NCBI GenBank assembly: GCA_024403185.1 | Contig: JAKSSG010000004.1 | Location: 1-62,403 of the forward strand | Length of the DNA stretch: 62,403 bases | Source: Clostridia bacterium | GTDB taxonomy: Bacteria > Bacillota > Clostridia > Peptostreptococcales > Anaerovoracaceae | Reading direction: 5' to 3' | Part shown: one piece after another, positions 1-62,403 of the stretch | How the letters are laid out: every line of letters begins with the position of its first letter | Numbering within the stretch: position 1 is the stretch's first letter | Notes under the pieces: model-generated | What the model was told of the DNA's origin: nothing | Seen by the model: only the letters and a program-made list of their open reading frames with translations | Databases searched by the model: none | Program-made: the position numbers and the translations under genes

Positions 1-24
1 TTAAAGCTTAAAACTTCAAACACT

Positions 25-55
25 AAAATAAGGCTTCGCAAGAAGCCTTATTTTT
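25..55. terminator. Bidirectional terminator hairpin
   Basis: A 13-bp perfect stem (25-37 with 42-54) closes a GCAA tetraloop and has A-tracts and T-tracts on both sides. It can end transcription of the minus-strand toxin gene and of any plus-strand gene entering from the left. Bases 1-24 hold nothing else that I recognise. Confidence 0.85.
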
Positions 56-84
56 ATGTTACTATTTATCTGTTACCCCAAGTC

Positions 85-507
85 TCACGCATTTATTTTA
101 GCAAGATATTCATTGGGAGAAAAGGTTTCCATGATATCTGAATGTAATCCTTCTTTATCTCTGGTTACTATACAATCCGCTCCGCATTCTTCGGCGCACA
201 GCACTTGTACATGGTCTTCCAAATCCAATCTATCTCCTAATATAGCAGTCATGATTTTGCTCTCACTAACATCAATAACTGTGCACAAATCACAGATGTT
301 ATGCATTATCATCTTTCTTGTTTTTACACCAATATGTTTTCTTAGTATATAGAACATATTTAGAATTGAATGTGCCGCAACATACACATCAATTCGCCCT
401 TCTACACAAAGCTCGAATATTTTCTCTGCACAAACACTCACATTTCCTCTGTCAAGAATATAATCAAGTAACACATTGGTATCCAGAAAAACCTTCTTAT
501 AAGTCAT
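85..507 (-). CDS. PIN-domain toxin (VapC-like ribonuclease)
   Basis: About 140 residues. A PIN fold is indicated by the N-terminal KVFLDTNVLLDYI motif, whose Asp is the first metal ligand, by further acidic residues in the middle, and by a C-terminal region with IVTRDKEGL. PIN toxins cut RNA, often tRNA, using Mg2+. The reading frame is open further upstream, but the Met before TYKKVFLD is the better start because it places the motif at residues 5-17, as in the family, and overlaps the antitoxin gene by 11 nt, which suggests translational coupling. The gene is followed by a strong terminator. The family call is firm; the RNA target is unknown, and a non-toxic PIN role cannot be excluded. Confidence 0.85.
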   Translation of the reverse strand: MTYKKVFLDTNVLLDYILDRGNVSVCAEKIFELCVEGRIDVYVAAHSILNMFYILRKHIGVKTRKMIMHNICDLCTVIDVSESKIMTAILGDRLDLEDHVQVLCAEECGADCIVTRDKEGLHSDIMETFSPNEYLAKINA

Positions 508-754
508 ACTTTTCCTCCAAATATGAATCTCTTTCCCTCTCCATGTCAAAATCATCTACATGAATGCGTAGAGATTTAAGCTGATCAAATGCTGCTGCCT
601 TTTTATTATGAGGTTTTATCTTCTGAATAACAATCGTATCTCCTTGAAGCATAATATCCACATTATCACTTTCTCTCCAGTTCAATTCTCTTAAAAAACT
701 TTTAGGAATGCACAGCCCCTGACTGTTCCCCCATTTTCTAATTGTAGTTTGCAT
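497..754 (-). CDS. AbrB/MazE-type antitoxin
   Basis: This 85-residue protein begins with the swapped-hairpin AbrB motif: IRKWGNSQGLCIPKSFL, then hydrophobic strands around DNVDIMLQGDTIVI. The C-terminal 30 residues are charged (DDFDMERERDSYLEEKYDL) and would be the part that binds and blocks the toxin. It is the first gene of a two-gene operon with the PIN toxin. AbrB-type antitoxins bind DNA as dimers, and a 26-bp perfect palindrome lies over the promoter just upstream, so autoregulation is very likely. An AGGAGGA Shine-Dalgarno precedes the ATG. Confidence 0.87.
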   Translation of the reverse strand: MQTTIRKWGNSQGLCIPKSFLRELNWRESDNVDIMLQGDTIVIQKIKPHNKKAAAFDQLKSLRIHVDDFDMERERDSYLEEKYDL

Positions 755-764
755 CTCGTCCTCC

Positions 765-790
765 TATGTATATACTATAGTATATACATA
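765..790. promoter_or_regulatory. 26-bp perfect palindrome, probable antitoxin operator
   Basis: The two 13-bp halves are exact inverted copies (half-site TATGTATATACTA). The palindrome lies between the toxin-antitoxin promoter and the antitoxin RBS and touches the -10 region, which is the expected place for autorepression by the AbrB-type antitoxin dimer. Confidence 0.75.
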
Positions 791-816
791 GTATAGTCTT
801 TGCATCCTTTTGTCAA
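788..816 (-). promoter_or_regulatory. Promoter of the toxin-antitoxin operon
   Basis: On the minus strand a consensus -35 TTGACA (811-816) is followed after 17 bp by TACTAT (788-793); a TATACT at 790-795 gives a 15-bp alternative. The -10 runs into the palindrome, so operator occupancy would block RNA polymerase. Confidence 0.7.
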
Positions 817-828
817 CAATGATCCTTT

Positions 829-857
829 TTGTATTTTTCCCCCATTAATGTTATTAT
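829..857 (+). promoter_or_regulatory. Possible promoter of larA (leaderless geometry)
   Basis: TTGTAT (829-834), a 17-bp spacer, then TATTAT (852-857). The start codon lies only 6 nt beyond the -10, and no Shine-Dalgarno is visible, so the mRNA could begin at or close to the ATG. The -35 is weak; TTGTCA/TATTTT at 810-837 is an alternative promoter that would give a leader of about 20 nt. Confidence 0.35.
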
Positions 858-863
858 CTTTAT

Positions 864-2108
864 ATGAAAATCAAACTAGGATACGGCACCGGATTCCAGT
901 CCGCTGAAGTGCCAGAAAAAAACATATTAAAATTACTGGAGCCCAATGAAATCTCGCGCAAAGGCAGCCCTGCTTCAATAGTTAGGGACGCCCTCGCAAA
1001 TCCCATCGGCACCCCTGCCCTTCGGGATATTGTGAAGCCTGGAGAGAAGATTGTAATCATCACCAGTGACATTACCAGGCCGATGCCCACATGGGATGTT
1101 ATTCCTCACGTGCTGGATGAGCTCTATGCTGCAGATGTTAAGGCAGAAGATGTTACTCTTGTCTTTGCACTTGGAAGTCATCGTGCTCACACTGAAGAAG
1201 AAAAGAAAAAACTGGCCGGAGAACGTGCTTTCAGTGAAATTAAATGCGTGGACAGCAATCCTGATGACTGCATTCACATGGGCAACACCTCAATGGGAAC
1301 GCCTATAGACATCACGAGGGTCGTTGCGGAGGCCGACAGAAGAATATGCCTGGGAAATATTGAGTATCACTATTTCGCGGGCTACTCCGGAGGAATCAAG
1401 GCGCTCATGCCAGGCGCTTCCACTCCTGCAGCCATACAGGCAAACCATTCAATGATGGTTAATGAAAACGCATGCGCCGGAAAGCTCGATGGCAATCCAT
1501 TAAGAGAAGATCTGGAAGAAGCCGCTGAGCTCTGCCCTATCGACTTCATCGTCAATGTGGTTCTTGATGAACACAAGCAGATCGTTCATGCTGTTGCGGG
1601 CGATGTTAAGAAGGCTCATCGCAGCGGCTGCGCTTTTCTGGACAGTCTGTATAAAGTACAGATTCCACAGCGTGCAGACATCGTACTTGTTTCCCAGGGA
1701 GGAGCCCCGAAGGATCTTAACCTCTACCAGACTCAGAAGGCCCTGGATAATTCCAAGCATGCAGTCAGGGATGGCGGAACCATTATTCTTGTAGGTGCCT
1801 GTCAGGAGGGACTCGGTCAAAAGGTATTTGAGGAATGGATTACCGAAGCTGAAAAGCCTGCAGATCTGATTAGCCGCGTTCGTGAAAACTTCAGGCTGGG
1901 CGGCCACAAGGCTGCAGCCATTGCCATGGTAATGGAACGCGCTGACATCAAGCTTGTTTCCGAGATGGATAAGGATTTTGTTGAATCAATATTCTTCGAA
2001 CCCTATTCCGAGCTCCAATCGGCAGTAGACGATGCGTTGGCCAAGCACGGTAATGATGCTTCAATAATAGTAATGCCTTACGGGGGTTCCACCTTACCTG
2101 TTGAATAA
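864..2108 (+). CDS. larA: LarA-family nickel-dependent racemase/epimerase
   Basis: A 414-residue protein matching the LarA (DUF2088) family in length and order: an N-terminal domain with ITSDITRPMP, then the HRAHTEEEKKKLAG segment, EYHYFAGYSGGIKALMPG in the centre, and a C-terminal domain beginning near residue 270. LarA uses a nickel-pincer nucleotide to interconvert D- and L-lactate or related 2-hydroxyacids; the conserved His and Lys of the central motifs are present. The cofactor genes larB, larC and larE are not in this window, so they must be elsewhere if the enzyme is active. The gene stands alone on the plus strand with a terminator directly after it. The family call is firm; the substrate could be another 2-hydroxyacid. 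Confidence 0.85.
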   Translation: MKIKLGYGTGFQSAEVPEKNILKLLEPNEISRKGSPASIVRDALANPIGTPALRDIVKPGEKIVIITSDITRPMPTWDVIPHVLDELYAADVKAEDVTLVFALGSHRAHTEEEKKKLAGERAFSEIKCVDSNPDDCIHMGNTSMGTPIDITRVVAEADRRICLGNIEYHYFAGYSGGIKALMPGASTPAAIQANHSMMVNENACAGKLDGNPLREDLEEAAELCPIDFIVNVVLDEHKQIVHAVAGDVKKAHRSGCAFLDSLYKVQIPQRADIVLVSQGGAPKDLNLYQTQKALDNSKHAVRDGGTIILVGACQEGLGQKVFEEWITEAEKPADLISRVRENFRLGGHKAAAIAMVMERADIKLVSEMDKDFVESIFFEPYSELQSAVDDALAKHGNDASIIVMPYGGSTLPVE

Positions 2109-2127
2109 GGCCATATATTAAGCAAAC

Positions 2128-2160
2128 AAAAAGACACATCACTATGATGTGTCTTTTTTA
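2128..2160. terminator. Bidirectional terminator between larA and lexA
   Basis: The arms AAAAAGACACATCA and TGATGTGTCTTTTT form a strong hairpin with a very short loop, with A- and T-tracts on either side. It lies between two convergent genes and can serve both. Confidence 0.9.
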
Positions 2161-2172
2161 GTGTAAGTCAGT

Positions 2173-2865
2173 TTAGAAATATCTGAACACGCCCTTTACC
2201 TTACCCAGGATTTTCACATCCTGAACTATAATAGGGCTCATTGTTGAATTCTCAGGCTGAAGTCTGATGTGATCTGCCTCCCTGTAAAATGTCTTTACCG
2301 TCGCTTCGCTTTCAAAACCATCCACCATGGCTACGACTATATCACCATTGCGGGCAGTATTGCACTGCTCAACCAGTATATAATCTCCATCCATGATTCC
2401 TGCTTCAATCATGCTCTCCCCTCTTACTGTCAGCATGAATGTTGCGCCATTTCCGACAAATCTTGCAGGTACAGGAAAACTGTCTTCAATGTTCTGCTCT
2501 GCAAGAATAGGCGTTCCTGCTGCAATTCTTCCCACAATCGGAATGTCAATTACATCTGTTCTTTCTACGCTGTCTCTGCTGCCCGAAACTGCGCCTCCGG
2601 GCAGTACACCAAATCCCGAACTTACAGCATCTCTGATTGCACCCTGCTGGTCAAAATCATCATCCACTACAAGCAGAGCTCTTGGTCTGGCAGGATCCTT
2701 CTTCAGGAAACCCTGCGCCTCCAGGCTGGCAATATCCTTATGACAGGTCGAGGTTGATTTGATATTAAGTGCTGAACATATTTCCCTCACAGTCGGCGGA
2801 TAACCCTTCTCCCTGATTTCCTTCTTCATGTATTCAAGTATTCTCTGTTCTCGTTCCTTTGACAT
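2173..2865 (-). CDS. lexA: LexA repressor, SOS response
   Basis: A 230-residue LexA. The N-terminal winged helix-turn-helix includes GYPPTVREICSALNIKSTST (residues 21-40). The autocleavage bond is the Ala-Gly pair in RIAAGTPI (116-117). The catalytic dyad is Ser151 (VRGESMIEAG) and Lys191 (ATVKTFYRE). RecA filaments on single-stranded DNA trigger self-cleavage and derepress the SOS genes. The inter-domain linker, about residues 65-108, is slightly long. A good RBS (GGAGG) precedes the ATG. A near-consensus LexA box overlaps its own promoter, so the gene is autoregulated. Confidence 0.97.
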   Translation of the reverse strand: MSKEREQRILEYMKKEIREKGYPPTVREICSALNIKSTSTCHKDIASLEAQGFLKKDPARPRALLVVDDDFDQQGAIRDAVSSGFGVLPGGAVSGSRDSVERTDVIDIPIVGRIAAGTPILAEQNIEDSFPVPARFVGNGATFMLTVRGESMIEAGIMDGDYILVEQCNTARNGDIVVAMVDGFESEATVKTFYREADHIRLQPENSTMSPIIVQDVKILGKVKGVFRYF

Positions 2866-2904
2866 AGGACACCTCCAGGTTCAATTTACTGCTTCTTCGT
2901 CTTG

Positions 2905-2933
2905 AGTATATCACAGCAAAAAAGAAAATGCAA
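2905..2933 (-). promoter_or_regulatory. lexA promoter
   Basis: TTGCAT (2928-2933), a 17-bp spacer and TATACT (2905-2910), read on the minus strand. The -35 lies inside the LexA-box palindrome. Confidence 0.8.
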
Positions 2934-2950
2934 ACAAATGTTTGCATTTT
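2925..2950. promoter_or_regulatory. LexA box within a 26-bp palindrome, possibly also a terminator
   Basis: Two perfect 12-bp arms (AAAATGCAAACA and its complement) flank a 2-bp centre. The core at 2931-2944, CAAACAAATGTTTG, matches the Gram-positive SOS box CGAACRNRYGTTCG at all but two symmetric positions. On the minus strand the palindrome is followed by CTTTTTT, so its RNA could also fold as a terminator for the upstream gene that ends at 2969. Confidence 0.75.
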
Positions 2951-2968
2951 CAGAAACTCTGTTCTGTT

Positions 2969-4090
2969 TTATTCATTAATCTCCTGGGGAACCTGTGGAA
3001 TATTCTCATTCTCATTTTCACTGCTATCTTCCACAATTGTCTGTTCTTCAGTCGGATGCTCCTCTGTGGAAATTGATTCGATTTCATTTTCCTGTGTCTG
3101 ATCATCAGGAAGCTCTTCTGCAGGCTTCTCAATATCAGAATCCGTGCTAACCGGTTCTGTTGCAGGCTGCGGTATTGGCGGCTGCAGTTTTTTAGGAACA
3201 TTAATTCTGCAAAGATAATTTTTTCTGTGTATATCGCCCCTCTTCAGTACCTTTGCCCTGTAAAAACAAATATACCACTGATTTCCTTCATGAAAGATAT
3301 TTTCCAGTTCGTATAGCTGTCCGGTTTTGCCGCTGGCTATTTTCATTCTACCCAGCAGCTTTCCTGTGTTTACGTTTCTCACCGTAACCAGATTGTATTT
3401 ATGTTTACCCTTGAAGCTTTGCACATCATACATGAAGCTGCCTTCCGTATAAAGACCCTGTGGCATCAGATAACTTCTGTTTCCTGTTATTTTTACCCTT
3501 TTCTTCGGTTTAAAACTGCTGTTTAATAAAACAATCTTATTCGAATCTCCTCTGAGCTTGGCTACATAAATGTTTTTTTCAGAATTATACGCGATTGCTG
3601 CAATTCCGTAATAAGTTCCGCCGGCCATTTTCCTGCTGATCTTTATAGTTTTTGTTTTCTTTAACTTCAATGAGCTGGCATTGACTATTGCTATGCTTTT
3701 TCTTCCGCCTTTTCCCCTGCAGATTATTATTGTATTGTTTCTTTCATTATAAGTGAGAGAGTTTGCATGACATGTGCAGCCAATGACTTTGGATTTCTTT
3801 ACAACCTTCATTGTCGCAAGATTAACTTTGACAATTTTGATTCTCTCCTTCTGTCTGTTGTACAGCGACATATAAGCATAACCATTGTGCGAACAGGCTC
3901 CCTGAATTGTGTCATAACCCCAGGTTTTTTCTTTTGCGGCAATGCGCACATCAAATCTGCTTCCATTTGCTTTTACAATACCGGCTTTAACCGGGTAAGT
4001 GGAGGCGGCGCTGCATATGTCCGCCCCGGAAAGAACCATTGCCATTATAATTATTATTGCTGTTATTCTTGTCGCAACCTTTTTATTCAT
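2969..4090 (-). CDS. Secreted protein with possible beta-propeller fold and acidic C-terminal tail
   Basis: A 373-residue protein of unknown function. A signal peptide covers about residues 1-29 (hydrophobic AIIIIMAMVLSGA, cleavage near CSAAS). The body of about 270 residues has repeated strand-rich segments, such as GYAYMSLYNRQKERIKIVKV, NTIIICRGKGGRKSIAIVN and NLVTVRNVNTGKLLGRMKI, which resemble propeller blades. The last 60 residues are rich in Glu, Pro, Thr and Ser with no fold expected, perhaps a wall-spanning tail. No sortase motif is visible. It is the last gene of the SGNH-MBL-MoxR-vWA operon, 21 nt after the vWA gene, with an AGAGGA RBS. The secretion call is solid; the propeller call is inference. 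Confidence 0.6.
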   Translation of the reverse strand: MNKKVATRITAIIIIMAMVLSGADICSAASTYPVKAGIVKANGSRFDVRIAAKEKTWGYDTIQGACSHNGYAYMSLYNRQKERIKIVKVNLATMKVVKKSKVIGCTCHANSLTYNERNNTIIICRGKGGRKSIAIVNASSLKLKKTKTIKISRKMAGGTYYGIAAIAYNSEKNIYVAKLRGDSNKIVLLNSSFKPKKRVKITGNRSYLMPQGLYTEGSFMYDVQSFKGKHKYNLVTVRNVNTGKLLGRMKIASGKTGQLYELENIFHEGNQWYICFYRAKVLKRGDIHRKNYLCRINVPKKLQPPIPQPATEPVSTDSDIEKPAEELPDDQTQENEIESISTEEHPTEEQTIVEDSSENENENIPQVPQEINE

Positions 4091-4111
4091 GAATTATTCC
4101 TCTAAGTTGTT

Positions 4112-5305
4112 TTACTTTACCAGAAGTTTTTTAATCCCCTTTTCCAGACCGTCCAGAGTCAGTTCATACATCGGAAAAACCTCACCGATGTCATGAATCG
4201 TCTGTGCACCGTATGTCCATTCCCAGCTCTTTTTTTCTATCGGGTTAAGCCATATCTGCTTCTTGAATCTCTTCTTGAACTTCTGGAACCACTCCATTCC
4301 CGTTTCTCTGTTAAACAGACCTATTATGGCATTTCCACCAGGCCTGTAAAGCTCTGAAGGCGCCATAGCTGCATCTCCGACGAATATTACTTTGTAGTCC
4401 GAATCCAGCCTGTTGAATACCCATGTCGTATCTACAGAATCTCGAATCTTACAGTGCGGAGTGGTATAAAGCTGATCATAAATCGCATTATGGAAGTAAT
4501 ATATCTTCAGATCCTTGAAATGATTGGACCTGCTTACTGCCTGAAACAGCCTGTTACAAAGCCTGCTGTATGGAAGCATGCTTCCTTCAGAATCAATCAG
4601 CAGAAGCACTTTAACCGTATTCTTTCTTGGCTTTTCATAGGCAAGTGTAAGCATCCCGCCATTATCGCATGTTTCATCAATGGTTTTATCAATGTCAAGT
4701 TCCTTTTCTTCTCCATCCACTCTGGATGAATACTGGCGAAGCTTTCTGAATGCCATCTGGAATGAACGGATGTCCAAGATTGTATCTTCCCTGAAGTCCT
4801 TGAAGTTTCTTTCACCTGCCACCTGCAGCGCTGTTTTGTGTCGGCTCTTGCCGCCGACTCTGATGCCTGAAGGATGATAACCGCCACGTCCCATCGGTGA
4901 AGTCCCGCCTGTTCCAATCCAGTAGCAGCCTCCGTCGTGCTTTTCCTTCTGCTCGTTTATTCTTTCTTCAAACATCTGCAGAAGTTCATCAAGCTCCATG
5001 GCAAAAAGCTCCTGGGCTCCCAGGTCATCCAGGTCACGCTCGTGATCTGACTCTTCCAGCCACTTCCAGAACTCCTCAGGCAGATCATCTGGAGTCTCTA
5101 CTCCTTTGAAATATTCGGCAAAGACCTGGTCGAACTTGTCGTAATCTGATTCAGTTTTTATTAGTATGCTTCTGCACAGCTGATAGAATCCTGTGAGTGA
5201 TGCTTTCGCAAGACCCTTGTTCAGAGCCTCTTCGAGAGTCATCCATTCATTTATGGAAACATCCAGCCCGCGTGCACGAAGCAGATAGAAAAACTCTAAA
5301 AACAT
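4112..5305 (-). CDS. CoxE-like von Willebrand factor A domain protein
   Basis: A 397-residue cytoplasmic protein with a C-terminal vWA domain. The MIDAS loop reads LLLIDSEGSM (DxEGS in place of DxSxS), with the later Thr/Asp motifs DTTWVFNRL and VIFVGDAAMAPSEL. The N-terminal half is helical and resembles CoxE-type proteins (FLEFFYLLRARGLDVSINEW). CoxE-like vWA proteins act with MoxR AAA+ ATPases as metal-insertion or assembly chaperones. Here the MoxR gene lies 9 nt upstream, so the two are a pair. Their client is unknown; the secreted or membrane proteins of the same operon are candidates. The Ser-to-Glu change in the MIDAS may alter metal binding. Confidence 0.87.
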   Translation of the reverse strand: MFLEFFYLLRARGLDVSINEWMTLEEALNKGLAKASLTGFYQLCRSILIKTESDYDKFDQVFAEYFKGVETPDDLPEEFWKWLEESDHERDLDDLGAQELFAMELDELLQMFEERINEQKEKHDGGCYWIGTGGTSPMGRGGYHPSGIRVGGKSRHKTALQVAGERNFKDFREDTILDIRSFQMAFRKLRQYSSRVDGEEKELDIDKTIDETCDNGGMLTLAYEKPRKNTVKVLLLIDSEGSMLPYSRLCNRLFQAVSRSNHFKDLKIYYFHNAIYDQLYTTPHCKIRDSVDTTWVFNRLDSDYKVIFVGDAAMAPSELYRPGGNAIIGLFNRETGMEWFQKFKKRFKKQIWLNPIEKKSWEWTYGAQTIHDIGEVFPMYELTLDGLEKGIKKLLVK

Positions 5306-5314
5306 GTGCGTCCT

Positions 5315-6160
5315 TTACCAGTTCCTGAGACTGTATCCCTTCTCTTTTATTTCCCTGAACATGTCCATGTCCTGATTCTTCTTCAGCAGAACTCCCAGGA
5401 ACGGCATGTCCTCATATAAATCACTGATATTAACCCCGCTTATCATCAGAGCCTGAATCCAGTCAAGGAGTTCCGATGTGGACGGTCTCTTCTGCAGGTC
5501 CTTCATCTCGCGGATTTTATAGAATGCTTCAAGTGCATTGGCAACCAGCTTCCTGTCTATGTTGCCATAGTGCACGTTGATGATTTCCTCCATCTTCTCT
5601 TCGTCAGGAAATTCTATGTAATGGAAGATGCAACGGCGCAGGAATGCGTCAGGCAGTTCCTTCTCTGCGTTTGAAGTAATGATGACAATAGGTCTGTGTT
5701 TTGTCTTTACGGTTTCCTTTGTTTCGTTGATGTAGAATTCCATCTTGTCCAGTTCCCAGAGAAGGTCGTTAGGAAATTCCAGATCTGCCTTGTCTATTTC
5801 ATCTATGAGAAGTACAACCTGTCTGTCGGAAGTAAAGGCCTCGCCCAGTTTGCCCAGCTTTATGTACTGACCGATATTCTTGACATCGCCTTCTCCAAAC
5901 TGTGAATCGTATAATCTCTGAACCGTGTCGTATACATAAAGTCCGTCCTGGGCCTTTGTCGTTGACTTGATGCTCCATATTATGAGCGGCATATCCAATG
6001 ACTCTGAAATAGCTTCGGCCAGCATGGTTTTGCCGGTTCCGGGTTCACCTTTTATCAGAAGTGGCTTCTGGAGTGCTATGGATACGTTAACTGCATTCAT
6101 CAGCTCATCTGTTACAACATATTTTTTGCTTCCTTTGAAAACATTCATTTTGTCTGTCAT
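5315..6160 (-). CDS. MoxR-family AAA+ ATPase
   Basis: A 281-residue AAA+ ATPase. Walker A is GEPGTGKT (residues 38-45), Walker B is VVLLIDEID (115-123), sensor 1 is IITSN, and the arginine finger region is DAFLRRC. The size and the DGLYVYDTVQRLYDSQ insertion fit MoxR proteins, which form hexamers that remodel targets presented by vWA proteins. It directly follows the secreted MBL gene with no gap and precedes the vWA gene. The start codon is supported by conserved KKYVVTDELMNAV upstream of Walker A. The family call is firm; the target is unknown. Confidence 0.93.
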   Translation of the reverse strand: MTDKMNVFKGSKKYVVTDELMNAVNVSIALQKPLLIKGEPGTGKTMLAEAISESLDMPLIIWSIKSTTKAQDGLYVYDTVQRLYDSQFGEGDVKNIGQYIKLGKLGEAFTSDRQVVLLIDEIDKADLEFPNDLLWELDKMEFYINETKETVKTKHRPIVIITSNAEKELPDAFLRRCIFHYIEFPDEEKMEEIINVHYGNIDRKLVANALEAFYKIREMKDLQKRPSTSELLDWIQALMISGVNISDLYEDMPFLGVLLKKNQDMDMFREIKEKGYSLRNW

Positions 6161-7753
6161 TTACTTCGCCTTCGCTTTCTTTATTTCTGAAAATCTTCCA
6201 TACATGGTGCCGCCTGCAACATATCTTATTGCGCGTACCTTATAATAATAATTCCTGCCGGCTGTCAGCCCGGAGTTTGTATATGATCTTGAGTCAGCTG
6301 AAACTGTTTTGATTTTTTTGAAGCTTCCGCTCTTGCCGGTTTTTCTGTAAATCTGGTATCTGCTCGCTCTTTCGGCTTTGGTCCATCTGACCGTAATCTT
6401 GTGTCCTGCCTTTGCAGTTACATATCTGATGGCCGTTCTGCTTGGTTTTTTGTGGCTGACAAGTCTGCCCTCCGAATCAAATCGCAGCTTCCTGTCATTG
6501 ATGGTATGGCTGCCCGTAAACCGGAATCCTGTGCTTTTGCCCATGTAGTACGCATGACCCTTAATCCAGTTCCAGCCGGTGCGAATGTAGCCCTTGCTGT
6601 AATACTGATATCTTCCGCTGACTTTTACCCAGCCGTTCAGCATCCCGTCATCAGGTTTGCAGTTGTTATTGTAATCCCTGTACACACGGGTTCTGTTGTT
6701 TTTCACGCAATAGATTACTGCGTGTCCGCCCGTTGCAACCGGGTAATAATATCCGTATTTTCTGACGGTGTTTACCGCATCTTTACGGGCATCGGTAAAT
6801 CCGTGGTCCTGTGCGAAACTCCACATTGGAGTGACCTTTGCCACAAAAGACTTCGTAGCCGATGTTCTCAATGCATGGTGCGGCAGCTTCATGATGTTGG
6901 CGTTAAGCCTGCTGCCGTATTTGCCTGCAAGCTTTGCCTCTTCCTGTTTTTCAATATCTCCTGTTGCCAGATACTTTATCTTTCCGCACTGAAGCAGAGT
7001 ACAGAGAGATGAATTGTTAAGACAGTGTCCCTCCTTGGTTCCACAGAAGCCGTTCAGTTCTTTGACGTATGATTCGAAATCTGATGGCTTGTATTTTCCC
7101 AGGGGACCAAGTACTGTACAGGTTACAGCTCCTACATTGAATTTATTAGTCGTATTTACCGCCCGGGATCTGGATCTGCGCACTGAAGAACTCGGCCTCA
7201 GATAGACAACCTCTGCCCCGCCGTTTCTGGCAATGCCCACATGCTCTTTATATATTCGGTCTATGGTTTTCCTTGTGTTAGGAGTGTAGTAGTTTTCACA
7301 CAGTTCTATGTCCGGAAAGAAAACAGTTCCGACCTGAAAATTCTTCATTACCTTCTCCAGGCCTCCGGTGTGATCGCCATGCATGTGACTGAAGTAAACA
7401 TCAACTTTCTTTTCGCTGCCCATGACCGATTTCATGCATGTTACCAGCTTCGATGCTGAATCCCTGTGTCCGGTATCCATCAGAAGGTATCGGCCATTCG
7501 ATTCAATGAGAACAGCATCTCCATACTCACCTGTGCCGAGATAAAATGCATATATCCGCATTTCCTTCGCATACCCGGATGTATCCTCCATGTGATATTC
7601 ACTTCCCGTATCAGTGAATTTATATGCTGACTCAATCTCTGCCTGAGTTCCCTGTTCAGTTATCTCCCCTGCATCTTCTGCAAAGGCAGACGTCGGCATC
7701 ATTGCGAAAACCATAATAATGCTCAATGCAAAGACCGCAGTTTTCTTTATCAT
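6161..7753 (-). CDS. Secreted metallo-beta-lactamase-fold hydrolase with wall-binding repeats and Fn3 domain
   Basis: 530 residues in three parts. A signal peptide ends near residue 25 (TSAFAED). Residues about 60-345 form a metallo-beta-lactamase fold with the zinc motif HMHGDH (123-128), the earlier LLMDTGH strand, and ATGDIE and LPHHALR downstream; the arrangement resembles the ComEC C-terminal hydrolase group. Residues about 365-435 carry glucan- or choline-binding-type repeats (GWVKVSGRYQYYSKG, TGWNWIKGHAYYMG). The last 85 residues form a fibronectin type III domain (TVRWTKAERASRYQIYRK). It probably sits in the wall and cleaves a phosphoester or phosphodiester, for instance a nucleic acid or teichoic substrate; that is inference. 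Its start overlaps the stop of the SGNH gene as TGATG. Confidence 0.85.
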   Translation of the reverse strand: MIKKTAVFALSIIMVFAMMPTSAFAEDAGEITEQGTQAEIESAYKFTDTGSEYHMEDTSGYAKEMRIYAFYLGTGEYGDAVLIESNGRYLLMDTGHRDSASKLVTCMKSVMGSEKKVDVYFSHMHGDHTGGLEKVMKNFQVGTVFFPDIELCENYYTPNTRKTIDRIYKEHVGIARNGGAEVVYLRPSSSVRRSRSRAVNTTNKFNVGAVTCTVLGPLGKYKPSDFESYVKELNGFCGTKEGHCLNNSSLCTLLQCGKIKYLATGDIEKQEEAKLAGKYGSRLNANIMKLPHHALRTSATKSFVAKVTPMWSFAQDHGFTDARKDAVNTVRKYGYYYPVATGGHAVIYCVKNNRTRVYRDYNNNCKPDDGMLNGWVKVSGRYQYYSKGYIRTGWNWIKGHAYYMGKSTGFRFTGSHTINDRKLRFDSEGRLVSHKKPSRTAIRYVTAKAGHKITVRWTKAERASRYQIYRKTGKSGSFKKIKTVSADSRSYTNSGLTAGRNYYYKVRAIRYVAGGTMYGRFSEIKKAKAK

Positions 7754-8904
7754 CAGTTTTCGTCCTTCCTGATAATAGTGACTTCTCCACCGATTCTGTC
7801 CTTATGCCCTACAGTAGTGATTCCGTTCTTCACGTAATCCCTGTATGTTTCATAGGCTTCTTCCCAGCTGTCATAAGCGGAATCTCCCCTGTGATCAGTC
7901 AGCTCATAGTTTCCGGTTATGTATTCCGTTAACCAGTCTGTATATTTTTCTGCTCCCAGATAATTTACGTGCTTGCTGTTATAGAAGTCGTGATCCCAGT
8001 CGATTCCAAGCTCCTCATACATTTCCGGAGTATTGAAATTGATCACATCATATCCTCTTTCCCTCACCATATCCATGGCGGTGTTAAATTTCGGCATCTG
8101 AGGTTTCTTAACAGAATAAGGAGACAGCACGAATAGAACCTGCTTGTCTTCAGGCAGTGCATCACAGTAATCCAGCACTTCAGTCAGTGCGGTTTCCGCA
8201 AGGTCAGACAGAGGCTTTCTGTCATCGGACAGCCTTGACATGAACTGATTTACCTGCTTTGTGGTGCTGGTGCTGAGCACGTAGCCCTTTGTCCTGTTTT
8301 TGCTGCTGGTAATCTTAAAGTCACCGCTCGTCATGTTTTCCTGGGCAAGTCTTCCGTGATATTTTATTATCGGAACCAGATACTCGATTTCATTTGTCGT
8401 AATGTCTCCCAGCATTCCGGAACTGCCATCCATGTACTCAAATGATTTGCTGATAGCCTCATGCTTGTTCATCGAGATCTTCAAGTTGTCTGTAACTCGC
8501 CTGATATGTGCATCGGTAATCTGATCGGTGTCCTTGTCAACCCATCGCAGTTCAATGATGAACAGTTTCGGATCCTGTGTCTTGCTCACCTCGTCAATAA
8601 GATTCGGCACATAGAACAGCGGCATTCCCATTGTTGCCATGGTAAATGAGCTTATGCCTTCATCATGAAAGGCCTTGGGGTTGATGAAATACCTGTTGGA
8701 TGCACTGGTTCCGAAGTACATTACATCTATCGTATTCTTATCCTCTGAATAAAAGGCCTTGAATGTCTGTCTGTTTGCATCGGAGTCACCCATGCTGAAG
8801 ACCTTGTTCAGATACACGAAAATAATTCCTGCGCACAGCAGGAATACCAGTATTCCAAGTATTATTCTTGTCTTTGCAAATGATTTGTTTCTGTTGGTTT
8901 CCAT
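7753..8904 (-). CDS. Membrane-anchored SGNH-type acyltransferase partner (DltD/AlgJ-like)
   Basis: 383 residues with one N-terminal membrane helix (about 12-32) and an extracellular SGNH-like domain. The nucleophile motif is FGTSASN (residues 64-70), and the C-terminal Asp/His motif is DHDFYNSKHVN (around 303-313). Such proteins take an acyl group delivered by an MBOAT protein and move it onto a wall polymer. The same architecture recurs in the protein at 33087-34127, which directly precedes an MBOAT gene; this copy has no adjacent MBOAT but could serve the one at 21204-22796. It is the first gene of its operon. The start codon has no Shine-Dalgarno and lies 8 nt from an extended -10, so the mRNA may be leaderless. 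Confidence 0.75.
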   Translation of the reverse strand: METNRNKSFAKTRIILGILVFLLCAGIIFVYLNKVFSMGDSDANRQTFKAFYSEDKNTIDVMYFGTSASNRYFINPKAFHDEGISSFTMATMGMPLFYVPNLIDEVSKTQDPKLFIIELRWVDKDTDQITDAHIRRVTDNLKISMNKHEAISKSFEYMDGSSGMLGDITTNEIEYLVPIIKYHGRLAQENMTSGDFKITSSKNRTKGYVLSTSTTKQVNQFMSRLSDDRKPLSDLAETALTEVLDYCDALPEDKQVLFVLSPYSVKKPQMPKFNTAMDMVRERGYDVINFNTPEMYEELGIDWDHDFYNSKHVNYLGAEKYTDWLTEYITGNYELTDHRGDSAYDSWEEAYETYRDYVKNGITTVGHKDRIGGEVTIIRKDEN

Positions 8905-8912
8905 ACTTGGTT

Positions 8913-8921
8913 ATTATAGCA
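8913..8921 (-). promoter_or_regulatory. Extended -10 promoter of the SGNH-MBL-MoxR operon
   Basis: TGCTATAAT on the minus strand, with no good -35. The first ATG follows after 8 nt within AACCAAGTATGG. An inverted repeat covers the -35 region. Confidence 0.65.
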
Positions 8922-8922
8922 T

Positions 8923-8957
8923 AAATGGATCAGGAGAACATTCTCCGTGACCCATTT
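8923..8957. terminator. Interrupted inverted repeat: terminator or operator
   Basis: The outer arms AAATGG/CCATTT and the inner arms GGAGAA/TTCTCC form a stem of about 12 pairs with a small internal mismatch. It lies after the stop of the gene ending at 8977 and over the -35 region of the next promoter. It may end the upstream transcript, bind a regulator, or both; no separate long T-tract follows. Confidence 0.5.
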
Positions 8958-8976
8958 AATGTCATGTTTCAGAAAT

Positions 8977-10176
8977 TTATTTCTTTATTGATTTGGCCTT
9001 CTTTATAGTGTCTTTGCCTACAATTCCGTCAGCTTCCAGTCCGTTTGCCTTCTGGAACTGTTTGGTAATTTTCCTTGTTGCCTTGCCAAAGTCGCCGTCG
9101 ACCTTAATCGAGTATCCTTTCCATTTCAGGAAGGCCTGCCATCTCTTGATGTTTGTCTTGCTGCCCTTCTTGTACTTGATAAGCTTTGTCGGCCAGGATC
9201 CGGTATAATATGAACCTTTTGCCGTTGATGGTGTAGTTTTTTCAGGCTGTGTAACCTTGGTGTTTGCTCCTGTGGCAGCCTGCGGTGTGCTAGGCCATCC
9301 GCTGGTAAATTTCAGTGCTGCAGCGTAACTGCCGCTACCGAACTTGCCATCCACTTCAATGTTCTGTGATTCCTGGAACTGCTTGACAGCCGCTTCTGTC
9401 TTTTTGCCGAAATCACCGTCTGCCTCGCCGCAATCGAATCCCGCCCAGTTAAGGAACATCTGGAGGTTCTTTACTCCTGTGGAATAATCTCCCCTCTGTA
9501 TTGCGCCTATGCATTTGTTTACCGGTCTGTATACGCCAAACGATGCAAAGCTTGAAGGCGTCCAGTTAGGAGCTCTTCTGGCAATGCGCCCGTATCTCTT
9601 GTATGTATAGCTTGCTTCGGCTATGTATCCCTTGCCGGCAATTTCAACATAAACACAGATATGTCCGCCATGGCCCTTGTTCAGGTACATGATAATGTCA
9701 CCCGGCTGGAACTGGCTTGCCTTTGTAATTCCTACTTTCTTGAATTTCTTTGAGGCAGGCAGGTAATTGAGGTCCTTTGCCAGAGCTCTCGGGAATTCTC
9801 TGTCATATCCGCAGGATCTGATTACAGTTCCCGCAAAAACATCGCATGATGCTCCTGCTCGTGTCTGTTTGCTCCATCCCTTTCGGTCGCCGTACGCATT
9901 CTGCAGAGCTTCCTGATATTCCTTTTTGGCCGCAGCCTTTGGATATGTCAGCTTGGAATTTGGTGTGCCATATGGACATGCAAGCTTGATTGCCTGCTGC
10001 GAAATCGCATTCGGGAAAACAGGTGCCGGACCTGTATATTTTCCCTTTGCCTGCAGACTTGCCTGCGTAACCTTCACTGCATCATCCGACTCGCTGTTTT
10101 CCGCACCAAATGAAAAGACAGGAATCATGGCAAGCATCATTACCGCTGTTATTATTGATATTATTTTTCTTTTCAT
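8977..10176 (-). CDS. Secreted NlpC/P60-like amidase with two peptidoglycan-binding domains
   Basis: 399 residues from the ATG with a GAGG RBS; an in-frame GTG four codons earlier is less likely. A signal peptide covers about 1-24. The catalytic-type domain (about 50-220) has ASCDVF with Cys111 and GGHICVYV with His172, the NlpC/P60-CHAP arrangement. Two PG_binding_1 domains follow, about 228-290 (LQMFLNWAGF, DGDFGKKTEAAVKQFQ) and 335-395 (WQAFLKWKGY, DGDFGKATRKITKQFQ). It probably cleaves peptide stems in peptidoglycan. The gene is monocistronic, between its own promoter and a downstream hairpin. It is a clear paralogue of the product of 29482-30345, which has one binding domain. Confidence 0.87.
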   Translation of the reverse strand: MKRKIISIITAVMMLAMIPVFSFGAENSESDDAVKVTQASLQAKGKYTGPAPVFPNAISQQAIKLACPYGTPNSKLTYPKAAAKKEYQEALQNAYGDRKGWSKQTRAGASCDVFAGTVIRSCGYDREFPRALAKDLNYLPASKKFKKVGITKASQFQPGDIIMYLNKGHGGHICVYVEIAGKGYIAEASYTYKRYGRIARRAPNWTPSSFASFGVYRPVNKCIGAIQRGDYSTGVKNLQMFLNWAGFDCGEADGDFGKKTEAAVKQFQESQNIEVDGKFGSGSYAAALKFTSGWPSTPQAATGANTKVTQPEKTTPSTAKGSYYTGSWPTKLIKYKKGSKTNIKRWQAFLKWKGYSIKVDGDFGKATRKITKQFQKANGLEADGIVGKDTIKKAKSIKK

Positions 10177-10201
10177 GTTACACCTCACACCCTTTCAAGT
10201 T

Positions 10202-10210
10202 ATTTTAACA
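10202..10210 (-). promoter_or_regulatory. Extended -10 promoter
   Basis: TGTTAAAAT on the minus strand, about 26 nt upstream of the ATG at 10176. No convincing -35 is visible. Confidence 0.5.
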
Positions 10211-10280
10211 TGTTTCTTGTGTCATGGTCTACCTTTTTCTTCCAAATAACACAATATCTTGCGGTTTCTTAATGATTTTT

Positions 10281-10320
10281 AATAAAACAAAAGACCCGCA
10301 GATTTCAATGTCTGCGGGTC
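10281..10320 (-). terminator. Terminator of the 14-gene operon
   Basis: A 10-bp GC-rich stem (GACCCGCAGA with TCTGCGGGTC), an 8-nt loop and TTTTGTTTTATT on the minus strand, 24 nt after the stop of the racemase gene. This closes the operon that begins at 24104. Confidence 0.92.
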
Positions 10321-10344
10321 CATAACATGCAGGTCTTTGCCTGT

Positions 10345-11070
10345 CTAACCTCTCTTTATCTCGCTTATTGCTGCGTCGAGCGGATCATATATCTTTTTTT
10401 CAATCTGATCTTTTCTGTCACCCAGAGCTGCGTACATTATCGGCAGTTCCGTGCATCCGAGAATTACACCGTCATTCGGTACATTATTTACGTAGTCTAT
10501 GAAGGACTGCTTTATCTCGTCCGTAATGTTCTTCTGCTTTATGGCTTCAATGAAATCCCTGAGTATTGAGAAATCCTCTTCGCCCGGAGCATCACAGCTG
10601 ATTCCGTACTTTTCGAACGTCTTCTCGTAAATCTTTGAAAGAATCGTTCCCTCCGTGGCCAGCAGGAAAACGCTTTCCCTGTTGTCGTCCTTTATCGCTC
10701 TGGCGCATGCTTCTATTATGTTCACAACCTTGTCCTCCGCTTCCGGAACGTTTTCAAGAACCTCCGGAAGGAAACAGTGTGAGGTATTGCATGCCAGAAC
10801 AATCCTGGTGGCTCCCATGTCCAGAAGGCCCTTAACAGATGAAGTCAGTTCCTCCACAAGAAGTTCATAGTTCTCATTGTATAGAAGCGCCCTGACTCTG
10901 CTCGGCATGGTACACTTGTTGTCAATTATTATTCTTGGTCGTTCCCATTCCTTTTCTGCAGGAAATGAATCAAGGACACGTTCAAAAAAGCTTGATGTTG
11001 CATATGAACCCATTCCTCCAACAATTCCAATAACATAATCGTCCATTTTGTTTGCCATAATATCTGCCAT
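10345..11070 (-). CDS. Aspartate/glutamate racemase family protein
   Basis: 241 residues. The two catalytic cysteines of cofactor-independent Asp/Glu racemases are present: Cys94 in VLACNTSHCF and Cys206 in VILGCTELP, and the N-terminal GIVGGMGSYATSSFF motif is typical. The enzyme would make a D-amino acid, most likely D-Asp or D-Glu. It is the last gene of the acyl/LicD operon, 31 nt after licD, with an AGGAGG RBS. Its place there suggests that the D-amino acid is used in a polymer substituent rather than in general peptidoglycan synthesis, but this is inference. Members of this group without proven racemase activity are also known. Confidence 0.85.
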   Translation of the reverse strand: MADIMANKMDDYVIGIVGGMGSYATSSFFERVLDSFPAEKEWERPRIIIDNKCTMPSRVRALLYNENYELLVEELTSSVKGLLDMGATRIVLACNTSHCFLPEVLENVPEAEDKVVNIIEACARAIKDDNRESVFLLATEGTILSKIYEKTFEKYGISCDAPGEEDFSILRDFIEAIKQKNITDEIKQSFIDYVNNVPNDGVILGCTELPIMYAALGDRKDQIEKKIYDPLDAAISEIKRG

Positions 11071-11101
11071 ATCTGACCTCCTGATATTTTATCTACATGA
11101 A

Positions 11102-12754
11102 TTAATCTGCAATTTCTTCATCACCTTCTATGTCTTCACTGTCATCCTTGCAGAGACCTTCAACGTGCTTTAAGGCTCTGGTTATTCCCATACCGGCCAG
11201 ATCCATGAGTATCAGCCCGTTTGTCGTGTTTACCGCTGCCTTTTCATACATGCTTAAGGCAGTAGCTTCATCACCGCATCCCCTGAAGGCATCGCCGTAG
11301 TATTTTAACAGATCCCCATCGTCCGGATACAATTCAAGCATGCTTTCAATGTATTTCTTTACATTTTCAAATTCCTCCGGGGAATCCGCAAAATGCAGGT
11401 CTGACTGAATCTTTCCTCTTACGAATGACAGCTGGGTGTTTCCTTCATATGCTTTTACTGTTTCAGCAGCCTTCTCGTATTCGCCCAGGTCAAGACTCTT
11501 CATCATTTCTGTGATATCACTGCAGAAAGTCATTGCCTCCTGCTGATGTTCGTTCAGACTGCCCTTTGCATCCTGTCTGATTACCAGCATCTGATGGAGC
11601 TTTGAAATCTGATTGTTTGCAATGCACACATCGCAAAGCAGATCCGCATTGTCATCCTCGAGAGGAACGAACTTGTTGTTTCTGTAAAACGGAAGTTCCA
11701 GCTGCAGGGCCATGTATTCCCTGAACAGCTGCTTCCCTTCTGCAGGATTGCTGACGAAGTAGTCTGCTCCATGAGCCTTGACTTCCTTCGTGATCTTGCA
11801 GTTCAGGTAACGGATGTAAGGTTTTGCCCTGTCATAATACACTTCCTGCTTCAGCTTGAAGTAATTGAGTCTTTCCTTCTTGTAAGCCCTGTTTATCTTT
11901 CTTACTTCGTCAATGTCCAGAATGCTCAGAGTCTCTCTCTCACAGTTTCCCGAATCAAGTTCGTTAAGCTGCAATGTAGTGTGCCCTGTTCTGATGTCCA
12001 TGTCCGGAATGTATCTCCAGTCCAGACCGTAATTTTCAAAAGCACACAGTTCTGCCTTCTCTGCTATGTAGAAGGATTTGTCCTCAAACGGAACATCTCT
12101 CGGTGTACCATACCAGTCAATAGGAGATACTCCAAGCCACACGGACCCAAATCTCATGCAGTAGTTGTCCGCATCCTTTTCATCAATGGTAAAGAGCTTG
12201 TTTTCCAGTTCTTCCAGAACGGCTTCTTTTCCCACTTCAGCTACCTTCTGCATGTACATGTTGTATCTGTCGTAATCAATCCATTCCCAGCTTGAGTTTC
12301 TTGCTGCATTTATCAGTGTATCCTCGAGCACTTCGCAGTACACGTAGTGATTCTTCTTCCACTCAGTCAGTTCCGGTTCTTCCCTTGGCATCGGATCAAG
12401 AATTACTATGTCCAGATAAACACCGTGAGGCGCTCCGTCCGTCATCCTTACCTTCGGGATGCATGTGGATTCCCTGTTTACAAATCTTGATATCGGCGAG
12501 GTGTAGTTCGGATATCTCTTGTGGCTGACAAGCTCTTCTCCCTCTTTGAGTTCCTGGTCAACTATCGCTTCAAGCTTCAGATACTCTTTTCTCGGTATTC
12601 TGATATCGGCATCATCATCCCATGGAATAAAGCCCTTATGCCTCAGAGCTCCCAGATTGGTGCCCCCGCTAAGGTAATATTTAATATCGTGTTTTCTGCA
12701 GATTTCATCGAAATCGCACATTAACTTATACAGTGAACTTTGTAGACCTTCCAT
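11102..12754 (-). CDS. LicD-family phospho-substituent transferase with TPR-like tail
   Basis: 550 residues. The N-terminal LicD domain shows the full signature: KYYLSGGTNLGALRHKG followed by FIPWDDDADIRIP, where the Asp residues bind metal and nucleotide. LicD proteins transfer phosphocholine or other phospho-alditols from a CDP-linked donor to cell-surface sugars. The C-terminal third (about 400-540) is helical with TPR-like repeats (DLLKYYGDAFRGCGDEATAL) and may bind partners. The start overlaps the end of the upstream LicD-like gene by 29 nt; a later Met (CDFDEICRKHD) is possible. A donor could come from the nucleotidyltransferase-aminotransferase fusion in the same operon. The family call is firm, the substrate is not known. 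Confidence 0.9.
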   Translation of the reverse strand: MEGLQSSLYKLMCDFDEICRKHDIKYYLSGGTNLGALRHKGFIPWDDDADIRIPRKEYLKLEAIVDQELKEGEELVSHKRYPNYTSPISRFVNRESTCIPKVRMTDGAPHGVYLDIVILDPMPREEPELTEWKKNHYVYCEVLEDTLINAARNSSWEWIDYDRYNMYMQKVAEVGKEAVLEELENKLFTIDEKDADNYCMRFGSVWLGVSPIDWYGTPRDVPFEDKSFYIAEKAELCAFENYGLDWRYIPDMDIRTGHTTLQLNELDSGNCERETLSILDIDEVRKINRAYKKERLNYFKLKQEVYYDRAKPYIRYLNCKITKEVKAHGADYFVSNPAEGKQLFREYMALQLELPFYRNNKFVPLEDDNADLLCDVCIANNQISKLHQMLVIRQDAKGSLNEHQQEAMTFCSDITEMMKSLDLGEYEKAAETVKAYEGNTQLSFVRGKIQSDLHFADSPEEFENVKKYIESMLELYPDDGDLLKYYGDAFRGCGDEATALSMYEKAAVNTTNGLILMDLAGMGITRALKHVEGLCKDDSEDIEGDEEIAD

Positions 12755-13958
12755 CCGTATCTCCCATTATTGTTCTAAGTTTATTTCCCTTGTAATCGTA
12801 TACAACTATTCCCTTCCTGTACTTTTCAGGGACTTCATTAAATACTTTCTCAAGGTTTACTGAATAGCGTTCTTCCAGGATTCTGTTGATCTCCGGGCAG
12901 AGATAGATGTTCCTGTATTTCATGAGCACGCCGATATACGGCAGCATCAGCTCATCAAGCTCATCGTATCTGCCGTTTTCATGCATCTCGACAATTTCTT
13001 CAATTCTGCCTTCGAATTTCAGACCGTAGACATAACGCCAGTAGCTTCTGAACAGTGTGTCAACGGTACTCAGCTTTTCCTTTTTTATAGCACGCTCGTA
13101 CTTGCTCTGATTTCTTAATCTGCGCACAATGTCTCTCATTGATTCCCTGAAATCATCCAGGTGCAGTTCCGCATACGGCATGTCTGTGTCATAGAAGTCG
13201 TGCTGCGTGTTCGGGCTTTCAACCTCAGACGCCTTCCTGAACTTCGCTCTGTTATAATTGTTCTCCAGCTCCAATGGAACCCAGAATTCTTTTCCTGACA
13301 AAGTTTCCTGGCAGCGTTCTGCGAAATACTCCTTGCTGAAGCCTCTCGTCACGCCCGGGTTTCTCCTTACCCAGTACCCGTTTCCTTCGGAAGCGGAGTG
13401 TTTCTTTATGAGATGTTCAAACAGTTCTTCTGCTGCAGCCTGTCTGCCTTTTTTTGCAATCTTCTTTTCAAGTTTTTTCCTGAACCATGGTTCCAGCTTT
13501 GCACCCGAACAGTTGGATCCGTATGCCAGATTGGTCCATGCCTGTTCCAGTGCCATCAGCATCTTCTGGTTGCTTCTCCTGGGTCTGATTACATTTATTG
13601 TTATTTCCATTCCCAGGTGCTCTTCTGTAGCAAGCTTCCTTCTGTTGTAATGAGTTGTGGTTTCATCACAGTAATTCAGATAGAAGCCGGAAAAGAACGG
13701 GCTGTTTCCCATGTATTCAATGGAGCGGTCCTTCTTTGGATCTTTATTGAATGCTTCGATGAACTTCTTCAGTTCCGGAGCACGCATCAGTATACGTCCG
13801 TTTCTGGTTCCGGCCGGCAGTTCATCATAATACACAGCTGCTGCTGCCAGTTTCCCGTCAAGAAAATACTCTATGTCATTTTCCTGACAGATGTCATGTA
13901 TTTCACTTAATAAATCGAAAATAACCTGTCGTTTTTCTCTCATTTTTTCTTCATCCAT
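12726..13958 (-). CDS. Degenerate LicD-like protein
   Basis: 410 residues. The N-terminus aligns with the downstream LicD protein (IHDICQENDIEYFLDGKLA against ICRKHDIKYYLSGGTNLG), but the metal-binding WDDDADI motif is replaced by GTRNGRILM. The rest keeps LicD-like features (GMEITINVIRPRRS). Loss of the Asp cluster suggests that it is not an active transferase; it may be a partner or scaffold of the active LicD. It overlaps both neighbours (19 nt upstream, 29 nt downstream), so the three genes are translationally coupled. Confidence 0.7.
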   Translation of the reverse strand: MDEEKMREKRQVIFDLLSEIHDICQENDIEYFLDGKLAAAAVYYDELPAGTRNGRILMRAPELKKFIEAFNKDPKKDRSIEYMGNSPFFSGFYLNYCDETTTHYNRRKLATEEHLGMEITINVIRPRRSNQKMLMALEQAWTNLAYGSNCSGAKLEPWFRKKLEKKIAKKGRQAAAEELFEHLIKKHSASEGNGYWVRRNPGVTRGFSKEYFAERCQETLSGKEFWVPLELENNYNRAKFRKASEVESPNTQHDFYDTDMPYAELHLDDFRESMRDIVRRLRNQSKYERAIKKEKLSTVDTLFRSYWRYVYGLKFEGRIEEIVEMHENGRYDELDELMLPYIGVLMKYRNIYLCPEINRILEERYSVNLEKVFNEVPEKYRKGIVVYDYKGNKLRTIMGDTDGRSTKFTV

Positions 13959-14737
13959 TTTCCTGTTTCGGCAACTATTTCATTTCTGACCTTTTTGAAT
14001 GTTTTCATTCTGCTAGGGTCTGAGATGTGGAAGAACTTTACCTTTCCTTCATCCCTTAAAGTTCTGTCGATTGCAACTCCCAGCGCAACACTGTAGAGCC
14101 TGTCGACATATTCCGGCAGTACAATAAGCCCTGAACCCATTGCAACGCCCTCTGCCTCGGCAAATGTGGCATCATGGGCAACAATCCTGTCACCATCGCG
14201 TATTATCCAGCTTCTGCCCATGCCGGTTCTCATTCTGTCAGCAAGCTGTGAAGCCAGTTTTTCTTCATTATACATTTTGCTCCACTGCTCGGAACTGCAC
14301 ATGAGTGCTGCAATTTCCGGTGCATCTTCAGGCTTCGCCAGTTCAACTTTATCCGCTGCGCTAACTTCCATGTCAGCCGTGGATCTTCCCTTGAACATCC
14401 ATCCGCCGCGTTTTTCATATGAATCACCCAGTTCATCTTCCAGGGCATCCAGCATGCTCATCTTGGCATTTACAGCCTGAATGTCATACTCTTTTACGAT
14501 TTCCATGAGCCCGGCCTTGTCCCAGTTGTCCTTGTGGCTGTAGATCTGAAGGGAATCCATGTATCTCATTACAACAAAGTTCAGCCCTTCTTCGTCCTCA
14601 TCATACCACAGATCAAGCTTTGGACTCTCTATGCCGTATACCATTACATCTATGTAGAGATATACGCATTCACCAAAATTCGGCCTGATATAATCTATTA
14701 TTCTTTTTACTTCAGCCTCGGTTTTTGCCTGTTTCAT
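13940..14737 (-). CDS. GNAT-like N-acyltransferase
   Basis: 265 residues. The C-terminal half resembles a GNAT fold: KVELAKPEDAPEIAALM is a typical first strand and helix, followed by SWIIRDGDRIVAHDATFAE and YVDRLYSVALGVAIDRTL where acyl-CoA binding is expected. The N-terminal 115 residues form a separate region without a recognised family. The gene follows the SDR by 23 nt. It could attach an acyl group, from CoA or from one of the operon's ACPs, to an amino sugar or amino alcohol. The substrate is inference. Confidence 0.6.
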   Translation of the reverse strand: MKQAKTEAEVKRIIDYIRPNFGECVYLYIDVMVYGIESPKLDLWYDEDEEGLNFVVMRYMDSLQIYSHKDNWDKAGLMEIVKEYDIQAVNAKMSMLDALEDELGDSYEKRGGWMFKGRSTADMEVSAADKVELAKPEDAPEIAALMCSSEQWSKMYNEEKLASQLADRMRTGMGRSWIIRDGDRIVAHDATFAEAEGVAMGSGLIVLPEYVDRLYSVALGVAIDRTLRDEGKVKFFHISDPSRMKTFKKVRNEIVAETGKWMKKK

Positions 14738-14760
14738 TTTTCACCTTTCGTAATGTAACA

Positions 14761-15504
14761 CTAACATTTCCTGTTCAGATGGCCGCCGTCAATTATATAT
14801 GTCTGTCCGGTAATCCATCTGCTCTTTTCAGATACGAGGAAACTGATGAGATTTGCAACATCCTGCGTTTCGCCCAGTCCAAATCTGTATCCCTCTTCGA
14901 GCTTTTCTCTCTGTTCCTGACTGATGCTGTCCATGTTCTTCTGAACCATTTCAGTCATTACCAGTCCGGGAGCAACCGCATTAATGCGAATTTTCTTTTC
15001 GGCAAGCTCCGGTGCTGCCGTAGTTACAAAGCCCTCATTGGCTGCCTTTGTAGAAGCATAAATGGTCTTGCCATACGCTCCTTCGTGGGCAGACAGCGAT
15101 GAAATCAGGACAACCGAGCTGTCTTCCGCAAACATCTTTTTTCTGACAAGTTCCTTGATGATCATTATTGGCGCGAAGGTGTTCAGCCCGAAAATGTCGG
15201 TCATTTTCTCCAGTTTGATTCTTCCGACAGATGTCGTATAATCCATACCTGCGCTGTGAACAAATGCGTGGACCTTCTCAACTTTTGCCTTTACCTTTTC
15301 AACGTAGTCTCCAATGGTTTCAACCTGTGAAAGATCCCACGGAATGATAATGCAGTTTTCATTATCTCCAAAGGACTGTCTGAGTTTTTCTTCGTTTCGT
15401 GAAGAAACAATTACACCATACCCCTCGTCAAGAAGAGTGTGTGCTGTTCTGTTTCCGATTCCACTGGAAGCCCCTGAAACAATTACCCATTTGCTAACCA
15501 TCAT
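14761..15504 (-). CDS. Short-chain dehydrogenase/reductase, FabG-like 3-oxoacyl-ACP reductase
   Basis: 247 residues, a classical SDR. The NAD(P) motif is GASSGIG (residues 11-17). The active site has Ser136/138 and Tyr149-x3-Lys153 (IYASTK). The C-terminal end reads WITGQTYIIDGG, as in FabG. The SSRNEEK segment after strand 2 fits NADPH preference. Its neighbours are an ACP (9 nt upstream), a KAS III and a malonyltransferase, so it probably reduces a 3-oxoacyl-ACP to a 3-hydroxyacyl-ACP. No dehydratase or enoyl reductase gene accompanies it. Confidence 0.85.
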   Translation of the reverse strand: MMVSKWVIVSGASSGIGNRTAHTLLDEGYGVIVSSRNEEKLRQSFGDNENCIIIPWDLSQVETIGDYVEKVKAKVEKVHAFVHSAGMDYTTSVGRIKLEKMTDIFGLNTFAPIMIIKELVRKKMFAEDSSVVLISSLSAHEGAYGKTIYASTKAANEGFVTTAAPELAEKKIRINAVAPGLVMTEMVQKNMDSISQEQREKLEEGYRFGLGETQDVANLISFLVSEKSRWITGQTYIIDGGHLNRKC

Positions 15505-15513
15505 ATCACCCTG

Positions 15514-15732
15514 TTATTTTCCTGTTGCCATGTTGTAAAGCTCTTCGATTGTGTCGCAGGCCAGGAATTCATCTACTGACAGACGCTTGTCGTATTCATC
15601 TTCAATAGTAAGGATGATTTCAAATCCCATCATTGATGAGAATTCTTCAACAACCTCTCTGAATCTTGAATCCTTTGTCAGTTCCACATCTTCATCATAA
15701 ACTTCCTTAATCAGTTCAATAAAATTATCCAT
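15514..15732 (-). CDS. Acyl carrier protein (small-pathway ACP)
   Basis: 72 residues, acidic and helical. The phosphopantetheine site is Ser33 in FSSMMGFE, a variant of the usual DSLxxVE; the following ILTIEDEYDKRLSVDEF matches ACP helix II-III. It lies between the KAS III gene (16 nt) and the SDR gene (9 nt), so it probably carries the acyl chain in that pathway. The serine and length are convincing; the flanking motif differs from housekeeping AcpP. Confidence 0.8.
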   Translation of the reverse strand: MDNFIELIKEVYDEDVELTKDSRFREVVEEFSSMMGFEIILTIEDEYDKRLSVDEFLACDTIEELYNMATGK

Positions 15733-15748
15733 TGCTATCCTCCTGTTT

Positions 15749-16807
15749 CTAAACTGTCATTTTGATACAGCATACATCGTCAACGTGTGTGGCAACTGCA
15801 TTCCAGTAAAGGCCGCCGCCAAAGCTTGACATTACCAGATTGGTATTGCTGAGCTTGTTCTCATCGTTCAGATCGTTCATGAGAAGTGAAATCGATGCGT
15901 TTGATGTATTGCCGTATTTTGTTATATTAATAGGGAATTTATCAGTACTTGACTTAGCCCTTTTAATAATCAGGTTTACCATGTACAGATTTGGCTGATG
16001 GAGCAGATAGTAATCAACATCATCTTCCTCCCAGCCGTGTTCTTTCCTGACCTCTTTCAGTATTCTCGGAACGGCTCTTGCTGCAAAATCAAATATGCTG
16101 TGGCCATCCATGTAATACTGGTCCATGCTCCTTCTGTTTCCGTATTCATCCTCTTTGACTATTGCCGTCTCCGGAGTCTTCGGATGTCTGAAACCGCTTG
16201 TAGGAAGAATCAGCTTCTCGTACTGGCTTCCGTCTGCGTACATTATTATTGTGGTAGGGTTTTCTTCTTCAGTGTATTCAAGAGCTACCGCTGCTCCCGC
16301 ATCACTGATCAGATATGCAAGACCGTAGTCCTGCTTTGAAGTCGTTCTGCGAACTGTGTTTCCCAGCAGAATAAGAACTCTCCTGCAGGCTCCCGTTTCA
16401 ATGAACTGGCTTCCCACTCCTATTGTATTTATGGATCCCGGACATCCCGAAGTAATGTCAATTGCTATGCAGTCGGTTGACAGTCCCAGCTTTCCCTGAA
16501 GAAAACATGCTGTTGCAGGAGTCGTGTAATCAGGTGTCTCCGTTGAGAAGATCAGTCCGTCAATGCTGTCCTTCTCCCAGCCGAGTTTCTCTATCAGAGC
16601 CTCGGCAACCGGGTAGCACAGATCCGCAGCGGTCTGATTGATATCAGCCTCATACAGATTGTTTATTCCCACATTGTTGTGCATTTTGTCAATTTTTTCT
16701 TTAGGAAAATAGTTGTCTTTGTCAACATCGTATATTGACATTTTGTTCTTTGGAAGTCCGCTTCCAACACCTACTATTTTCACATGGTTAGTTCTTATTA
16801 CCGGCAT
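15749..16807 (-). CDS. 3-oxoacyl-ACP synthase III (FabH-like)
   Basis: 352 residues with the full KAS III triad: Cys101 (ATACFLQG), His270 (YYLLHQPN) and Asn300 (YGNTSNAS). KAS III condenses an acyl-CoA starter with malonyl-ACP to give a 3-oxoacyl-ACP. The start overlaps the stop of fabD by one base (TAATG). The surrounding FabD, ACP and SDR suggest a dedicated short chain, for example acetoacetyl-ACP. Relatives of this subgroup also occur in secondary metabolism, and some act on other starters. Confidence 0.9.
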   Translation of the reverse strand: MPVIRTNHVKIVGVGSGLPKNKMSIYDVDKDNYFPKEKIDKMHNNVGINNLYEADINQTAADLCYPVAEALIEKLGWEKDSIDGLIFSTETPDYTTPATACFLQGKLGLSTDCIAIDITSGCPGSINTIGVGSQFIETGACRRVLILLGNTVRRTTSKQDYGLAYLISDAGAAVALEYTEEENPTTIIMYADGSQYEKLILPTSGFRHPKTPETAIVKEDEYGNRRSMDQYYMDGHSIFDFAARAVPRILKEVRKEHGWEEDDVDYYLLHQPNLYMVNLIIKRAKSSTDKFPINITKYGNTSNASISLLMNDLNDENKLSNTNLVMSSFGGGLYWNAVATHVDDVCCIKMTV

Positions 16808-17748
16808 TATTCTCTTCCTTTCATTATCTCTTTCAAGTCGTCTAAGTCCTGTATTTTTTCAACGCAGCAGGAAACATATTCCGCCTCATCCTTCAGTGTT
16901 TTATTGACATGCTTCATCAGAACCTGTCCCGGCCCTATTTCAATGAATGTATCAACACCGTCGTTATGAAGGTTTCTTATTGTCTGTTCCCACATTACCG
17001 GAGACATTGCCTGTCTGACAATTTTATCTTTAATCAGTTTGCTGTCCCTTTCCGCCTGTGCGTCTATGTTCATGTAAACGGGCACTTCGGTATCGTGAAT
17101 TTCCGTATTGTCAAATTCCTTTTTCAGAACATCAGTTACCGGCTCCATCATTTTACAGTGGAACGGGGCGCTGGTTCGGAGCGGTAAAGCTCTGACACCG
17201 TCAGCCTTTGCCAGCTTCCTGAACTGCTTTACTGCTGCCGCTTCACCTGATACAACTGTCTGGTTAGGGCAGTTCCAGTTTGCAGGTTCAACATAGCCGT
17301 CACATTTGCTGCAAAGTGATTCAATGTATTCTCTGTCGGAGCTTTCCAGTACAACCATGCCGCCTTCACCAACGGGCACGGCGTTCTGCATTGAATCAGC
17401 TCTTATCTGAACGATTCGGATTGCATCTTCAAATGAAATTCCGCCTGCAGCAACAAGTGCTGAATATTCTCCGAGAGAAAAGCCTGCAACGGCATCGAAG
17501 GAAATGCCTGCCTCTCTGAATGCCTCGAACATGGCGATTTCGCATGTAAGCATGCACGGCTGTGTGTTGTGTGTCAGGTCCAGTTCTTCATCTTCCCCGT
17601 TGAAACATACATCCGCAATTGATCTGCCCAGGATCCTTTCCGCTTCATCAAAGATCTCTTTTGATGAAGAAAGGCTGTCATGGAAATCCTTTGCCATTCC
17701 AACATACTGACTTCCCTGTCCGCTAAATAATAATGCTGTCTTTCCCAT
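16807..17748 (-). CDS. fabD: Malonyl-CoA:ACP transacylase
   Basis: 313 residues, the usual FabD length. N-terminal GQGSQYVGM, nucleophile Ser91 in GFSLGEYSA, a conserved Arg in QIRADSMQ, and His197 in APFHCKMM. It loads malonyl groups onto ACP. It is 8 nt after the fusion gene and coupled to the KAS III gene. It may be a pathway-specific copy; whether the genome has another fabD cannot be judged here. Confidence 0.93.
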   Translation of the reverse strand: MGKTALLFSGQGSQYVGMAKDFHDSLSSSKEIFDEAERILGRSIADVCFNGEDEELDLTHNTQPCMLTCEIAMFEAFREAGISFDAVAGFSLGEYSALVAAGGISFEDAIRIVQIRADSMQNAVPVGEGGMVVLESSDREYIESLCSKCDGYVEPANWNCPNQTVVSGEAAAVKQFRKLAKADGVRALPLRTSAPFHCKMMEPVTDVLKKEFDNTEIHDTEVPVYMNIDAQAERDSKLIKDKIVRQAMSPVMWEQTIRNLHNDGVDTFIEIGPGQVLMKHVNKTLKDEAEYVSCCVEKIQDLDDLKEIMKGRE

Positions 17749-17756
17749 TAAATATA

Positions 17757-19574
17757 CTATTCTCCCATTATTGTTTTAAGTGCTGCCACAAGTGCCTTGT
17801 TTTCTTCAGGCTTCTTGATGGCAACAGAGATAAATTCTCTCTTGTCATACATGTGCTTATGTGAAAGATCCTTTACGAAGATCTTGTATTCTTCAAGCAG
17901 CTCGTTTGTAATGTCCCTGGCCAGCTTTCCGTAAAGTATTTCAACCATTACGAAGTTACCCTGGGTCTCATATACCTTGATTCCACTGATCTTCTGAAGA
18001 TCTCCGATGAATTCATCCTTGGTTTCGTGGAAGGTCTGCATGGCTGCCTTGTATGCCTTCTTGTATTTTCCGACAATCTGCATGTAGCACTCGGCAATTG
18101 AGTTAATGTTCCAGATTGCCACGTCGTTCTTGATGTCAACTATCAGCTTTTCATCAGATGAAGCAAGAATTCCAAGTCTGAGCCCCGGAACACCGTGCGC
18201 CTTGGAAATGCTCCTTATGATGATCAGATTAGGATACTCTGCTATTACGTCGTGATCCAGCAGAAGGTTGTCCTCCTCATCTGCATATACACTGAATGTA
18301 TCGTCAAGAATCAGTCTGATGTTCTTTCCCTTTGCCCAGTCGAGCAGCTTTATCATGTCTGCCTTTGGAATGTAGTTTCCTGTAGGGTAATCCGGATTGC
18401 AAATAACCAGACCGTCAACGGCATTCTCATTGAAGAATTCAATCAGGTCATCGGCGGAATATCTGAAGCCTTCCTCTTCCGGCTTGAATACCACATGTTC
18501 CTTTTCCTGATATCTCTTCAGGTATTCCTCGAATGACGGATTAATGAATCCAAGCTTTCCGTCAATCTTTTCCATCAGCGACTTGATGAGTTCGGATGCT
18601 CCGTTGCCGATTACAATCTGCTCCTGCTTGATGTCATAGAGCTTTGATGCAAGCAGTGTATTGATAGTCATTCCCGACGGATATGATGTTACCAGCTTTT
18701 CAACGTTTGCCTTGATTTCCTCCAGCAGCTTCTGGTTAGGGAAGTGCGGGTGGTTGAGATAGCAGAAGTCCAGCATCTTAGGATATCTCCAGTATCCTCC
18801 GTATCTTCTTCTCAGAAGCTGTCCCTTCTTTTCCTTCTCCGGTGTGAACAGAACCGATGCAATATCCAGGTCCTGAAGGTCATCTACTTCGTACCACAGG
18901 TCGCCGTCCAGTCTCATCCCCTTGATTGTTGATTCATCCAGCATTGTAATCATGCCGAGAACCGCTTCATAATATTCATTGAGACCGAGAGCGCTCTGAT
19001 ATGCATCGAGGAAAGGTACGTAATGTGTTACTGAAAATTCCTTTCCGAACTTGTAAATGTTAACGGTCTTGAATACTTCGTCCGCATCCTTGAAGTCAAA
19101 CTTCTTTCCCGGAATGAACTGTACAATGTCATCGCTTTCATTCAGCTTGACAACAGTTCCGTCCATCCAGCTTTCATACTTGTCAACTACAGCAAGTGTA
19201 TCTCTTGGATCATCAACCAGCTTCTGAAGGACGCTGTCTTCAAAGATCAGGTCTGATTCGAGAAGAAGCGTATCATCCTCCAGCATGTAATCCTTGGCCA
19301 GAGCCAGTGAATAGATGTTGTTGGTCTTGTCGTATACCGGGTTGTCCACATATTCAACTTTTGTGCTTATTCCCAGATCCTCGATGTAATCAATCAGCTG
19401 CTGACCTCTGTAGCCGACAACCACTATGATTTTTTCCAGGCCGAGATTGTCAAGCTGACTCATCATTCTGTCGATGAGTCCAACGCCATTAACCTTTACC
19501 ATGCATTTTGTGTTGTACTGAGTTAATGATTTAAGTCTGCTTCCCATTCCGGCAGCTAAGATAATTGCTTGCAT
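17757..19574 (-). CDS. Nucleotidyltransferase-aminotransferase fusion
   Basis: 605 residues, two enzymes in one chain. Residues 1 to about 235 are a LicC-like nucleotidyltransferase: LAAGMGSRLKSLTQYNTKCM and VVVGYRGQQL are the NTP-binding segments, and ESDLIFED carries the metal Asp. Residues about 255-605 are a class I/II PLP enzyme with the lysine near 455 in SISKAHGVPGLRLG and VICNPDYPTGN upstream, close to histidinol-phosphate aminotransferase and CobD-type decarboxylases. Fusions of this kind are known from activation of aminoethylphosphonate, where a CTP transferase is joined to a transaminase. Here it may make a CDP-activated phospho- or phosphono-amino alcohol for LicD. No PEP mutase or phosphonopyruvate decarboxylase gene is in the window. 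Confidence 0.85.
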   Translation of the reverse strand: MQAIILAAGMGSRLKSLTQYNTKCMVKVNGVGLIDRMMSQLDNLGLEKIIVVVGYRGQQLIDYIEDLGISTKVEYVDNPVYDKTNNIYSLALAKDYMLEDDTLLLESDLIFEDSVLQKLVDDPRDTLAVVDKYESWMDGTVVKLNESDDIVQFIPGKKFDFKDADEVFKTVNIYKFGKEFSVTHYVPFLDAYQSALGLNEYYEAVLGMITMLDESTIKGMRLDGDLWYEVDDLQDLDIASVLFTPEKEKKGQLLRRRYGGYWRYPKMLDFCYLNHPHFPNQKLLEEIKANVEKLVTSYPSGMTINTLLASKLYDIKQEQIVIGNGASELIKSLMEKIDGKLGFINPSFEEYLKRYQEKEHVVFKPEEEGFRYSADDLIEFFNENAVDGLVICNPDYPTGNYIPKADMIKLLDWAKGKNIRLILDDTFSVYADEEDNLLLDHDVIAEYPNLIIIRSISKAHGVPGLRLGILASSDEKLIVDIKNDVAIWNINSIAECYMQIVGKYKKAYKAAMQTFHETKDEFIGDLQKISGIKVYETQGNFVMVEILYGKLARDITNELLEEYKIFVKDLSHKHMYDKREFISVAIKKPEENKALVAALKTIMGE

Positions 19575-19637
19575 TTTTACACTCCTTCTTAATAATAATA
19601 CACTGTTAAAACTTTTCTCTTTTCCGGATATCAGTCA

Positions 19638-20381
19638 TCATTTCCTGCTGTTGCATTTCTTGAATATTCTGATGCCCTCTTCAATATCGCCATCATGAAT
19701 TATTGTTCCGTTATCGATTACAATTACTCTGTCGGCGGCCTTTCTTATGTATTTCGGTCTGTTTGAAATAAGAAGTGCCGTAACATCCCTGTTTTCATCC
19801 AGATATTTTTCCACTCTCTCCATGCATTTTTCAGCGACATAGTTTCCGCCGCCGCCAAACATGTCGTCAATGACGAGGACATCCGTTTCGACATTAAGCC
19901 CGACTTCCAGCGACACGAGTGCCGGGGAGCCCTTTGGCGCTCTCTTCATCGGCAGATCTGCAAATGATTCAATCTCAGCAAACTGAAGTATTTCGTCGAC
20001 GTGGGGTTCGATATCCTTTCTGCTGATTCCGACAGCGTTGGCCCTGCAGAAAATGTTTTCCCTGCATGTGAATTCCATATCCATTCCTGCCTTTGCATCA
20101 ATCATCACGTTTTTTCTGCCCCTTACGCGAACCTTCCCTGAGGATGGCCCGGTTATGCCTGCTATGATTTTTGCCAGAGTGCTGCGCCCTGAATCAACGA
20201 CTCCCATGAGAGCGACACGTTCACCGTCCGCTATCTCCAGTGACACTTCATTAAGCGCATATTTGATTTCGGCCGGTTCTCTGCCGAACATGACGCCCTT
20301 GATTCTTTCTATATTCTTGCTGTAGACATTGAATCGCTTTGATACATTATCCAGTTTTATTGCTGATTTCTTTTCACTCAT
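19638..20381 (-). CDS. TagH/KpsT-like ABC transporter ATPase with degenerate motifs
   Basis: 247 residues, similar in order to polysaccharide-export ATPases (KRFNVYSKNIERIKGVMF, then LNEVSLEIADGERVALMG). Key motifs are altered. Walker A reads GVVDSGRST, with Gly to Asp and the essential Lys to Arg; the signature region reads KGSPALVSLEVG; Walker B reads DVLVIDDMF, with Asp in place of the catalytic Glu. The C-terminal H-loop region reads VTALLISNRPKYIRKAAD, with no His. It follows its permease gene by 7 nt. It may hydrolyse ATP poorly or act with a second ATPase. The family call is firm; activity is doubtful. Confidence 0.85.
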   Translation of the reverse strand: MSEKKSAIKLDNVSKRFNVYSKNIERIKGVMFGREPAEIKYALNEVSLEIADGERVALMGVVDSGRSTLAKIIAGITGPSSGKVRVRGRKNVMIDAKAGMDMEFTCRENIFCRANAVGISRKDIEPHVDEILQFAEIESFADLPMKRAPKGSPALVSLEVGLNVETDVLVIDDMFGGGGNYVAEKCMERVEKYLDENRDVTALLISNRPKYIRKAADRVIVIDNGTIIHDGDIEEGIRIFKKCNSRK

Positions 20382-20388
20382 ATTATTC

Positions 20389-21198
20389 CTAAATTATATC
20401 CGGCAGCCTTTTAATAAGCTTCTTGTACAGAAGAACGGATACGGCCGCCATGATTACAAGCACAATCAGGAAACATCCCAGCTTAAGCGGTTCCTCCCAG
20501 AACCATATGTGCCTGCAGAATGCATTTCTGTATCCCTCAACGATGTATGTTATCGGATTGAACAGGAATACGGTCTTGATGGTTGGGTTCAGACTGTTTA
20601 CGTCAAACAGTATGGCCGAAAGCCAGAATACCATCTGGTTTATTACCTGCAGGAAATTGTAAAAGTCCCTGTAGATAATGGATATTATCCCGGTTCCTAT
20701 GCTCCAGAAAACTGACATTATCAGCATCAGCAGCATGTAGAACAGAGTCTGAATCCAGTAAATGCTCGGCCAGGTCTGGAAGATGAAGCATACGATTATC
20801 CCCAGTACCAGCATGCCGAAATGTATTGTCAGATACGAAAGAGAAACCGAGGTCGGCAATGTGCTGATCGGATAGTTTGTCTTGGAAACCAGCGGTGCGT
20901 ACTTCTTTAAGCAGTTTGCCCCGTTCAGAATCATGTCGCGCATGTAGAAAAATGATATCATTCCTATCGTGAGCCACACGAAATAAGGGCACTCCAGGCC
21001 CGGAACCTCCTTGGCGGCTCTGAAACCGATGGTAATGGCAACATAAAATACCACAATGTACATGCATGGCTTGGCAAACATCCAGAGCAGTCCCATGTCC
21101 GATCCTCGAAACTGCTTCCTCTGATGCATCTTCGCCAGTTCCAGCATCTGTCCTCTATGTTCAATATTCTCTTTTATAATGTTAATCAGAGTATTCAT
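20389..21198 (-). CDS. TagG/KpsM-like ABC-2 permease, polysaccharide export
   Basis: 269 residues with six predicted membrane helices. The N-terminal amphipathic stretch QFRGSDMGLLWMFAKP and the C-terminal LFNPITYIVEGYRNA are hallmarks of ABC-2 exporters for teichoic acid and O-antigen. It would move a lipid-linked polymer across the membrane together with the ATPase encoded 7 nt downstream. The MBOAT gene ends 5 nt upstream. No other polymer exporter of the ABC type is in the window, so it could serve the glycerol-phosphate polymer too; that is inference. Confidence 0.9.
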   Translation of the reverse strand: MNTLINIIKENIEHRGQMLELAKMHQRKQFRGSDMGLLWMFAKPCMYIVVFYVAITIGFRAAKEVPGLECPYFVWLTIGMISFFYMRDMILNGANCLKKYAPLVSKTNYPISTLPTSVSLSYLTIHFGMLVLGIIVCFIFQTWPSIYWIQTLFYMLLMLIMSVFWSIGTGIISIIYRDFYNFLQVINQMVFWLSAILFDVNSLNPTIKTVFLFNPITYIVEGYRNAFCRHIWFWEEPLKLGCFLIVLVIMAAVSVLLYKKLIKRLPDII

Positions 21199-21203
21199 CT
21201 TCT

Positions 21204-22796
21204 CTAAAATCCCCTGTAAATAAATGCCGCAGCATCATATCCCGGGCCGTAGATTCCAAGGCTCAGTATCAGTGCAAAAGCAGCCAGCAGAATTGCCCAT
21301 CTCAGCGGAAGCGGCTTTTCATCCAGCATCTGCCTGAAGCCTTTGTTTCCGTCTCCTCCGTTTAACCTCATGTCCTTTTCCTGAATCAGGCTGACCGCAA
21401 ACCATATGATGCAGCACACGAGTATGATCAGGAAGTCAGCACCTGTCAGTCCCAGACTCATTACTGTTTCACTGAAAGGCACCCCGTGGTTCAGCCTGAA
21501 CATTGAGAAGAACATGCTGATTGCCACTCCGAAGGACGCCGCCTTCGGGAAAATTCTTCCGCAAACGACGATGAAGAATGTACGTATGATCTGGAAGAGC
21601 TTCCACGCCTTTGATTCGGCTTTGATGTGAAGCTTCTCCATGGCCGCCTTCAGAAGCGGCTCGCACAGGAGTCCCAGAACTATGACGGTACCGTTATACA
21701 GACCATATGCCACATACTTGAACTCTGCCCCGTGCCATAAACCGATGGTAATGAATGTGCAGTACTGTGCAACTATTACCGGGAACAGTTTGCCGATGCG
21801 GTCGCCGAAGACGTTTCTCAGGCTTTTTCCCAGCTTGCCGAAGAACTTGGACATCGCCACCGGATAGAAAATGTAATCTCTGCACCAGTGAGACAATGAA
21901 ATGTGCCATCTGTTCCAGAACTCGGACAGGTTATGGGAGAAATAAGGTCTCATGAAGTTATGAGTCATTTCTATTCCCATGCACTGCGCCACACCTCTGG
22001 CAATATCTATTCCGCCGCTGAAGTCCGCGTATATCTGTATTGTGTAGAACAGCAGTGCCACAAATACTGCTCCACCTGTATATTCTGTGTAATTGTCAAA
22101 TACCTCGCTGCAGAGTATTGCAACTCTGTCAGCTATTACGAGTTTCTTGAAGAAGCCCCAGAGAATGAGCTGTGCTCCTCGTGTCAGATTGCTGTAGTCA
22201 AATCTGTGACCCTCATAAAGCTGATGCGCCAGCTGATCGTGTCTCGAAATCGGACCCTGAATTATCTGAGGGAAGAATGCGGTAAACAGTGCAAATTTGG
22301 CAATGTTTCTGTCCGGCTCAATCTTGTTTCTGTACAGGTCAAATATGTATGCCGCCGACTGAAATGTGTAGAATGATATTCCAAGCGGAATCAGCAGTTC
22401 GCCTGCGTCGAAGATTCCCGCAGCCTGAAGGTAATATCTGAAATACTTCAGTACCGCCAGCACTCCGAAATTCAGAATCAGAATCAGAGCAACCATCTTT
22501 CTCTTCCTGCTCTGGGAGGCTGCCTTTGCGGCTTTCTTCTCTTCTCTGGACATCTCTGCCTTGTGCTCGTCCATGTATGCCTTATGTCCCGCATTGCAGT
22601 TTCCGATATAGAGCCCGCCGAGATATGTAATTACCGTTGTAAGCAGCACGAACACGAAGGTCTTCGGGCTGGATATAAGGTAAAAGGCATAGCTGGCTGC
22701 AAGCAGAACAACCCATCTGAAATTAACAGGAATAATGTAATACAGAATTACGGTTGCAAGCGCAAATATTAAAAAATTCAGAGATGTAAACGCCAT
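21204..22796 (-). CDS. MBOAT O-acyltransferase with C-terminal acyl-shuttle motif
   Basis: 530 residues, 11 or more membrane helices. The MBOAT catalytic His is in TIGLWHGAEFKY (about residue 354); the conserved FFPQIIQGPISR and WNRWHISLSHWCRDY segments fit the DltB/AlgI branch. It accepts a cytoplasmic acyl thioester and passes the acyl group outward. The last six residues are FIYRGF, matching the hexapeptide whose Tyr carries the acyl group in Dlt-type systems (known from work on DltX and fused MBOATs). An ACP gene lies 25 nt upstream, the likely donor. Closely related to the MBOAT at 31540-33087. The acyl group is unknown. Confidence 0.92.
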   Translation of the reverse strand: MAFTSLNFLIFALATVILYYIIPVNFRWVVLLAASYAFYLISSPKTFVFVLLTTVITYLGGLYIGNCNAGHKAYMDEHKAEMSREEKKAAKAASQSRKRKMVALILILNFGVLAVLKYFRYYLQAAGIFDAGELLIPLGISFYTFQSAAYIFDLYRNKIEPDRNIAKFALFTAFFPQIIQGPISRHDQLAHQLYEGHRFDYSNLTRGAQLILWGFFKKLVIADRVAILCSEVFDNYTEYTGGAVFVALLFYTIQIYADFSGGIDIARGVAQCMGIEMTHNFMRPYFSHNLSEFWNRWHISLSHWCRDYIFYPVAMSKFFGKLGKSLRNVFGDRIGKLFPVIVAQYCTFITIGLWHGAEFKYVAYGLYNGTVIVLGLLCEPLLKAAMEKLHIKAESKAWKLFQIIRTFFIVVCGRIFPKAASFGVAISMFFSMFRLNHGVPFSETVMSLGLTGADFLIILVCCIIWFAVSLIQEKDMRLNGGDGNKGFRQMLDEKPLPLRWAILLAAFALILSLGIYGPGYDAAAFIYRGF

Positions 22797-22821
22797 TTAG
22801 GTATTTGCCTCTTTTCGTTAT

Positions 22822-23049
22822 TTATTCCTGAGCTGTTTCAATGAGCTTTACCATTGCGTCAACTGAATTGAAGTTTTCCGGAACCAGGTCCTCAACTGAT
22901 ATTTCAACGTCAAATTCATCATTGAATTCTCCAACGATTGCAACGATGTCCAGTGATGCCAGAATGTTGTCATCGATCAGCTTTGTTTCGTTTTCAAAAT
23001 CAATGTCTCCTCTGATTTCCGTAAGTATTTCCAGTACTGTTTCTCTCAT
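22822..23049 (-). CDS. Acyl carrier protein, DltC-like partner of MBOAT
   Basis: 75 residues from the ATG preceded by AAGGAG; the frame is open upstream but that part overlaps rmlB. The attachment Ser32 sits in ILASLDIVAIVGEF, close to the DSLxxVE motif, and FDVEISVEDLVPENF matches ACP helix II-III. It lies between rmlB (17 nt) and the MBOAT gene, the same arrangement as carrier and MBOAT in dlt operons. It differs clearly from the second ACP at 15514-15732, so the operon has two carriers, perhaps one for synthesis and one for transfer. Confidence 0.88.
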   Translation of the reverse strand: MRETVLEILTEIRGDIDFENETKLIDDNILASLDIVAIVGEFNDEFDVEISVEDLVPENFNSVDAMVKLIETAQE

Positions 23050-23066
23050 TTCATGTCTCCTTGTGT

Positions 23067-24104
23067 TTATCTGTTTGAATACATCTTTTCGTAATATTCC
23101 TGATACTCGCCGCTGATGATGTTCTTCCACCAGCTTTCATTTTCCAGGTACCAGTCGATTGTCTGTCTTATTCCGTCCTTGAACATTGTCGTCGGAAGCC
23201 AGCCCAGTTCATCGTGAATCTTTGTCGGATCAATTGCATATCTCAGGTCATGACCCTTTCTGTCTCCGACAAATGTAATGAGGCTTTCAGGTTTGCCGAC
23301 CTGTTCCAGAATGATCTTTACCACATCCAGATTTGATTTCTCATTGTGGCCGCCAATGTTGTAAACTTCTCCGACCTTTCCTTCATGGATTATAAGGTCG
23401 ATTGCTCTGCAGTGATCTTCCACATAGAGCCAGTCACGAACGTTTTCCCCTGTGCCGTATACCGGAAGATCCTTGTCCGCCAGAGCGTTGGCAATCATGA
23501 GCGGGATAAGCTTTTCCGGGAACTGATAAGGTCCGTAGTTGTTTGAACATCTGCTGATGCTTACCGGCAGGCCGAATGTCCTGTGATAGGCCATTACCAG
23601 AAGATCAGCCGAAGCCTTTGAAGCCGAATAAGGGCTTGATGCCGTTATCGGCATGTCCTCGGTAAAGAACAGGTCCGGTCTGTCCAGCGGAAGGTCGCCG
23701 TAGACTTCATCTGTTCCAACCTGGTGGTATCTGTCTATGCCGAATTCGTTGCAGGCATCCATGAGCACCTGGGTTCCCAGAATGTTTGTCTTCAGGAAAA
23801 TTCCAGGGTCTTCTATGGATCTGTCCACATGGGATTCTGCCGCGAAATTCACAACGATGTTAAACGGTACACCCTTTTCCGCTTCCTCTCTGAAAAGCCC
23901 GAACACCGCGTCTCTGTCGGCAACATCTCCCTTTACGAATCTGAATTTAGGGTTGTCCATTACCGGTGCCAGAGTCTCAAGGTTTCCCGCATATGTCAGA
24001 TTGTCAAGACATACAATGTCGTAATCCGGATGCTCGTCCAGCATGTAAAATACGAAATTTGCACCTATGAATCCGGCTCCGCCCGTAACTAGTATTTTCA
24101 TCAT
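23067..24104 (-). CDS. rfbB: dTDP-glucose 4,6-dehydratase
   Basis: 345 residues. An extended SDR with the NAD motif GGAGFIGANF, the family-specific LDNLTYAGNLETL, the catalytic GTDEVYGDL (Thr-Asp-Glu) and Tyr-x3-Lys in SPYSASK, and RCSNNYGPYQFPEKL. It makes dTDP-4-keto-6-deoxyglucose. The partner RmlA is encoded at 52901-53764 with a WecE-like transaminase; rmlC and rmlD are absent from the window, which argues against dTDP-rhamnose as the only product. It is the first gene of the 14-gene operon, with a GAGGT RBS and two possible Met starts in tandem. Confidence 0.95.
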   Translation of the reverse strand: MMKILVTGGAGFIGANFVFYMLDEHPDYDIVCLDNLTYAGNLETLAPVMDNPKFRFVKGDVADRDAVFGLFREEAEKGVPFNIVVNFAAESHVDRSIEDPGIFLKTNILGTQVLMDACNEFGIDRYHQVGTDEVYGDLPLDRPDLFFTEDMPITASSPYSASKASADLLVMAYHRTFGLPVSISRCSNNYGPYQFPEKLIPLMIANALADKDLPVYGTGENVRDWLYVEDHCRAIDLIIHEGKVGEVYNIGGHNEKSNLDVVKIILEQVGKPESLITFVGDRKGHDLRYAIDPTKIHDELGWLPTTMFKDGIRQTIDWYLENESWWKNIISGEYQEYYEKMYSNR

Positions 24105-24140
24105 TATTTACCTCTTTTTTTCCATACTCATACATAATGG

Positions 24141-24149
24141 ATTATACCA
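24141..24149 (-). promoter_or_regulatory. Extended -10 promoter of the 14-gene operon
   Basis: TGGTATAAT on the minus strand followed by CCATTATGTATGAG. The -35 is poor. This promoter probably drives rmlB through the racemase gene, since no terminator is seen until 10320. Confidence 0.65.
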
Positions 24150-24183
24150 TTATTCATATGGAAATGCTACTTAATTATGCGCA

Positions 24184-24199
24184 TTAAAGAGCTCTTTAA
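24184..24199. repeat. 16-bp perfect palindrome upstream of the rmlB promoter
   Basis: TTAAAGAGCTCTTTAA, flanked by further near-symmetric bases. It lies about 35 bp upstream of the extended -10 and next to the terminator of the neighbouring operon. It could be an operator; nothing more can be said. Confidence 0.4.
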
Positions 24200-24202
24200 A
24201 AT

Positions 24203-24232
24203 GCAAAAGCAACCTGCGCTAATGCAGGTTGC
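24203..24232 (-). terminator. Terminator of the DegT/GT2/ATP-grasp operon
   Basis: A 9-bp stem (GCAACCTGC with GCAGGTTGC), 6-nt loop, then TTTTGCATTTT on the minus strand. It abuts the stop codon of the DUF5050-like gene. Confidence 0.85.
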
Positions 24233-25636
24233 CTATTTTATTATACTGCAGCTTTTTCCGCTTTTAAGATTCTTCAGTTCAATGCTGCTGAAGTTTCCCA
24301 TGCCGTCCGTACTGCCCCGTATAATGTACCTGTCCGAAAGATACAGCATGTGCAGTTTCTGGGTGCTGCTTCCGTAAAGCGAGTTGCCGATGGTCTTCCA
24401 TTCCTTAAGTGAAACTCTCTCTCCGTCACCGCCGAAAACCGCTTTCCTGTTTACGGCGAAAACATCACCCATGTATTCATCGGCGGCTTCCGATCCTACC
24501 GCATTGTTGTCAGCCAGTTCCTTGAAGTCGGTCGTGTCAAGTCTGTGCAGCCGGCATTTATGCTTAACAGCGTCAGTCTTGTCAGCGGTTGATGTGAAGT
24601 ACATGTCCCTTCCGGAAATGGTCCATGTGTATGAGCGCTCGCCGGTAATTACCGCATCATATTTGCCGTCAACAGTTCCTATGTGCAGGCGTTCACCATC
24701 AGCATCGTCCTGATAGATCATCCAGTTTCTGTCAACCACATACGGCATGAATACCGCCTTGTCGATTACAGTCTTCTCGTCCGTTCCGTCCGTTTTCATG
24801 GAACAGAATCTGTTGGCCGCATCTGTAAAGTATATTCTGCCGAACCTTACCTGAACGTAATCGCATTCGCCCTCCCTGAGCACCTCAGGGTCTCCTCCTT
24901 CTTCAGAAATTCTGCATATGCTTTCGCTGCCCCCTGTTGCCCACAGATAATACAGATTGTCCTTAACCTTCGTAATGAACTTGGCATTTCCTCCTGAAAC
25001 CAGAATCTTTGCCTTGTCAAGCTTCGGCTCTTTGCCGCTCTTTATCTTACTGTATCCCAGGGCCGATTCACCCTTTTCATTGAAGAATTTGCCATAGAGT
25101 GTATTCCCGCTGATGCAGTAGATTCCGTCAAGCATGAAGCTGTTCAGAGCCTCCGTATCCTTAGAGCTGTATTTGAACCCGAATGTGTATTCAGGATAAT
25201 CAGCAAAACAGGACGGCATTTTTTCCATTCTCTCGAGAACTATCCTGATATTCCTGTCATTGTATTCCGTCTCGAAGACAAGCTTTCCCCACTCGTCCTT
25301 CAGGCTGAGCTTTTCCGGCAGTGCATTAAGCGTAATTCCGTCATCATTTTCCTTCCAGGTTCCCAGTGCTCCCTGGTCAATCATGAAGATGCCGCAGTCT
25401 CCCGAATCCTTGAGAATCAGCGACATGACAAAGGATACATTCTTTATTCCCAGCTGCTCCTTCACTCCTTCATCTGTCAGTTCATTGCCGTCAGATGTGA
25501 CCTCAGTGGCGGAATAATATACAACCTCACCCTCGATGTCGGCTTTTGTTACATGCCAAGTGAATATCATCATCGGAATCGAGATGACAACCAGGATGAG
25601 AAGAATCATTAAAATTATCCAGCCGTTTTTTCTCAT
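24233..25636 (-). CDS. Membrane-anchored DUF5050-like protein, probable beta-propeller
   Basis: 467 residues. One membrane helix (about 6-28, WIILMILLILVVISIPMMIF), then an extracellular part. From residue about 210 on there are propeller-like repeats of the DUF5050 type: DNLYYLWATGGSESICRIS, GRIYFTDAANRFCSMKTDG, RDMYFTSTADKTDAVKHK. It is the last gene of its operon, 3 nt after the small transporter gene. Function unknown; such proteins are thought to bind ligands or partners outside the cell. Confidence 0.65.
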   Translation of the reverse strand: MRKNGWIILMILLILVVISIPMMIFTWHVTKADIEGEVVYYSATEVTSDGNELTDEGVKEQLGIKNVSFVMSLILKDSGDCGIFMIDQGALGTWKENDDGITLNALPEKLSLKDEWGKLVFETEYNDRNIRIVLERMEKMPSCFADYPEYTFGFKYSSKDTEALNSFMLDGIYCISGNTLYGKFFNEKGESALGYSKIKSGKEPKLDKAKILVSGGNAKFITKVKDNLYYLWATGGSESICRISEEGGDPEVLREGECDYVQVRFGRIYFTDAANRFCSMKTDGTDEKTVIDKAVFMPYVVDRNWMIYQDDADGERLHIGTVDGKYDAVITGERSYTWTISGRDMYFTSTADKTDAVKHKCRLHRLDTTDFKELADNNAVGSEAADEYMGDVFAVNRKAVFGGDGERVSLKEWKTIGNSLYGSSTQKLHMLYLSDRYIIRGSTDGMGNFSSIELKNLKSGKSCSIIK

Positions 25637-25639
25637 AAG

Positions 25640-25975
25640 CTACAGTGTGTAAACCAGTACTCCGGTTATAATTATCAGATTTCCTATTAACTGTCCCCTG
25701 TTGAATTTCTCCTTAAGAAGGAAGAATGACAGGAGCATTACAAACACATATGTAAAGGTGTCTATTACCGGGCCGTATTTCATCTCCACCCCGGTGTAGG
25801 CATAGGTATTTGCGAACAGAACCGCAAAGGCAATGCCATAGGCCAGGATTACCCGCCAGTTCAGATATTCAAATATGAAGCTCTTGTGTTCTCTTAATGC
25901 ACTCTGCTTGAGCAGAACCTGTGAAAAGGCAGAGAAGAAGGTTGCCACGAAGAGAATCATCATGTAAAACATCAT
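25640..25975 (-). CDS. SMR/EamA-type small flippase subunit (ArnE/F-like), A
   Basis: 111 residues with four membrane helices. FSQVLLKQSA near the N-terminus, VILAYGIAFAVLFANTYAY and SFFLLKEKFNRGQLIGN fit half-size EamA/SMR proteins such as ArnE and ArnF, which flip polyprenyl-phosphate-linked sugars. It overlaps the second subunit gene by 4 nt, so the two probably form a heterodimer. The polyprenyl-phosphate glycosyltransferase in the same operon would supply the lipid-linked sugar. Drug export is an alternative but fits the context poorly. Confidence 0.75.
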   Translation of the reverse strand: MMFYMMILFVATFFSAFSQVLLKQSALREHKSFIFEYLNWRVILAYGIAFAVLFANTYAYTGVEMKYGPVIDTFTYVFVMLLSFFLLKEKFNRGQLIGNLIIITGVLVYTL

Positions 25976-26364
25976 AATGCTCCTCCTTCCTCTTCGGGCA
26001 GTTCCTCATTGCTGTCGGCACTCAGCGAAACGACAATTACGCCAATCATGACAATTGCCAGCCCGATAATGTTCTTCACCGTCAGAACCTCGCCAAAAAA
26101 AGCAACTGCCCAGATCTGACTCCATATCAGGTAGACGCTCCTGTTGGCATACCCTACATTGAGCGGAACCTTTTTTATTACAATCTGCCAGAAAAAAGCG
26201 TATACAACGCAATTGAGAATCATCAGGAAACAGAACAGCAGAAACATCCTGTCTGTCAGTCCCCCATGGTTATATGCATTTGCCGCCGATTTCGCAAACA
26301 CGCTGGTAAAAGAAAACAGCAGCACTGCGAAATGCAGCATCATGTATCTGCTTATTTTTCCCAT
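25972..26364 (-). CDS. SMR/EamA-type small flippase subunit (ArnE/F-like), B
   Basis: 130 residues with four membrane helices (LHFAVLLFSFTSVFAKSAA, LFCFLMILNCVVYAFFWQIVI, SQIWAVAFFGEVLTVKN, IGLAIVMIGVIVVSL) and an acidic tail. VPLNVGYANRSVYLIWSQI matches the SMR/EamA third helix. It overlaps the ATP-grasp gene by 13 nt upstream and its partner by 4 nt downstream. It probably forms a flippase with that partner. Confidence 0.75.
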   Translation of the reverse strand: MGKISRYMMLHFAVLLFSFTSVFAKSAANAYNHGGLTDRMFLLFCFLMILNCVVYAFFWQIVIKKVPLNVGYANRSVYLIWSQIWAVAFFGEVLTVKNIIGLAIVMIGVIVVSLSADSNEELPEEEGGAL

Positions 26365-27560
26365 CTTTCCTCCAGACTTATTCCGTCAACGTAAATGCAT
26401 CTGTAAACATTCCTCATCAGCTCGTCAAGCTCTTCCTCCATGTCCGCAAAAGCAACGACGTGTCCGATTCTGGTTGTTCCGTTTATCATCGCTTCCACTG
26501 CCTGACCTTTGCCATAATCCAGTGCAATATCAATGCCGCGTTCGCGCAGTTCATTTATTACGTCTTCTTTGATGTCTGTTATTATTCCATCAACAGGGCT
26601 CATGAGAAGCTTCGCCATGCTTCCTCTTGCTTTTGCATCGGAAACGTGAACCGGCTCGCCCAGGGCACAGCTGATAATCGCTTCATAATAATCAAAGCCG
26701 TAGGTGCGTGAAATGAGCTCCGGAATGCATGTTGCCCCGGCTCTGCCGCCGACTTCTATTATGGATACTCTGTCTCCGTCTACAAACAGATCGGAATTAA
26801 ATGCGCAGTTGTCAATCTTCAGTGCCCTGACTGCCAGTTCAATCTGTCTGCGGATTTCATCAAGCACAGCCTTGTCCGCCCTATACGGGAAGGCATGTCC
26901 GGCCGTTATTGTGGTTCCTCCGTTCTGATATGTGAATTTGAGATGAGGAGCCAGAAACAGGATTCTGCCACCGGATACAATTCCGTCAACGCCTATTTCA
27001 TGTCCCTTAAGCATTTCCTCAACGAGAACATATCCCTTTCGCGATACTCTCATGGCTTCGTTAAATGCATATTCAAGCCCGTCTTCACTTTTTACTGTAT
27101 TGATGCCTCTGCTTCCGGAGCTGTCAACACATTTCACCACAACCGGATATCCGATTTTTTCTGCAGCCGCTCTCGCTTCCTCAAGCTCTGAAACGCGGTA
27201 GAAATCGGACGCGCATACCCCGCCCCTTCTGAAGGCCTCTTTCATCTCCGCCTTGTCAGTTGTATTACCGGCAGCCTCAAGGGATACCCCCGAGAGACCC
27301 ATTTTCTCATTTACGTAACCTATCGTTGCCACGGCAACATCCGTACCTGACGTAGTGATGCCGTCAATGTTCTCTTCCTCGGCGATTTTCAGAATCGCAT
27401 CTTTATCTATGGTATTGGCATGATATGATTTGCATGCAAAATCAAATCCCGGATAATTTCCGGGAATACTTGATACTATTGTTCTAATGCCCAGACTGTT
27501 TGCTGTTTTTATCAGGGGAACCTGGTATACGCTGGCTCCCAGAATCATAAGTGATTTCAA
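26352..27560 (-). CDS. ATP-grasp ligase, copy 1
   Basis: 402 residues. The N-terminal pre-ATP-grasp domain starts LMILGASVYQVPLIKTAN and includes ITTSGTDVAVATIG; the ATP-grasp core has YPVVVKCVDSSGSRGI, YVLVEEMLKGHEIGVDGIV and the metal-binding SIIEVGGRAGATCIPEL. The layout resembles PurT/PurK-like and amino-acid ligases that join a carboxylate to an amine with ATP. It overlaps the GT2 gene by 4 nt. A close homologue at 49176-50378 also directly follows a GT2 gene, so the pairing is not accidental. The substrate is unknown; an amino acid or hydroxyacid on an amino sugar is a reasonable guess. Confidence 0.85.
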   Translation of the reverse strand: MKSLMILGASVYQVPLIKTANSLGIRTIVSSIPGNYPGFDFACKSYHANTIDKDAILKIAEEENIDGITTSGTDVAVATIGYVNEKMGLSGVSLEAAGNTTDKAEMKEAFRRGGVCASDFYRVSELEEARAAAEKIGYPVVVKCVDSSGSRGINTVKSEDGLEYAFNEAMRVSRKGYVLVEEMLKGHEIGVDGIVSGGRILFLAPHLKFTYQNGGTTITAGHAFPYRADKAVLDEIRRQIELAVRALKIDNCAFNSDLFVDGDRVSIIEVGGRAGATCIPELISRTYGFDYYEAIISCALGEPVHVSDAKARGSMAKLLMSPVDGIITDIKEDVINELRERGIDIALDYGKGQAVEAMINGTTRIGHVVAFADMEEELDELMRNVYRCIYVDGISLEERWEK

Positions 27561-28507
27561 GAATCGCTCTCCTTATAATGCTCATTATCTATGTTAACTG
27601 TTTCTCTTACAATGAATTGCGGAGTGTCATTCAGAATCAGAATGATCTTTCCCAGATACTCTCCGACAATTCCTATTACCATCAGAACCGCTCCAAACAG
27701 AAGTACCATTACGCACATCATGGAGGACCAGCCTGCAATCATGTCAGGATTCATTAGCTTGTTGATAATCAGAATTACAATGAGGACCAGAGCCCCGACC
27801 GATGCTGCCACGCCCAGTCCGAAAGAAATTCTCAGCGGCATGACAGAGAAGTTCCAGTATGTTACCCACAATCTCAGCAGCTTCCTGAATGTATATCCTG
27901 AGCTGCCGGAATCTCTCTTGAAATGTTCAACGGGAACCATTCCTATGTTGTGGGTAACCCTGTAGAATATGGCATCAACGTAAGGATTGAAAGCCTTGTG
28001 CTTTACAACCTGATCCCTTACAGCCTTTGTAATGATCCAGAAATTACTGGACTCAATTTCCTTCGGTCTGTTGAGCATCATGCGTGATGTCTTTTTATTC
28101 AGCTTGCTTGTAAGGTTCTTTATTGCGGAATTCTTCACATCCGGGTATATGCCGTAAACCAGGTCAAAGCCCTCCTGTATTCTGTCGATGAGCTTGAACA
28201 TCTGAGACGGGTGAGTCTGCAGGTCATCATCCATGCCCATTACAAAATCGCCTTCGGCATAATTCAATGCTGCCATCAGGGCGTTATGCTGACCGAAGTT
28301 TCTCATCAGGTTGATGCCCTTCACGTTGGGATACTGTCTGCTTAAGGCTGTAATCTCATCAAAGGTTCCGTCCTTTGAACCGTCATTGGCCAGCACCAGT
28401 TCACATTCGTAGCCCTCGTGTGCCCTGAACTCGTCAAGGATCATCTCGACTTCCTTGCGTATTGTTTTTTCAGAATAGTAACATGGTATTACAATTGAAA
28501 TAAGCAT
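27557..28507 (-). CDS. Polyprenyl-phosphate glycosyltransferase (GtrB/CsbB/ArnC-like), copy 1
   Basis: 316 residues. Family 2 GT-A domain with VIPCYYSEKTI, VLANDGSKDGTFDEI, MGMDDDLQTHP (DxD-type) and NFWIITKAVRDQV, then two C-terminal membrane helices (GVAASVGALVLIVILI, MCVMVLLFGAVLMVIGIVG) and GEYLGKIILILNDTPQFIV. Such enzymes move a sugar from a nucleotide donor to undecaprenyl phosphate on the inner face. The operon's SMR pair could flip the product. Homologous to the protein at 48226-49158. Confidence 0.92.
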   Translation of the reverse strand: MLISIVIPCYYSEKTIRKEVEMILDEFRAHEGYECELVLANDGSKDGTFDEITALSRQYPNVKGINLMRNFGQHNALMAALNYAEGDFVMGMDDDLQTHPSQMFKLIDRIQEGFDLVYGIYPDVKNSAIKNLTSKLNKKTSRMMLNRPKEIESSNFWIITKAVRDQVVKHKAFNPYVDAIFYRVTHNIGMVPVEHFKRDSGSSGYTFRKLLRLWVTYWNFSVMPLRISFGLGVAASVGALVLIVILIINKLMNPDMIAGWSSMMCVMVLLFGAVLMVIGIVGEYLGKIILILNDTPQFIVRETVNIDNEHYKESDS

Positions 28508-28525
28508 ATTAAGCTTCCTCGTGTT

Positions 28526-29485
28526 TTACAAAAATCGTTTTATTGCCTTTGCAACTGCTGTCATTTCCTCTTCCCCGTAGCGCTGGTCTACCGGAAGCGG
28601 AAGAATGTTCTCTGACCAGTGCTTTTCCAGACTGTCCGCCGGTGCCTGTGAAATCAGATAGGACCAGTTTGTCGGGATGAAAATGTTTTCTGCGGCCAGC
28701 TGCTTCCTTACCTCCACGCCGTTTTCAACGAGGCAAGGGTATGCGAAAGGTCCCAGGGGTTCTCTTGCAGTAAACGGATTCACTGAAGCGAGCTGCCCGT
28801 CCAGAATCCTGTAATTGGCAAGTCTTCTTTCCCTGATTCTGTCATAGTCAATTCCGCGAAGAATGTTTTCCGTAAAAAGAGACATCCTTTCGGGAATCGC
28901 ATCGGCAAATTTATCGGTTTCCGCCAGCATCTCACTGTAGTGATCCCTGGCGCTTTCCTCCATCCTTCCGAAGAGATATTTCACACGGTCCATGGACTTG
29001 TCTGTCGGAAGTTCATCATCGAAGGGAACGTCTGCCGAAAGATACGCTCCGTCAGCCACTCCCAGAAATTTTCTGCATGAGTAGAGCGTCGGAATGTTCC
29101 CAACCGGCTTCTCGAAGAAGGCCTGGGCGTTATCCACTATGATTCTTCCGTATTTCTTCTCATAATCCAGTATGTCATCTTCAGTCAGCTGCCCGTAGTA
29201 ATTAATCACATAGAGCCACTCGTTTTCGCCAAGTGCAAAATCAGGCCTCAGGATCGGTTTGAGATTCTCATCAAGGAAAAATCTTTCGACCTCAACACCT
29301 GCTGCGGCGACGCTTTTCATGACGGAGTCACAGTTGTAGTATGGAATGTATATTCTGCTGCAGTTCAGCTTTTTCAGAAGCCATACCAGTGCCGTTCTTC
29401 CCAGGTTCATTCTGTAAAGTCCCTGATGGTATTCCTTCCCGGTGAACTGTTCCAGCTCCAGATATCCTCCGATTTCCCTCATCAT
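28526..29485 (-). CDS. DegT/DnrJ-like PLP-dependent protein (atypical)
   Basis: 319 residues, shorter than usual DegT/DnrJ/EryC1 transaminases (about 370). Recognisable parts are YRMNLGRTALVWLLKKL (cofactor phosphate region), WLYVINYYGQLTEDD, RIIVDNAQAFFEK and SCRKFLGVADGAYL, which keeps the Lys but not the usual GEGG. It may be a sugar aminotransferase or a divergent non-catalytic relative. Its start overlaps the stop of the peptidoglycan-binding gene by 4 nt, and the GT2 gene follows after 18 nt, so it may prepare the sugar the GT2 uses. Confidence 0.7.
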   Translation of the reverse strand: MMREIGGYLELEQFTGKEYHQGLYRMNLGRTALVWLLKKLNCSRIYIPYYNCDSVMKSVAAAGVEVERFFLDENLKPILRPDFALGENEWLYVINYYGQLTEDDILDYEKKYGRIIVDNAQAFFEKPVGNIPTLYSCRKFLGVADGAYLSADVPFDDELPTDKSMDRVKYLFGRMEESARDHYSEMLAETDKFADAIPERMSLFTENILRGIDYDRIRERRLANYRILDGQLASVNPFTAREPLGPFAYPCLVENGVEVRKQLAAENIFIPTNWSYLISQAPADSLEKHWSENILPLPVDQRYGEEEMTAVAKAIKRFL

Positions 29486-30345
29486 TTCGCCTTTTTCGCT
29501 CCTGCACTGTCGTTCGAATACGATTTCATGGCTGCCAGGGTTTCGCTTCCCAGATTTCCTGTCTGTTCTATGCCGACTCTCTTCTGGAATTTCTTCACGG
29601 CCTTGGTCGTTCCCGGTCCGTATACCCCGTCAACGTCTCCCTTGAAGAAGCCCGTCCATGTGAGGAATTCCTGCAGCTTTGCAACTTCATCGGATTTGTC
29701 GCCTTCCTGATAAGTCGTTGTGCAGTCCTGACATGGTCTGTACACACCGAATACCTTGAAATGCGACGGCGTCCAGTTCGGAGCCTTTCGCGCAATTCGC
29801 CCTACTCTTCCCAGAGTGAAGCTTGCCTCGGCAATGTAGCCCACGTCATCGATTTCAACGTAAACACATATATGTCCTCCCGGACCCTTGTTTATATAGA
29901 ATATAAGGTCACCCGGTTCCATGTCTGCTGCGCGGGTAACATTCACCTTTTCAAACTTGTCTGAAGCAGGCAGATATGTCTTGTCCTTTGCCAGGGCTCT
30001 AGGGAAATTCGGATCATAACCCGATGTTCTCACAACGGTGCCCACATAAACATCGCATGAACGTCCCGCCTTTGGCTTCTTTCCCCAGCCGGATCTGCTG
30101 CCGTATGCCTGGCTGAGTGCAGCCTGATATTCAGGCTTTGCATAATTACGATAGCCTCCATACGGCCACGCAAGTCTTATCGCCTGCGTCGCTATGGCGT
30201 TCTGCAGCTCAGGCAGTTCACCCTTGTATGTATCGGTTCCTCCGTCTGCGCTTGACGCAAAGCTGAAGCACGGAACTGCCATGACAGTCATGACAGAAAC
30301 GAGAAACGCAATTATTATTCTTTTCATTCTTGAATTTCTGTTCAC
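29482..30345 (-). CDS. Secreted NlpC/P60-like protein with one peptidoglycan-binding domain
   Basis: 287 residues from a GTG start with GGAG 5 nt before it; the ATG at codon 7 has no RBS. A signal peptide covers about 8-30. The catalytic-type region has RSCDVYVG (Cys97) and GGHICVYV (His158), and one PG_binding_1 domain occupies about 215-275 (LQEFLTWTGF, DGVYGPGTTKAVKKFQ). It is a paralogue of the product of 8977-10176, lacking the second binding domain. First gene of an operon of envelope glycosylation genes, which is an unusual setting for a wall hydrolase. Confidence 0.87.
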   Translation of the reverse strand: MNRNSRMKRIIIAFLVSVMTVMAVPCFSFASSADGGTDTYKGELPELQNAIATQAIRLAWPYGGYRNYAKPEYQAALSQAYGSRSGWGKKPKAGRSCDVYVGTVVRTSGYDPNFPRALAKDKTYLPASDKFEKVNVTRAADMEPGDLIFYINKGPGGHICVYVEIDDVGYIAEASFTLGRVGRIARKAPNWTPSHFKVFGVYRPCQDCTTTYQEGDKSDEVAKLQEFLTWTGFFKGDVDGVYGPGTTKAVKKFQKRVGIEQTGNLGSETLAAMKSYSNDSAGAKKAK

Positions 30346-30392
30346 AGTAACTCCATTCTACATCCTAATTGTTATTATAAATATACATAGTT

Positions 30393-30401
30393 ATTATAGC
30401 A
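30393..30401 (-). promoter_or_regulatory. Extended -10 promoter of the peptidoglycan-binding/GT2 operon
   Basis: TGCTATAAT on the minus strand followed by AACTATGTATATT. It is divergent from the acyltransferase promoter. Confidence 0.6.
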
Positions 30402-30403
30402 CA

Positions 30404-30421
30404 AAACCAATGCAATGGTTT
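30404..30421. repeat. Inverted repeat between divergent promoters
   Basis: AAACCAATGCAATGGTTT: 6-bp arms AAACCA/TGGTTT around a 6-bp centre. It lies just upstream of both divergent promoters, so a shared operator is possible. Confidence 0.35.
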
Positions 30422-30424
30422 CAT

Positions 30425-30453
30425 TTGATTATGATTATTTATTAATATATAAT
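30425..30453 (+). promoter_or_regulatory. Promoter of the acyltransferase-3 gene
   Basis: TTGATT (30425-30430), a 17-bp spacer, and a consensus TATAAT (30448-30453). The GGAGG RBS lies at 30477-30481. Confidence 0.75.
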
Positions 30454-30486
30454 TACAAGCGTAAGGCACGCAATTCGGAGGATTAT

Positions 30487-31563
30487 ATGAGAAACTCTAT
30501 TGAAAACAACAGACTGGACTGGCTCGATGTACTTAAATGCATCGTCATGTTTGCTGTTATCTGCGGTCATGCCGCTACTGGAGATACTCCGGATACTCTC
30601 AGATACTACATCTATGCCTTTCACATTCCCCTTTTCTTCATGATTTCAGGAATGACCTTCTATCTTCAGACGGAAAAGCATGACATGTCCATCGGCGGCA
30701 TGTTCCTGAACAAATGCAGGACCCTGCTCTGGCCCTATCTGATTTTCAACCTTCTGGTAATACCTGTATGGATAGTATATTTTAAGCTTTTTGACCCTGG
30801 CGCCGGCAGCGTATCCGGGCTCCTTGTTGCGATTGCATATTCAAATCCGACATGGTCCTCCCTGCCGATATCGGCCTCCTGGTTCCTGACAACTCTGTTC
30901 CTTTCCCTGATGGTTTTCTATATTATCATCAGAATCTGCAGAAGAAAGCTTCTGCCGATTTTCATTGTCAGTCTGATTCTGGGAATAATCGGCTATGTCA
31001 TCTCAAGAACAGATCTCAATCTGCTCTATCCGTGGCACATTTCCACGGTTCCCGTTGCGGTCATGTTTCTCATGTTCGGATATGTGTTCATGAAGAAAAA
31101 GGACTGGTTTGAAGGTCTCGTATTTAAATTCAAAAAAGGCAGCTTCAGATATTACGGAAGTGCCTTTCTGTGGATTGCGGTTACTTTCTTTATCGCTTAT
31201 TTCATCGCCAGAGACAATGTGAAGATTACAATGGGTCTGAACCATTACGGTAATTTCGCATTCTTCATCATTGCCGTTCTGGCTTTCAGCATAATGTTCT
31301 ATGTGATTTCAATGATAGTTCCGGCCATCAGTCCTTTCAGGCTCGTAGGCAGAAACACCATAGTTTATCTCTGTCTTCATGAGCTCGGAATAATTGCCAT
31401 GAACACCCTTAGTCCTTTCACCCACATGATCGTTTCCCAGTATCCTGTTCTGGCATCACTGGCCATTTTCATCGTTCTTCTTCCTGTAGCCTATGTGGTT
31501 GAACGATGGCTCCCGTTCCTTACCGGCCGCCGAAAGAAATCAGAATCCCCTGTAAATAAATGA
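30487..31563 (+). CDS. Acyltransferase-3 family membrane protein (OafA-like)
   Basis: 358 residues with about ten membrane helices. The N-terminus LDWLDVLKCIVMFAVICGHA and AFHIPLFFMISGMTFY are the family signature, including the conserved His. Such proteins O-acetylate or otherwise acylate surface sugars using cytoplasmic acyl-CoA. The start is the ATG 5 nt after GGAGG; the frame is open further upstream but has no RBS there. Its 3' end overlaps the 3' end of the convergent MBOAT gene by 24 nt. It is the only plus-strand gene in this part, so it is regulated apart from its neighbours. Confidence 0.88.
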   Translation: MRNSIENNRLDWLDVLKCIVMFAVICGHAATGDTPDTLRYYIYAFHIPLFFMISGMTFYLQTEKHDMSIGGMFLNKCRTLLWPYLIFNLLVIPVWIVYFKLFDPGAGSVSGLLVAIAYSNPTWSSLPISASWFLTTLFLSLMVFYIIIRICRRKLLPIFIVSLILGIIGYVISRTDLNLLYPWHISTVPVAVMFLMFGYVFMKKKDWFEGLVFKFKKGSFRYYGSAFLWIAVTFFIAYFIARDNVKITMGLNHYGNFAFFIIAVLAFSIMFYVISMIVPAISPFRLVGRNTIVYLCLHELGIIAMNTLSPFTHMIVSQYPVLASLAIFIVLLPVAYVVERWLPFLTGRRKKSESPVNK

Positions 31564-33087
31564 TGCAGCTTCATAGCCAGGACCGTATACTCCGAAAATG
31601 ATTATTGCGAGGATTCCGGCCATGTATATTACCCATCTTACCGGCAGAATCTGTTCTGCTATTTTTTTGCGCAGATTTATGCCTCTCTCCTGCATTACGC
31701 TTACGATGAAAAACAGAATGAGGGCAAGTGCAAGTATGAGCCAGTTGTCAAGGTCGAGACCCATGTCGCATGCTCTTCCCAGCAGACCATGAAAATTGAA
31801 AACATGAATGCTTTCCTTCAGCATCGCCAGTCCTGCTCCCACGCTCACGGCCCGTGTCAGGCACTTTCCTATTGCCATAATGGCAAAGGTTCTGATTATC
31901 TGCCATGCCTTCCAGCACGGGTTCTTCACATTGATGTGCAGTGCCTCGTTTACAATTCTGAAGCCTTCCGTGAACATCATGGACAGTGTTATTATCGTTG
32001 CATTGTACAGACCGAAGACAATGAATCCCCATCCGGCACCGTGCCATATGCCTATCAGGAAGAATGTAACAAATGTAGGTATGTATGAAGGCATCTGCTT
32101 TCCTATGTTCCATGCCTTAAACCTGTTCCTGCTCCACTTTCCTATTCTGCTGGACATCTTCGAAAGTGCAAGGGGATAAAATACGTAGTCACGCATCCAG
32201 CTTGTCAGTGAAATGTGCCATCTTCTCCAGTATTCCGCCACGGAATCACCGAAATAAGGACGCTGGAAGTTTTCTATAAGCCTGATTCCCATGCACTCGG
32301 CAGCACCTCTGATAATATCTATGCCTCCGCTGAAGTCGGCATATATCTGCAGCGCATAGAGCACGATTGCTATGAAAATCTGAGTTCCGTCAAAGTCCTG
32401 GTAATTGTCAAATACGGTGCTGACAGGAATCGCCAGCCTGTCGGCAATGACCATTTTCTTGACAAATCCCCACACCATTAGCTGTGCGCCGAAGGTAAGG
32501 TTCTCATATGAAAACCTGTGCACTTCCCTGAGCTGTGTTCCAAGATTGTCATATCTGCTGATCGGCCCCTGTATGGCCTGCGGGAAGAAAGAAATGAACA
32601 GGGCAAATCTGAGAATGTTCTGCTCTGCCTTTATTTTTCCCCTGTAAATGTCAATGCAGTAACCGATTGCCTGGAACATGTAGAATGATATTCCCAGCGG
32701 CAGTATGATGTTGATCAGCGGCGCCTCTGAGCTGTAGCTGAACATGTTGAGAATCCCGCTGATGTTATCTGCCACGAAATTGAAATATTTCAGAACCAGC
32801 AGTGTACCGAAAATCATTACCATTGTAATGACTAGGGTTTTCTTCATTCCTGCTTTTGCCTCTTTTTTGCTCGCTGCCTCATCTTTTATTTTCTCAAGAC
32901 GCCTTCCGCTCCCGTAGACCAGGGCGGTTGTAGCCATGACGAAGAGCAAAGGCAGGACTCCGGCCAGAAAATAGAAACAGTAACTGGCAAGCAAAAGAAC
33001 AATCCACTGGATTTTCCCCGGGACCAGATAATATGCCAGCAGTACTGCTGCTATGAAAATCAGAAACTCTATCGATACAATTGACAT
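31540..33087 (-). CDS. MBOAT O-acyltransferase with C-terminal acyl-shuttle motif, second copy
   Basis: 515 residues, many membrane helices. Catalytic His in IGIWHGAGWGF (about residue 348), FFPQAIQGPISRYDN and WRRWHISLTSWMRDY conserved. It ends in FIYRGF like the MBOAT at 21204-22796; the preceding residues GVYGPGYEAASF and GIYGPGYDAAAF are nearly identical. The start overlaps the stop of the SGNH gene as TGATG, so MBOAT and SGNH are made together. It is the last gene of the teichoic-acid operon and should O-acylate that polymer. No carrier protein gene is next to it. Confidence 0.92.
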   Translation of the reverse strand: MSIVSIEFLIFIAAVLLAYYLVPGKIQWIVLLLASYCFYFLAGVLPLLFVMATTALVYGSGRRLEKIKDEAASKKEAKAGMKKTLVITMVMIFGTLLVLKYFNFVADNISGILNMFSYSSEAPLINIILPLGISFYMFQAIGYCIDIYRGKIKAEQNILRFALFISFFPQAIQGPISRYDNLGTQLREVHRFSYENLTFGAQLMVWGFVKKMVIADRLAIPVSTVFDNYQDFDGTQIFIAIVLYALQIYADFSGGIDIIRGAAECMGIRLIENFQRPYFGDSVAEYWRRWHISLTSWMRDYVFYPLALSKMSSRIGKWSRNRFKAWNIGKQMPSYIPTFVTFFLIGIWHGAGWGFIVFGLYNATIITLSMMFTEGFRIVNEALHINVKNPCWKAWQIIRTFAIMAIGKCLTRAVSVGAGLAMLKESIHVFNFHGLLGRACDMGLDLDNWLILALALILFFIVSVMQERGINLRKKIAEQILPVRWVIYMAGILAIIIFGVYGPGYEAASFIYRGF

Positions 33088-34127
33088 CAGAAACCTTTTT
33101 CCTTCAGGACATCCTTAAAGTGCGCAATATCCTCCTCAAAGTGCTTCTGCACCTCAGGTGATACATCGCTGGCTTTGAGATTGTATCTGTCCTGAATATA
33201 TTCAACGAAATAATCTGTTACTTTTAATGATCCGCCTGCATTGGCGTGGTGGTTATCATAGAAATCCTTCTTCCAGTCAAGACCGCATTTCGCAGTAATG
33301 CCATCAACATTGTAATCCAGATAATCGGCACCCAGTTCCTCTGCTGCCCTGGCAAATGCCTCATGTCTGCCCTCGGTCTGCCTCAGATCCGGAGTGGTTA
33401 CGAGAAGCAGCTGAATGTCGTTTTCCCGGCATAAATCGGCAACTTTTCTGTACCATTTCATGGATGATTCCGTAACCTGAACAGGTGTGTCATCCTTCAT
33501 TTTTTCCGCGGAAACATCCTCCTGTGGAACGGTCTTGTAAACAGCCCACTGCCCGTGCTTGTAGTCGTAATCCTTTCGGTTTCCAACCTGCAGGCCGTCT
33601 CTGATTTCAACCCACCTGTCATGGTACCTGAGGATAGGCAGCACGTAACTGCTTAAGGTCTGCCATTCGCTCTCATCGACCACTTCTCCTGCGACCTCGA
33701 TCTTGTCCCATGTCAGCGGCATGTCATCCATGCTTCTCCTTACCCTGACCTCTTCCTTATCCACGTCAAAATCCGTAAGCAGCATTGCCGCAGAGCATGC
33801 GATCAGTTTCGGATGCTGGCTTTTCAGCGCCTCCTTCACATCCAGGTAAAGGGCCTGAGGAGGCTGTCTTGAATTTCCGCGAACGTGGGATACTATCTGT
33901 GCATCCTCATATATTCTTAATGGAGAAATGCTGACCATGATGGAGCTTGTTCCCGAAATGAGCACGTCAACAGAATCCTCCTCCGTATAGTTGAAGAAGG
34001 TTCCCGCCTGAATTGTGTCCTGAAACTGGTACGGCACAAACTGGGTCTGAAGGGCCAGCACTATTACAGCCAGAATGACTATGAATGCGACTGTTTTTGC
34101 AAGATTTTTTACTATAGCGGTTTTCAT
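33087..34127 (-). CDS. SGNH-type acyltransferase partner of MBOAT
   Basis: 346 residues with one N-terminal membrane helix (about 10-28) and an extracellular SGNH-like domain. The nucleophile is in LISGTSSIM (Ser61), and the C-terminal motif DFYDNHHANAGG carries Asp and His. This is the DltD/AlgJ/AlgX-like role: it receives the acyl group from the MBOAT shuttle Tyr and passes it to the polymer. Directly coupled to the MBOAT gene; the TagF-type gene ends 4 nt upstream. A remote paralogue of the product of 7753-8904. Confidence 0.82.
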   Translation of the reverse strand: MKTAIVKNLAKTVAFIVILAVIVLALQTQFVPYQFQDTIQAGTFFNYTEEDSVDVLISGTSSIMVSISPLRIYEDAQIVSHVRGNSRQPPQALYLDVKEALKSQHPKLIACSAAMLLTDFDVDKEEVRVRRSMDDMPLTWDKIEVAGEVVDESEWQTLSSYVLPILRYHDRWVEIRDGLQVGNRKDYDYKHGQWAVYKTVPQEDVSAEKMKDDTPVQVTESSMKWYRKVADLCRENDIQLLLVTTPDLRQTEGRHEAFARAAEELGADYLDYNVDGITAKCGLDWKKDFYDNHHANAGGSLKVTDYFVEYIQDRYNLKASDVSPEVQKHFEEDIAHFKDVLKEKGF

Positions 34128-34131
34128 ATGA

Positions 34132-35373
34132 CTATCTGAAGACCTTCTCTATTACTCTCTGGCAGGCATTTCCGTCATCGAGATAATTGTATTTCTCATT
34201 GAATGCGGCATATCTGCTGTCCAGCTCACCGTTCATGCATTCTCTGATGGTGCCTGCAAGCTCTTCATGTTTCGTGATAATCGGTCCCGGCAGTTCATCG
34301 AGGGAAATGTAGAAGCCTCTGACCTCGTCTCTGTACATTTCCAGATCATACATGTAGAACACGATAGGTCTTTTCAGAATCGCATAGTCGAAGAACACGC
34401 TCGAATAATCGGTTATCAGCATGTCGGAAATAATATAAAGATCGTTTATCTCATCATAAGCTGAGGCATCTATTACGAAGCCCTCATACCTGTCAAAATC
34501 AAAACTGTTTGCAACAAAATAGTGTGCCCTGAACAGTATGATGTACTCGTCGCCCAGTTCTTCCCGGAGCTGGTCGAAATCCACTTCTTCCTTGTATACG
34601 TAGCCCACGCTGCTGGCGTGCTGATTGTCTCTCCATGTCGGAGCGTAGAGAATCAGTTTCCTGTCTTCAGGCAGATTGAGCTGTTTCTTTATCCTTCTTA
34701 CGTCATCCTCCGTATAGTTGCTGAGGAAGTCATTTCGCGGATAGCCTTCTTCTATGATGATATCTTCTCTACCTACTCTGTCCAGACCGAAGGCTGAAAT
34801 GAATTTCTCGGTACAGAATCTTGAAGGTGATGTCATGTACGTGTATTTCTTCGCATCAATGCTGTACTGCTTGCTGATGTCAGCCGTAGTGTATTTCGCA
34901 TTGGCGCCTTCAACCTTTACGTCAAAGCCGAGACGCTTCAGCGGTGTTCCGTGCCAGCACTGGAGATAAATCTGTCCGTCTCTCTTTGGAATTACATCCG
35001 GAACTCTGGAGTTTGTAACCCAGTACTTCGCAGTCGCATAGTACTTGTAGTGCTCATCCGAGTTGTACTTGAAGACCTTCGTTCTGCTGTTTTCTTCGAG
35101 GAATCTGAACTTCTCCGGAAATCTGAAAAACCAGTAGAATTCATAATCATCAAACTCGTGGCTGTTGAGCATGTACTCGTATATTGCACGCGGGCTGTCA
35201 GCGTATTTGTTTCCTATGAAGGACATGAAGACAACGGCATTCTCCTGAATAGGATTGACCGCCTCTCTCCTGTAACGCATGGTATTTTTGCGGAAAGCTG
35301 CCGAGTCAATCAGCTTTTTCATGACTCTGCTGCGCTTAACCAGCCTGTTTCTAATTTTCCATCGTAAGTTCAT
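34132..35373 (-). CDS. CDP-glycerol glycerophosphotransferase (TagB/TagF-type)
   Basis: 413 residues. The family motifs are QCWHGTPLKRLG (catalytic His), PRNDFLSNY, LYAPTWRDNQH and MLITDYSSVFFDYA. Such enzymes move glycerol phosphate from CDP-glycerol onto a lipid-linked acceptor. It overlaps the upstream homologue by 23 nt. The two enzymes (34132 and 35351) share close motif order and may add units to different acceptors or at different positions. A CDP-ribitol transferase is an alternative, but TagD in the operon favours CDP-glycerol. Confidence 0.9.
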   Translation of the reverse strand: MNLRWKIRNRLVKRSRVMKKLIDSAAFRKNTMRYRREAVNPIQENAVVFMSFIGNKYADSPRAIYEYMLNSHEFDDYEFYWFFRFPEKFRFLEENSRTKVFKYNSDEHYKYYATAKYWVTNSRVPDVIPKRDGQIYLQCWHGTPLKRLGFDVKVEGANAKYTTADISKQYSIDAKKYTYMTSPSRFCTEKFISAFGLDRVGREDIIIEEGYPRNDFLSNYTEDDVRRIKKQLNLPEDRKLILYAPTWRDNQHASSVGYVYKEEVDFDQLREELGDEYIILFRAHYFVANSFDFDRYEGFVIDASAYDEINDLYIISDMLITDYSSVFFDYAILKRPIVFYMYDLEMYRDEVRGFYISLDELPGPIITKHEELAGTIRECMNGELDSRYAAFNEKYNYLDDGNACQRVIEKVFR

Positions 35374-36604
35374 TTACAACTCTCCTTGCGGCACCGCCAT
35401 CATCAAGATAATTGAATCTGTCATTAAATGCCCTGTATTTTTCTTCGTATTTTTTGCTTATTTCTTCTATGTTTCCTATAGCCTCAAGCAGCTCTTCTTC
35501 TGTCTTCAGTATTGGTCCCGGCAGGTCTGTAACAGGGAAATAGAAGCCTCTGATTTCGCTGTCGTATTCCTCCAGATCATACATGTAGAACAGCATCGGT
35601 CTCCTCAGGTTCGCATAATCAAAGCATACGCTTGAGTAGTCCGTAATGAGAATATCCGAAATCAGGTAGAGCGGTGTAATGTCATCCAGACCGGAAACAT
35701 CATAGATGAATCCCTCATACCTGCTGAAATCAAACTGGTTGGCAACGAAGTAATGTGCTCTGAAAAGGATCACATATTCGTCTCCGTATCTTTCCTGCAG
35801 CCTGTCAAAATCTATGTGAGTGTCATACACGTATCCGCTTCCGTCATGCTGATTGTCTCTGAATGTAGGCGCATAGAGAATAACCTTTTTTCCCTCGGGA
35901 ATTCCGGTCTCCTGCCTGATGCGGGCCGCGTCCTCCTCACTGTAGTTGTAGAGAAAATCATTTCTCGGATACCCGGTCTCGATGATGATGTTTTCCCTGT
36001 TCAGCTTTTTCAGATTAAAGGAACTGATGAACTTCTCTGTACAGAATGCGGAAGGTGAAATGAAATAATCAAATCTTACTACATCCAGGTCATTCTTGCT
36101 CTTGATTTCCCTGAGGGAATTCATTGCGTTTCCCTTTTCCGCCACGATGTCGCATCTGAGTCTCTTCAGCGGAGTACCGTGCCAGGTCTGCAGAAAGATC
36201 TGTCCCGGCTTCTTGATGACTCCCATGTCAAGGTTTGAATTTGTTATGAGATACTTTGCCGAAGCAACCGCCTCGTAATATTCTCTTGACCTGAGAACTA
36301 CCGCCTTCGTTCGCTCCAGCTTTGACATCTGCTCCTTCTTGTCCCTGTCCGCAGCTACCCAGACGAATCTGAAATCATCGAATTCCGGATCGCTGATTAT
36401 GTATTCAAAAATCGCCTTGGGATTGCAGCCGTACTGTCTTCCCATGAAGGTTTCAAAAACCATCAGTTTCTCATCAATGGCTGTTCTGTCTGAAATCTTC
36501 CTGTACTTTCGGCGTTTCAGATAAACATGAATGCGCCTTGCCAGTATTCTCAATGTCTCGTTGTGTCTCAGGATATTCCTGATGCATTTTTTTATTGTTT
36601 CCAT
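35351..36604 (-). CDS. CDP-glycerol glycerophosphotransferase (TagB/TagF-type)
   Basis: 417 residues. QTWHGTPLKRLR, GYPRNDFLYNYSEEDAAR, LYAPTFRDNQHDGSGYVYD and LITDYSSVCFDYANL are the glycerophosphotransferase motifs. Closest within the window to the protein of 34132-35373, so they probably arose by tandem duplication. It follows the third transferase gene by 16 nt. It acts at the inner membrane face on a polyprenyl-linked acceptor (family knowledge). The exact step, primer addition or polymerisation, cannot be told from sequence. Confidence 0.9.
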   Translation of the reverse strand: METIKKCIRNILRHNETLRILARRIHVYLKRRKYRKISDRTAIDEKLMVFETFMGRQYGCNPKAIFEYIISDPEFDDFRFVWVAADRDKKEQMSKLERTKAVVLRSREYYEAVASAKYLITNSNLDMGVIKKPGQIFLQTWHGTPLKRLRCDIVAEKGNAMNSLREIKSKNDLDVVRFDYFISPSAFCTEKFISSFNLKKLNRENIIIETGYPRNDFLYNYSEEDAARIRQETGIPEGKKVILYAPTFRDNQHDGSGYVYDTHIDFDRLQERYGDEYVILFRAHYFVANQFDFSRYEGFIYDVSGLDDITPLYLISDILITDYSSVCFDYANLRRPMLFYMYDLEEYDSEIRGFYFPVTDLPGPILKTEEELLEAIGNIEEISKKYEEKYRAFNDRFNYLDDGGAARRVVNELTMEN

Positions 36605-36620
36605 ACTTTCTCTCTCAGTT

Positions 36621-37730
36621 TCACTGCATGAGCGTCATTATGAAATCCGCCATTCTCTTCGTGCAGTTATCTGTTTCTACAGTAACGTATTTATCCCTGA
36701 GTTTTTTCAGTGCCTCGTAGTCGTATTCCCCGTCGATCATGCCTGCAATGGTCTTTGCGTCAGTTGCTGACGCCCAGGCCATTTCCTCCATTGGGTTGAT
36801 GTTAAGGCCGACTGTTTTCTCATATTCCTCAAGATCGTACAGGTAGAAGTACACAGGCTTTCCCGTAAGTGCAGCTTCAATGCCCAGTGCCGAGTAATCG
36901 GTGATAACTGCATCGCATGCTTTGAGCCATTCATATGAACTGTATCTGTCGTCCGAGATTATGCCTTCCGGAACGTCGCCGTCTTCCCTGTACACCGGAT
37001 GCAGCTTGACAACCAGTTCATTTTTGTCCCTGTCAATCGCTTCAGCCAGTTCTCTGACCTGCACCTTCTTGCCTTTGCGGAAGGTCGGAACATAGAGAAC
37101 CACTCTTCTGTCTTCCCCTATGGAATATTCGTTTCTTATTTTTTCCCTTGTCTCGGGATCGTCCTTCATTATTTCGTCGATCCTTGGCAGACCGAGGTAG
37201 ACAAGCCTGTCCTCATCCGTATTCATGGCCCGGCAGAACAGCTTTCCCGTCGCCTCGCTCGGGCAGGCCAGATAGTCGTAATTGCAGTGCATTTTCATCG
37301 TTTCAGCCACATCGCGGCTGTGTCCGCCTTCCGAGCCTATGGTCTGGTACCCGAATTTCTTGATTGCCGCCAGGGAATGCCATATCTGCATGACCGATGT
37401 CTCCGCCTTGTGCTTCAGCACGCTTACGGAAATGCAGTATCCGTCGACTATTACAACTCTGGATGTGGCCAGTGCGTGGGCCTGGCTGAACAGGTGACCG
37501 ATGTAGCCCAGCATTCCGGCAGGGGTCATTTTCAGCATCTTGACAAGTACTCTGCACTCTGTTTCAGGATATTCCACACTAAAATAATCCGCCAGCATCT
37601 GCACATCAATTGACGGCTTTTCGCTCTGCCTGGAAATGAATGTGATTCTGTTTTTCACTTTGCACAAGCTCATCGGTGCGCAGATTGCCTTGAGCAGTCC
37701 TACGCCGATTTTCATCACTGCTTTCCTCAT
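36621..37730 (-). CDS. CDP-glycerol glycerophosphotransferase, TagB-like (divergent)
   Basis: 369 residues, the shortest of the set. The His motif reads MQIWHSLAAIKKFGYQ, where the usual HGT is HSL as in some TagB primases; VLYVPTFRKGKK and AVITDYSALGIEAAL follow. N-terminal segment GVLLKAICAPMSLCKV-type hydrophobic residues suggest membrane association. A role as primase that adds the first glycerol phosphate is plausible by comparison with TagB, but this is inference. It is 8 nt after the double-domain transferase gene. Confidence 0.85.
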   Translation of the reverse strand: MRKAVMKIGVGLLKAICAPMSLCKVKNRITFISRQSEKPSIDVQMLADYFSVEYPETECRVLVKMLKMTPAGMLGYIGHLFSQAHALATSRVVIVDGYCISVSVLKHKAETSVMQIWHSLAAIKKFGYQTIGSEGGHSRDVAETMKMHCNYDYLACPSEATGKLFCRAMNTDEDRLVYLGLPRIDEIMKDDPETREKIRNEYSIGEDRRVVLYVPTFRKGKKVQVRELAEAIDRDKNELVVKLHPVYREDGDVPEGIISDDRYSSYEWLKACDAVITDYSALGIEAALTGKPVYFYLYDLEEYEKTVGLNINPMEEMAWASATDAKTIAGMIDGEYDYEALKKLRDKYVTVETDNCTKRMADFIMTLMQ

Positions 37731-37738
37731 GGTTTCTC

Positions 37739-40700
37739 CTACAGCAGTCCATCCTTTTCTGCCATTGAAATAAGTCTTTCTGTATTTCTGCCGTCGCTGA
37801 ACTCAACGATCTTCTCGTAATTGTCCAGATAACGTCGGTCTCTTTCCTTCAGGTATTCTCTGTTTACAGCCTCCACAAGCTGCTGTTCATTCATGCACAC
37901 ATCACCAAAGGCAAGCTCCGGTGTGAGCATGAGATGGGCACTTTCCCCGTATTCCTTCATGCAGGCGTCCCTGTCCCACCAGCAGAAAGCTACGGCTGCA
38001 CCTCTGTAAAATGCATCATATGCTATCGAGGAGTAATCCGTAATGAGCATGGCCGCATCGGCCAGAATGTCATCATACTTTTCTCCCGGCAGGTAATATT
38101 TCCAGACAGGGTCGTCGCTCTGCCCCTGCACCTGATTCTGAATGAGCGGGTGCGGAAGTACAATCAGTCTGTCTCGCAGTTCTTCCGGAACGCTGCTGAC
38201 AATTGCAGCCAGCATTCTGTAATATCCGGTCTGCTCCAGACTGTCTTCACCGTTAACATACTCCCACGGTCTCCATGTTGTCATGACGACAATTTTATCT
38301 GCATCATCATTGTGCCTGTTCCTGTCATACTTAGGCAGACCGCAGATGTAAATGTCCTTCCTGTCATAGTTTGTATTCTCTGTGAAATGTGCAGCTTCAA
38401 GCTCCGACGAAACAACCACTCTCTGTTTTCCGCCATCCTCCTTTTTTCTGAAGAAGCTTCGCTGTTCCGAATCCAGTGAAACCATATACATTACCCCGTG
38501 CTGGAGGAAGACATAGTTCTTCTTTCCGTTCAGGACGTGCTTCTTGAACAATCTGTTTGCGCACTTCTTTTCCAGAGCGTGCATGAGCGCTTCCGATGAG
38601 AAAATGCTTTCGGCGGCAAACATGTTGTAGTAGTGACTGAAGCTGAATCTGTCAACAATGTATTTTCTGTATTTATTATCTATTCTGTCAAACTGTCTGT
38701 ACCCGTGGTCAAGTATGAACCTGACGTCCCTTCTGCCGCTGTCGACAAGCTTCTCAAGCAGAACAGAGGCACTTTCCTCGTATCTGGAGCAGTCCTTTTC
38801 ATAAAGGAGTATCGGCCTGTGCCAGAAGCTGAGCCTTGAACATGCAAAAGCAAGAATCAGCTTGATTCTCTCCTTCATGCTGTCCGTAACATTCTCTGAA
38901 CGGATCATGAGGCGGACATGCTTGAAATCCTCCTCAAGTTCACAGACGAGATCTGTTCCCGCTATTCTGTTAAGACGTTTTTTCAGAGGGCTGTTCCATC
39001 TTGCCGACATTACCGGCACGGTCATTTCATGACCTCTGACACTGACGCCTATGCTCACGGTGTTTCTTGAATACCATTCCGCGAAATCGCCCACAGGCAC
39101 TTTGGCGGAAAAAGCGCAGCCGGTAAGGGTAAGCTCTTTTTTCTTTTTCTTTCCCCTTACGGTCCATTGAACCGGGTAGGTTTTAACATTGCTGTAAACC
39201 TTTGATCCGATTTCCATATGATCGCCTAATGTCAGTTCGTCGTCAGGCGATATGAGACTGATATTGCCCCTGAGTTCAACGCAATCGCCGGCGGGCACCA
39301 TTCTGAATCTGCCCAGAACGGCGTGTATTCCCGTGCATGACTTTCCTTCCAGCAGCTCCAGACCGAAATCCGCATCGTAGTCAGTCGCAGAATCAAACCT
39401 GTCGCAAATCCTGCCTGCCGTTCCCGGATGTCTGTAGAACACTTCGTCTGGTCTGCCGTAAAATTCCATTGGAATTCTGTGAATCCCGGTTTTCTGCGTC
39501 CCTGCAGTGATGCTGCGGATTCTATAGTACATTTCCGTATTCAGAAATGCTATTTTGCTGCAGTTCAGATCCCTGAAAAGCCTGTCATGTTCTCTTCTGA
39601 AGTATCTGCCTGCCGTTCCCTCGAACAGGCCGTATCCCCTGTTAATGTGAAGAAGAATCCGTTCCTTTCTGCTCATGTTTCCCTTGCCCGGGAATCTGAT
39701 GAATTCTATTTCTTCATCCAGCGCCTTAAGGAACTCAATTGAACGGCTCTCCAGTTCATTCTCAAAACCTATTACTGTTTTTGCACGTTCCTCTTCCGGT
39801 AATGCGCTCAGAACCTTCCCTGTAAGCCTGCAGTTTATTTCACTGCTCAGGTCTCCGGCGTAAAGCACCGTCTTGTCTGACGGGCTGTCAAAGCTCTCAA
39901 CGCTCAGTCCTTCATCTTTTCCCTCGCACATGAGCTCGAGAACCGCAGCTGATGCGCAGCCGAAATGATTGCCGATCAGCGATTCATCCAGTTCATAGCT
40001 CTCTGTGCCCCTTTCAATTGCCGTTGCCAATTCTGTCCTGTCATATGCCTGATGAAACGGCAGCCTGCGTATGTCAAAGTAGAAGCCCTTGCCTGCAAAG
40101 TATTCATCGTAATCGTACATGTACATTATTACATTCCGTCCCGTCTGGGCGAAATCAATGATTACGCTGGAGTAGTCTGAAATGAGCGTGTCGCAGGCGC
40201 ACAGAAATTCGTATGTTTCAAGATTTTCCGGGAAAGGTCTGACCTTTTCAAATCCCGAATAATCAATGTTTTTCCCTACGAGGAAGTGAAAATTAACATA
40301 GAGGATGTCATCATCTCCGAGGCAGGATTCTATTTCCCTGATTACTCTCTCCGATATTTCAATCTGCTCCTGAGTATCCGCTTCTCTTCCGGTTCCTCTC
40401 CAGGTCGGCATGTAGGCGAAAACATTTCTGTCCTCAAGGCCGTACTTCTGCCTGATTTCCCGGCGCTTTTCCTCATCAAAAAGCACGTCATTTCTCGGAT
40501 AATCACACACGAGTGTCCTGTTTGAAAACAGGCCGTCAATCATGTAATCCCTCATCATGATATCCTTCGTGTACGTGTTAGGGAAAAGCAGCCAGTCAGC
40601 CGCCAGGAAGTTCTTCTGAACATTTCCTATGGATGTTGAATTTGCTATGTCCGTTCTTCCGAGACATTTCAGAGGTGTGCCATGCCATGTGTTCAGGTAT

Positions 40701-41041
40701 GTCTGGCCTTCCCTTTTTATGAAATATGTCGGGAAGGAATTGTCGGTTACCAGATATCCTGCAGTGGCCAGAGCCTTTTTATAGGCATTGCTGTTTCTGA
40801 TGACAACTCTTGTTCTGTCATATCCGTAATGCCTGAGCTTTTCTTTTATTTCGTCTTTGCTGTCTTCCGTAGCCGCAAGGATGATCCTGTATGCTTTCCA
40901 TCTGTCATCTGTTTCCAGACAGCTCAAAAGCGCAAACACATTTCCGTTGGCGTGTTTGCCCTGTCCCGCTTCAAGCAGGAAAAGCCTTCTGTCAATTTTT
41001 TCGTCCAGATATGCAGTATATCCGCCCTTGCGTCTTCCCAT
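37739..41041 (-). CDS. Double-domain CDP-glycerol glycerophosphotransferase (TagF-like fusion)
   Basis: 1100 residues with two transferase domains. Domain 1 (about 1-370) has NTWHGTPLKCLG (His near 117), YMPTWRGTGRE and LISDYSSVIIDFAQ (near 288). Domain 2 (about 720-1090) has FLQHGVMYMVS (near 848), MTTWRPWEYVNG and MLITDYSSIAYDAF (near 1002), the TagF polymerase pattern. The linker of about 350 residues contains hydrophobic and beta-rich segments (KTVLYAGDLSSEINCRL, and CVELRGNISLISPDDEL) without a recognised family. Two active domains in one chain could build the polymer processively or alternate two linkages. This architecture is uncommon. Confidence 0.88.
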   Translation of the reverse strand: MGRRKGGYTAYLDEKIDRRLFLLEAGQGKHANGNVFALLSCLETDDRWKAYRIILAATEDSKDEIKEKLRHYGYDRTRVVIRNSNAYKKALATAGYLVTDNSFPTYFIKREGQTYLNTWHGTPLKCLGRTDIANSTSIGNVQKNFLAADWLLFPNTYTKDIMMRDYMIDGLFSNRTLVCDYPRNDVLFDEEKRREIRQKYGLEDRNVFAYMPTWRGTGREADTQEQIEISERVIREIESCLGDDDILYVNFHFLVGKNIDYSGFEKVRPFPENLETYEFLCACDTLISDYSSVIIDFAQTGRNVIMYMYDYDEYFAGKGFYFDIRRLPFHQAYDRTELATAIERGTESYELDESLIGNHFGCASAAVLELMCEGKDEGLSVESFDSPSDKTVLYAGDLSSEINCRLTGKVLSALPEEERAKTVIGFENELESRSIEFLKALDEEIEFIRFPGKGNMSRKERILLHINRGYGLFEGTAGRYFRREHDRLFRDLNCSKIAFLNTEMYYRIRSITAGTQKTGIHRIPMEFYGRPDEVFYRHPGTAGRICDRFDSATDYDADFGLELLEGKSCTGIHAVLGRFRMVPAGDCVELRGNISLISPDDELTLGDHMEIGSKVYSNVKTYPVQWTVRGKKKKKELTLTGCAFSAKVPVGDFAEWYSRNTVSIGVSVRGHEMTVPVMSARWNSPLKKRLNRIAGTDLVCELEEDFKHVRLMIRSENVTDSMKERIKLILAFACSRLSFWHRPILLYEKDCSRYEESASVLLEKLVDSGRRDVRFILDHGYRQFDRIDNKYRKYIVDRFSFSHYYNMFAAESIFSSEALMHALEKKCANRLFKKHVLNGKKNYVFLQHGVMYMVSLDSEQRSFFRKKEDGGKQRVVVSSELEAAHFTENTNYDRKDIYICGLPKYDRNRHNDDADKIVVMTTWRPWEYVNGEDSLEQTGYYRMLAAIVSSVPEELRDRLIVLPHPLIQNQVQGQSDDPVWKYYLPGEKYDDILADAAMLITDYSSIAYDAFYRGAAVAFCWWDRDACMKEYGESAHLMLTPELAFGDVCMNEQQLVEAVNREYLKERDRRYLDNYEKIVEFSDGRNTERLISMAEKDGLL

Positions 41042-41049
41042 TTCAGCTT

Positions 41050-41439
41050 CTACTTTTTCAGATCCTTTTTAATCTGTGTAGTGGAAATTTCAGGTGTTCT
41101 AGGAAGATAAACAACTTCGCAGTAATCCTTGAGGAAATCGAATTTTCCTTCCCAGTCATCGCCTATTACAAATGTATCCACCTTGAATTCCTTAACGTCT
41201 TCAACCTTCTGCTCCCAGTTTTCTTCAGGGATTACAAGGTCAACGTATCTTATTGCTTCAACCAGACGTTTTCTTTCCTCATAGGAAAAATAGCATTTCT
41301 TCTGCTTTTTGTTCCAGTTGAACTCATCGGTTGAAATTGCAACGATCAGATAATCTCCCAGTTCCTTGGCTCTCTGAAGCAGATTGACATGTCCGTAGTG
41401 AAGCAGATCAAACGTTCCGTAGGTGATTACTTTTTTCAT
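41050..41439 (-). CDS. tagD: Glycerol-3-phosphate cytidylyltransferase
   Basis: 129 residues, the standard TagD length. [16 protein letters not shown] carries the nucleotidyl-transfer HxGH motif, [16 protein letters not shown] follows, and [12 protein letters not shown] is the second CTP motif. It makes CDP-glycerol for the transferases encoded directly downstream (8 nt gap). It overlaps the YfhO gene by 4 nt. This is the strongest evidence that the operon makes a glycerol-phosphate polymer. Confidence 0.97.
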
Positions 41440-44162
41440 TTTGTTCTCCTCCTGTGCAATAATGCGATTATTATTCCAACTGCCAGCCCTGCCAGGGACA
41501 TTAGCAGTCCCAGTCTGGCAATGTCATCGTTGTATCTCAGTTCTATCTCATGGTGGCCTGCGCCTACCTCTGTTCCCATGAATGTTATGTTCGCCCTGCC
41601 GATCTTTTCAGCCTTCTGTCCGTCAACATATACATCCCAGTTGGAATTCCTTGCTATTGAGAAAAATACGATGCCGTCACTGTCAAGGTCAACTGAACCC
41701 TTTACTGCTTTTGCATCATAGGATTCAACATTAAACGGCTCGGCGGATCTTTCTGCGGCGTACCTGTCAAACAGGTCCATGTTCATGGATGAAATGTGTA
41801 TCCTGTCAAATCTGTAGGTTCCCGTATCGGACAGGCTTACCTTTATCGTTCCGCTGTATCCGTCATAATAACCCATGTTCAGGTCGTAGTTTCTGATATT
41901 GAAAATCGACTGGTTTGTCAGTTCGTTATCCGCGGATTCCCTGACGGATTCGTTTGTGCATTCCATCTTGAAGCTTGCGCTTGTGCTTCCGCTTCCCCTG
42001 ATGAAATCGTCGAATGAAACGATGAGCTGTCCTGCAGGAGCATCCTCAACCTTCATCGAAAAGCTGGCGTTTTCCTTCGTTGCCGTCAGCTCGCCGTCTC
42101 CGAATTCAATGCCGTCGGTACCCGTAATTCTGTATTTTACATCTCTGACATCCGTCTCGATGTCTTCTGCTGTGATCTGCTTTGTTGAAAGGCCTTCCAT
42201 CTTCTCATCAGGAATTACAACTGCCTGCAGCAGCGCCTGCTCTCTCTCCAGTCTTCCCAGCTTTTCAAACTCGCTCCTGCTGATGCATCTGTCGTATGCA
42301 AATCCCAGCCCCGCATCGTATTTGCTTCTGAATACGTTTACTCCGTCTATATTGCCGGCCTTCTCAAAACCGTAGCTCGCGTATGCATCTGCCTCGCTGC
42401 GGTCATTCTTAAGGTCATTGCCAAGGAAATATCTCACTCCGAAGAGATAATCCAGTCCGGCTCTGTTGTCATTGGAAAGCATGTACACTCTCTTGGAATA
42501 ACCGTAGCTGTTTCCCACCAGATTATTGAAATCAAGCAGTGTCTCAGGCAGCTTTGAGTCATACAGATAAATGCTCTTTGACTGCCAGTACAGATTTTCA
42601 TTTGCCGGCATCTTCATTTCGTTCTGAACGTTTATCCAGTAAACCTGATCCACTCTGTAGAAATCTTCGTCATCAATCTGCGTTGCAACTCTCTGCGTCG
42701 ACTTTTCCAGCTGCTTGTACATGTCGCTGTCATGAACGAATTTGCCCATGTTCCCGTAGAGGCTTCCGTTCCATGCGATTACGAGAGTGACGCAGGTGAT
42801 TACTGTCACGGCAATCTGCTTGCCCCTTGTTCCCGCAAGCATCTTCCTTGATCCGATTGCGGCAAGAATGGCAATGCCGCCAAGAACTGTAATGCCTATG
42901 AAAGCCCATGTGTTTCTGTCCATTGAGCATATGCCGATCAGAGTAAAGCCTATTGTCCACACAGCAATCACGGCCAGAGCAATTGTCATGGCAATCATGT
43001 TGCCCTTTTCTTTCAGTTCGCCGATATCGAAATGTTCCGCTGCCGCCCAGACAGCAAAGAACGGAACGATGTAATACCACCTTCCCGAATTGTAGCTGAA
43101 ACCGTTGAACATGCTGCTGAAAAATGGAAACAGCATCATTCCGAAGAGAATCAGCGTCATTACCGCCGCAGTATTCTTCCTGGTGATCTTTCTGAATGCC
43201 ACGGCCAGCACGATGAGTGCAAAAGCAGGAATGCCCAGGTATGAATATCCGTCCAGAAGGCCTTCGGAAACTATATGCTTGCCCAGGTCACAGTAGAACT
43301 GCGGGCTGTAAAGCAGGTCAATTCCCTCATCCGCACTTTCCATTGAAGCAGCCTGAACTCTCAGGAATCTCTGAACAAGCACCACTGCGGAAATCAGTAT
43401 TCCCGTGCATCCGTATAGCATGAACAGGCCTATCCTGGCAGCATATTCCTTAATTCTGAAGGAATCATTGTATGCGAAATACCTGAGGAAGATGTATATT
43501 ACAACAACAAGCCCGGCCATGTATGCCAGGTATGAATTTTCAATGGTGCAGTACGCAACGGTCAGTATGAATAAAAGAGGAGATTTTCCCTTGTAGATTC
43601 GGTCTATTGAAAGAACCAGTATCGGCAGAAGTGCAATGATAATCACAAATCTGGCCTGGGACATTGCGATGTTAACCGTGAATGTGCAGAAAACGAAGGA
43701 AACAGCACCCATGAGACATGCGAAATCCGGAAGCTTCACTTCGCGCGCAAAAGCAATGAATGCAAGGCCCGCCAGATACAGTTTAACGATCAGCATGAGA
43801 GTGTATCCCAGCTCCAGATGTTTCCACGGAAACAGGGCTGCAATTAGATTGAAGGGATCGGTTAAATAGGAAACCTCCAGTCCTGTTCCCTTGAACCAGG
43901 ACCACTGAGGATATCCGTCTCCCGTAAAGAGTGAAGGCAGATTGTGCTTGATTTCAGCTATCCAGAAATACCCCTGTCTGTATGCATCCCCAAACTGAAC
44001 GAAGGTCCTGTTCAGAAGAATGAACATGGCAAAAATACCTGCCGAAATCACAATGAACAGCAGAGAAAACAATGCCACCATCTGCTTCGTGCTGACATTG
44101 AGATTGCCCTCTTCATTGAACCATCTGTCTGTGATTTTTTTCTTTGAGTCGATTCTTTCCAT
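41436..44162 (-). CDS. YfhO-family GT-C membrane glycosyltransferase
   Basis: 908 residues. About 13 membrane helices in the N-terminal two thirds, with [19 protein letters not shown] as the GT-C Asp loop, then an extracellular C-terminal domain and a last membrane helix ([18 protein letters not shown]). In Bacillus and Listeria, YfhO-type proteins take a sugar from undecaprenyl phosphate, made by a CsbB-type GT2 and flipped by GtcA, and put it on lipoteichoic acid. Here GT2 genes (27557, 48226) and a GtrA gene (60978) are present but in other operons. First gene of the Tag operon; its ATG lies 8 nt from an extended -10 with no RBS. Confidence 0.88.
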
Positions 44163-44170
44163 ACATAATT

Positions 44171-44179
44171 ATTTTAACA
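44171..44179 (-). promoter_or_regulatory. Extended -10 promoter of the teichoic-acid operon
   Basis: TGTTAAAAT on the minus strand, then AATTATGT and the ATG of the YfhO gene. The spacing implies a leaderless or nearly leaderless mRNA. Confidence 0.6.
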
Positions 44180-44221
44180 TACATACATTATATAAGCGAG
44201 ATAATAGTACATTTTTAATGC

Positions 44222-44250
44222 TTGATTTTGGCATGTCCATAAGTTAACAT
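44222..44250 (+). promoter_or_regulatory. Possible promoter of the lipoprotein gene
   Basis: TTGATT (44222-44227), a 17-bp spacer and TAACAT (44245-44250). The -10 is weak, but the position just before the RBS is suitable. Confidence 0.3.
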
Positions 44251-44274
44251 TAAGTGAACAAAGGAGGTATTAGA

Positions 44275-44724
44275 ATGAAAAGAAAAAACATGCTGTCAAT
44301 CATGCTGGCCATCGTAATGATCCTGTCCATGAGCCTGGTTTTCGGGGCATGCGGTTCCGATAATGAGGATGACCAGACCGCTACAGCAGAAGAGCAGACT
44401 ACGGAGGCTGTTGATCCTGAAGCTGCAGAGCTGCAGGCCAAAGCCATAGAGATGAACAAGGATGAAAAGAACTTCCTTGGAACGTGGGTGGCAACCACCG
44501 CAAACGCCGAATACTGGTACGGTCATCTTGAGATTACCATAAATGAGGACGGAACCTTTGATGCCGATGTTACCGACGAGAAATTTTCCGGAACCTGGGA
44601 GAAAATCGATGGTGGCATCAGATATGAAAGCGAACTGATGAACGGCACTCTGTTCTACGGCAAAAGATGCCGCATGGTAATAGACGACCAGGACGTTAAG
44701 GTAACACTTAAAAAGGTGGATTAG
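44275..44724 (+). CDS. Small secreted lipoprotein
   Basis: 149 residues. The start is the ATG 6 nt after AAAGGAGGT; an earlier in-frame GTG is less likely. A lipoprotein signal peptide ends in LVFGAC, so Cys near residue 25 would carry the lipid. A Gln/Thr/Glu-rich linker follows, then a domain of about 90 residues with FLGTWVATTANAEYWYG and ITINEDGTFDADVT, reminiscent of small beta-barrel lipocalin-like lipoprotein domains. Function unknown. It has its own promoter and a terminator directly after it. Confidence 0.8.
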   Translation: MKRKNMLSIMLAIVMILSMSLVFGACGSDNEDDQTATAEEQTTEAVDPEAAELQAKAIEMNKDEKNFLGTWVATTANAEYWYGHLEITINEDGTFDADVTDEKFSGTWEKIDGGIRYESELMNGTLFYGKRCRMVIDDQDVKVTLKKVD

Positions 44725-44744
44725 GACAGATATTTAATGACAAT

Positions 44745-44778
44745 AAAAAAGGCTGACGGCTATGCCGTCAGCCTTTTA
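44745..44778. terminator. Bidirectional terminator
   Basis: A perfect 10-bp stem (GGCTGACGGC with GCCGTCAGCC), 3-nt loop, with AAAAAA on the left and TTTTAT on the right. It lies between the convergent lipoprotein and L,D-transpeptidase genes. Confidence 0.93.
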
Positions 44779-44791
44779 TGTTGCCATTATC

Positions 44792-46357
44792 TTAGTAGCA
44801 GATTACCGGAGTTCCGATAAACTTCATATCCCATATTGCCTTTGCATCTGAATTGTTGTTTCTTATGCATCCATGGGAGTGCGGTTCACCCAGTTTATAT
44901 GATCTGGCCTTGCCGTGAATGCCGTTCTTGCCGTGGTAGCAGTTCCAGTACGGAATTCCCACCTGGCTTCTGAAACGCCAGTGATTGATCATGTTGTTTC
45001 CGGTATAGGAAGGTGTTGAGGCTTTTCCTGAAGAGCATTCCCAGCTACTTCTCTTCCAGGTCCATGTCTTTCCTCCAACCTTTCGTCCCTGCTTTGCAAT
45101 CTTCCACGTTCCGTTAACATACTGGAATATGTAGAGGTGCTGAGTATAGTAGTTGACCCAGATGCAGTATTTTGTTTTCTGCTGATATGTCTTGCGCGTA
45201 GCACTCTTTGCGAAATATCTGTTGATGAACAGTTCCGCTTCCTCGTTTGTATAGTTGCCCTTTGTCTGATTCTTGTAATTGCCTATATACTTTGCCTTCT
45301 GATTGCGCGAATTTATTCTGGCTATTCTGTATGTGAGAACTCTGTACTTGCCGTTTACCTTGAACTTCTTCTTGAAGTAGTAGCAGCCGGAATTGTAGCC
45401 GTAGCACTTGATGGTTTCATTTCTGCTGAAGGTATGTGACTTCTTGTACTTGTCCTTGCTGGTCAGGGTTCTGTTCATCTTCGGCTGGACCGTGATGTAC
45501 ATCTGTCTTACTGCACCCTTGCCCTTGCTGGTTCTCTTTGATGTTGAATAGATCGGTTCCTCGAATGTGGTTCTCTTTCCGGCCTTTACCCTGTAGTAAT
45601 AAACCTTATCCATGTATCCCACTGAGTCGGTCATGTCCTTGTTGTCCGTAATTTTGCATTTCCTTGTGGTTTTCATTATTGTCTTCCACGAGCCGCCTGC
45701 CTTTTTTCTCTGGACATAATATCTCTGCGCTCCGGAAACCTTTTTCCATTCTATTACAACACCCTTGAATGTTGATTTGGCTGTAACGCTTGTAGCGGCA
45801 ATTGTAGCCTTTGCTGGAGTAGCCTGTTTGAATTCCTGAACAACCATTGCTTCATCACTTGCAAAAAGACTGACCTCAAATCTGTACTCTGTATCCTTGA
45901 TCAGTCCCTCAGCAACATACTCTGTAGCAGTTCTTTCAAGTTTTGCCGGTTCTTCCAGTACCGGAACATCCCATGTGCCCGGATTATCCGGATTCTCACC
46001 GTAGATATTAACGGTGATATTTTTTATTTCCACATCGGATACAGCATCCCATTCAATCCTTATCTTGTCCCCGTATTTGGACTTGTTTCCTGTTACTCTC
46101 AGATTTATTTTATCCGGAGCAGTATCTTCGTCCTCAGCCGGTTCATTGTTAAGAGCAGGTTCAGATACCGATTCGGTCTTGTCTATATTCTCGTCAGGGT
46201 TCTCAATTGCTTCCGGTGTTCCTTCACCTGAAACAACCGGTGTGCCCTCAACGTTTCCCGTTCCCTGTAAAGGCTCCGCGAAAACGCCTGCACCCGTTGT
46301 TGCAAACATCATCAGCACTGTGATGAACACTACAGCATTTCTTCGCATTTTCTTCAT
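44792..46357 (-). CDS. Secreted L,D-transpeptidase (YkuD) with Fn3-like domain
   Basis: 521 residues. A signal peptide covers about 1-27 (TTGAGVFAEP). Residues about 30-75 are acidic and low-complexity. Two beta-sandwich regions follow, including an Fn3-like domain (VVIEWKKVSGAQRYYVQRKK). The C-terminal YkuD domain has HLYIFQYVNGTWK, GIHGKARSYKLG and SHGCIRNNNSDAKAIWD, with the catalytic Cys near 498. L,D-transpeptidases make 3-3 cross-links in peptidoglycan or attach proteins to it. A GAGG RBS precedes the ATG. Only 51 nt separate it from the membrane-protein gene upstream on the same strand, with no terminator between, so cotranscription is possible. Confidence 0.92.
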   Translation of the reverse strand: MKKMRRNAVVFITVLMMFATTGAGVFAEPLQGTGNVEGTPVVSGEGTPEAIENPDENIDKTESVSEPALNNEPAEDEDTAPDKINLRVTGNKSKYGDKIRIEWDAVSDVEIKNITVNIYGENPDNPGTWDVPVLEEPAKLERTATEYVAEGLIKDTEYRFEVSLFASDEAMVVQEFKQATPAKATIAATSVTAKSTFKGVVIEWKKVSGAQRYYVQRKKAGGSWKTIMKTTRKCKITDNKDMTDSVGYMDKVYYYRVKAGKRTTFEEPIYSTSKRTSKGKGAVRQMYITVQPKMNRTLTSKDKYKKSHTFSRNETIKCYGYNSGCYYFKKKFKVNGKYRVLTYRIARINSRNQKAKYIGNYKNQTKGNYTNEEAELFINRYFAKSATRKTYQQKTKYCIWVNYYTQHLYIFQYVNGTWKIAKQGRKVGGKTWTWKRSSWECSSGKASTPSYTGNNMINHWRFRSQVGIPYWNCYHGKNGIHGKARSYKLGEPHSHGCIRNNNSDAKAIWDMKFIGTPVICY

Positions 46358-46408
46358 TTCAATTCCTCTTTCAAAAAATTAAATATAAATATATCTTATA
46401 ATATTCTA

Positions 46409-48136
46409 CTAGAAACGGTCATCCTTTGCAAACACCATTTTCCACAGTGAGTGCCCGCCGACTTCGCCGGTTTTTTCAAGTAAAATGGCGGTATTGCCGT
46501 CTGCATACCATTTGTTCATGTATTCAGTCAGCCTGTCCACGTTCTTGTCTTCAAAGATGAAGGCCCTGTCGTTGTCTATCAGGTCGGCAAATGTGTTACT
46601 GAGACCGTATGCAGCCATCTTATCGCTCAGGTAAGGCGACCTGGTTCCCCAGCTTCCGAATCCCAGAGCGTTCTTCTGATATCCTCTGTCCGGCATGTCC
46701 AGCGGCTTCGCATAGTATTCCGACAGTCCTCTCGTGCCCTTGCCGAACACGTAGAAATTATCCTGTCTGCTGTCGATCAGTTTTGTGATTTCCGCCGGTG
46801 TCTGTCCACTGACCGCGTAATCATGAAGCTGAATGTCCGCCTTGCAGACCGGCAGCTGGCAAAGCAGCATCAGTGCAGCACATGCAGCGCACATGATCAC
46901 TTCTTTTTTGCCGCCCCGGTTCATCAGTTCAGGCTTTCTCAGATACCTGCCATCGGCATAGTACAGCATCCAGATTATCGTTCCGAAATCCGCAATGTAT
47001 GTCGCCCTGTACAGCGGTCTTCCGACGTAATACAGGTAACAGTAAAGTACAGCTGCGAATACACAGGCTCCCAGCAGGTACAGACAGTAACGCGGTTTAT
47101 AGAGTATCAGACCGGCAAGGAAAAGCAGACCTATCAGTATCAGGTGCATTCCGCGTCTGTTGAAATCTCTGACATCCTTCAGCGAACTCTTCACCGTCTT
47201 CGTCAATGCCTCTGAAGCCGACAATCCCGAATTGCCGTTTGACTTGTATATATCACTTATTGTTTTCAGGTTTTCAGGAGAAGCAGCTCCGTCATAATCC
47301 AGATACCAGTTGCTAATCAGGTAAAGGTCGTTTTCCGAAAATCCTGCCTTTTCATACTCTTCCCTGTTTTTGCAGAAGTCCTCATAAACGGGATAGTCGG
47401 TTACAAGGGTCCTGTTGGTGTCGTATTCGATGTATTCGGCAAGCTCAGGTGTGCCCTTGTTTATCTGCATGCTCATGACATATGTGCCTGCAGCCCCGCC
47501 GATCAGCAGAAGACAGATTACATAGACAGCTATTCTTCTGCCCGTAAGATATCCCTCCGGAATCAGTGCCCTGCGGTTTATCACAACCCAGGCTATGAGG
47601 AATATTCCGGCACAGCCGATTGCAACTATCAGGTTCATGTCTCTCAGCCAAGTGCCCAGATATATGAAAATGAACGCGATAACATACCATCCAGCATTCT
47701 TCCTGCTTATCATTGCATGAACGAGAAGAAGCATGCCCGTTGTCAGCACTAGTGCGGATGTCTTGGTAAACTGAATGATGCTGTAATGATCCCCTGCAAA
47801 TACAGTCAGTATGAGAACAGCAGCAATCAGGCCCGCCCTGCTTCGGAAGGAATCCATGAATACTCTGGTGATGCATACAAAGCAGAACCATGACAATGCC
47901 ATCTGTACCAGAACGAAAGCGTTTGTTCCCGGCATTATTGTCTGAATTCCCATTAGAATGCGGCAGAAAAAGTAATTTATGAAACTGCTGAAGGGATATC
48001 CGTCAACGATGCGCAATGAAACCACATAATCATCGTTTGTTTCATATGCGATATCCGTGCAGATCAGCGTTGCCGCCAGTATGACCGCATTTATGATAAT
48101 TGCGCTTATCCAGTTGTGTCTAAATAGCTTACTCAT
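46409..48136 (-). CDS. Polytopic membrane protein, possible GT-C glycosyltransferase
   Basis: 575 residues from the ATG that begins MSKLFRHNW; the open frame extends further upstream but there it overlaps the divergent GT2 gene. About 11 membrane helices, and a first extracellular loop with DIAYETNDDYVVSLRIVDG, acidic as in GT-C enzymes, then a C-terminal non-membrane region (about 455-575). I do not recognise the family. The divergent GT2/ATP-grasp pair next to it suggests that it may use a polyprenyl-linked sugar. The ATG lies 6 nt from an extended -10, with no RBS. Confidence 0.6.
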   Translation of the reverse strand: MSKLFRHNWISAIIINAVILAATLICTDIAYETNDDYVVSLRIVDGYPFSSFINYFFCRILMGIQTIMPGTNAFVLVQMALSWFCFVCITRVFMDSFRSRAGLIAAVLILTVFAGDHYSIIQFTKTSALVLTTGMLLLVHAMISRKNAGWYVIAFIFIYLGTWLRDMNLIVAIGCAGIFLIAWVVINRRALIPEGYLTGRRIAVYVICLLLIGGAAGTYVMSMQINKGTPELAEYIEYDTNRTLVTDYPVYEDFCKNREEYEKAGFSENDLYLISNWYLDYDGAASPENLKTISDIYKSNGNSGLSASEALTKTVKSSLKDVRDFNRRGMHLILIGLLFLAGLILYKPRYCLYLLGACVFAAVLYCYLYYVGRPLYRATYIADFGTIIWMLYYADGRYLRKPELMNRGGKKEVIMCAACAALMLLCQLPVCKADIQLHDYAVSGQTPAEITKLIDSRQDNFYVFGKGTRGLSEYYAKPLDMPDRGYQKNALGFGSWGTRSPYLSDKMAAYGLSNTFADLIDNDRAFIFEDKNVDRLTEYMNKWYADGNTAILLEKTGEVGGHSLWKMVFAKDDRF

Positions 48137-48142
48137 ACATTG

Positions 48143-48151
48143 ACTATACCA
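48143..48151 (-). promoter_or_regulatory. Extended -10 promoter of the membrane-protein gene
   Basis: TGGTATAGT on the minus strand, then CAATGT and the ATG. Transcription would start at or next to the start codon. Confidence 0.55.
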
Positions 48152-48158
48152 TATAAAG

Positions 48159-48187
48159 TTGATAAAAGGCGATAAATATATTAAAAT
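48159..48187 (+). promoter_or_regulatory. Promoter of the second GT2/ATP-grasp pair
   Basis: TTGATA (48159-48164), a 17-bp spacer and TAAAAT (48182-48187). The RBS GAGGAG lies at 48215-48220. Confidence 0.7.
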
Positions 48188-48225
48188 AACGATACGAAAG
48201 CTAATGCGAAAACAGAGGAGACTGC

Positions 48226-49158
48226 ATGTTATATTCAGTAATAATTCCATGTTACAAGTCAGCTCATACCATACGACAGGTTGTTGAAGAAACATCAGCC
48301 GAGCTTGACAGACTTCAGAAAAAGCCATACGAATTCGTCCTCGTGGACGATTTTTCACCTGACGGAGGCGACACGATCTGTGAACTTCGCGCTCTGGCCG
48401 ATGATTATGCTTTTGTTACAGTTGTTGAACTGGCGCAGAACGCCGGGCAGCACAATGCTGTAATGGCAGGTCTTAATCAGGCGGAAGGCGATGTGCTGAT
48501 TGCCATGGACGATGACATGCAGACTCATCCGTCACAGCTTCACAAGCTCTTTGAGGAATTCGACAAGGGACCTGACATTGTATACGGCTACTACGAGGAG
48601 AAAAAGGAATCCGGTTTCCGCAGGTTCGGAAGCTGGCTCAACTACATGTCCTTCAGAATTCTCATCGGAAAGCCTAAGGATCTCAAGACTTCCAGCTTCT
48701 GGATTATCCGTAAATTCGTGCGTGACTATGTTGTTCAGTACAAGAGTCAGTACACCCATCTGCAGGGTCTTTTCCTGAGAACCACGCGGAACATTTCCAG
48801 CGTCCCTGTAGAGCATTTTGAACGGGCATACGGCAAATCCGGCTACACCCTGAAAAAGCTGGTGGGGCTCTGGTCAAATGTAATGGGCTTCTCAATCGTA
48901 CCTTTGAGACTGGCCCGCAACGCAGGATTGTTCTTCTCGATTCTGAGTATCCTTGGTGCAATCGCAATTGTCCTGAAAAAGATCATTGCTCCTACAGCGG
49001 CAATCGGATGGTATTCGATGATAGTCAGCATCTGCTTCTTCTCGGGACTCATTCTCCTGTTCCTGGGACTGATAGGTGAGTATCTGGGCAGAATGTATCT
49101 GGGAATGACGAATAATCCTCAGTTCGTAGTCAGAACGGTATACAAAAGCAATAAATAG
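48226..49158 (+). CDS. Polyprenyl-phosphate glycosyltransferase (GtrB/CsbB-like), copy 2
   Basis: 310 residues. VIPCYKSAHTIRQVVEE, FVLVDDFSPDGGDTI, IAMDDDMQTHPSQL and SFWIIRKFVRDYVVQYK are the GT2 motifs; two membrane helices follow (FFSILSILGAIAIVL, ICFFSGLILLFLGLIG), then GEYLGRMYLGMTNNPQFVV. Same family and length as the protein of 27557-28507. It makes a polyprenyl-phosphate sugar. It is followed after 17 nt by an ATP-grasp gene, as in copy 1. Preceded by its own consensus-like promoter. Confidence 0.93.
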   Translation: MLYSVIIPCYKSAHTIRQVVEETSAELDRLQKKPYEFVLVDDFSPDGGDTICELRALADDYAFVTVVELAQNAGQHNAVMAGLNQAEGDVLIAMDDDMQTHPSQLHKLFEEFDKGPDIVYGYYEEKKESGFRRFGSWLNYMSFRILIGKPKDLKTSSFWIIRKFVRDYVVQYKSQYTHLQGLFLRTTRNISSVPVEHFERAYGKSGYTLKKLVGLWSNVMGFSIVPLRLARNAGLFFSILSILGAIAIVLKKIIAPTAAIGWYSMIVSICFFSGLILLFLGLIGEYLGRMYLGMTNNPQFVVRTVYKSNK

Positions 49159-49175
49159 TTTTAAAGAAGGATGTT

Positions 49176-50378
49176 ATGAAAAAAATACTGATTCTCGGAG
49201 CCGGAATATACCAGGTTCCGCTGATTAAAACCGCAAAGAGAATGGGACTGTACACCATAGTGGCAAGCATTCCCGGAAACTATCCCGGCTTCGAGCTGGC
49301 TGATAAAGTATATTATGAAAACACTACGGACTATGGCAGAATACTTGCCATTGCCCGTAAGGAAAAAATCGACGGCATCATTACCACAGGTACTGATGTC
49401 GCTGTAATTACCATAGGCCGAGTATGTGACACTCTCGGGCTTTCAGGTCTGTCCTTCAAGGCTGCCGAGATTGCAACAGACAAGCTTCTGATGAAATCAT
49501 GTTACGAAAAGTACGGTGTCAGAACGGCCAAGTTCAGAAAGATTCTGTTTGACAATGAAAACTATGCCGATGAACTGTCGGGACTTGAACTTCCGCTCAT
49601 GTTCAAATCGGTTGACTCCTCAGGCAGCCGCGGAATCACCAAGGTGAACTCACCTGACGAGTTTGACGCAGCACGCAACTACGTGCTGGACAACACCAGA
49701 TCAAACTACTTCATAGTTGAAGAATACATTGAAGGTGAGGAATTCGGTGCCCAGGCATTCGTTCACAAGGGCGAAATTCAGTTCATACTTCCTCACGGAG
49801 ATTACGTGTTCAAGGGCGATACGGGAGTTCCTATCGGACACTTTGCCCCGTATGACCTTTCCGATGAAGTAATAGAGGATTCCAAGCAGCAGCTGAGAAT
49901 GGCCATTGATGCAATGGGACTCGATAACTGTGCAATAAACGCCGACTTCATACTGAAGGACGGAAAGACATATGTACTGGAAATCGGCGGCAGAAGCGGT
50001 GCAACCTGCCTTGCCGAACTGGTATCGATTTATTACGGATACGACTATTACGAAAAAATACTCAGAACAGCTCTCGGCGAAGATGTTGACTTTTCCGCAG
50101 GAGACGGCACTCCTGCAGACAAATGCGTGGGAACGCCTAATGCCAGCATGCTTCTCATGAGTGACAGGGACGGTGTCATAGTGTCCCAGACAAATAAAAA
50201 TCCGGAAAATCCGGATATCGTAGATGTTCAGTTTGATTTTCAGCCGGGCGCGCAGGTCCACAAGTTCAAGGTTGGTCCTCACCGCATAGGTCATGTGATT
50301 ACAAAGGGTGAAACCCTTGACAGTGCCGTTGCCACATTGAACGACGCTCTGGCAGAGATTGAAATCAAAGTTGAATGA
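49176..50378 (+). CDS. ATP-grasp ligase, copy 2
   Basis: 400 residues. ILILGAGIYQVPLIKTAKRM at the N-terminus, TTGTDVAVITIGRV, LMFKSVDSSGSRGITKV, YFIVEEYIEGEEFGAQAFV and YVLEIGGRSGATCLAEL match copy 1 motif by motif. It should catalyse ATP-dependent ligation of a carboxylate to an amine or alcohol. Here the pair stands alone, without flippase or DegT genes, so GT2 plus ATP-grasp appears to be the core unit. An AAGGATG RBS precedes the ATG. A terminator lies just past the stop, within the convergent flippase gene. Confidence 0.87.
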   Translation: MKKILILGAGIYQVPLIKTAKRMGLYTIVASIPGNYPGFELADKVYYENTTDYGRILAIARKEKIDGIITTGTDVAVITIGRVCDTLGLSGLSFKAAEIATDKLLMKSCYEKYGVRTAKFRKILFDNENYADELSGLELPLMFKSVDSSGSRGITKVNSPDEFDAARNYVLDNTRSNYFIVEEYIEGEEFGAQAFVHKGEIQFILPHGDYVFKGDTGVPIGHFAPYDLSDEVIEDSKQQLRMAIDAMGLDNCAINADFILKDGKTYVLEIGGRSGATCLAELVSIYYGYDYYEKILRTALGEDVDFSAGDGTPADKCVGTPNASMLLMSDRDGVIVSQTNKNPENPDIVDVQFDFQPGAQVHKFKVGPHRIGHVITKGETLDSAVATLNDALAEIEIKVE

Positions 50379-50390
50379 TTCAGGCAGATA

Positions 50391-51686
50391 CTACTGAGAA
50401 AGCTTCTTTAATCGGAGGCTTTCTTTTCTTATGCCGTAAACCGTAATTACGAAGAGCATTACAGCCAGCACTCCCATGAGGAACGCATACATGCTTGCCG
50501 CTCCCATGATTCCATAGGTCAGAACGAAGAATCTCGAAAGAAGCTTGGCTGCAAGAGCCACTATTCCGTAGCACACAATCAGCGTCTTCTGCATTCTGAT
50601 GATTGTGATTACAGTGCTGAAATATGTGGCATATGCCAGTGCACCTCCGCCCAGCATTACCACGCAGAGTTCCGCCTTGTATTCGCTCAGGCTTACGCCG
50701 AAGATAAACGCCAGTACCGGAATTCCTATGGTTGCCGCTATGGTAAGGCCAAGAATTGTAAGTCCCAGAATAACCAGCATCTGCTTCTTTATTTCCTTCT
50801 TGAGTTTTCCGATCTGCTCCCTCTTCTCGGCCAGCCAGAGCTCAGCGTAGGTGGTCAGAATAGGATTGAAGATGAAATTGGCTATGAGCATTACCGCAAA
50901 GGCAGGCATGAATATCATGTTGTATATTGCCTGGGTCTCCTCTGTAAGAAATGCGTCGATTGCATACTTCGGAGCATTGCTGATGTACATGTTCAGGAAA
51001 AGGCTTGCGAAAAGAGGGAATCCCTCAATTGCCAGGCCTTTGATCTTTGCCTTGTTGAATGACGGTCTGTATGTGCAGTAGTTTCTTCCTGCATTTACCG
51101 ACGTGAGCAGCAGTCCGATTATTGACGCCACCATGAAGGCCGCTGTGGAAAGAAGCAGATTGTGAGTCACAAGCAGCAGAACTACGTAAGCCGCCATTTC
51201 GAAGGTGTATCTGACCGAGGACGACTTGGTAGCAACGTCCAGTCTTCCCTTCTGCTGCATGCATCCGTGATAGACGTCAGAATAGGCCTGACAGACCTTC
51301 ACGATGCAGATCATGAAAATTACCAGTGCCTTCTCCATGGAATAGCTCGTGAAAATCATTCCGTAAATGCAGTATATGGCACTTACGAATATCATCAGGC
51401 TGCAGGTCAGGATTCTCATTCCATGGTATTCGCTGAAGCTGTATTTCTCATCCAGGTCCGATGACTGGAATCTTCTGAGTCCGTACAGTCCCACATAGAG
51501 CATGAGTGTTGCAATGGCAAATGCAATAGAAAAAACGCCGGCATCAAATACCCCGTTTGTTCTCGTCATGACGAGAAGAATAACGGGATTCTGAAGTGCC
51601 GAAATAATGGCATTGAGCGCATTCCATGTATATGAACTGCGCTTTACATTATTCGTTTTTTCCAGCAATGCAACGATTTTTCTCAT
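50391..51686 (-). CDS. Wzx-like polysaccharide flippase (MOP superfamily)
   Basis: 431 residues with about 12 membrane helices. RSSYTWNALNAIISALQNPV at the N-terminus, EGFPLFASLFLNMYISNAP in the middle and the AEKREQIGKLKKEI cytoplasmic loop fit oligosaccharide flippases. It would carry an undecaprenyl-diphosphate-linked unit across the membrane. Last gene of the operon that includes rmlA and the WecE-like transaminase, and it overlaps the preceding gene by 4 nt. It gives the window a second export route besides the ABC pair. Confidence 0.85.
   Translation of the reverse strand: MRKIVALLEKTNNVKRSSYTWNALNAIISALQNPVILLVMTRTNGVFDAGVFSIAFAIATLMLYVGLYGLRRFQSSDLDEKYSFSEYHGMRILTCSLMIFVSAIYCIYGMIFTSYSMEKALVIFMICIVKVCQAYSDVYHGCMQQKGRLDVATKSSSVRYTFEMAAYVVLLLVTHNLLLSTAAFMVASIIGLLLTSVNAGRNYCTYRPSFNKAKIKGLAIEGFPLFASLFLNMYISNAPKYAIDAFLTEETQAIYNMIFMPAFAVMLIANFIFNPILTTYAELWLAEKREQIGKLKKEIKKQMLVILGLTILGLTIAATIGIPVLAFIFGVSLSEYKAELCVVMLGGGALAYATYFSTVITIIRMQKTLIVCYGIVALAAKLLSRFFVLTYGIMGAASMYAFLMGVLAVMLFVITVYGIRKESLRLKKLSQ
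50397..50430 (+). terminator. Terminator of the second GT2/ATP-grasp pair
   Basis: A 10-bp stem with one G-T pair (AGAAAGCTTC with GGAGGCTTTCT) and an 8-nt loop, then TTTCTT. It lies inside the 3' end of the convergent flippase gene. Confidence 0.6.
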
Positions 51687-52888
51687 ATTCTGTATTTATG
51701 TCCTCTTGCTACCAGCTGCAGATAGACAATTCCGGTTATTATATGTCCTGCCAGCAGGACGGCTATTGCTGCAAGGTAGACTTTTCTCATGACCGGTCTG
51801 TCGGCCAGGAATGCCTTATCCCTGTAGTTTTTCAGTGCAAGCACCAGGGCTGCCAGGAACAGAATGTACTCTGCAACTTCTCTTCCCCATCCGAAATTAC
51901 CGTGATCAATCTTCCATCCCGATTCGGCAAGAAGCAGATACTCCCCTATGCCGAAAAGGGTCATGCCGCATATGATCCTGTAGTAGATATCCCTTAGCTT
52001 CCTGTAGTTTACTGCGAAAACCACCAGCGGAAATGCCAGACTGCAGAATATCATCAGAGGAACACAGCTGATTTCCTCAAGGAAAAAGAACGGTCTTATA
52101 ACGATTTCGCTGTGATCGTTAACCGAGCCCTCCAGATGATTGAGTACCAGAATGAATATTCCTGCAGGAACGAAAGCCATTCCGAGCATTACAATTCTGC
52201 TCAGTCTGTGGCCCACGGAATAATCTTTCCGCCTGACAAGATCTGCAATGAAAACAATTATGACAACAGGTGCAAACACCATCATGAAGTTCGGCTTCGC
52301 CCATGCCGTCAGGAACAGCAGTACGGCGAGTCCTGTCCACTGTCCCGGCTTAATGCTCTCCATGTAGCTGTCATATACTCTGAAAAACATGAGCAGACTC
52401 AGTAATGAAAACAGTATCATCGCCTGCTGCGTCGGGCTCTGCCATGAGTAGCGTGTCCATGTTTCCATGTAGAAGTGCTCATAAATTCCGGGAATGTAAA
52501 TGGCTGTAGCCACCAGTGACGCCAGTGACATTGCCTGGATCTGCCACCTCTCTGCAGCCACATTCTCCCTCTCCAGAAGATATGAAATGAGCATGTAGCT
52601 GGCAATGATTGTAGCAATTATTATCAGACTCAGGAAAACGGCTGTAACATAGTAGTCCCCTGTAAGTCTGTAAAACCAGGGAAGTATGAAGGCCATCATC
52701 CTGCTGTGCACCAGATCGCCCATGTCCTGTGCATAGACTATGGTGTCAGAAATATATCCGCCATTATAGCGGATACACTGCCTGTAGAAAAGCATGACAA
52801 AACCTGCAAACAGGCACACCAGAATTCCGATGTATATTCCATCGGTTAATCTGGAAGGTATTCTGTTGTTTTGATTCTGCAGTTCCAT
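51683..52888 (-). CDS. Polytopic membrane protein, possible polymerase or GT-C enzyme
   Basis: 401 residues with about 10 membrane helices. GGYISDTIVYAQDMGDLVH in the first outer loop is acidic, and ETWTRYSWQSPTQQAMIL follows; such loops are seen in GT-C enzymes and polymerases, but I do not recognise the family. It lies between rmlA (12 nt) and the Wzx-like gene (4-nt overlap), the usual place of a repeat-unit polymerase. That role is inference only. Confidence 0.6.
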   Translation of the reverse strand: MELQNQNNRIPSRLTDGIYIGILVCLFAGFVMLFYRQCIRYNGGYISDTIVYAQDMGDLVHSRMMAFILPWFYRLTGDYYVTAVFLSLIIIATIIASYMLISYLLERENVAAERWQIQAMSLASLVATAIYIPGIYEHFYMETWTRYSWQSPTQQAMILFSLLSLLMFFRVYDSYMESIKPGQWTGLAVLLFLTAWAKPNFMMVFAPVVIIVFIADLVRRKDYSVGHRLSRIVMLGMAFVPAGIFILVLNHLEGSVNDHSEIVIRPFFFLEEISCVPLMIFCSLAFPLVVFAVNYRKLRDIYYRIICGMTLFGIGEYLLLAESGWKIDHGNFGWGREVAEYILFLAALVLALKNYRDKAFLADRPVMRKVYLAAIAVLLAGHIITGIVYLQLVARGHKYRI

Positions 52889-52900
52889 TCTCAGGTTTTC

Positions 52901-53764
52901 TTATTTAAGAAGTGACAGAATGTATTTGCCGTATTCCGTCATCTTCAGTTCTTTTCCCAGTGCTTTCAGCTGATCGTCGTCAATGAATCCGCGTCTCCAC
53001 GCGATTTCTTCAAGGCATGCAATGTAGAAGCCCTGTCTTGACTGAACAGCCTCAACAAACTCGGCGGCTTTCAGCATTCCGTCAGGATTTCCCGTATCAA
53101 GCCATGCCATGCCTCTCTTCATTCTGGCAACCTTGAGAGTACCTCTCTTCAGATACTCATTGTTTACTGAAGTTATTTCAAGCTCGCCCCTTGCTGAAGG
53201 CTTCACGTTCTTTGCTATTTCCACAACGTCATTGTCATAGAAGTAGAGGCCCGGAACCGCATAGTTTGATTTAGGTTCCTTAGGCTTTTCCTCGATTGAG
53301 ATAACATTGTCTTTTTCGTCGAATTCAACTACTCCGAATTCTCTTGCATCCTTGACCGGATATCCGAATACCGTGGCACCCTTCTTCTGCTTCATGGCAT
53401 TTGCCAGAGTGCTTGTCAGGTCAGGTCCGTAGAACACATTGTCTCCCAGAACCAGGCACACCTTGTCTTTTCCTATGAATTCCTCGCCAAGAATGAATGC
53501 ATCCGCCAGTCCACGAGGCTTCTCCTGAATCTTGTACTGGAAGCTTACGCCCAGTCTGCTTCCATCGCCCAGCAGTTTTTCATAGTTTCCGATGTCCTCA
53601 GGTGTGGAAATAATGAGAATTTCTCTTATTCCCGCCAGAAGCAGAACTGATATCGGATAGTAAATAAGCGGTTTGTCGTAAATCGGCAGAAGCTGTTTTG
53701 ATACAGCCTTTGTCATCGGATATAATCTTGTCCCCTTTCCTCCTGCCAGAATAATTCCTTTCAT
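52901..53764 (-). CDS. rfbA: Glucose-1-phosphate thymidylyltransferase
   Basis: 287 residues, standard RmlA length. [20 protein letters not shown] (nucleotide binding), [10 protein letters not shown] (metal Asp), [15 protein letters not shown] and [18 protein letters not shown] (sugar site) are all present. It makes dTDP-glucose from dTTP and glucose-1-phosphate. Its partner dehydratase gene is about 29 kb away at 23067-24104; the adjacent transaminase uses the later product. AGGAGG-type RBS. Confidence 0.97.
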
Positions 53765-53779
53765 TTTTCCCTCCTGTTT

Positions 53780-54907
53780 TTATCTGTAGAATTCTGCGAC
53801 TTTATGTGCGATGTATTCAACATCCACCTCAGGCAGACCGTAATACATCGGCAGTCTGACAAGTCGTTCGCTTATGTTTGTTGTGTATTTGTCTTCTCCG
53901 TGGAATCTGCCGTACTTCAGTCCTGCCTTTGCAGAATGCAAAGGCACGTAATGGAATACGGAAAGTATGTCATTTTCCTTAAGAAAGCTGATGAGTTTTC
54001 CACGTTCATCCAGACTTCCCGTCACCAGATAGAACATGTGCGCATTGTGTTCACATTCTTCAGGTATTATCGGGAGCTGTACCTTTCCCTGCTCTTCCAG
54101 CGGCTTGAGCAGTTCATAATATTTATTCCAGCTTGCCAGTCTGTTATTGTTGATTTCGTCAGCCATCTCCAGCTGAGCATAGAGATAGGCTGCATTCATG
54201 TCACTCGGAAGATAGGATGATCCCATGCTTACCCATGAGTACTTGTCCACCTGTCCTCTCAGAAATCTGCTTCTGTCAGTGCCCTTCTCTCTTATGATCT
54301 CCGCCTCTTCTGCTTTTGCGCTGTCTTTTATCAGGATTGCTCCGCCTTCGCCCATGCTGTAATTCTTGGTTTCATGGAAGCTGAAGCATCCGTAATCGCC
54401 TATACTTCCAAGTGCCCTGCCTTTGTATGTGGACATGACTCCCTGGGCCGCATCTTCAACAACCGTCAGGCCGTGACGTTCCGCTATTTCCATGATGGTA
54501 TCCATCTCGCAGCCAACGCCTGCATAGTGAACGGGTACAATCGCCTTTGTCCTGTCTGTAATGGCTTCTTCAATAAGTGTCTCGTCAATGTTCTTGGTAT
54601 CAGGTCTGATATCTACAAATACCAGTCTGGCTCCTCTCATGACAAAAGCGTTCGCCGTTGACACGAAGGTGAATGACGGGAGGATTACCTCATCGCCCGG
54701 CTGGATATCCGCCAGTATGGCCGCCAGCTCCAGAGCCTGTGTACATGATGTGGTCAGCAGTGATTTCGGGGAACCCGTTTTCACCTCCAGCCATCTGTCG
54801 CATTTTCTTGTGAATTCGCCGTCACCGCAGATTTTTCTGCGTGTGATTGCTTCCTGCATGTATTCTACTTCCTTGCCCACATAGGGTGGTACGTTAAAAT
54901 TAATCAT
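53780..54907 (-). CDS. dTDP-4-amino-4,6-dideoxyhexose transaminase (WecE/RffA-like)
   Basis: 375 residues from the ATG with a CAGGAG RBS; the frame is open upstream into the CapK gene. DegT/DnrJ class with DEVILPSFTFVSTANAFV, VVEDAAQGV and the PLP lysine Lys181 in SFHETKNYSMGEGG. It would add an amino group to C4 of dTDP-4-keto-6-deoxyglucose, giving Fuc4N or Qui4N. Substrate from RmlA (next gene) and RmlB (23067). The GNAT or the CapK-like enzyme may then N-acylate the sugar. The stereochemistry cannot be read from sequence. Confidence 0.9.
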   Translation of the reverse strand: MINFNVPPYVGKEVEYMQEAITRRKICGDGEFTRKCDRWLEVKTGSPKSLLTTSCTQALELAAILADIQPGDEVILPSFTFVSTANAFVMRGARLVFVDIRPDTKNIDETLIEEAITDRTKAIVPVHYAGVGCEMDTIMEIAERHGLTVVEDAAQGVMSTYKGRALGSIGDYGCFSFHETKNYSMGEGGAILIKDSAKAEEAEIIREKGTDRSRFLRGQVDKYSWVSMGSSYLPSDMNAAYLYAQLEMADEINNNRLASWNKYYELLKPLEEQGKVQLPIIPEECEHNAHMFYLVTGSLDERGKLISFLKENDILSVFHYVPLHSAKAGLKYGRFHGEDKYTTNISERLVRLPMYYGLPEVDVEYIAHKVAEFYR

Positions 54908-54930
54908 CTGTTTCTCCTGAATCTTTACTT

Positions 54931-56250
54931 TTATTCCTTTGGCACGTTGCATATGAAGCAGCGCATCTTTCCATTCTTGTCCGGCGGAATCTCGTCCACC
55001 CATTCAAATTTCAGCCTGTACTCCGACGGTCCGTAGAGCTTGAAAATCTTTTCTGTCAGATATTCTTCAACGTTCTCCTTTGTCGCCGTTTTGTTCATCG
55101 GATCCTTAACCATCAGAATCCTGAGTTCATCTATCCTGTCCTGAATGTATCTGAACTGTGCCACTCCATTGCTTCCGTGGAATATCTTGTACAGCTCCGC
55201 AGCCGAGGTTTCCGCTCCGTCCGCATGTCTTACCAGGTCATTCATTCTGCCCTTTATCGTTTTGATATAGCGAACGCCCTCACGCATTTCAGATGTTGCC
55301 GTATCGCCTATTTCATAGTTGATTATAGGGAAGTCCTTCTTGTAGAGGGTCGTTCCTATGAGTCTTCCCTCATCTGCCAGATTGCCCTCATCGTCAACAA
55401 CATTCAGCACATGTGTGTCATTGTAAACGTAGAACACATCACTTCCCGGCAGTTTTACCGCACAGTTTCCCGTCTCATTGCAGCCGTAGGCGTCAAAGAG
55501 TCCCGGACCGAAAGTCTCAATGAGCAGCTTGCGTGTTATTTCATCAACAGCTTCACTTACAGGTGTGTAGGCGTGCGGATGCCATATTGTCATGCCGTGA
55601 TTGCGTGCGTACACAGCCATTCTGACCAGCACATTCTTTCTGAAGCATATTGTGTCCGGCTTGTATTCGTTAACCAGTTCTATCAGGTCTCTCATGCCTT
55701 CACCAACGTAGAGATGCTCAGGCACGATCTTTCTTCTCATGAGTCCCAGTTTCTGAATCCATGAGTCTCCCTTGTTCGGGTCAACCTTCTGGTGAGTCGT
55801 CAGGAAAGTGAGCATTGTTCCCCTGAGAGGTTTATGTCCCGCAAACATGAGAACTCTTATCCAGCTTGCATTCATGCAGGCCGTTTCTCTCTGTGAAAGC
55901 AGAAACTTAAGCGGCACACCTGATGAACCGCTGGTCGCATATACCTGACATTTCTCCAGCAGACTCGGATCCTCATCGATGAGTCCCTGCATCCACTCTC
56001 TCATGTCAGCTCTGGTCATGATAGGGAATTTTGCCAGGTCCTCAGCGCTGTGAAAGTCATCCGGTGTCAATCCGTTTTCGTCAAATTTCTCTCTGTAATA
56101 AGGCACCTTGTAAGCAGCCTTCATGGTCTTGTGAACCTTCCTGTTCTGCTTTTGCTTGATTGCCCTGTTGTCGGTAGGCACTTTCCTGTCCAGCTTCATC
56201 AGATAGTAAAGTGTCATTACATTCTTGAATTCTTTTTTAATAAAGCCCAT
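54931..56250 (-). CDS. CapK/PaaK-like adenylate-forming enzyme
   Basis: 439 residues. The P-loop is ATSGSSGVPLKF; LFDAYGCNETGNCAVK is the A5-like motif, and MNDLVRHADGAETSAAEL resembles the C-terminal hinge. CapK-type proteins are relatives of phenylacetate-CoA ligase found in polysaccharide loci; they activate a carboxylate as an adenylate. It lies between the dehydrogenase gene and the transaminase gene, so it may activate a hydroxyacid or other acid for an amino sugar. The acceptor (CoA, ACP or sugar) is unknown. Confidence 0.85.
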   Translation of the reverse strand: MGFIKKEFKNVMTLYYLMKLDRKVPTDNRAIKQKQNRKVHKTMKAAYKVPYYREKFDENGLTPDDFHSAEDLAKFPIMTRADMREWMQGLIDEDPSLLEKCQVYATSGSSGVPLKFLLSQRETACMNASWIRVLMFAGHKPLRGTMLTFLTTHQKVDPNKGDSWIQKLGLMRRKIVPEHLYVGEGMRDLIELVNEYKPDTICFRKNVLVRMAVYARNHGMTIWHPHAYTPVSEAVDEITRKLLIETFGPGLFDAYGCNETGNCAVKLPGSDVFYVYNDTHVLNVVDDEGNLADEGRLIGTTLYKKDFPIINYEIGDTATSEMREGVRYIKTIKGRMNDLVRHADGAETSAAELYKIFHGSNGVAQFRYIQDRIDELRILMVKDPMNKTATKENVEEYLTEKIFKLYGPSEYRLKFEWVDEIPPDKNGKMRCFICNVPKE

Positions 56251-56258
56251 CTTATCTC

Positions 56259-57218
56259 CTAAAATTTCGCCAGTGTTTCTCTCAGTTTATCGGCACTGGC
56301 CTTCAGCCTTTCAATTTCCGCCTCTGTCCAGTGTTCCTTAAGTCTGTGTTCAACGCCGTTTACTCCGACAATTGAAGGCAGGCTGACAGCCACACCCTCT
56401 ATTCCGTACTCACCCTGCAGAGGTGATGTAACAGGTGCAACAGTTAATCTCTGGTTGAGAACGGCATCTGCAAGTGAACATACGCAGGTTGCAATGCCGT
56501 AGTGAGTCTTGCCCTTTGCCTTGATGATTGTGGCACCCATGTTCAGTACCTGATCGTATATTTCATTTTTCTGTCTGTCGCCCCATTCCAGCCCAACGTT
56601 TTCGCAGTACTCATCCATTGGAACTCCGGCAATCGACAGTCTGCTCCATACAGGGAACTGGGTTGTGCCGTGTTCTCCCACGATGTTGCACTTGATTACT
56701 TCAGTGTTAAGATCGGTGTAGTCGGCGATGGCTCTGATGAGTCTTGATGTATCCAGCACGCAGCCTGTTCCGAATACCTTGCCGTTTGGCAGTCCCATCC
56801 ACTCCGCACACTTGTATGTGAGGACATCCACAGGATTGGAAACGACCATGATGGCTCCGTGAGTGTAGTATTTTTTGATCTCATCAACTACATTTTTCAT
56901 GGTTATGATGTTGTCTTCAATCATGTCAAGACGGTCTTCTCCGACACGTCTGTTTCTTCCTGCGGTTATTATGATAAGGTCACAGTTTTTGCAGTCACAA
57001 TAATCTCCTGCACGAACCGATGAGGTTCCCATGTAGGCAATGCCGTGCTGAATGTCCAGCGCCTCGCCCTTTGCCTTCTCCTTGTCAATGTCCACCAGTA
57101 CAATTTCGCTGGCAAGGTCTCTGATTGTAAGTGCATATGCAATTGATGCTCCTACGAAACCCGCACCTATGATTGCCACCTTTCTGTTGTCAATTGCCGC
57201 GTAAAGTTTATTCTCCAC
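56259..57218 (-). CDS. Lactate/malate dehydrogenase family 2-hydroxyacid dehydrogenase
   Basis: 319 residues from a GTG with AGGAGAG upstream; the longer frame is a Lys/Arg-rich read-through of the preceding gene. NAD motif IIGAGFVGASIAYAL, Asp in LVDIDKEKAKG, catalytic VVSNPVDVLTYK and His in VGEHGTTQFP. The substrate-selective position, Gln in lactate dehydrogenases (AGANQAPGETR), is Arg here (AGRNRRVGEDR), as in malate dehydrogenases. The sequence otherwise looks LDH-like, so it may reduce oxaloacetate or another 2-oxo acid. It overlaps the LCP gene by 11 nt. Placement in an envelope operon suggests a dedicated acid. Confidence 0.85.
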   Translation of the reverse strand: MENKLYAAIDNRKVAIIGAGFVGASIAYALTIRDLASEIVLVDIDKEKAKGEALDIQHGIAYMGTSSVRAGDYCDCKNCDLIIITAGRNRRVGEDRLDMIEDNIITMKNVVDEIKKYYTHGAIMVVSNPVDVLTYKCAEWMGLPNGKVFGTGCVLDTSRLIRAIADYTDLNTEVIKCNIVGEHGTTQFPVWSRLSIAGVPMDEYCENVGLEWGDRQKNEIYDQVLNMGATIIKAKGKTHYGIATCVCSLADAVLNQRLTVAPVTSPLQGEYGIEGVAVSLPSIVGVNGVEHRLKEHWTEAEIERLKASADKLRETLAKF

Positions 57219-58932
57219 TTTCACTCTCCTGTTTCTTTTTTTCCTTTTCCTTCTTTTCCTTCTCCTGCTGCTTCTTTGTCTTCGTATTGTCAACAGGATA
57301 CATGATGTTGTGAATCATTTCTTTAGTATCCGAAACGGTCTGCTCGTCAGGGAAAACGCAGGACAGAGTCTGTCCTCCCATGCTGTAGCAAGGCGCCCCG
57401 CCTGTTGTTCCCTTTATGTTAACCTTCTCTATGTTCCACTTCTTCATGTCACTCAGCTGCATCTTGACAAGTGCCTTCAGATCCTTATCCGTCATGTCCG
57501 TTGCCATTTCATCTTCAACAGCGTTGAGTATGCTTGTATATCTGGTAAGGATGACCTTGCTGCTTGTAACCTTCTTCAGAAGGGCTTCCATTACCTTCTG
57601 CTGGTTCTCATTTCTCTTCATGTCCCCTTCAAGGAAGGATTTACGTTCTCTCGCAAACCAGAGTGCATAATGGCCTTCCATGTTGTGCCATCCCTTTTTG
57701 TAATGCCAGTGTTTTACCGATGAGTAGAAATCCACATCATTGTAGACACGAACGCCTCCAATTGCATCGATGATGTCGCAAAGCATTGAGAAATTGACTC
57801 TGATTGTATAGTTGATGTCTATGTCGAGGAAGTCTTCGATTGTAGCCTTTGTTTCTTCTTCCCCGTATATGCCCGAGTGGGTCAGCTTGTCTTTTGCTCC
57901 GTAAGAGTGCAGTGGGATGTAGCTGTCTCTCGGAATTGATGTGAGCAGCACTTCTCTCGTTGTCGGGTTAACCGTCATGACCATGTTAACGTCACTGAGT
58001 CCGCCCTGGTCTATCGTTCCCCATGAATCCAGTCCGGAAATAAGAACGTTGAATGAATCTTCGGTTACATTAACCGCCTTGCTGTTGTCATTGGCACGTT
58101 CTTTTACCTTGATTCTGTATATGCATCTTGTCGCTTTTTTGAAACCCTTAACGTTAGCCTTCAGCATCTTGTACTGGGACTGAGATACCAGTATGATTGC
58201 CTCTTCGGCGCTGACATTCACCTCGTCAGTGCTGGCGCTTTCTGCGGTCTTGTCCACGTCGGTATCGGAAAGAGTCACTTCATCGCTTACCTCTTTAGCT
58301 GCCGCCTCGCTCTTGTCCACATTCTTTGAAGCGTCAGCCGCATCTTCAACTGCGGAGATTTCCTCTTCCTTTACATCTCTGTTCAGTATGTGTTCACCTA
58401 CGGCAACGAAGTTTGGCTCCTTAATGTATTCAACATCCGCCTTTGTAACAAGACGTTCCTTGGCCTCCTTGAGCTGCTTGGAATCCATGTCCGTTACGAA
58501 AACCGTGTGGCCCTTGATGTCGCCCACCTTTTCATAACTGCTGTCAGCATTAACCAGAACATCGTAGTATTCCCAGGTATCTCGCTGCTGGCTTATCTTG
58601 CTCAGCGTGTCATTGGTGCTGAAGATGTAGTAGTCTCCGCCAAGCAGAGTTATCAGAACCACAAATATTATGACGAGACAACCGATTCTTCTGGTGCCAT
58701 GCTTTGAAAGACTTGTCGCCAGAAAAACTATCAGTACATCAATCGCAAGAAGCAGAAGTGTTCCCAGTGCGAGATACTTCAGCGGCAGTACATCCAGCGC
58801 CATCACCAGCGCCAGAAACAGCAGCTCTGACAGTCCTGCAACAAGCATGGCGATTGCCAGACCTGTTGATTCAGGCAGTATCCTTATCTCTCTTTTCTTT
58901 GCTTTACTCTTCAATTTCCTGTCGTTCTCCAT
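57208..58932 (-). CDS. LytR-CpsA-Psr ligase with acidic insertion
   Basis: 574 residues. Three or four membrane helices in the first 125 residues, then an extracellular region. Residues about 290-500 are the LCP domain: NVLISGLDSWG, VNMVMTVNPTTREVLLTSIP, RDSYIPLHSYGAKDKL and LWFARERKSFLEGD with its Arg residues for pyrophosphate binding. Between is an Asp/Glu/Ser-rich stretch (about 190-245, DAADASKNVDKSEAAAKEV) that the neighbouring LCP lacks. The C-terminus is a charged KEKKEKEKKKQ tail. LCP proteins attach polyprenyl-linked polymers to peptidoglycan. It overlaps the dehydrogenase gene by 11 nt. Confidence 0.93.
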   Translation of the reverse strand: MENDRKLKSKAKKREIRILPESTGLAIAMLVAGLSELLFLALVMALDVLPLKYLALGTLLLLAIDVLIVFLATSLSKHGTRRIGCLVIIFVVLITLLGGDYYIFSTNDTLSKISQQRDTWEYYDVLVNADSSYEKVGDIKGHTVFVTDMDSKQLKEAKERLVTKADVEYIKEPNFVAVGEHILNRDVKEEEISAVEDAADASKNVDKSEAAAKEVSDEVTLSDTDVDKTAESASTDEVNVSAEEAIILVSQSQYKMLKANVKGFKKATRCIYRIKVKERANDNSKAVNVTEDSFNVLISGLDSWGTIDQGGLSDVNMVMTVNPTTREVLLTSIPRDSYIPLHSYGAKDKLTHSGIYGEEETKATIEDFLDIDINYTIRVNFSMLCDIIDAIGGVRVYNDVDFYSSVKHWHYKKGWHNMEGHYALWFARERKSFLEGDMKRNENQQKVMEALLKKVTSSKVILTRYTSILNAVEDEMATDMTDKDLKALVKMQLSDMKKWNIEKVNIKGTTGGAPCYSMGGQTLSCVFPDEQTVSDTKEMIHNIMYPVDNTKTKKQQEKEKKEKEKKKQESESGE

Positions 58933-58947
58933 TTCGCATGCATTTAG

Positions 58948-58956
58948 GTTATAACA
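58948..58956 (-). promoter_or_regulatory. Extended -10 promoter of the LCP-dehydrogenase-sugar operon
   Basis: TGTTATAAC on the minus strand followed by CTAAATGCATGCG. It lies 15 nt before the ATG of the first LCP gene. Read-through from the upstream LCP gene is also possible. Confidence 0.5.
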
Positions 58957-58982
58957 AGATCGCTAATCCCGGCCCTTTTTTA

Positions 58983-60458
58983 TCAGTCCTGATTCATGAC
59001 TTCATTAATTGTCTTTGTGACTTTTTCAACTGATTTTTCCTTTGGAAGTGAAACGAACAGCTCCCTGTCCATTCCCATGCTCCAGGTTCCTCTGTAGGCA
59101 TCAACTCCGTCTACCCACTGGCGCTTTATCTTCCATTCAGGCATGAAGTTCAGCTGCATCTTTGCCAGCCTTGATATTTCCTCCCGGCTCATGCTTGTCT
59201 GCATGTCCCCTTCAATTGCCTTGAGAATATCAGTGTAATTAGCAACGATGGTTTTCTTGCTTGTGACCTTCTTGATCAGCGCTTTCATTACCTTCTGCTG
59301 ATTTCTGATTCTCTGTTCGTCCTCATCCTTGAATGTCTTTCTTTCTCTCAGGAACCAGAGTGCATATCGTCCCTGCATGTGATGCCATCCTTTTTTGTAA
59401 TGCCATCCCTTCACAGATGAATAGAAATCAATGTTGTTGTAGACATCAATTCCTCCGACTGCATCTATCAGATTTACCGCCATGTCAAAATCGACTCTGG
59501 CATAATAATCAATATCAATCTTCAGCCAGTCTTCAATTGTATGAACCGTTTCATCAATGCCGTATACACCGGTGTGTGTCAGCTTGTCCATTTCCCCGTT
59601 CATATGCAAAGGCACGTATGAGTCTCTAGGCATTGAGGTAAGAAGAACCTCGTGTGTCTTCGGATTAACGGTTACAATCATGTTGACGTCGCTTCTGGCA
59701 ATGTCCGTTATTCCGATTCTCGTATCAACTCCCGAAACCAGCATGTTGAACGAATCTCTCGTAACATCCTTGACCTCGCTGCTTTCCTGACTGACAGGTA
59801 TTTTTATTCTGTATATTACCTTGGTCTTTTTCTTGAACCCGGTAATGATATCGTTAGCTATTCCGTACTGTGCAGCGCTCATGAACAGAACATTATCCGT
59901 CTCTGTCCCGCTGTAGGTCACGAGCTTCTCCCCTGCGTTCATGCATCCGCTTTCGTTTTCAATGTTAATGCCCACCTTGTACTGAAGCTTTGCCTTTGCT
60001 TTCTTGTATGATTCGGTTCTGTCCTCAACCGCATACACCGTCTGATCCTGAATGTCTTCAATGCTGCTGTAGGCACTGTTCTTGAGAACGATTACGTCAT
60101 ACTCCACAACCTGCTCTTTCTGTCCGGTAATGGCATCCAATGCCCTGTATGTACTGAACATATAATACGTTCCCAGTCCGCAGCCAAGTATCATGATTAC
60201 GCAAAGAACTGTTCCTATTGTTCGTTTCTTTGTCTTCGTCTTTCTGCTGTTCAGCAATGCGAAAACGCCAATGTCGGCCAGAATGATTACAGCTATTATT
60301 GCAATAAAATATTTCCCCGGCAGAACGTCCAGCAGGAGCATTAGTGCAATCAGCATGAGTTCAGCCAGAATGGTAATCAGCATTACCACTCCATGCCCTA
60401 CCGACGCCGGAATCAGATGCAGTTTTCTTTCTTTCTTCTTGTTTGTCTTGCTGTTCAT
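58983..60458 (-). CDS. LytR-CpsA-Psr ligase, second copy
   Basis: 491 residues from the ATG (MNSKTNKKKERKL), which aligns with the start of the neighbouring LCP protein; a TTG seven codons earlier, close behind GGAGAGG, is an alternative. Several membrane helices in the first 115 residues, then the LCP domain with NMLVSGVDTRIG, MIVTVNPKTHEVLLTSMP, RDSYVPLHMNGEMDKL and LWFLRERKTFKDED. It should attach polymer to peptidoglycan. The two LCP genes are paralogues, and this one is first in the direction of transcription. Confidence 0.93.
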   Translation of the reverse strand: MNSKTNKKKERKLHLIPASVGHGVVMLITILAELMLIALMLLLDVLPGKYFIAIIAVIILADIGVFALLNSRKTKTKKRTIGTVLCVIMILGCGLGTYYMFSTYRALDAITGQKEQVVEYDVIVLKNSAYSSIEDIQDQTVYAVEDRTESYKKAKAKLQYKVGINIENESGCMNAGEKLVTYSGTETDNVLFMSAAQYGIANDIITGFKKKTKVIYRIKIPVSQESSEVKDVTRDSFNMLVSGVDTRIGITDIARSDVNMIVTVNPKTHEVLLTSMPRDSYVPLHMNGEMDKLTHTGVYGIDETVHTIEDWLKIDIDYYARVDFDMAVNLIDAVGGIDVYNNIDFYSSVKGWHYKKGWHHMQGRYALWFLRERKTFKDEDEQRIRNQQKVMKALIKKVTSKKTIVANYTDILKAIEGDMQTSMSREEISRLAKMQLNFMPEWKIKRQWVDGVDAYRGTWSMGMDRELFVSLPKEKSVEKVTKTINEVMNQD

Positions 60459-60506
60459 TTGCTTTCCAGTTGCAAGCAATACCTCTCCATTTTTACATAC
60501 ATAGTT

Positions 60507-60535
60507 ATTATATCCTATCTACCGGAAATAGTCCA
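60507..60535 (-). promoter_or_regulatory. Promoter of the second LCP gene
   Basis: TGGACT (60530-60535), a 17-bp spacer, TATAAT (60507-60512) on the minus strand, followed by AACTATGTATG. It is divergent from the tRNA promoter. Confidence 0.65.
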
Positions 60536-60545
60536 TTATTTGACG

Positions 60546-60574
60546 TTGCGGGAACCAAACAAATCCATTATAAT
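60546..60574 (+). promoter_or_regulatory. Promoter of tRNA-Arg
   Basis: TTGCGG (60546-60551), a 17-bp spacer, TATAAT (60569-60574). A 7-bp hairpin (GTTGCAA with TTGCAAC, 60582-60600) lies in the 5' leader just before the tRNA. Confidence 0.65.
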
Positions 60575-60606
60575 TACTATTGTTGCAATGCTGTTGCAAC
60601 CGGCGT

Positions 60607-60682
60607 GGGGCACTAGCTCAATGGATAGAGTACCAGACTTCGAATCTGTTGGTTCTGGGTTCGAGTCCCAGGTGCCTCGCCA
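60607..60682 (+). tRNA. tRNA-Arg (anticodon TCG), CCA encoded
   Basis: A complete cloverleaf. The acceptor GGGGCAC pairs with GTGCCTC, the D stem is GCTC/GAGT, the anticodon loop is CTTCGAA with anticodon TCG at 60640-60642, and the T arm is CTGGG-TTCGAGT-CCCAG. The discriminator is G and CCA is encoded. One pair at the end of the anticodon stem is mismatched. It reads CGN-type arginine codons. A terminator follows directly. Confidence 0.93.
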
Positions 60683-60725
60683 AAGAGTGAAGAGGTGGAT
60701 TAATCCACCTCTTCACTCTTTTTTA
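60682..60725 (+). terminator. Terminator of tRNA-Arg
   Basis: A 19-bp perfect stem (AAAGAGTGAAGAGGTGGAT and its complement) around a 2-base centre, then TTTT. Very strong. Confidence 0.92.
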
Positions 60726-60732
60726 TCCGAAA

Positions 60733-60753
60733 TGGTGCCTGGGACTCGAACCC
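60733..60753 (-). repeat. Inverted tRNA 3'-half fragment
   Basis: Read on the minus strand, this gives GGGTTCGAGTCCCAGG, identical over 16 nt to the T arm of the neighbouring tRNA-Arg, followed by CACCA. No full cloverleaf can be formed, so it is a fragment. Confidence 0.75.
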
Positions 60754-60774
60754 GAAAGGGCCGGAGCGTCGAGA

Positions 60775-60830
60775 GAATGTCCGGTGGACATTCGAACAGC
60801 GACGGGTTCAAGCGCCCTGTATGAGGGCGC
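60775..60830. repeat. Two hairpin-forming segments between tRNA fragments
   Basis: GAATGTCC-GGT-GGACATTC (60775-60793) and GCGCCCT-GTATG-AGGGCGC (60812-60830). Between them GACGGGTTCAAGCGCCC (60801-60817) again resembles a T arm. No gene or complete RNA is recognised here. Confidence 0.5.
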
Positions 60831-60838
60831 GCAGAACG

Positions 60839-60864
60839 GTTGAGTGTGGTTAACCACACTCAAC
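60839..60864. repeat. 26-bp perfect palindrome
   Basis: The arms GTTGAGTGTGGTT and AACCACACTCAAC are exact complements. The right arm is shared with the 39-bp direct repeats that carry the tRNA 3' end. Confidence 0.8.
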
Positions 60865-60884
60865 GTAAGTCCCAGGTGCCTCGC
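60846..60884 (+). repeat. 39-bp direct repeat with tRNA-Arg 3' end, copy 1
   Basis: A perfect match to the copy at 60895-60933. It ends with AGTCCCAGGTGCCTCGC, which is the 3' end of the tRNA-Arg gene without the last two bases of CCA. The period between copies is 49 bp. Confidence 0.85.
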
Positions 60885-60894
60885 TGATGACCGG

Positions 60895-60933
60895 GTGGTT
60901 AACCACACTCAACGTAAGTCCCAGGTGCCTCGC
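60895..60933 (+). repeat. 39-bp direct repeat with tRNA-Arg 3' end, copy 2
   Basis: Identical to copy 1. Here the tRNA match extends through GCCA. Copies of a tRNA 3' end are the usual remains of site-specific integration, but no integrase gene is near. Confidence 0.85.
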
Positions 60934-60934
60934 C

Positions 60935-60970
60935 AATAAAAGAGACGGGTTCATCCCGTCTCTTAATCGT
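60935..60970. terminator. Bidirectional terminator after gtrA
   Basis: A 10-bp stem (AAGAGACGGG with CCCGTCTCTT) and a TTCAT loop, with T-rich sequence on the minus strand and CGTTTTT on the plus strand. It ends the thrS-gtrA transcript. Its core GACGGGTTCATCCCGTC also looks like a T arm. Confidence 0.85.
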
Positions 60971-60977
60971 TTTTGAA

Positions 60978-61418
60978 TTAATCGTCCCTTTTCCTGAAAG
61001 CGAACAGCCGCTGTCCCAGGTAGTTGAAGACGGTGAAGAAGCACAGTCCGGCAAACATCGCCACGTTCTCCTGAACTGTCTTATTGCATCCGTCAAGCAG
61101 CCACATGGCAAGGGGCTTGGCTATTCCGAAAGCCAGGATGTAGCATACGGCAATGTTTACTGCAAATCTCAACGCGCTTCCGGCCATGTCACCGCTGTGT
61201 CTGAAGGTGTACTTCTTGTTCAGGAAGTAGCTGAGTATGCTGGTGAACACAAAGTTCGCTGCCGAGGAGAGCCAGTAGCTGCAATCGGCCAGATTGTACA
61301 GGCCGAACATGATGCAGCAGCCCACAATTGTGTTTATTATGCCGACAACTATGAACCTTGATGCATATCCCGCTTCTTTCGCAATTATTGACTGATTTTC
61401 ATTAAATCGCTTTCGCAT
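60978..61418 (-). CDS. GtrA-like polyprenyl-sugar flippase
   Basis: 146 residues with four membrane helices. FIVVGIINTIVGCCIMFGLY, AANFVFTSILSYFLNKKYTF and AMFAGLCFFTVFNYLGQRLF are characteristic of GtrA/GtcA. GtrA proteins help flip polyprenyl-phosphate sugars made by GtrB-type enzymes, of which this window has two. The start lies inside the end of thrS with a 17-nt overlap, so its translation may depend on thrS. The last residues, AFRKRDD, are charged. Confidence 0.9.
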   Translation of the reverse strand: MRKRFNENQSIIAKEAGYASRFIVVGIINTIVGCCIMFGLYNLADCSYWLSSAANFVFTSILSYFLNKKYTFRHSGDMAGSALRFAVNIAVCYILAFGIAKPLAMWLLDGCNKTVQENVAMFAGLCFFTVFNYLGQRLFAFRKRDD

Positions 61419-62403
61419 TGATTTCTTCCAGAAGCTTTGTCTGCAGTTCTTCTACTGACATTTCAACTTCATCACCTGTCTTGGTGTTTCTGACAGTCAG
61501 AGTACCCGCTTCAACTTCCTTTTCTCCGATTACGCAGAGATAAGGATTTCTTTCGTTTCTTGCTTCACGGATCTTGTATCCGATCTTCTCATTTCTGATA
61601 TCGCATTCAACACGGAGTCCTGCTGCTTCCAGCTTTTCTGCAACCTCAAGTGCATAAGGTGCGAACTTCTCTGTTACTGTCATGAGCTTAACCTGTACCG
61701 GTGCCAGCCAGAGCGGGAACTTGCCTGCGAAGTGCTCGATGAGGATTCCGATGAATCTTTCAACTGAACCGAATGCGGCTCTGTGAATCATGAGAGGTCT
61801 GTGCTTCTCGCCATCTGATCCAACATAAGTCACATCGAATCTCTGCGGCATCTGCATGTCCAGCTGAATAGTACCGCACTGCCATGTTCTTCCCAGTGAA
61901 TCCTCAAGATGGAAGTCAAGCTTAGGTCCGTAAAATGCGCCGTCACCTTCGTTGATTACGTAAGGAGCATCAATCATCTCGATTGCTTCCTTAAGTGCGG
62001 TTTCAGCTGCATCCCATTCTTCCTTTGTTCCCATTGAATCTTCCGGACGAGTTGACAGTTCAATGTGATATGTCAGGTTGAACATCTTGTAGAGATCATC
62101 ATAAAGCTGAATAACCTTAACCACTTCTTCCTTGGTCTGCTCAGGAAGCATGAAGATGTGGGCATCGTCCTGTACAAAGGTTCTTACTCTCATGAGTCCG
62201 TGAAGAGCTCCTGACAGCTCGTGTCTGTGGCACTGACCAAGTTCCGCATATCTTACAGGCAGTTCTCTGTATGACCAGAGTTTTCTCTTGAATGCGAGAA
62301 TTGATCCCGGACAGTTCATCGGTTTGATTGCATAGTCTTCATCATCAATCTGAGTGAAGTACATGTTGTCCTTGTAGTGATCCCAGTGACCTGATGTTCT
62401 CCA
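61402..62403 (-). CDS. thrS: Threonyl-tRNA synthetase, 3' part (gene runs off the window)
   Basis: 334 residues of the C-terminal part; the frame is open to the window edge, so the N-terminal editing domains lie outside. The visible part begins WRTSGHWDHYKDN and includes the class II catalytic core: motif 2 region RYAELGQCHRHELSGALHGL with the zinc ligands, RVRTFVQDDAHIF, and motif 3 in RAAFGSVERFIGILIEHFAG. The anticodon-binding domain follows (VQVKLMTVTEKFAPYALEVA, and ERNPYLCVIGEKEVEAGTL). It charges tRNA-Thr. gtrA is co-transcribed. Confidence 0.98.
   Translation of the reverse strand, partial: WRTSGHWDHYKDNMYFTQIDDEDYAIKPMNCPGSILAFKRKLWSYRELPVRYAELGQCHRHELSGALHGLMRVRTFVQDDAHIFMLPEQTKEEVVKVIQLYDDLYKMFNLTYHIELSTRPEDSMGTKEEWDAAETALKEAIEMIDAPYVINEGDGAFYGPKLDFHLEDSLGRTWQCGTIQLDMQMPQRFDVTYVGSDGEKHRPLMIHRAAFGSVERFIGILIEHFAGKFPLWLAPVQVKLMTVTEKFAPYALEVAEKLEAAGLRVECDIRNEKIGYKIREARNERNPYLCVIGEKEVEAGTLTVRNTKTGDEVEMSVEELQTKLLEEINAKAI

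Follow-up and report, generated by a model that had tools for sequence, protein, structure and literature searches.

What is built by an operon in which genes of fatty-acid type, a nucleotidyltransferase fused to a PLP enzyme (NT-AT), an MBOAT protein and LicD follow one another? The question is raised by fourteen genes of a Clostridia bacterium, lying in a window of 62,403 nucleotides (the whole stretch of DNA that was analysed). A preliminary description had proposed that they make an acyl group on ACP and a CDP-linked phospho-amino group, and that both are put on a sugar polymer exported by an ABC pair. Judging from the sequences, the operon most likely makes a short group resembling a fatty acid, together with an activated amino-phosphate, and both would be placed on a teichoic-acid-like surface polymer.

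Results and Discussion

Organization of the operon

The fourteen open reading frames share one strand and are embedded in a larger teichoic-acid-like locus (Table 1). From 5' to 3' they are spaced by 11, 25, 5, 7, 63, 8, -1, 16, 9, 23, -19, -29 and 31 bases, so that no gap exceeds 63 bases and no overlap 29; for ACP1 the start was set at the ATG at 23055, since the mechanically called ORF begins upstream at a GTG within rmlB. Gene list, order and common direction are confirmed, and the family assignments agree with Pfam and NCBIfam models (PP-binding twice, MBOAT, ABC2_membrane, ABC_tran, NTP_transferase with Aminotran_1_2, Acyl_transf_1, KAS III, SDR, LicD and Asp_Glu_race). The operon had also been credited with one promoter and one terminator. 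Terminator-like hairpins do flank it, one 3' of the racemase gene and a second at 24234-24207, upstream of rmlB. However, since neither promoter-like sites (31 found, 26.5 expected by chance) nor terminator-like sites (14 against 13.4) exceed chance in number, a single promoter and a single terminator are plausible rather than established.

Table 1. Features of the operon and of its surroundings in the window. G181 is a species of the same genus; percentages are identities to its proteins unless stated otherwise.
Feature	Position	Strand	Basis
rmlB, dTDP-glucose 4,6-dehydratase	23067..24104	-	TIGR01181 477 bits, cut-off 365; 82% in G181
ACP1, carrier beside MBOAT, DltC-like	22822..23055	-	PF00550; 87% in G181
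MBOAT O-acyltransferase, DltB-like	21204..22796	-	PF03062 45 bits, cut-off 27
ABC-2 permease, polysaccharide-export type	20389..21198	-	PF01061; 37-41% to relatives in LicD/TagF loci
TagH-like ABC ATPase, catalytic motifs degenerate	19638..20381	-	TagH NF010066 129 bits, below cut-off 320
NT-AT fusion	17757..19574	-	PF12804/PF00483 + PF00155
FabD, malonyl-CoA:ACP transacylase	16807..17748	-	TIGR00128 285 bits, cut-off 261
KAS III, FabH-like	15749..16807	-	PF08545/PF08541; Cys-His-Asn triad intact (alignment)
ACP2, predicted carrier of KAS product	15514..15732	-	PF00550 32 bits, cut-off 20.8
SDR, ketoreductase-like	14761..15504	-	PF13561; FabG-type models below cut-off; Ser-Tyr-Lys intact (alignment)
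GNAT, predicted acyl-ACP-dependent N-acyltransferase	13940..14737	-	Alignment with relatives retaining GNAT loop; 68% in G181
Pseudo-LicD, LicD superfamily	12726..13958	-	Purpose-built LicD HMM, 40 bits
LicD phosphotransferase	11102..12754	-	PF04991 128 bits, cut-off 22.6; R-H-x-GFIPWDDD motif intact
Asp/Glu-type racemase	10345..11070	-	TIGR00035 125 bits, cut-off 93; 71% in G181
Terminator-like hairpin 3' of racemase	10292..10321	-	Number of such sites not above chance
Membrane-anchored DltD/AlgJ-like protein, possible MBOAT partner	7753..8904	-	67% in G181; no Pfam/NCBIfam match; named by inspection
Wzx-like flippase, candidate alternative export route	50391..51686	-	58% in G181; no NCBIfam match; named by inspection
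RmlA	52901..53764	-	TIGR01207 467 bits, cut-off 361
WecE-type transaminase, dTDP-Fuc4N from RmlB product	53780..55003	-	TIGR02379 636 bits, cut-off 435

Predicted acyl assembly line and GNAT

The operon FabD is a second copy, whose catalytic Ser, Arg and His align with the housekeeping copies (the housekeeping gene is at G000:C67), and the operon KAS III is the sole KAS III match in its own genome at 1e-10. FabD would load malonate onto ACP2, KAS III would condense it with an acyl-CoA starter and the SDR would reduce the product. Because the operon has no dehydratase or additional KAS, a single round of elongation would give a 3-hydroxyacyl-ACP2, that is 3-hydroxybutyryl from an acetyl starter. 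The idea that an acyl group is assembled on ACP thus fits a cassette predicted to be complete for one cycle, with intact active-site motifs; ACP2 is without the usual Asp preceding the phosphopantetheine Ser.

As in ketide N-acyl cassettes of the wfp type, ACP, KAS and ketoreductase with intact active sites adjoin a predicted N-acyltransferase. In the available part of the source (PMC6519341), wfpC-G of the Flavobacterium psychrophilum O-polysaccharide is proposed to attach a short hydroxyacyl group in amide linkage to an amino sugar by means of a dedicated ACP, KAS, ketoreductase and N-acyltransferase within the glycan cluster. That system differs in having two KAS, a PglD-type acyltransferase, LPS and a 3,5-dihydroxyhexanoyl group, whereas the window combines a single KAS III and its own FabD with a GNAT and the LicD pathway in one operon.

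No Pfam or NCBIfam model matched the GNAT. Where WecD-type proteins have the acetyl-CoA loop R/Q-x-x-G-x-G/A, it reads VDRLYS. The R-x-x-G-x-[GAS] loop is lost in all six GNATs whose genes lie at most 13 kb from one for a carrier protein (window, G181, G183, G706 and two in G189) and kept in 11 of 12 for which the available stretch shows no carrier-protein gene. Since the six ACP-linked proteins form one clade (support 0.946), the loss was possibly one event. Twelve GNATs have LicD, amine-forming PLP, ACP or glycan neighbours, and among these, 8 have a LicD-family gene in their stretch and 6 a PLP gene of amine-forming type; in G149 the order is cytidylyltransferase, aminotransferase, GNAT, LicD and pseudo-LicD. 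We propose that the GNAT would move the acyl group from ACP2 onto the amine of a CDP-amino alcohol.

The NT-AT fusion

By its sequence, NT-AT belongs to a widespread family whose members look like a LicC-type cytidylyltransferase linked to a phosphoserine decarboxylase. Its best PDB match is 6oux, which we take to be SMUL_1544 of Sulfurospirillum and with which the PLP domain can be aligned along some 340 residues (E 3e-38); LicC 1jyk and 6pd1 match the nucleotidyltransferase half, and the CobD model TIGR01140 gives 141 bits, below its cut-off of 291. If this resemblance extends to the prototype chemistry, phosphoserine would be converted to ethanolamine phosphate and then to CDP-ethanolamine. 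NT-AT would in that case make a CDP-activated amino alcohol, in keeping with the CDP-linked phospho-amino group suggested before.

Of the 181 near-invariant columns of the family, the window copy differs at 18, the median being 2; 13 of the 18 lie in the PLP half and 5 in the nucleotidyltransferase half, and its PLP half is the longest branch of 78. Lys458, Asp424, Asn393 and Arg466, presumably the PLP-core residues, are retained; for each of them, conservation among 77 relatives is at least 95%. Arg583, presumably the C-terminal residue for the substrate carboxylate, Asn275 and Asn396 are replaced by Ser, His and Tyr; they are kept in 76, 77 and 77 of the 77 relatives. Because of the 13 near-invariant changes, R583S among them, and the long branch, the window PLP domain may have a different substrate or no activity. 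According to the accessible text of PMC11800397, Cj1436 of Campylobacter jejuni is an L-serine phosphate decarboxylase; the likeness consists in a PLP domain matching 6oux, Cj1436 being likened by description and not by sequence, and the window copy differs by R583S and by the loss of other residues that 6oux and the family retain.

A phosphonate product was rejected, because no PEP mutase (TIGR02320) was found over cut-off in the six genomes examined (G000 is 87% complete, and 6 of 14 control genomes give a signal below cut-off). PntC-AEPT fusions, as far as the consulted part of PMC6697681 describes them, likewise join a cytidylyltransferase to a PLP enzyme for surface tailoring; the PLP half in the window is instead PF00155, of class I/II and CobD-like, and not a class V AEP transaminase domain.

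Of 39 fully flanked loci of NT-AT relatives, 17 have a LicD gene within 10 kb, a raw count without a background rate. Searches with the window proteins in 80 NT-AT loci detected no KAS III, FabD or ACP2; one locus (L090, from G183) gave GNAT and SDR, and another (L145) ACP1. All these counts are lower bounds because the search overlooked the carrier protein of L090 found later. With acyl genes near-absent from these loci, the acyl line and NT-AT are seldom together. In G183, NT-AT is followed by the GNAT, a carrier protein 3 bases further on, an acyl ligase and the SDR.

LicD and its partner

Many bacteria use LicD proteins to decorate their surface polymers, and descriptions usually present LicD as a single enzyme. 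The window LicD has a TPR-like C-terminal extension with CTPR and FKRP matches. Its neighbour had been called a degenerate LicD, and it does belong to the LicD superfamily without the R-H-x-GFIPWDDD motif: no Pfam model matched, and the homology is distant (E 3e-13 for the purpose-built HMM in a set of 19 sequences). Decay, however, is not what its distribution suggests, for the stand-alone form adjoins an intact LicD in 20 of 20 cases and four proteins have the two fused. We regard pseudo-LicD as a conserved LicD partner, predicted to be catalytically dead. The pair would transfer an N-acylated aminoalkyl phosphate to the polymer as one composite substituent, and the intact motif of LicD agrees with the transfer step already envisaged. 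In Lic-1, according to the available text of PMC10434233, a CTP-activated phospho-alcohol is similarly moved to teichoic acid by LicD; in the window the nucleotidyltransferase is fused to a PLP enzyme and LicD has its pseudo-LicD partner.

Proposed function and alternatives

Our preferred reading, to which we give a probability of about 0.38, is that of a serotype-like decoration operon in which 3-hydroxyacyl-ACP2 and a CDP-amino alcohol would be joined by the GNAT and transferred by LicD/pseudo-LicD. MBOAT and ACP1 would carry out an O-acylation of their own, DltB/DltC-like and outside the membrane; RmlB and WecE would supply Fuc4N for the polymer, and the racemase, in which inspection finds both catalytic Cys, would supply a D-amino acid. 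Gene families, motifs kept or lost, linkage and LicD pairing are observed; the substrates, the reaction order and the acyl-amine joining are predicted from them. This reading is weakened by the GNAT of G181 standing without NT-AT, the rarity of the acyl line with NT-AT, the altered PLP half, the missing Asp of ACP2 and the single clade of loop loss. We are more doubtful of the stricter version, in which LicD would be a two-subunit enzyme with an obligate pseudo-LicD, transferring an aminoalkyl phosphate N-acylated from the one-cycle KAS III/FabD/ACP/ketoreductase line by a GNAT switched from acyl-CoA to acyl-ACP.

It is also possible, if somewhat less probable, that the GNAT is an analogue of WecD. 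RmlA, RmlB and WecE would make dTDP-Fuc4N, which the GNAT would N-acylate from ACP2, while NT-AT and LicD would add a separate amino-alkyl phosphate; the polymer would then bear two independent substituents besides the MBOAT acyl group. RmlB probably feeds WecE, whose score in the window is high, and RmlC is unmatched in both G000 (87% complete) and G181. WecD of ECA is itself a GNAT; the window GNAT differs in its missing acetyl-CoA loop and its location with LicD. Fuc4N as acceptor is favoured by G181, which has RmlA (78%), RmlB and WecE (462 bits, over cut-off) and in which neither NT-AT nor a different amine-forming PLP gene was seen beside the GNAT. In G188 the GNAT adjoins an 83% rmlB and also an aminotransferase, and the wfp precedent, in the part of PMC6519341 at hand, acylates a 4-amino sugar. 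On the other hand, WecE scores over its cut-off in 32 of the 49 genomes of the genus, and the GNAT is present in 9. Of these nine, six have such a WecE, which is close to the background frequency, so that the presence of one gene does not follow that of the other. In G155 and G189 the GNAT is present while no WecE exceeds its cut-off, and WecE of G188 is a fragment at a contig edge.

The version first described, in which MBOAT would O-acylate the polymer with the KAS product, LicD would add a phospho-amino group and the ABC pair would export the polymer, now appears improbable. The genes do share an operon, and an MBOAT with a carrier protein is an acylation pair. However, MBOAT has a conserved carrier of its own in ACP1, and it is kept (75%, as in G181) in G178, where KAS III has no match. 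The best matches of both are Dlt models, each below cut-off (34 bits against 68 for ACP1 with DltC, 166 against 375 for MBOAT with DltB TIGR04091). An MBOAT adjoining its own carrier recalls Dlt D-alanylation, but the fourteen genes include no DltA-like ligase or AMP-binding protein; outside the fourteen, at 54931, there is a PaaK-like gene. Nor is the ABC pair supported as the exporter, and we rejected the ATPase as a TagGH/Wzm-Wzt export ATPase: its Walker A reads GVVDSGRST, without the Lys, the signature and the catalytic Walker B Glu are lost and the H-loop His is Asn, whereas these motifs are canonical in four relatives (G181, G363, G175 and G357). The window also has a Wzx-like ORF.

One could also wonder whether the operon middle is an imported or decaying cassette, its ATPase and PLP domain losing function and its products not made in this strain. 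The lost ATPase motifs and the deviations of NT-AT point that way, yet we think it unlikely: all fourteen ORFs are open and tightly spaced, the KAS, FabD and SDR motifs and the PLP-binding core are intact, few of the NT-AT changes fall in the nucleotidyltransferase half, and the GC content (0.449) is close to that of the window (0.457).

Finally, the fourteen genes are not a chance grouping, to which we give hardly any credit even though the exact set was found in the window only among the genomes examined, and, of 148 genomes sampled from the family, 4 (the operon's own among them) have NT-AT in full length: the same kinds of genes cluster in G181 and G183. G181 already argues against chance, since it retains both flanks (rmlB-ACP1-MBOAT at 75-87% identity, GNAT-pseudo-LicD-LicD-racemase at 34-71%) around a different middle that again contains SDR, ACP and KAS III. 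Unlinked FabD, KAS, ACP and SDR homologues had been named as the sign of a fortuitous operon. In the two other genomes of the genus that have a non-housekeeping KAS III, G181 and G183, this gene lies within a LicD/GNAT locus with ACP, SDR and MBOAT, so that the sign is absent for KAS, ACP and SDR. For FabD it is half present: FabD is linked to the locus in the window only, those of G181 and G183 being on other contigs.

Significance

For the composite of acyl group and amine, wfpC-G (PMC6519341) and Cj1436 (PMC11800397) would be precedents by analogy, as far as the available parts of these sources go; the open-access literature yielded no described precedent for such a substituent or for the LicD pair. 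A recurring, sometimes fused, inactive LicD partner offers a concrete two-protein system for reconstitution. Should the GNAT couple an acyl group made by the operon itself to a CDP-amino alcohol, the resulting wall decoration would belong to a new class, which gene content would make predictable in a family whose members are mostly uncultured anaerobes.

A 14-gene operon within a larger glycan locus

The 14-gene operon of the preliminary description was confirmed, its ORFs lying head to tail with spacings of -29 to 63 bases: rmlB, ACP1, MBOAT, ABC permease and ATPase, a nucleotidyltransferase/PLP-enzyme fusion (NT-AT), FabD, KAS III, ACP2, SDR, GNAT, a LicD superfamily member without the catalytic motif (pseudo-LicD), LicD and racemase. 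Pfam and NCBIfam bear out these names, except for the GNAT and the pseudo-LicD, which have no library match. A single promoter and a single terminator are plausible; terminator-like hairpins follow the racemase and precede rmlB, but neither kind of signal is more frequent than expected by chance. Rfam returned a single tRNA in the window and no match inside the operon, which is part of a larger glycan locus (see table). Two copies of a GT2 and ATP-grasp pair were also seen in the window, one of them carrying EamA-like genes and a DegT-like gene. The DegT-like, GT2 and ATP-grasp proteins have counterparts of 67-85% identity in the compared genome G183, and the pairs look like an undecaprenyl-linked glycan modification cassette.

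Features of the window and of the compared loci (L numbers)
Feature	Location	Strand	Remark
14-gene operon	window 24104-10345	-	
ABC ATPase	window 19638-20381	-	
Four TagF-like ORFs	larger locus around operon		names by reading
Two LytR-CpsA-Psr-like ORFs	larger locus around operon		names by reading
Wzx-like ORF	larger locus around operon		name by reading
Second MBOAT	larger locus around operon		
RmlA, WecE	larger locus around operon		NCBIfam
GT2 + ATP-grasp pairs	window 25640-29485, 48226-50378		two copies
tRNA gene	window 60607-60679	+	edge of glycan locus; Rfam
LicD + C-terminal pseudo-LicD fusions	L078:8287-11610, L214:8444-11767, L215:5254-8094, L065:8998-11499		
GNAT + acyl ligase	L184:3259-5887, L253:749-3410, L254:6022-8662		three related genomes
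GNAT/ACP/acyl-ligase cluster	L209:983-10596, 14349-15224		G189; flagellin-like gene named by reading

The chemistry that we propose for the operon is all inferred from sequence, and the earlier interpretation, in which an acyl group and a CDP-linked phospho-amino group are placed on an exported polymer, is partly supported. Export by the ABC pair is doubtful, because the ATPase has lost its motifs and no close TagH-like substitute was seen. Its frame is open; its Walker A reads GVVDSGRST, the signature motif is absent, Asp stands for the catalytic Glu and Asn for the H-loop His, and four relatives are canonical. Rescue by a second TagH ATPase was rejected: in the incomplete assembly of the same genome (87% complete, 1.56 Mb) no other close TagH-like ATPase was found, the best other match having an E-value of 5e-9 and 24% identity. 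The single PADLOC match, a weak one, was also to this ATPase.

Conserved flanks, exchanged middle and the acyl line

The 14-gene set is not a chance grouping. G181, from the same genus, carries on the 5' flank rmlB (82% identity), one frame without Pfam match, ACP1 (87%) and MBOAT (75%), and on the 3' flank GNAT (68%), pseudo-LicD (34%), LicD (50%) and racemase (71%). Between them lie, in order, two ATP-grasp proteins, an ACP, an AMP-forming ligase, an SDR (28%), an ACP, a KAS III (28%), a 263-aa protein and a metallo-hydrolase. Conserved flanks around an exchanged middle are likewise found in serotype loci. In G183, 20 kb hold NT-AT, GNAT (34%), a carrier protein, a ligase, an SDR, a second GNAT, LicD, pseudo-LicD, LicD, ACP, KAS III, LicD and pseudo-LicD. 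Linkage of the FabD/KAS/ACP/SDR genes thus holds in part: KAS III accompanies ACP and SDR in the LicD loci of G181 and G183, but FabD is linked only in the window and lies on other contigs in these two genomes.

KAS III is matched at 1e-10 in seven of the 49 genus genomes. It belongs to decoration-type loci in the window, G181 and G183, and to fatty-acid-type clusters, beside FabD and SDR, in G171, G173 and G189; the G162 match is partial and lies beside FabD. The other 42 genomes have no KAS III (FabH) match at this threshold, yet FabD is matched in 41/49, many assemblies being incomplete. Fatty acid synthesis in the genus may start without FabH.

The operon FabD scores above the cut-off of its model, and a housekeeping copy is encoded elsewhere in the same genome (contig C67). 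By alignment, the active sites of KAS III (Cys-His-Asn), FabD (Ser/Arg/His) and SDR (Ser-Tyr-Lys) are intact; the catalytic roles of these residues are established for their families. Since the operon has a single KAS and a single reductase and lacks a dehydratase, the simplest product would be 3-hydroxyacyl-ACP, formed by one KAS III cycle and reduction. The O-antigen cassette of F. psychrophilum comes close: it is proposed that two KAS, a reductase and an acyltransferase, together with a dedicated ACP, place 3,5-dihydroxyhexanoyl on a 4-amino sugar there (PMC6519341).

The NT-AT fusion

NT-AT has at least 533 relatives, spread from Lachnospiraceae to Akkermansia, Bacteroides and Treponemataceae, and the best 80, ranked by likeness to the window query, were taken as a locus set. 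The nucleotidyltransferase half matches LicC and PntC structures, and the best PDB match of the PLP half is 6oux, a threonine-phosphate-decarboxylase-like enzyme. A phosphonate (CMP-AEP) reading was rejected, since no PEP mutase was found in any of six genomes.

Of the 39 NT-AT loci with full flanks, 17 have LicD within 10 kb, a raw count that leaves out the 38 of 77 loci with less than 8 kb on at least one side; all 77 loci together give 27. Neighbour families were obtained by label propagation, with ten exemplars named; because these families are fragmented, their counts among the best 80 loci are lower bounds: opine dehydrogenase at least 23, CDP-glycerol-type polymerase at least 17, and ornithine-cyclodeaminase-like and membrane sulfatase-fold proteins at least 13 each. 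The opine-dehydrogenase-like and ornithine-cyclodeaminase-like neighbours suggest N-carboxyalkylated amino-alcohol phosphates. The acyl line and NT-AT rarely occur together: searches seeded with the window proteins found no KAS III, FabD or ACP2 in the best 80 loci, and GNAT and SDR only in that of G183. GNAT as a generic NT-AT partner was rejected on this ground.

The window copy is unusual. Among 181 columns with at least 95% conservation it departs from the consensus at 18 (family median 2), and 13 of the changes fall in the PLP half, including N275H, N396Y, E425D, S426T, D429V, F430Y and R583S; K458, D424, N393 and R466 are kept. Among the 78 sequences its PLP half has the longest branch, and its nucleotidyltransferase half the third longest. 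The alignment comprised 78 sequences, including the window and G134, and excluded members outside 540-680 aa as well as 3/80 loci (L119, L122, L126) in which no fusion ORF was picked. These altered columns and the long branch point to a protein that probably has either a changed substrate or a failing PLP half.

A LicD/pseudo-LicD pair

What had been called a degenerate LicD is instead a conserved protein. We counted 20 stand-alone pseudo-LicDs in 15 genomes, and 20/20 directly adjoin a motif-bearing LicD. Their loci were gathered by searches with pseudo-LicD, KAS III or GNAT, and a protein was counted if it was a stand-alone ORF of at least 300 aa, scored above 90 bits with a pseudo-LicD HMM and lacked the W-D-D-D motif; the HMM was built from 12 of the 20, so that eight are independent of it. 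A 116-aa fragment (G743), a duplicate copy (L066) and a cut copy (L063) were left out. Two LicD neighbours cut at the stretch end show the motif on longer sequence, and the G093 pair, under an overlapping frame, was included. Moreover, four proteins fuse an N-terminal motif-bearing LicD to a C-terminal pseudo-LicD (129-154 bits in G178, G153 and G363; 66 bits in G183). Five LicDs, in L075, L076, L248, L250 and L182, have neither neighbouring nor fused partner in the stretches examined. Because of the adjacency and the natural fusions, we infer that LicD and pseudo-LicD work as one enzyme.

All 20 pairs belong to the window's own family. A class search with pseudo-LicD gave matches in 49/391 genomes, mostly frames of ordinary LicD size, so the pair is claimed for this family only. 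Two matches were inspected: G032, of the same family, holds two pairs, and G743, of another family, an 873-aa LicD adjoining the fragment (37 bits). A class-wide feature was thus rejected. We found no paper on LicD with a pseudoenzyme in the open-access literature.

The GNAT, its donor and its acceptor

Class (391 genomes) and genus (49 genomes) searches gave 18 distinct GNATs, whose neighbourhoods were all inspected as far as contigs extend. A carrier-protein gene lies within 13 kb in six (window, G181, G183, G706 and two in G189), at 3 bases in G183 and 26 in G706; linkage is only partly visible on the contigs of G706 (6.2 kb) and G188 (4.4 kb) and in G506 (contig end). The R-x-x-G-x-[GAS] loop is lost in 6/6 carrier-linked GNATs and kept in 11/12 others (Fisher p 0.0004), the sole exception being G251, where it is lost without visible carrier protein. 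In a tree of 16 GNATs (G683 and G699 were examined separately), the six group in a single clade (support 0.946), so the loss may be one evolutionary shift rather than six. We interpret it as a probable change of donor, acyl-ACP taking the place of acyl-CoA. A tie to acyl ligases was rejected: the GNATs of G733, G683 and G699 have a ligase 8-10 bases away and, in the stretch, no carrier protein, and they keep the loop; only the carrier protein tracks with loss. A PDB search with the GNAT gave chance-level matches only.

In three related genomes, a loop-intact GNAT overlaps an acyl ligase of 605-610 aa or directly adjoins it, and the genes around them are otherwise housekeeping; the two may form a ligase/N-acyltransferase pair. 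A GNAT/ACP/acyl-ligase cluster of G189 has a flagellin-like gene next to it, as though a similar acylation served flagellar glycosylation.

Concerning the acceptor, an amine made for LicD is favoured by neighbours seen among 12 GNATs, six others (G251, G733, G506, G600, G683, G699) being excluded, in our judgement, as having ordinary gene surroundings. Eight of the 12 have a LicD-family gene in their stretch, directly adjacent in five, and six have an amine-forming PLP gene there, adjacent in five. G149 illustrates this best, with the order cytidylyltransferase, aminotransferase, GNAT, LicD, pseudo-LicD. On the other hand, the GNAT could act on Fuc4N: the window holds RmlB and WecE, and G181 has WecE over cut-off and no NT-AT. 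However, WecE exceeds its cut-off in 32/49 genus genomes, GNAT occurs in 9/49 and both in six of these nine, so a tie between the two was rejected. With WecE this frequent, Fuc4N may be widespread as a wall sugar in the genus.

No title or abstract found in the open-access literature on LicD in combination with ACPs, ketides or cytidylyltransferases describes the operon's gene set. In what is otherwise a variant of known polymer-decoration loci, the putative LicD/pseudo-LicD enzyme and the ACP-linked GNAT are the two features that stand out.
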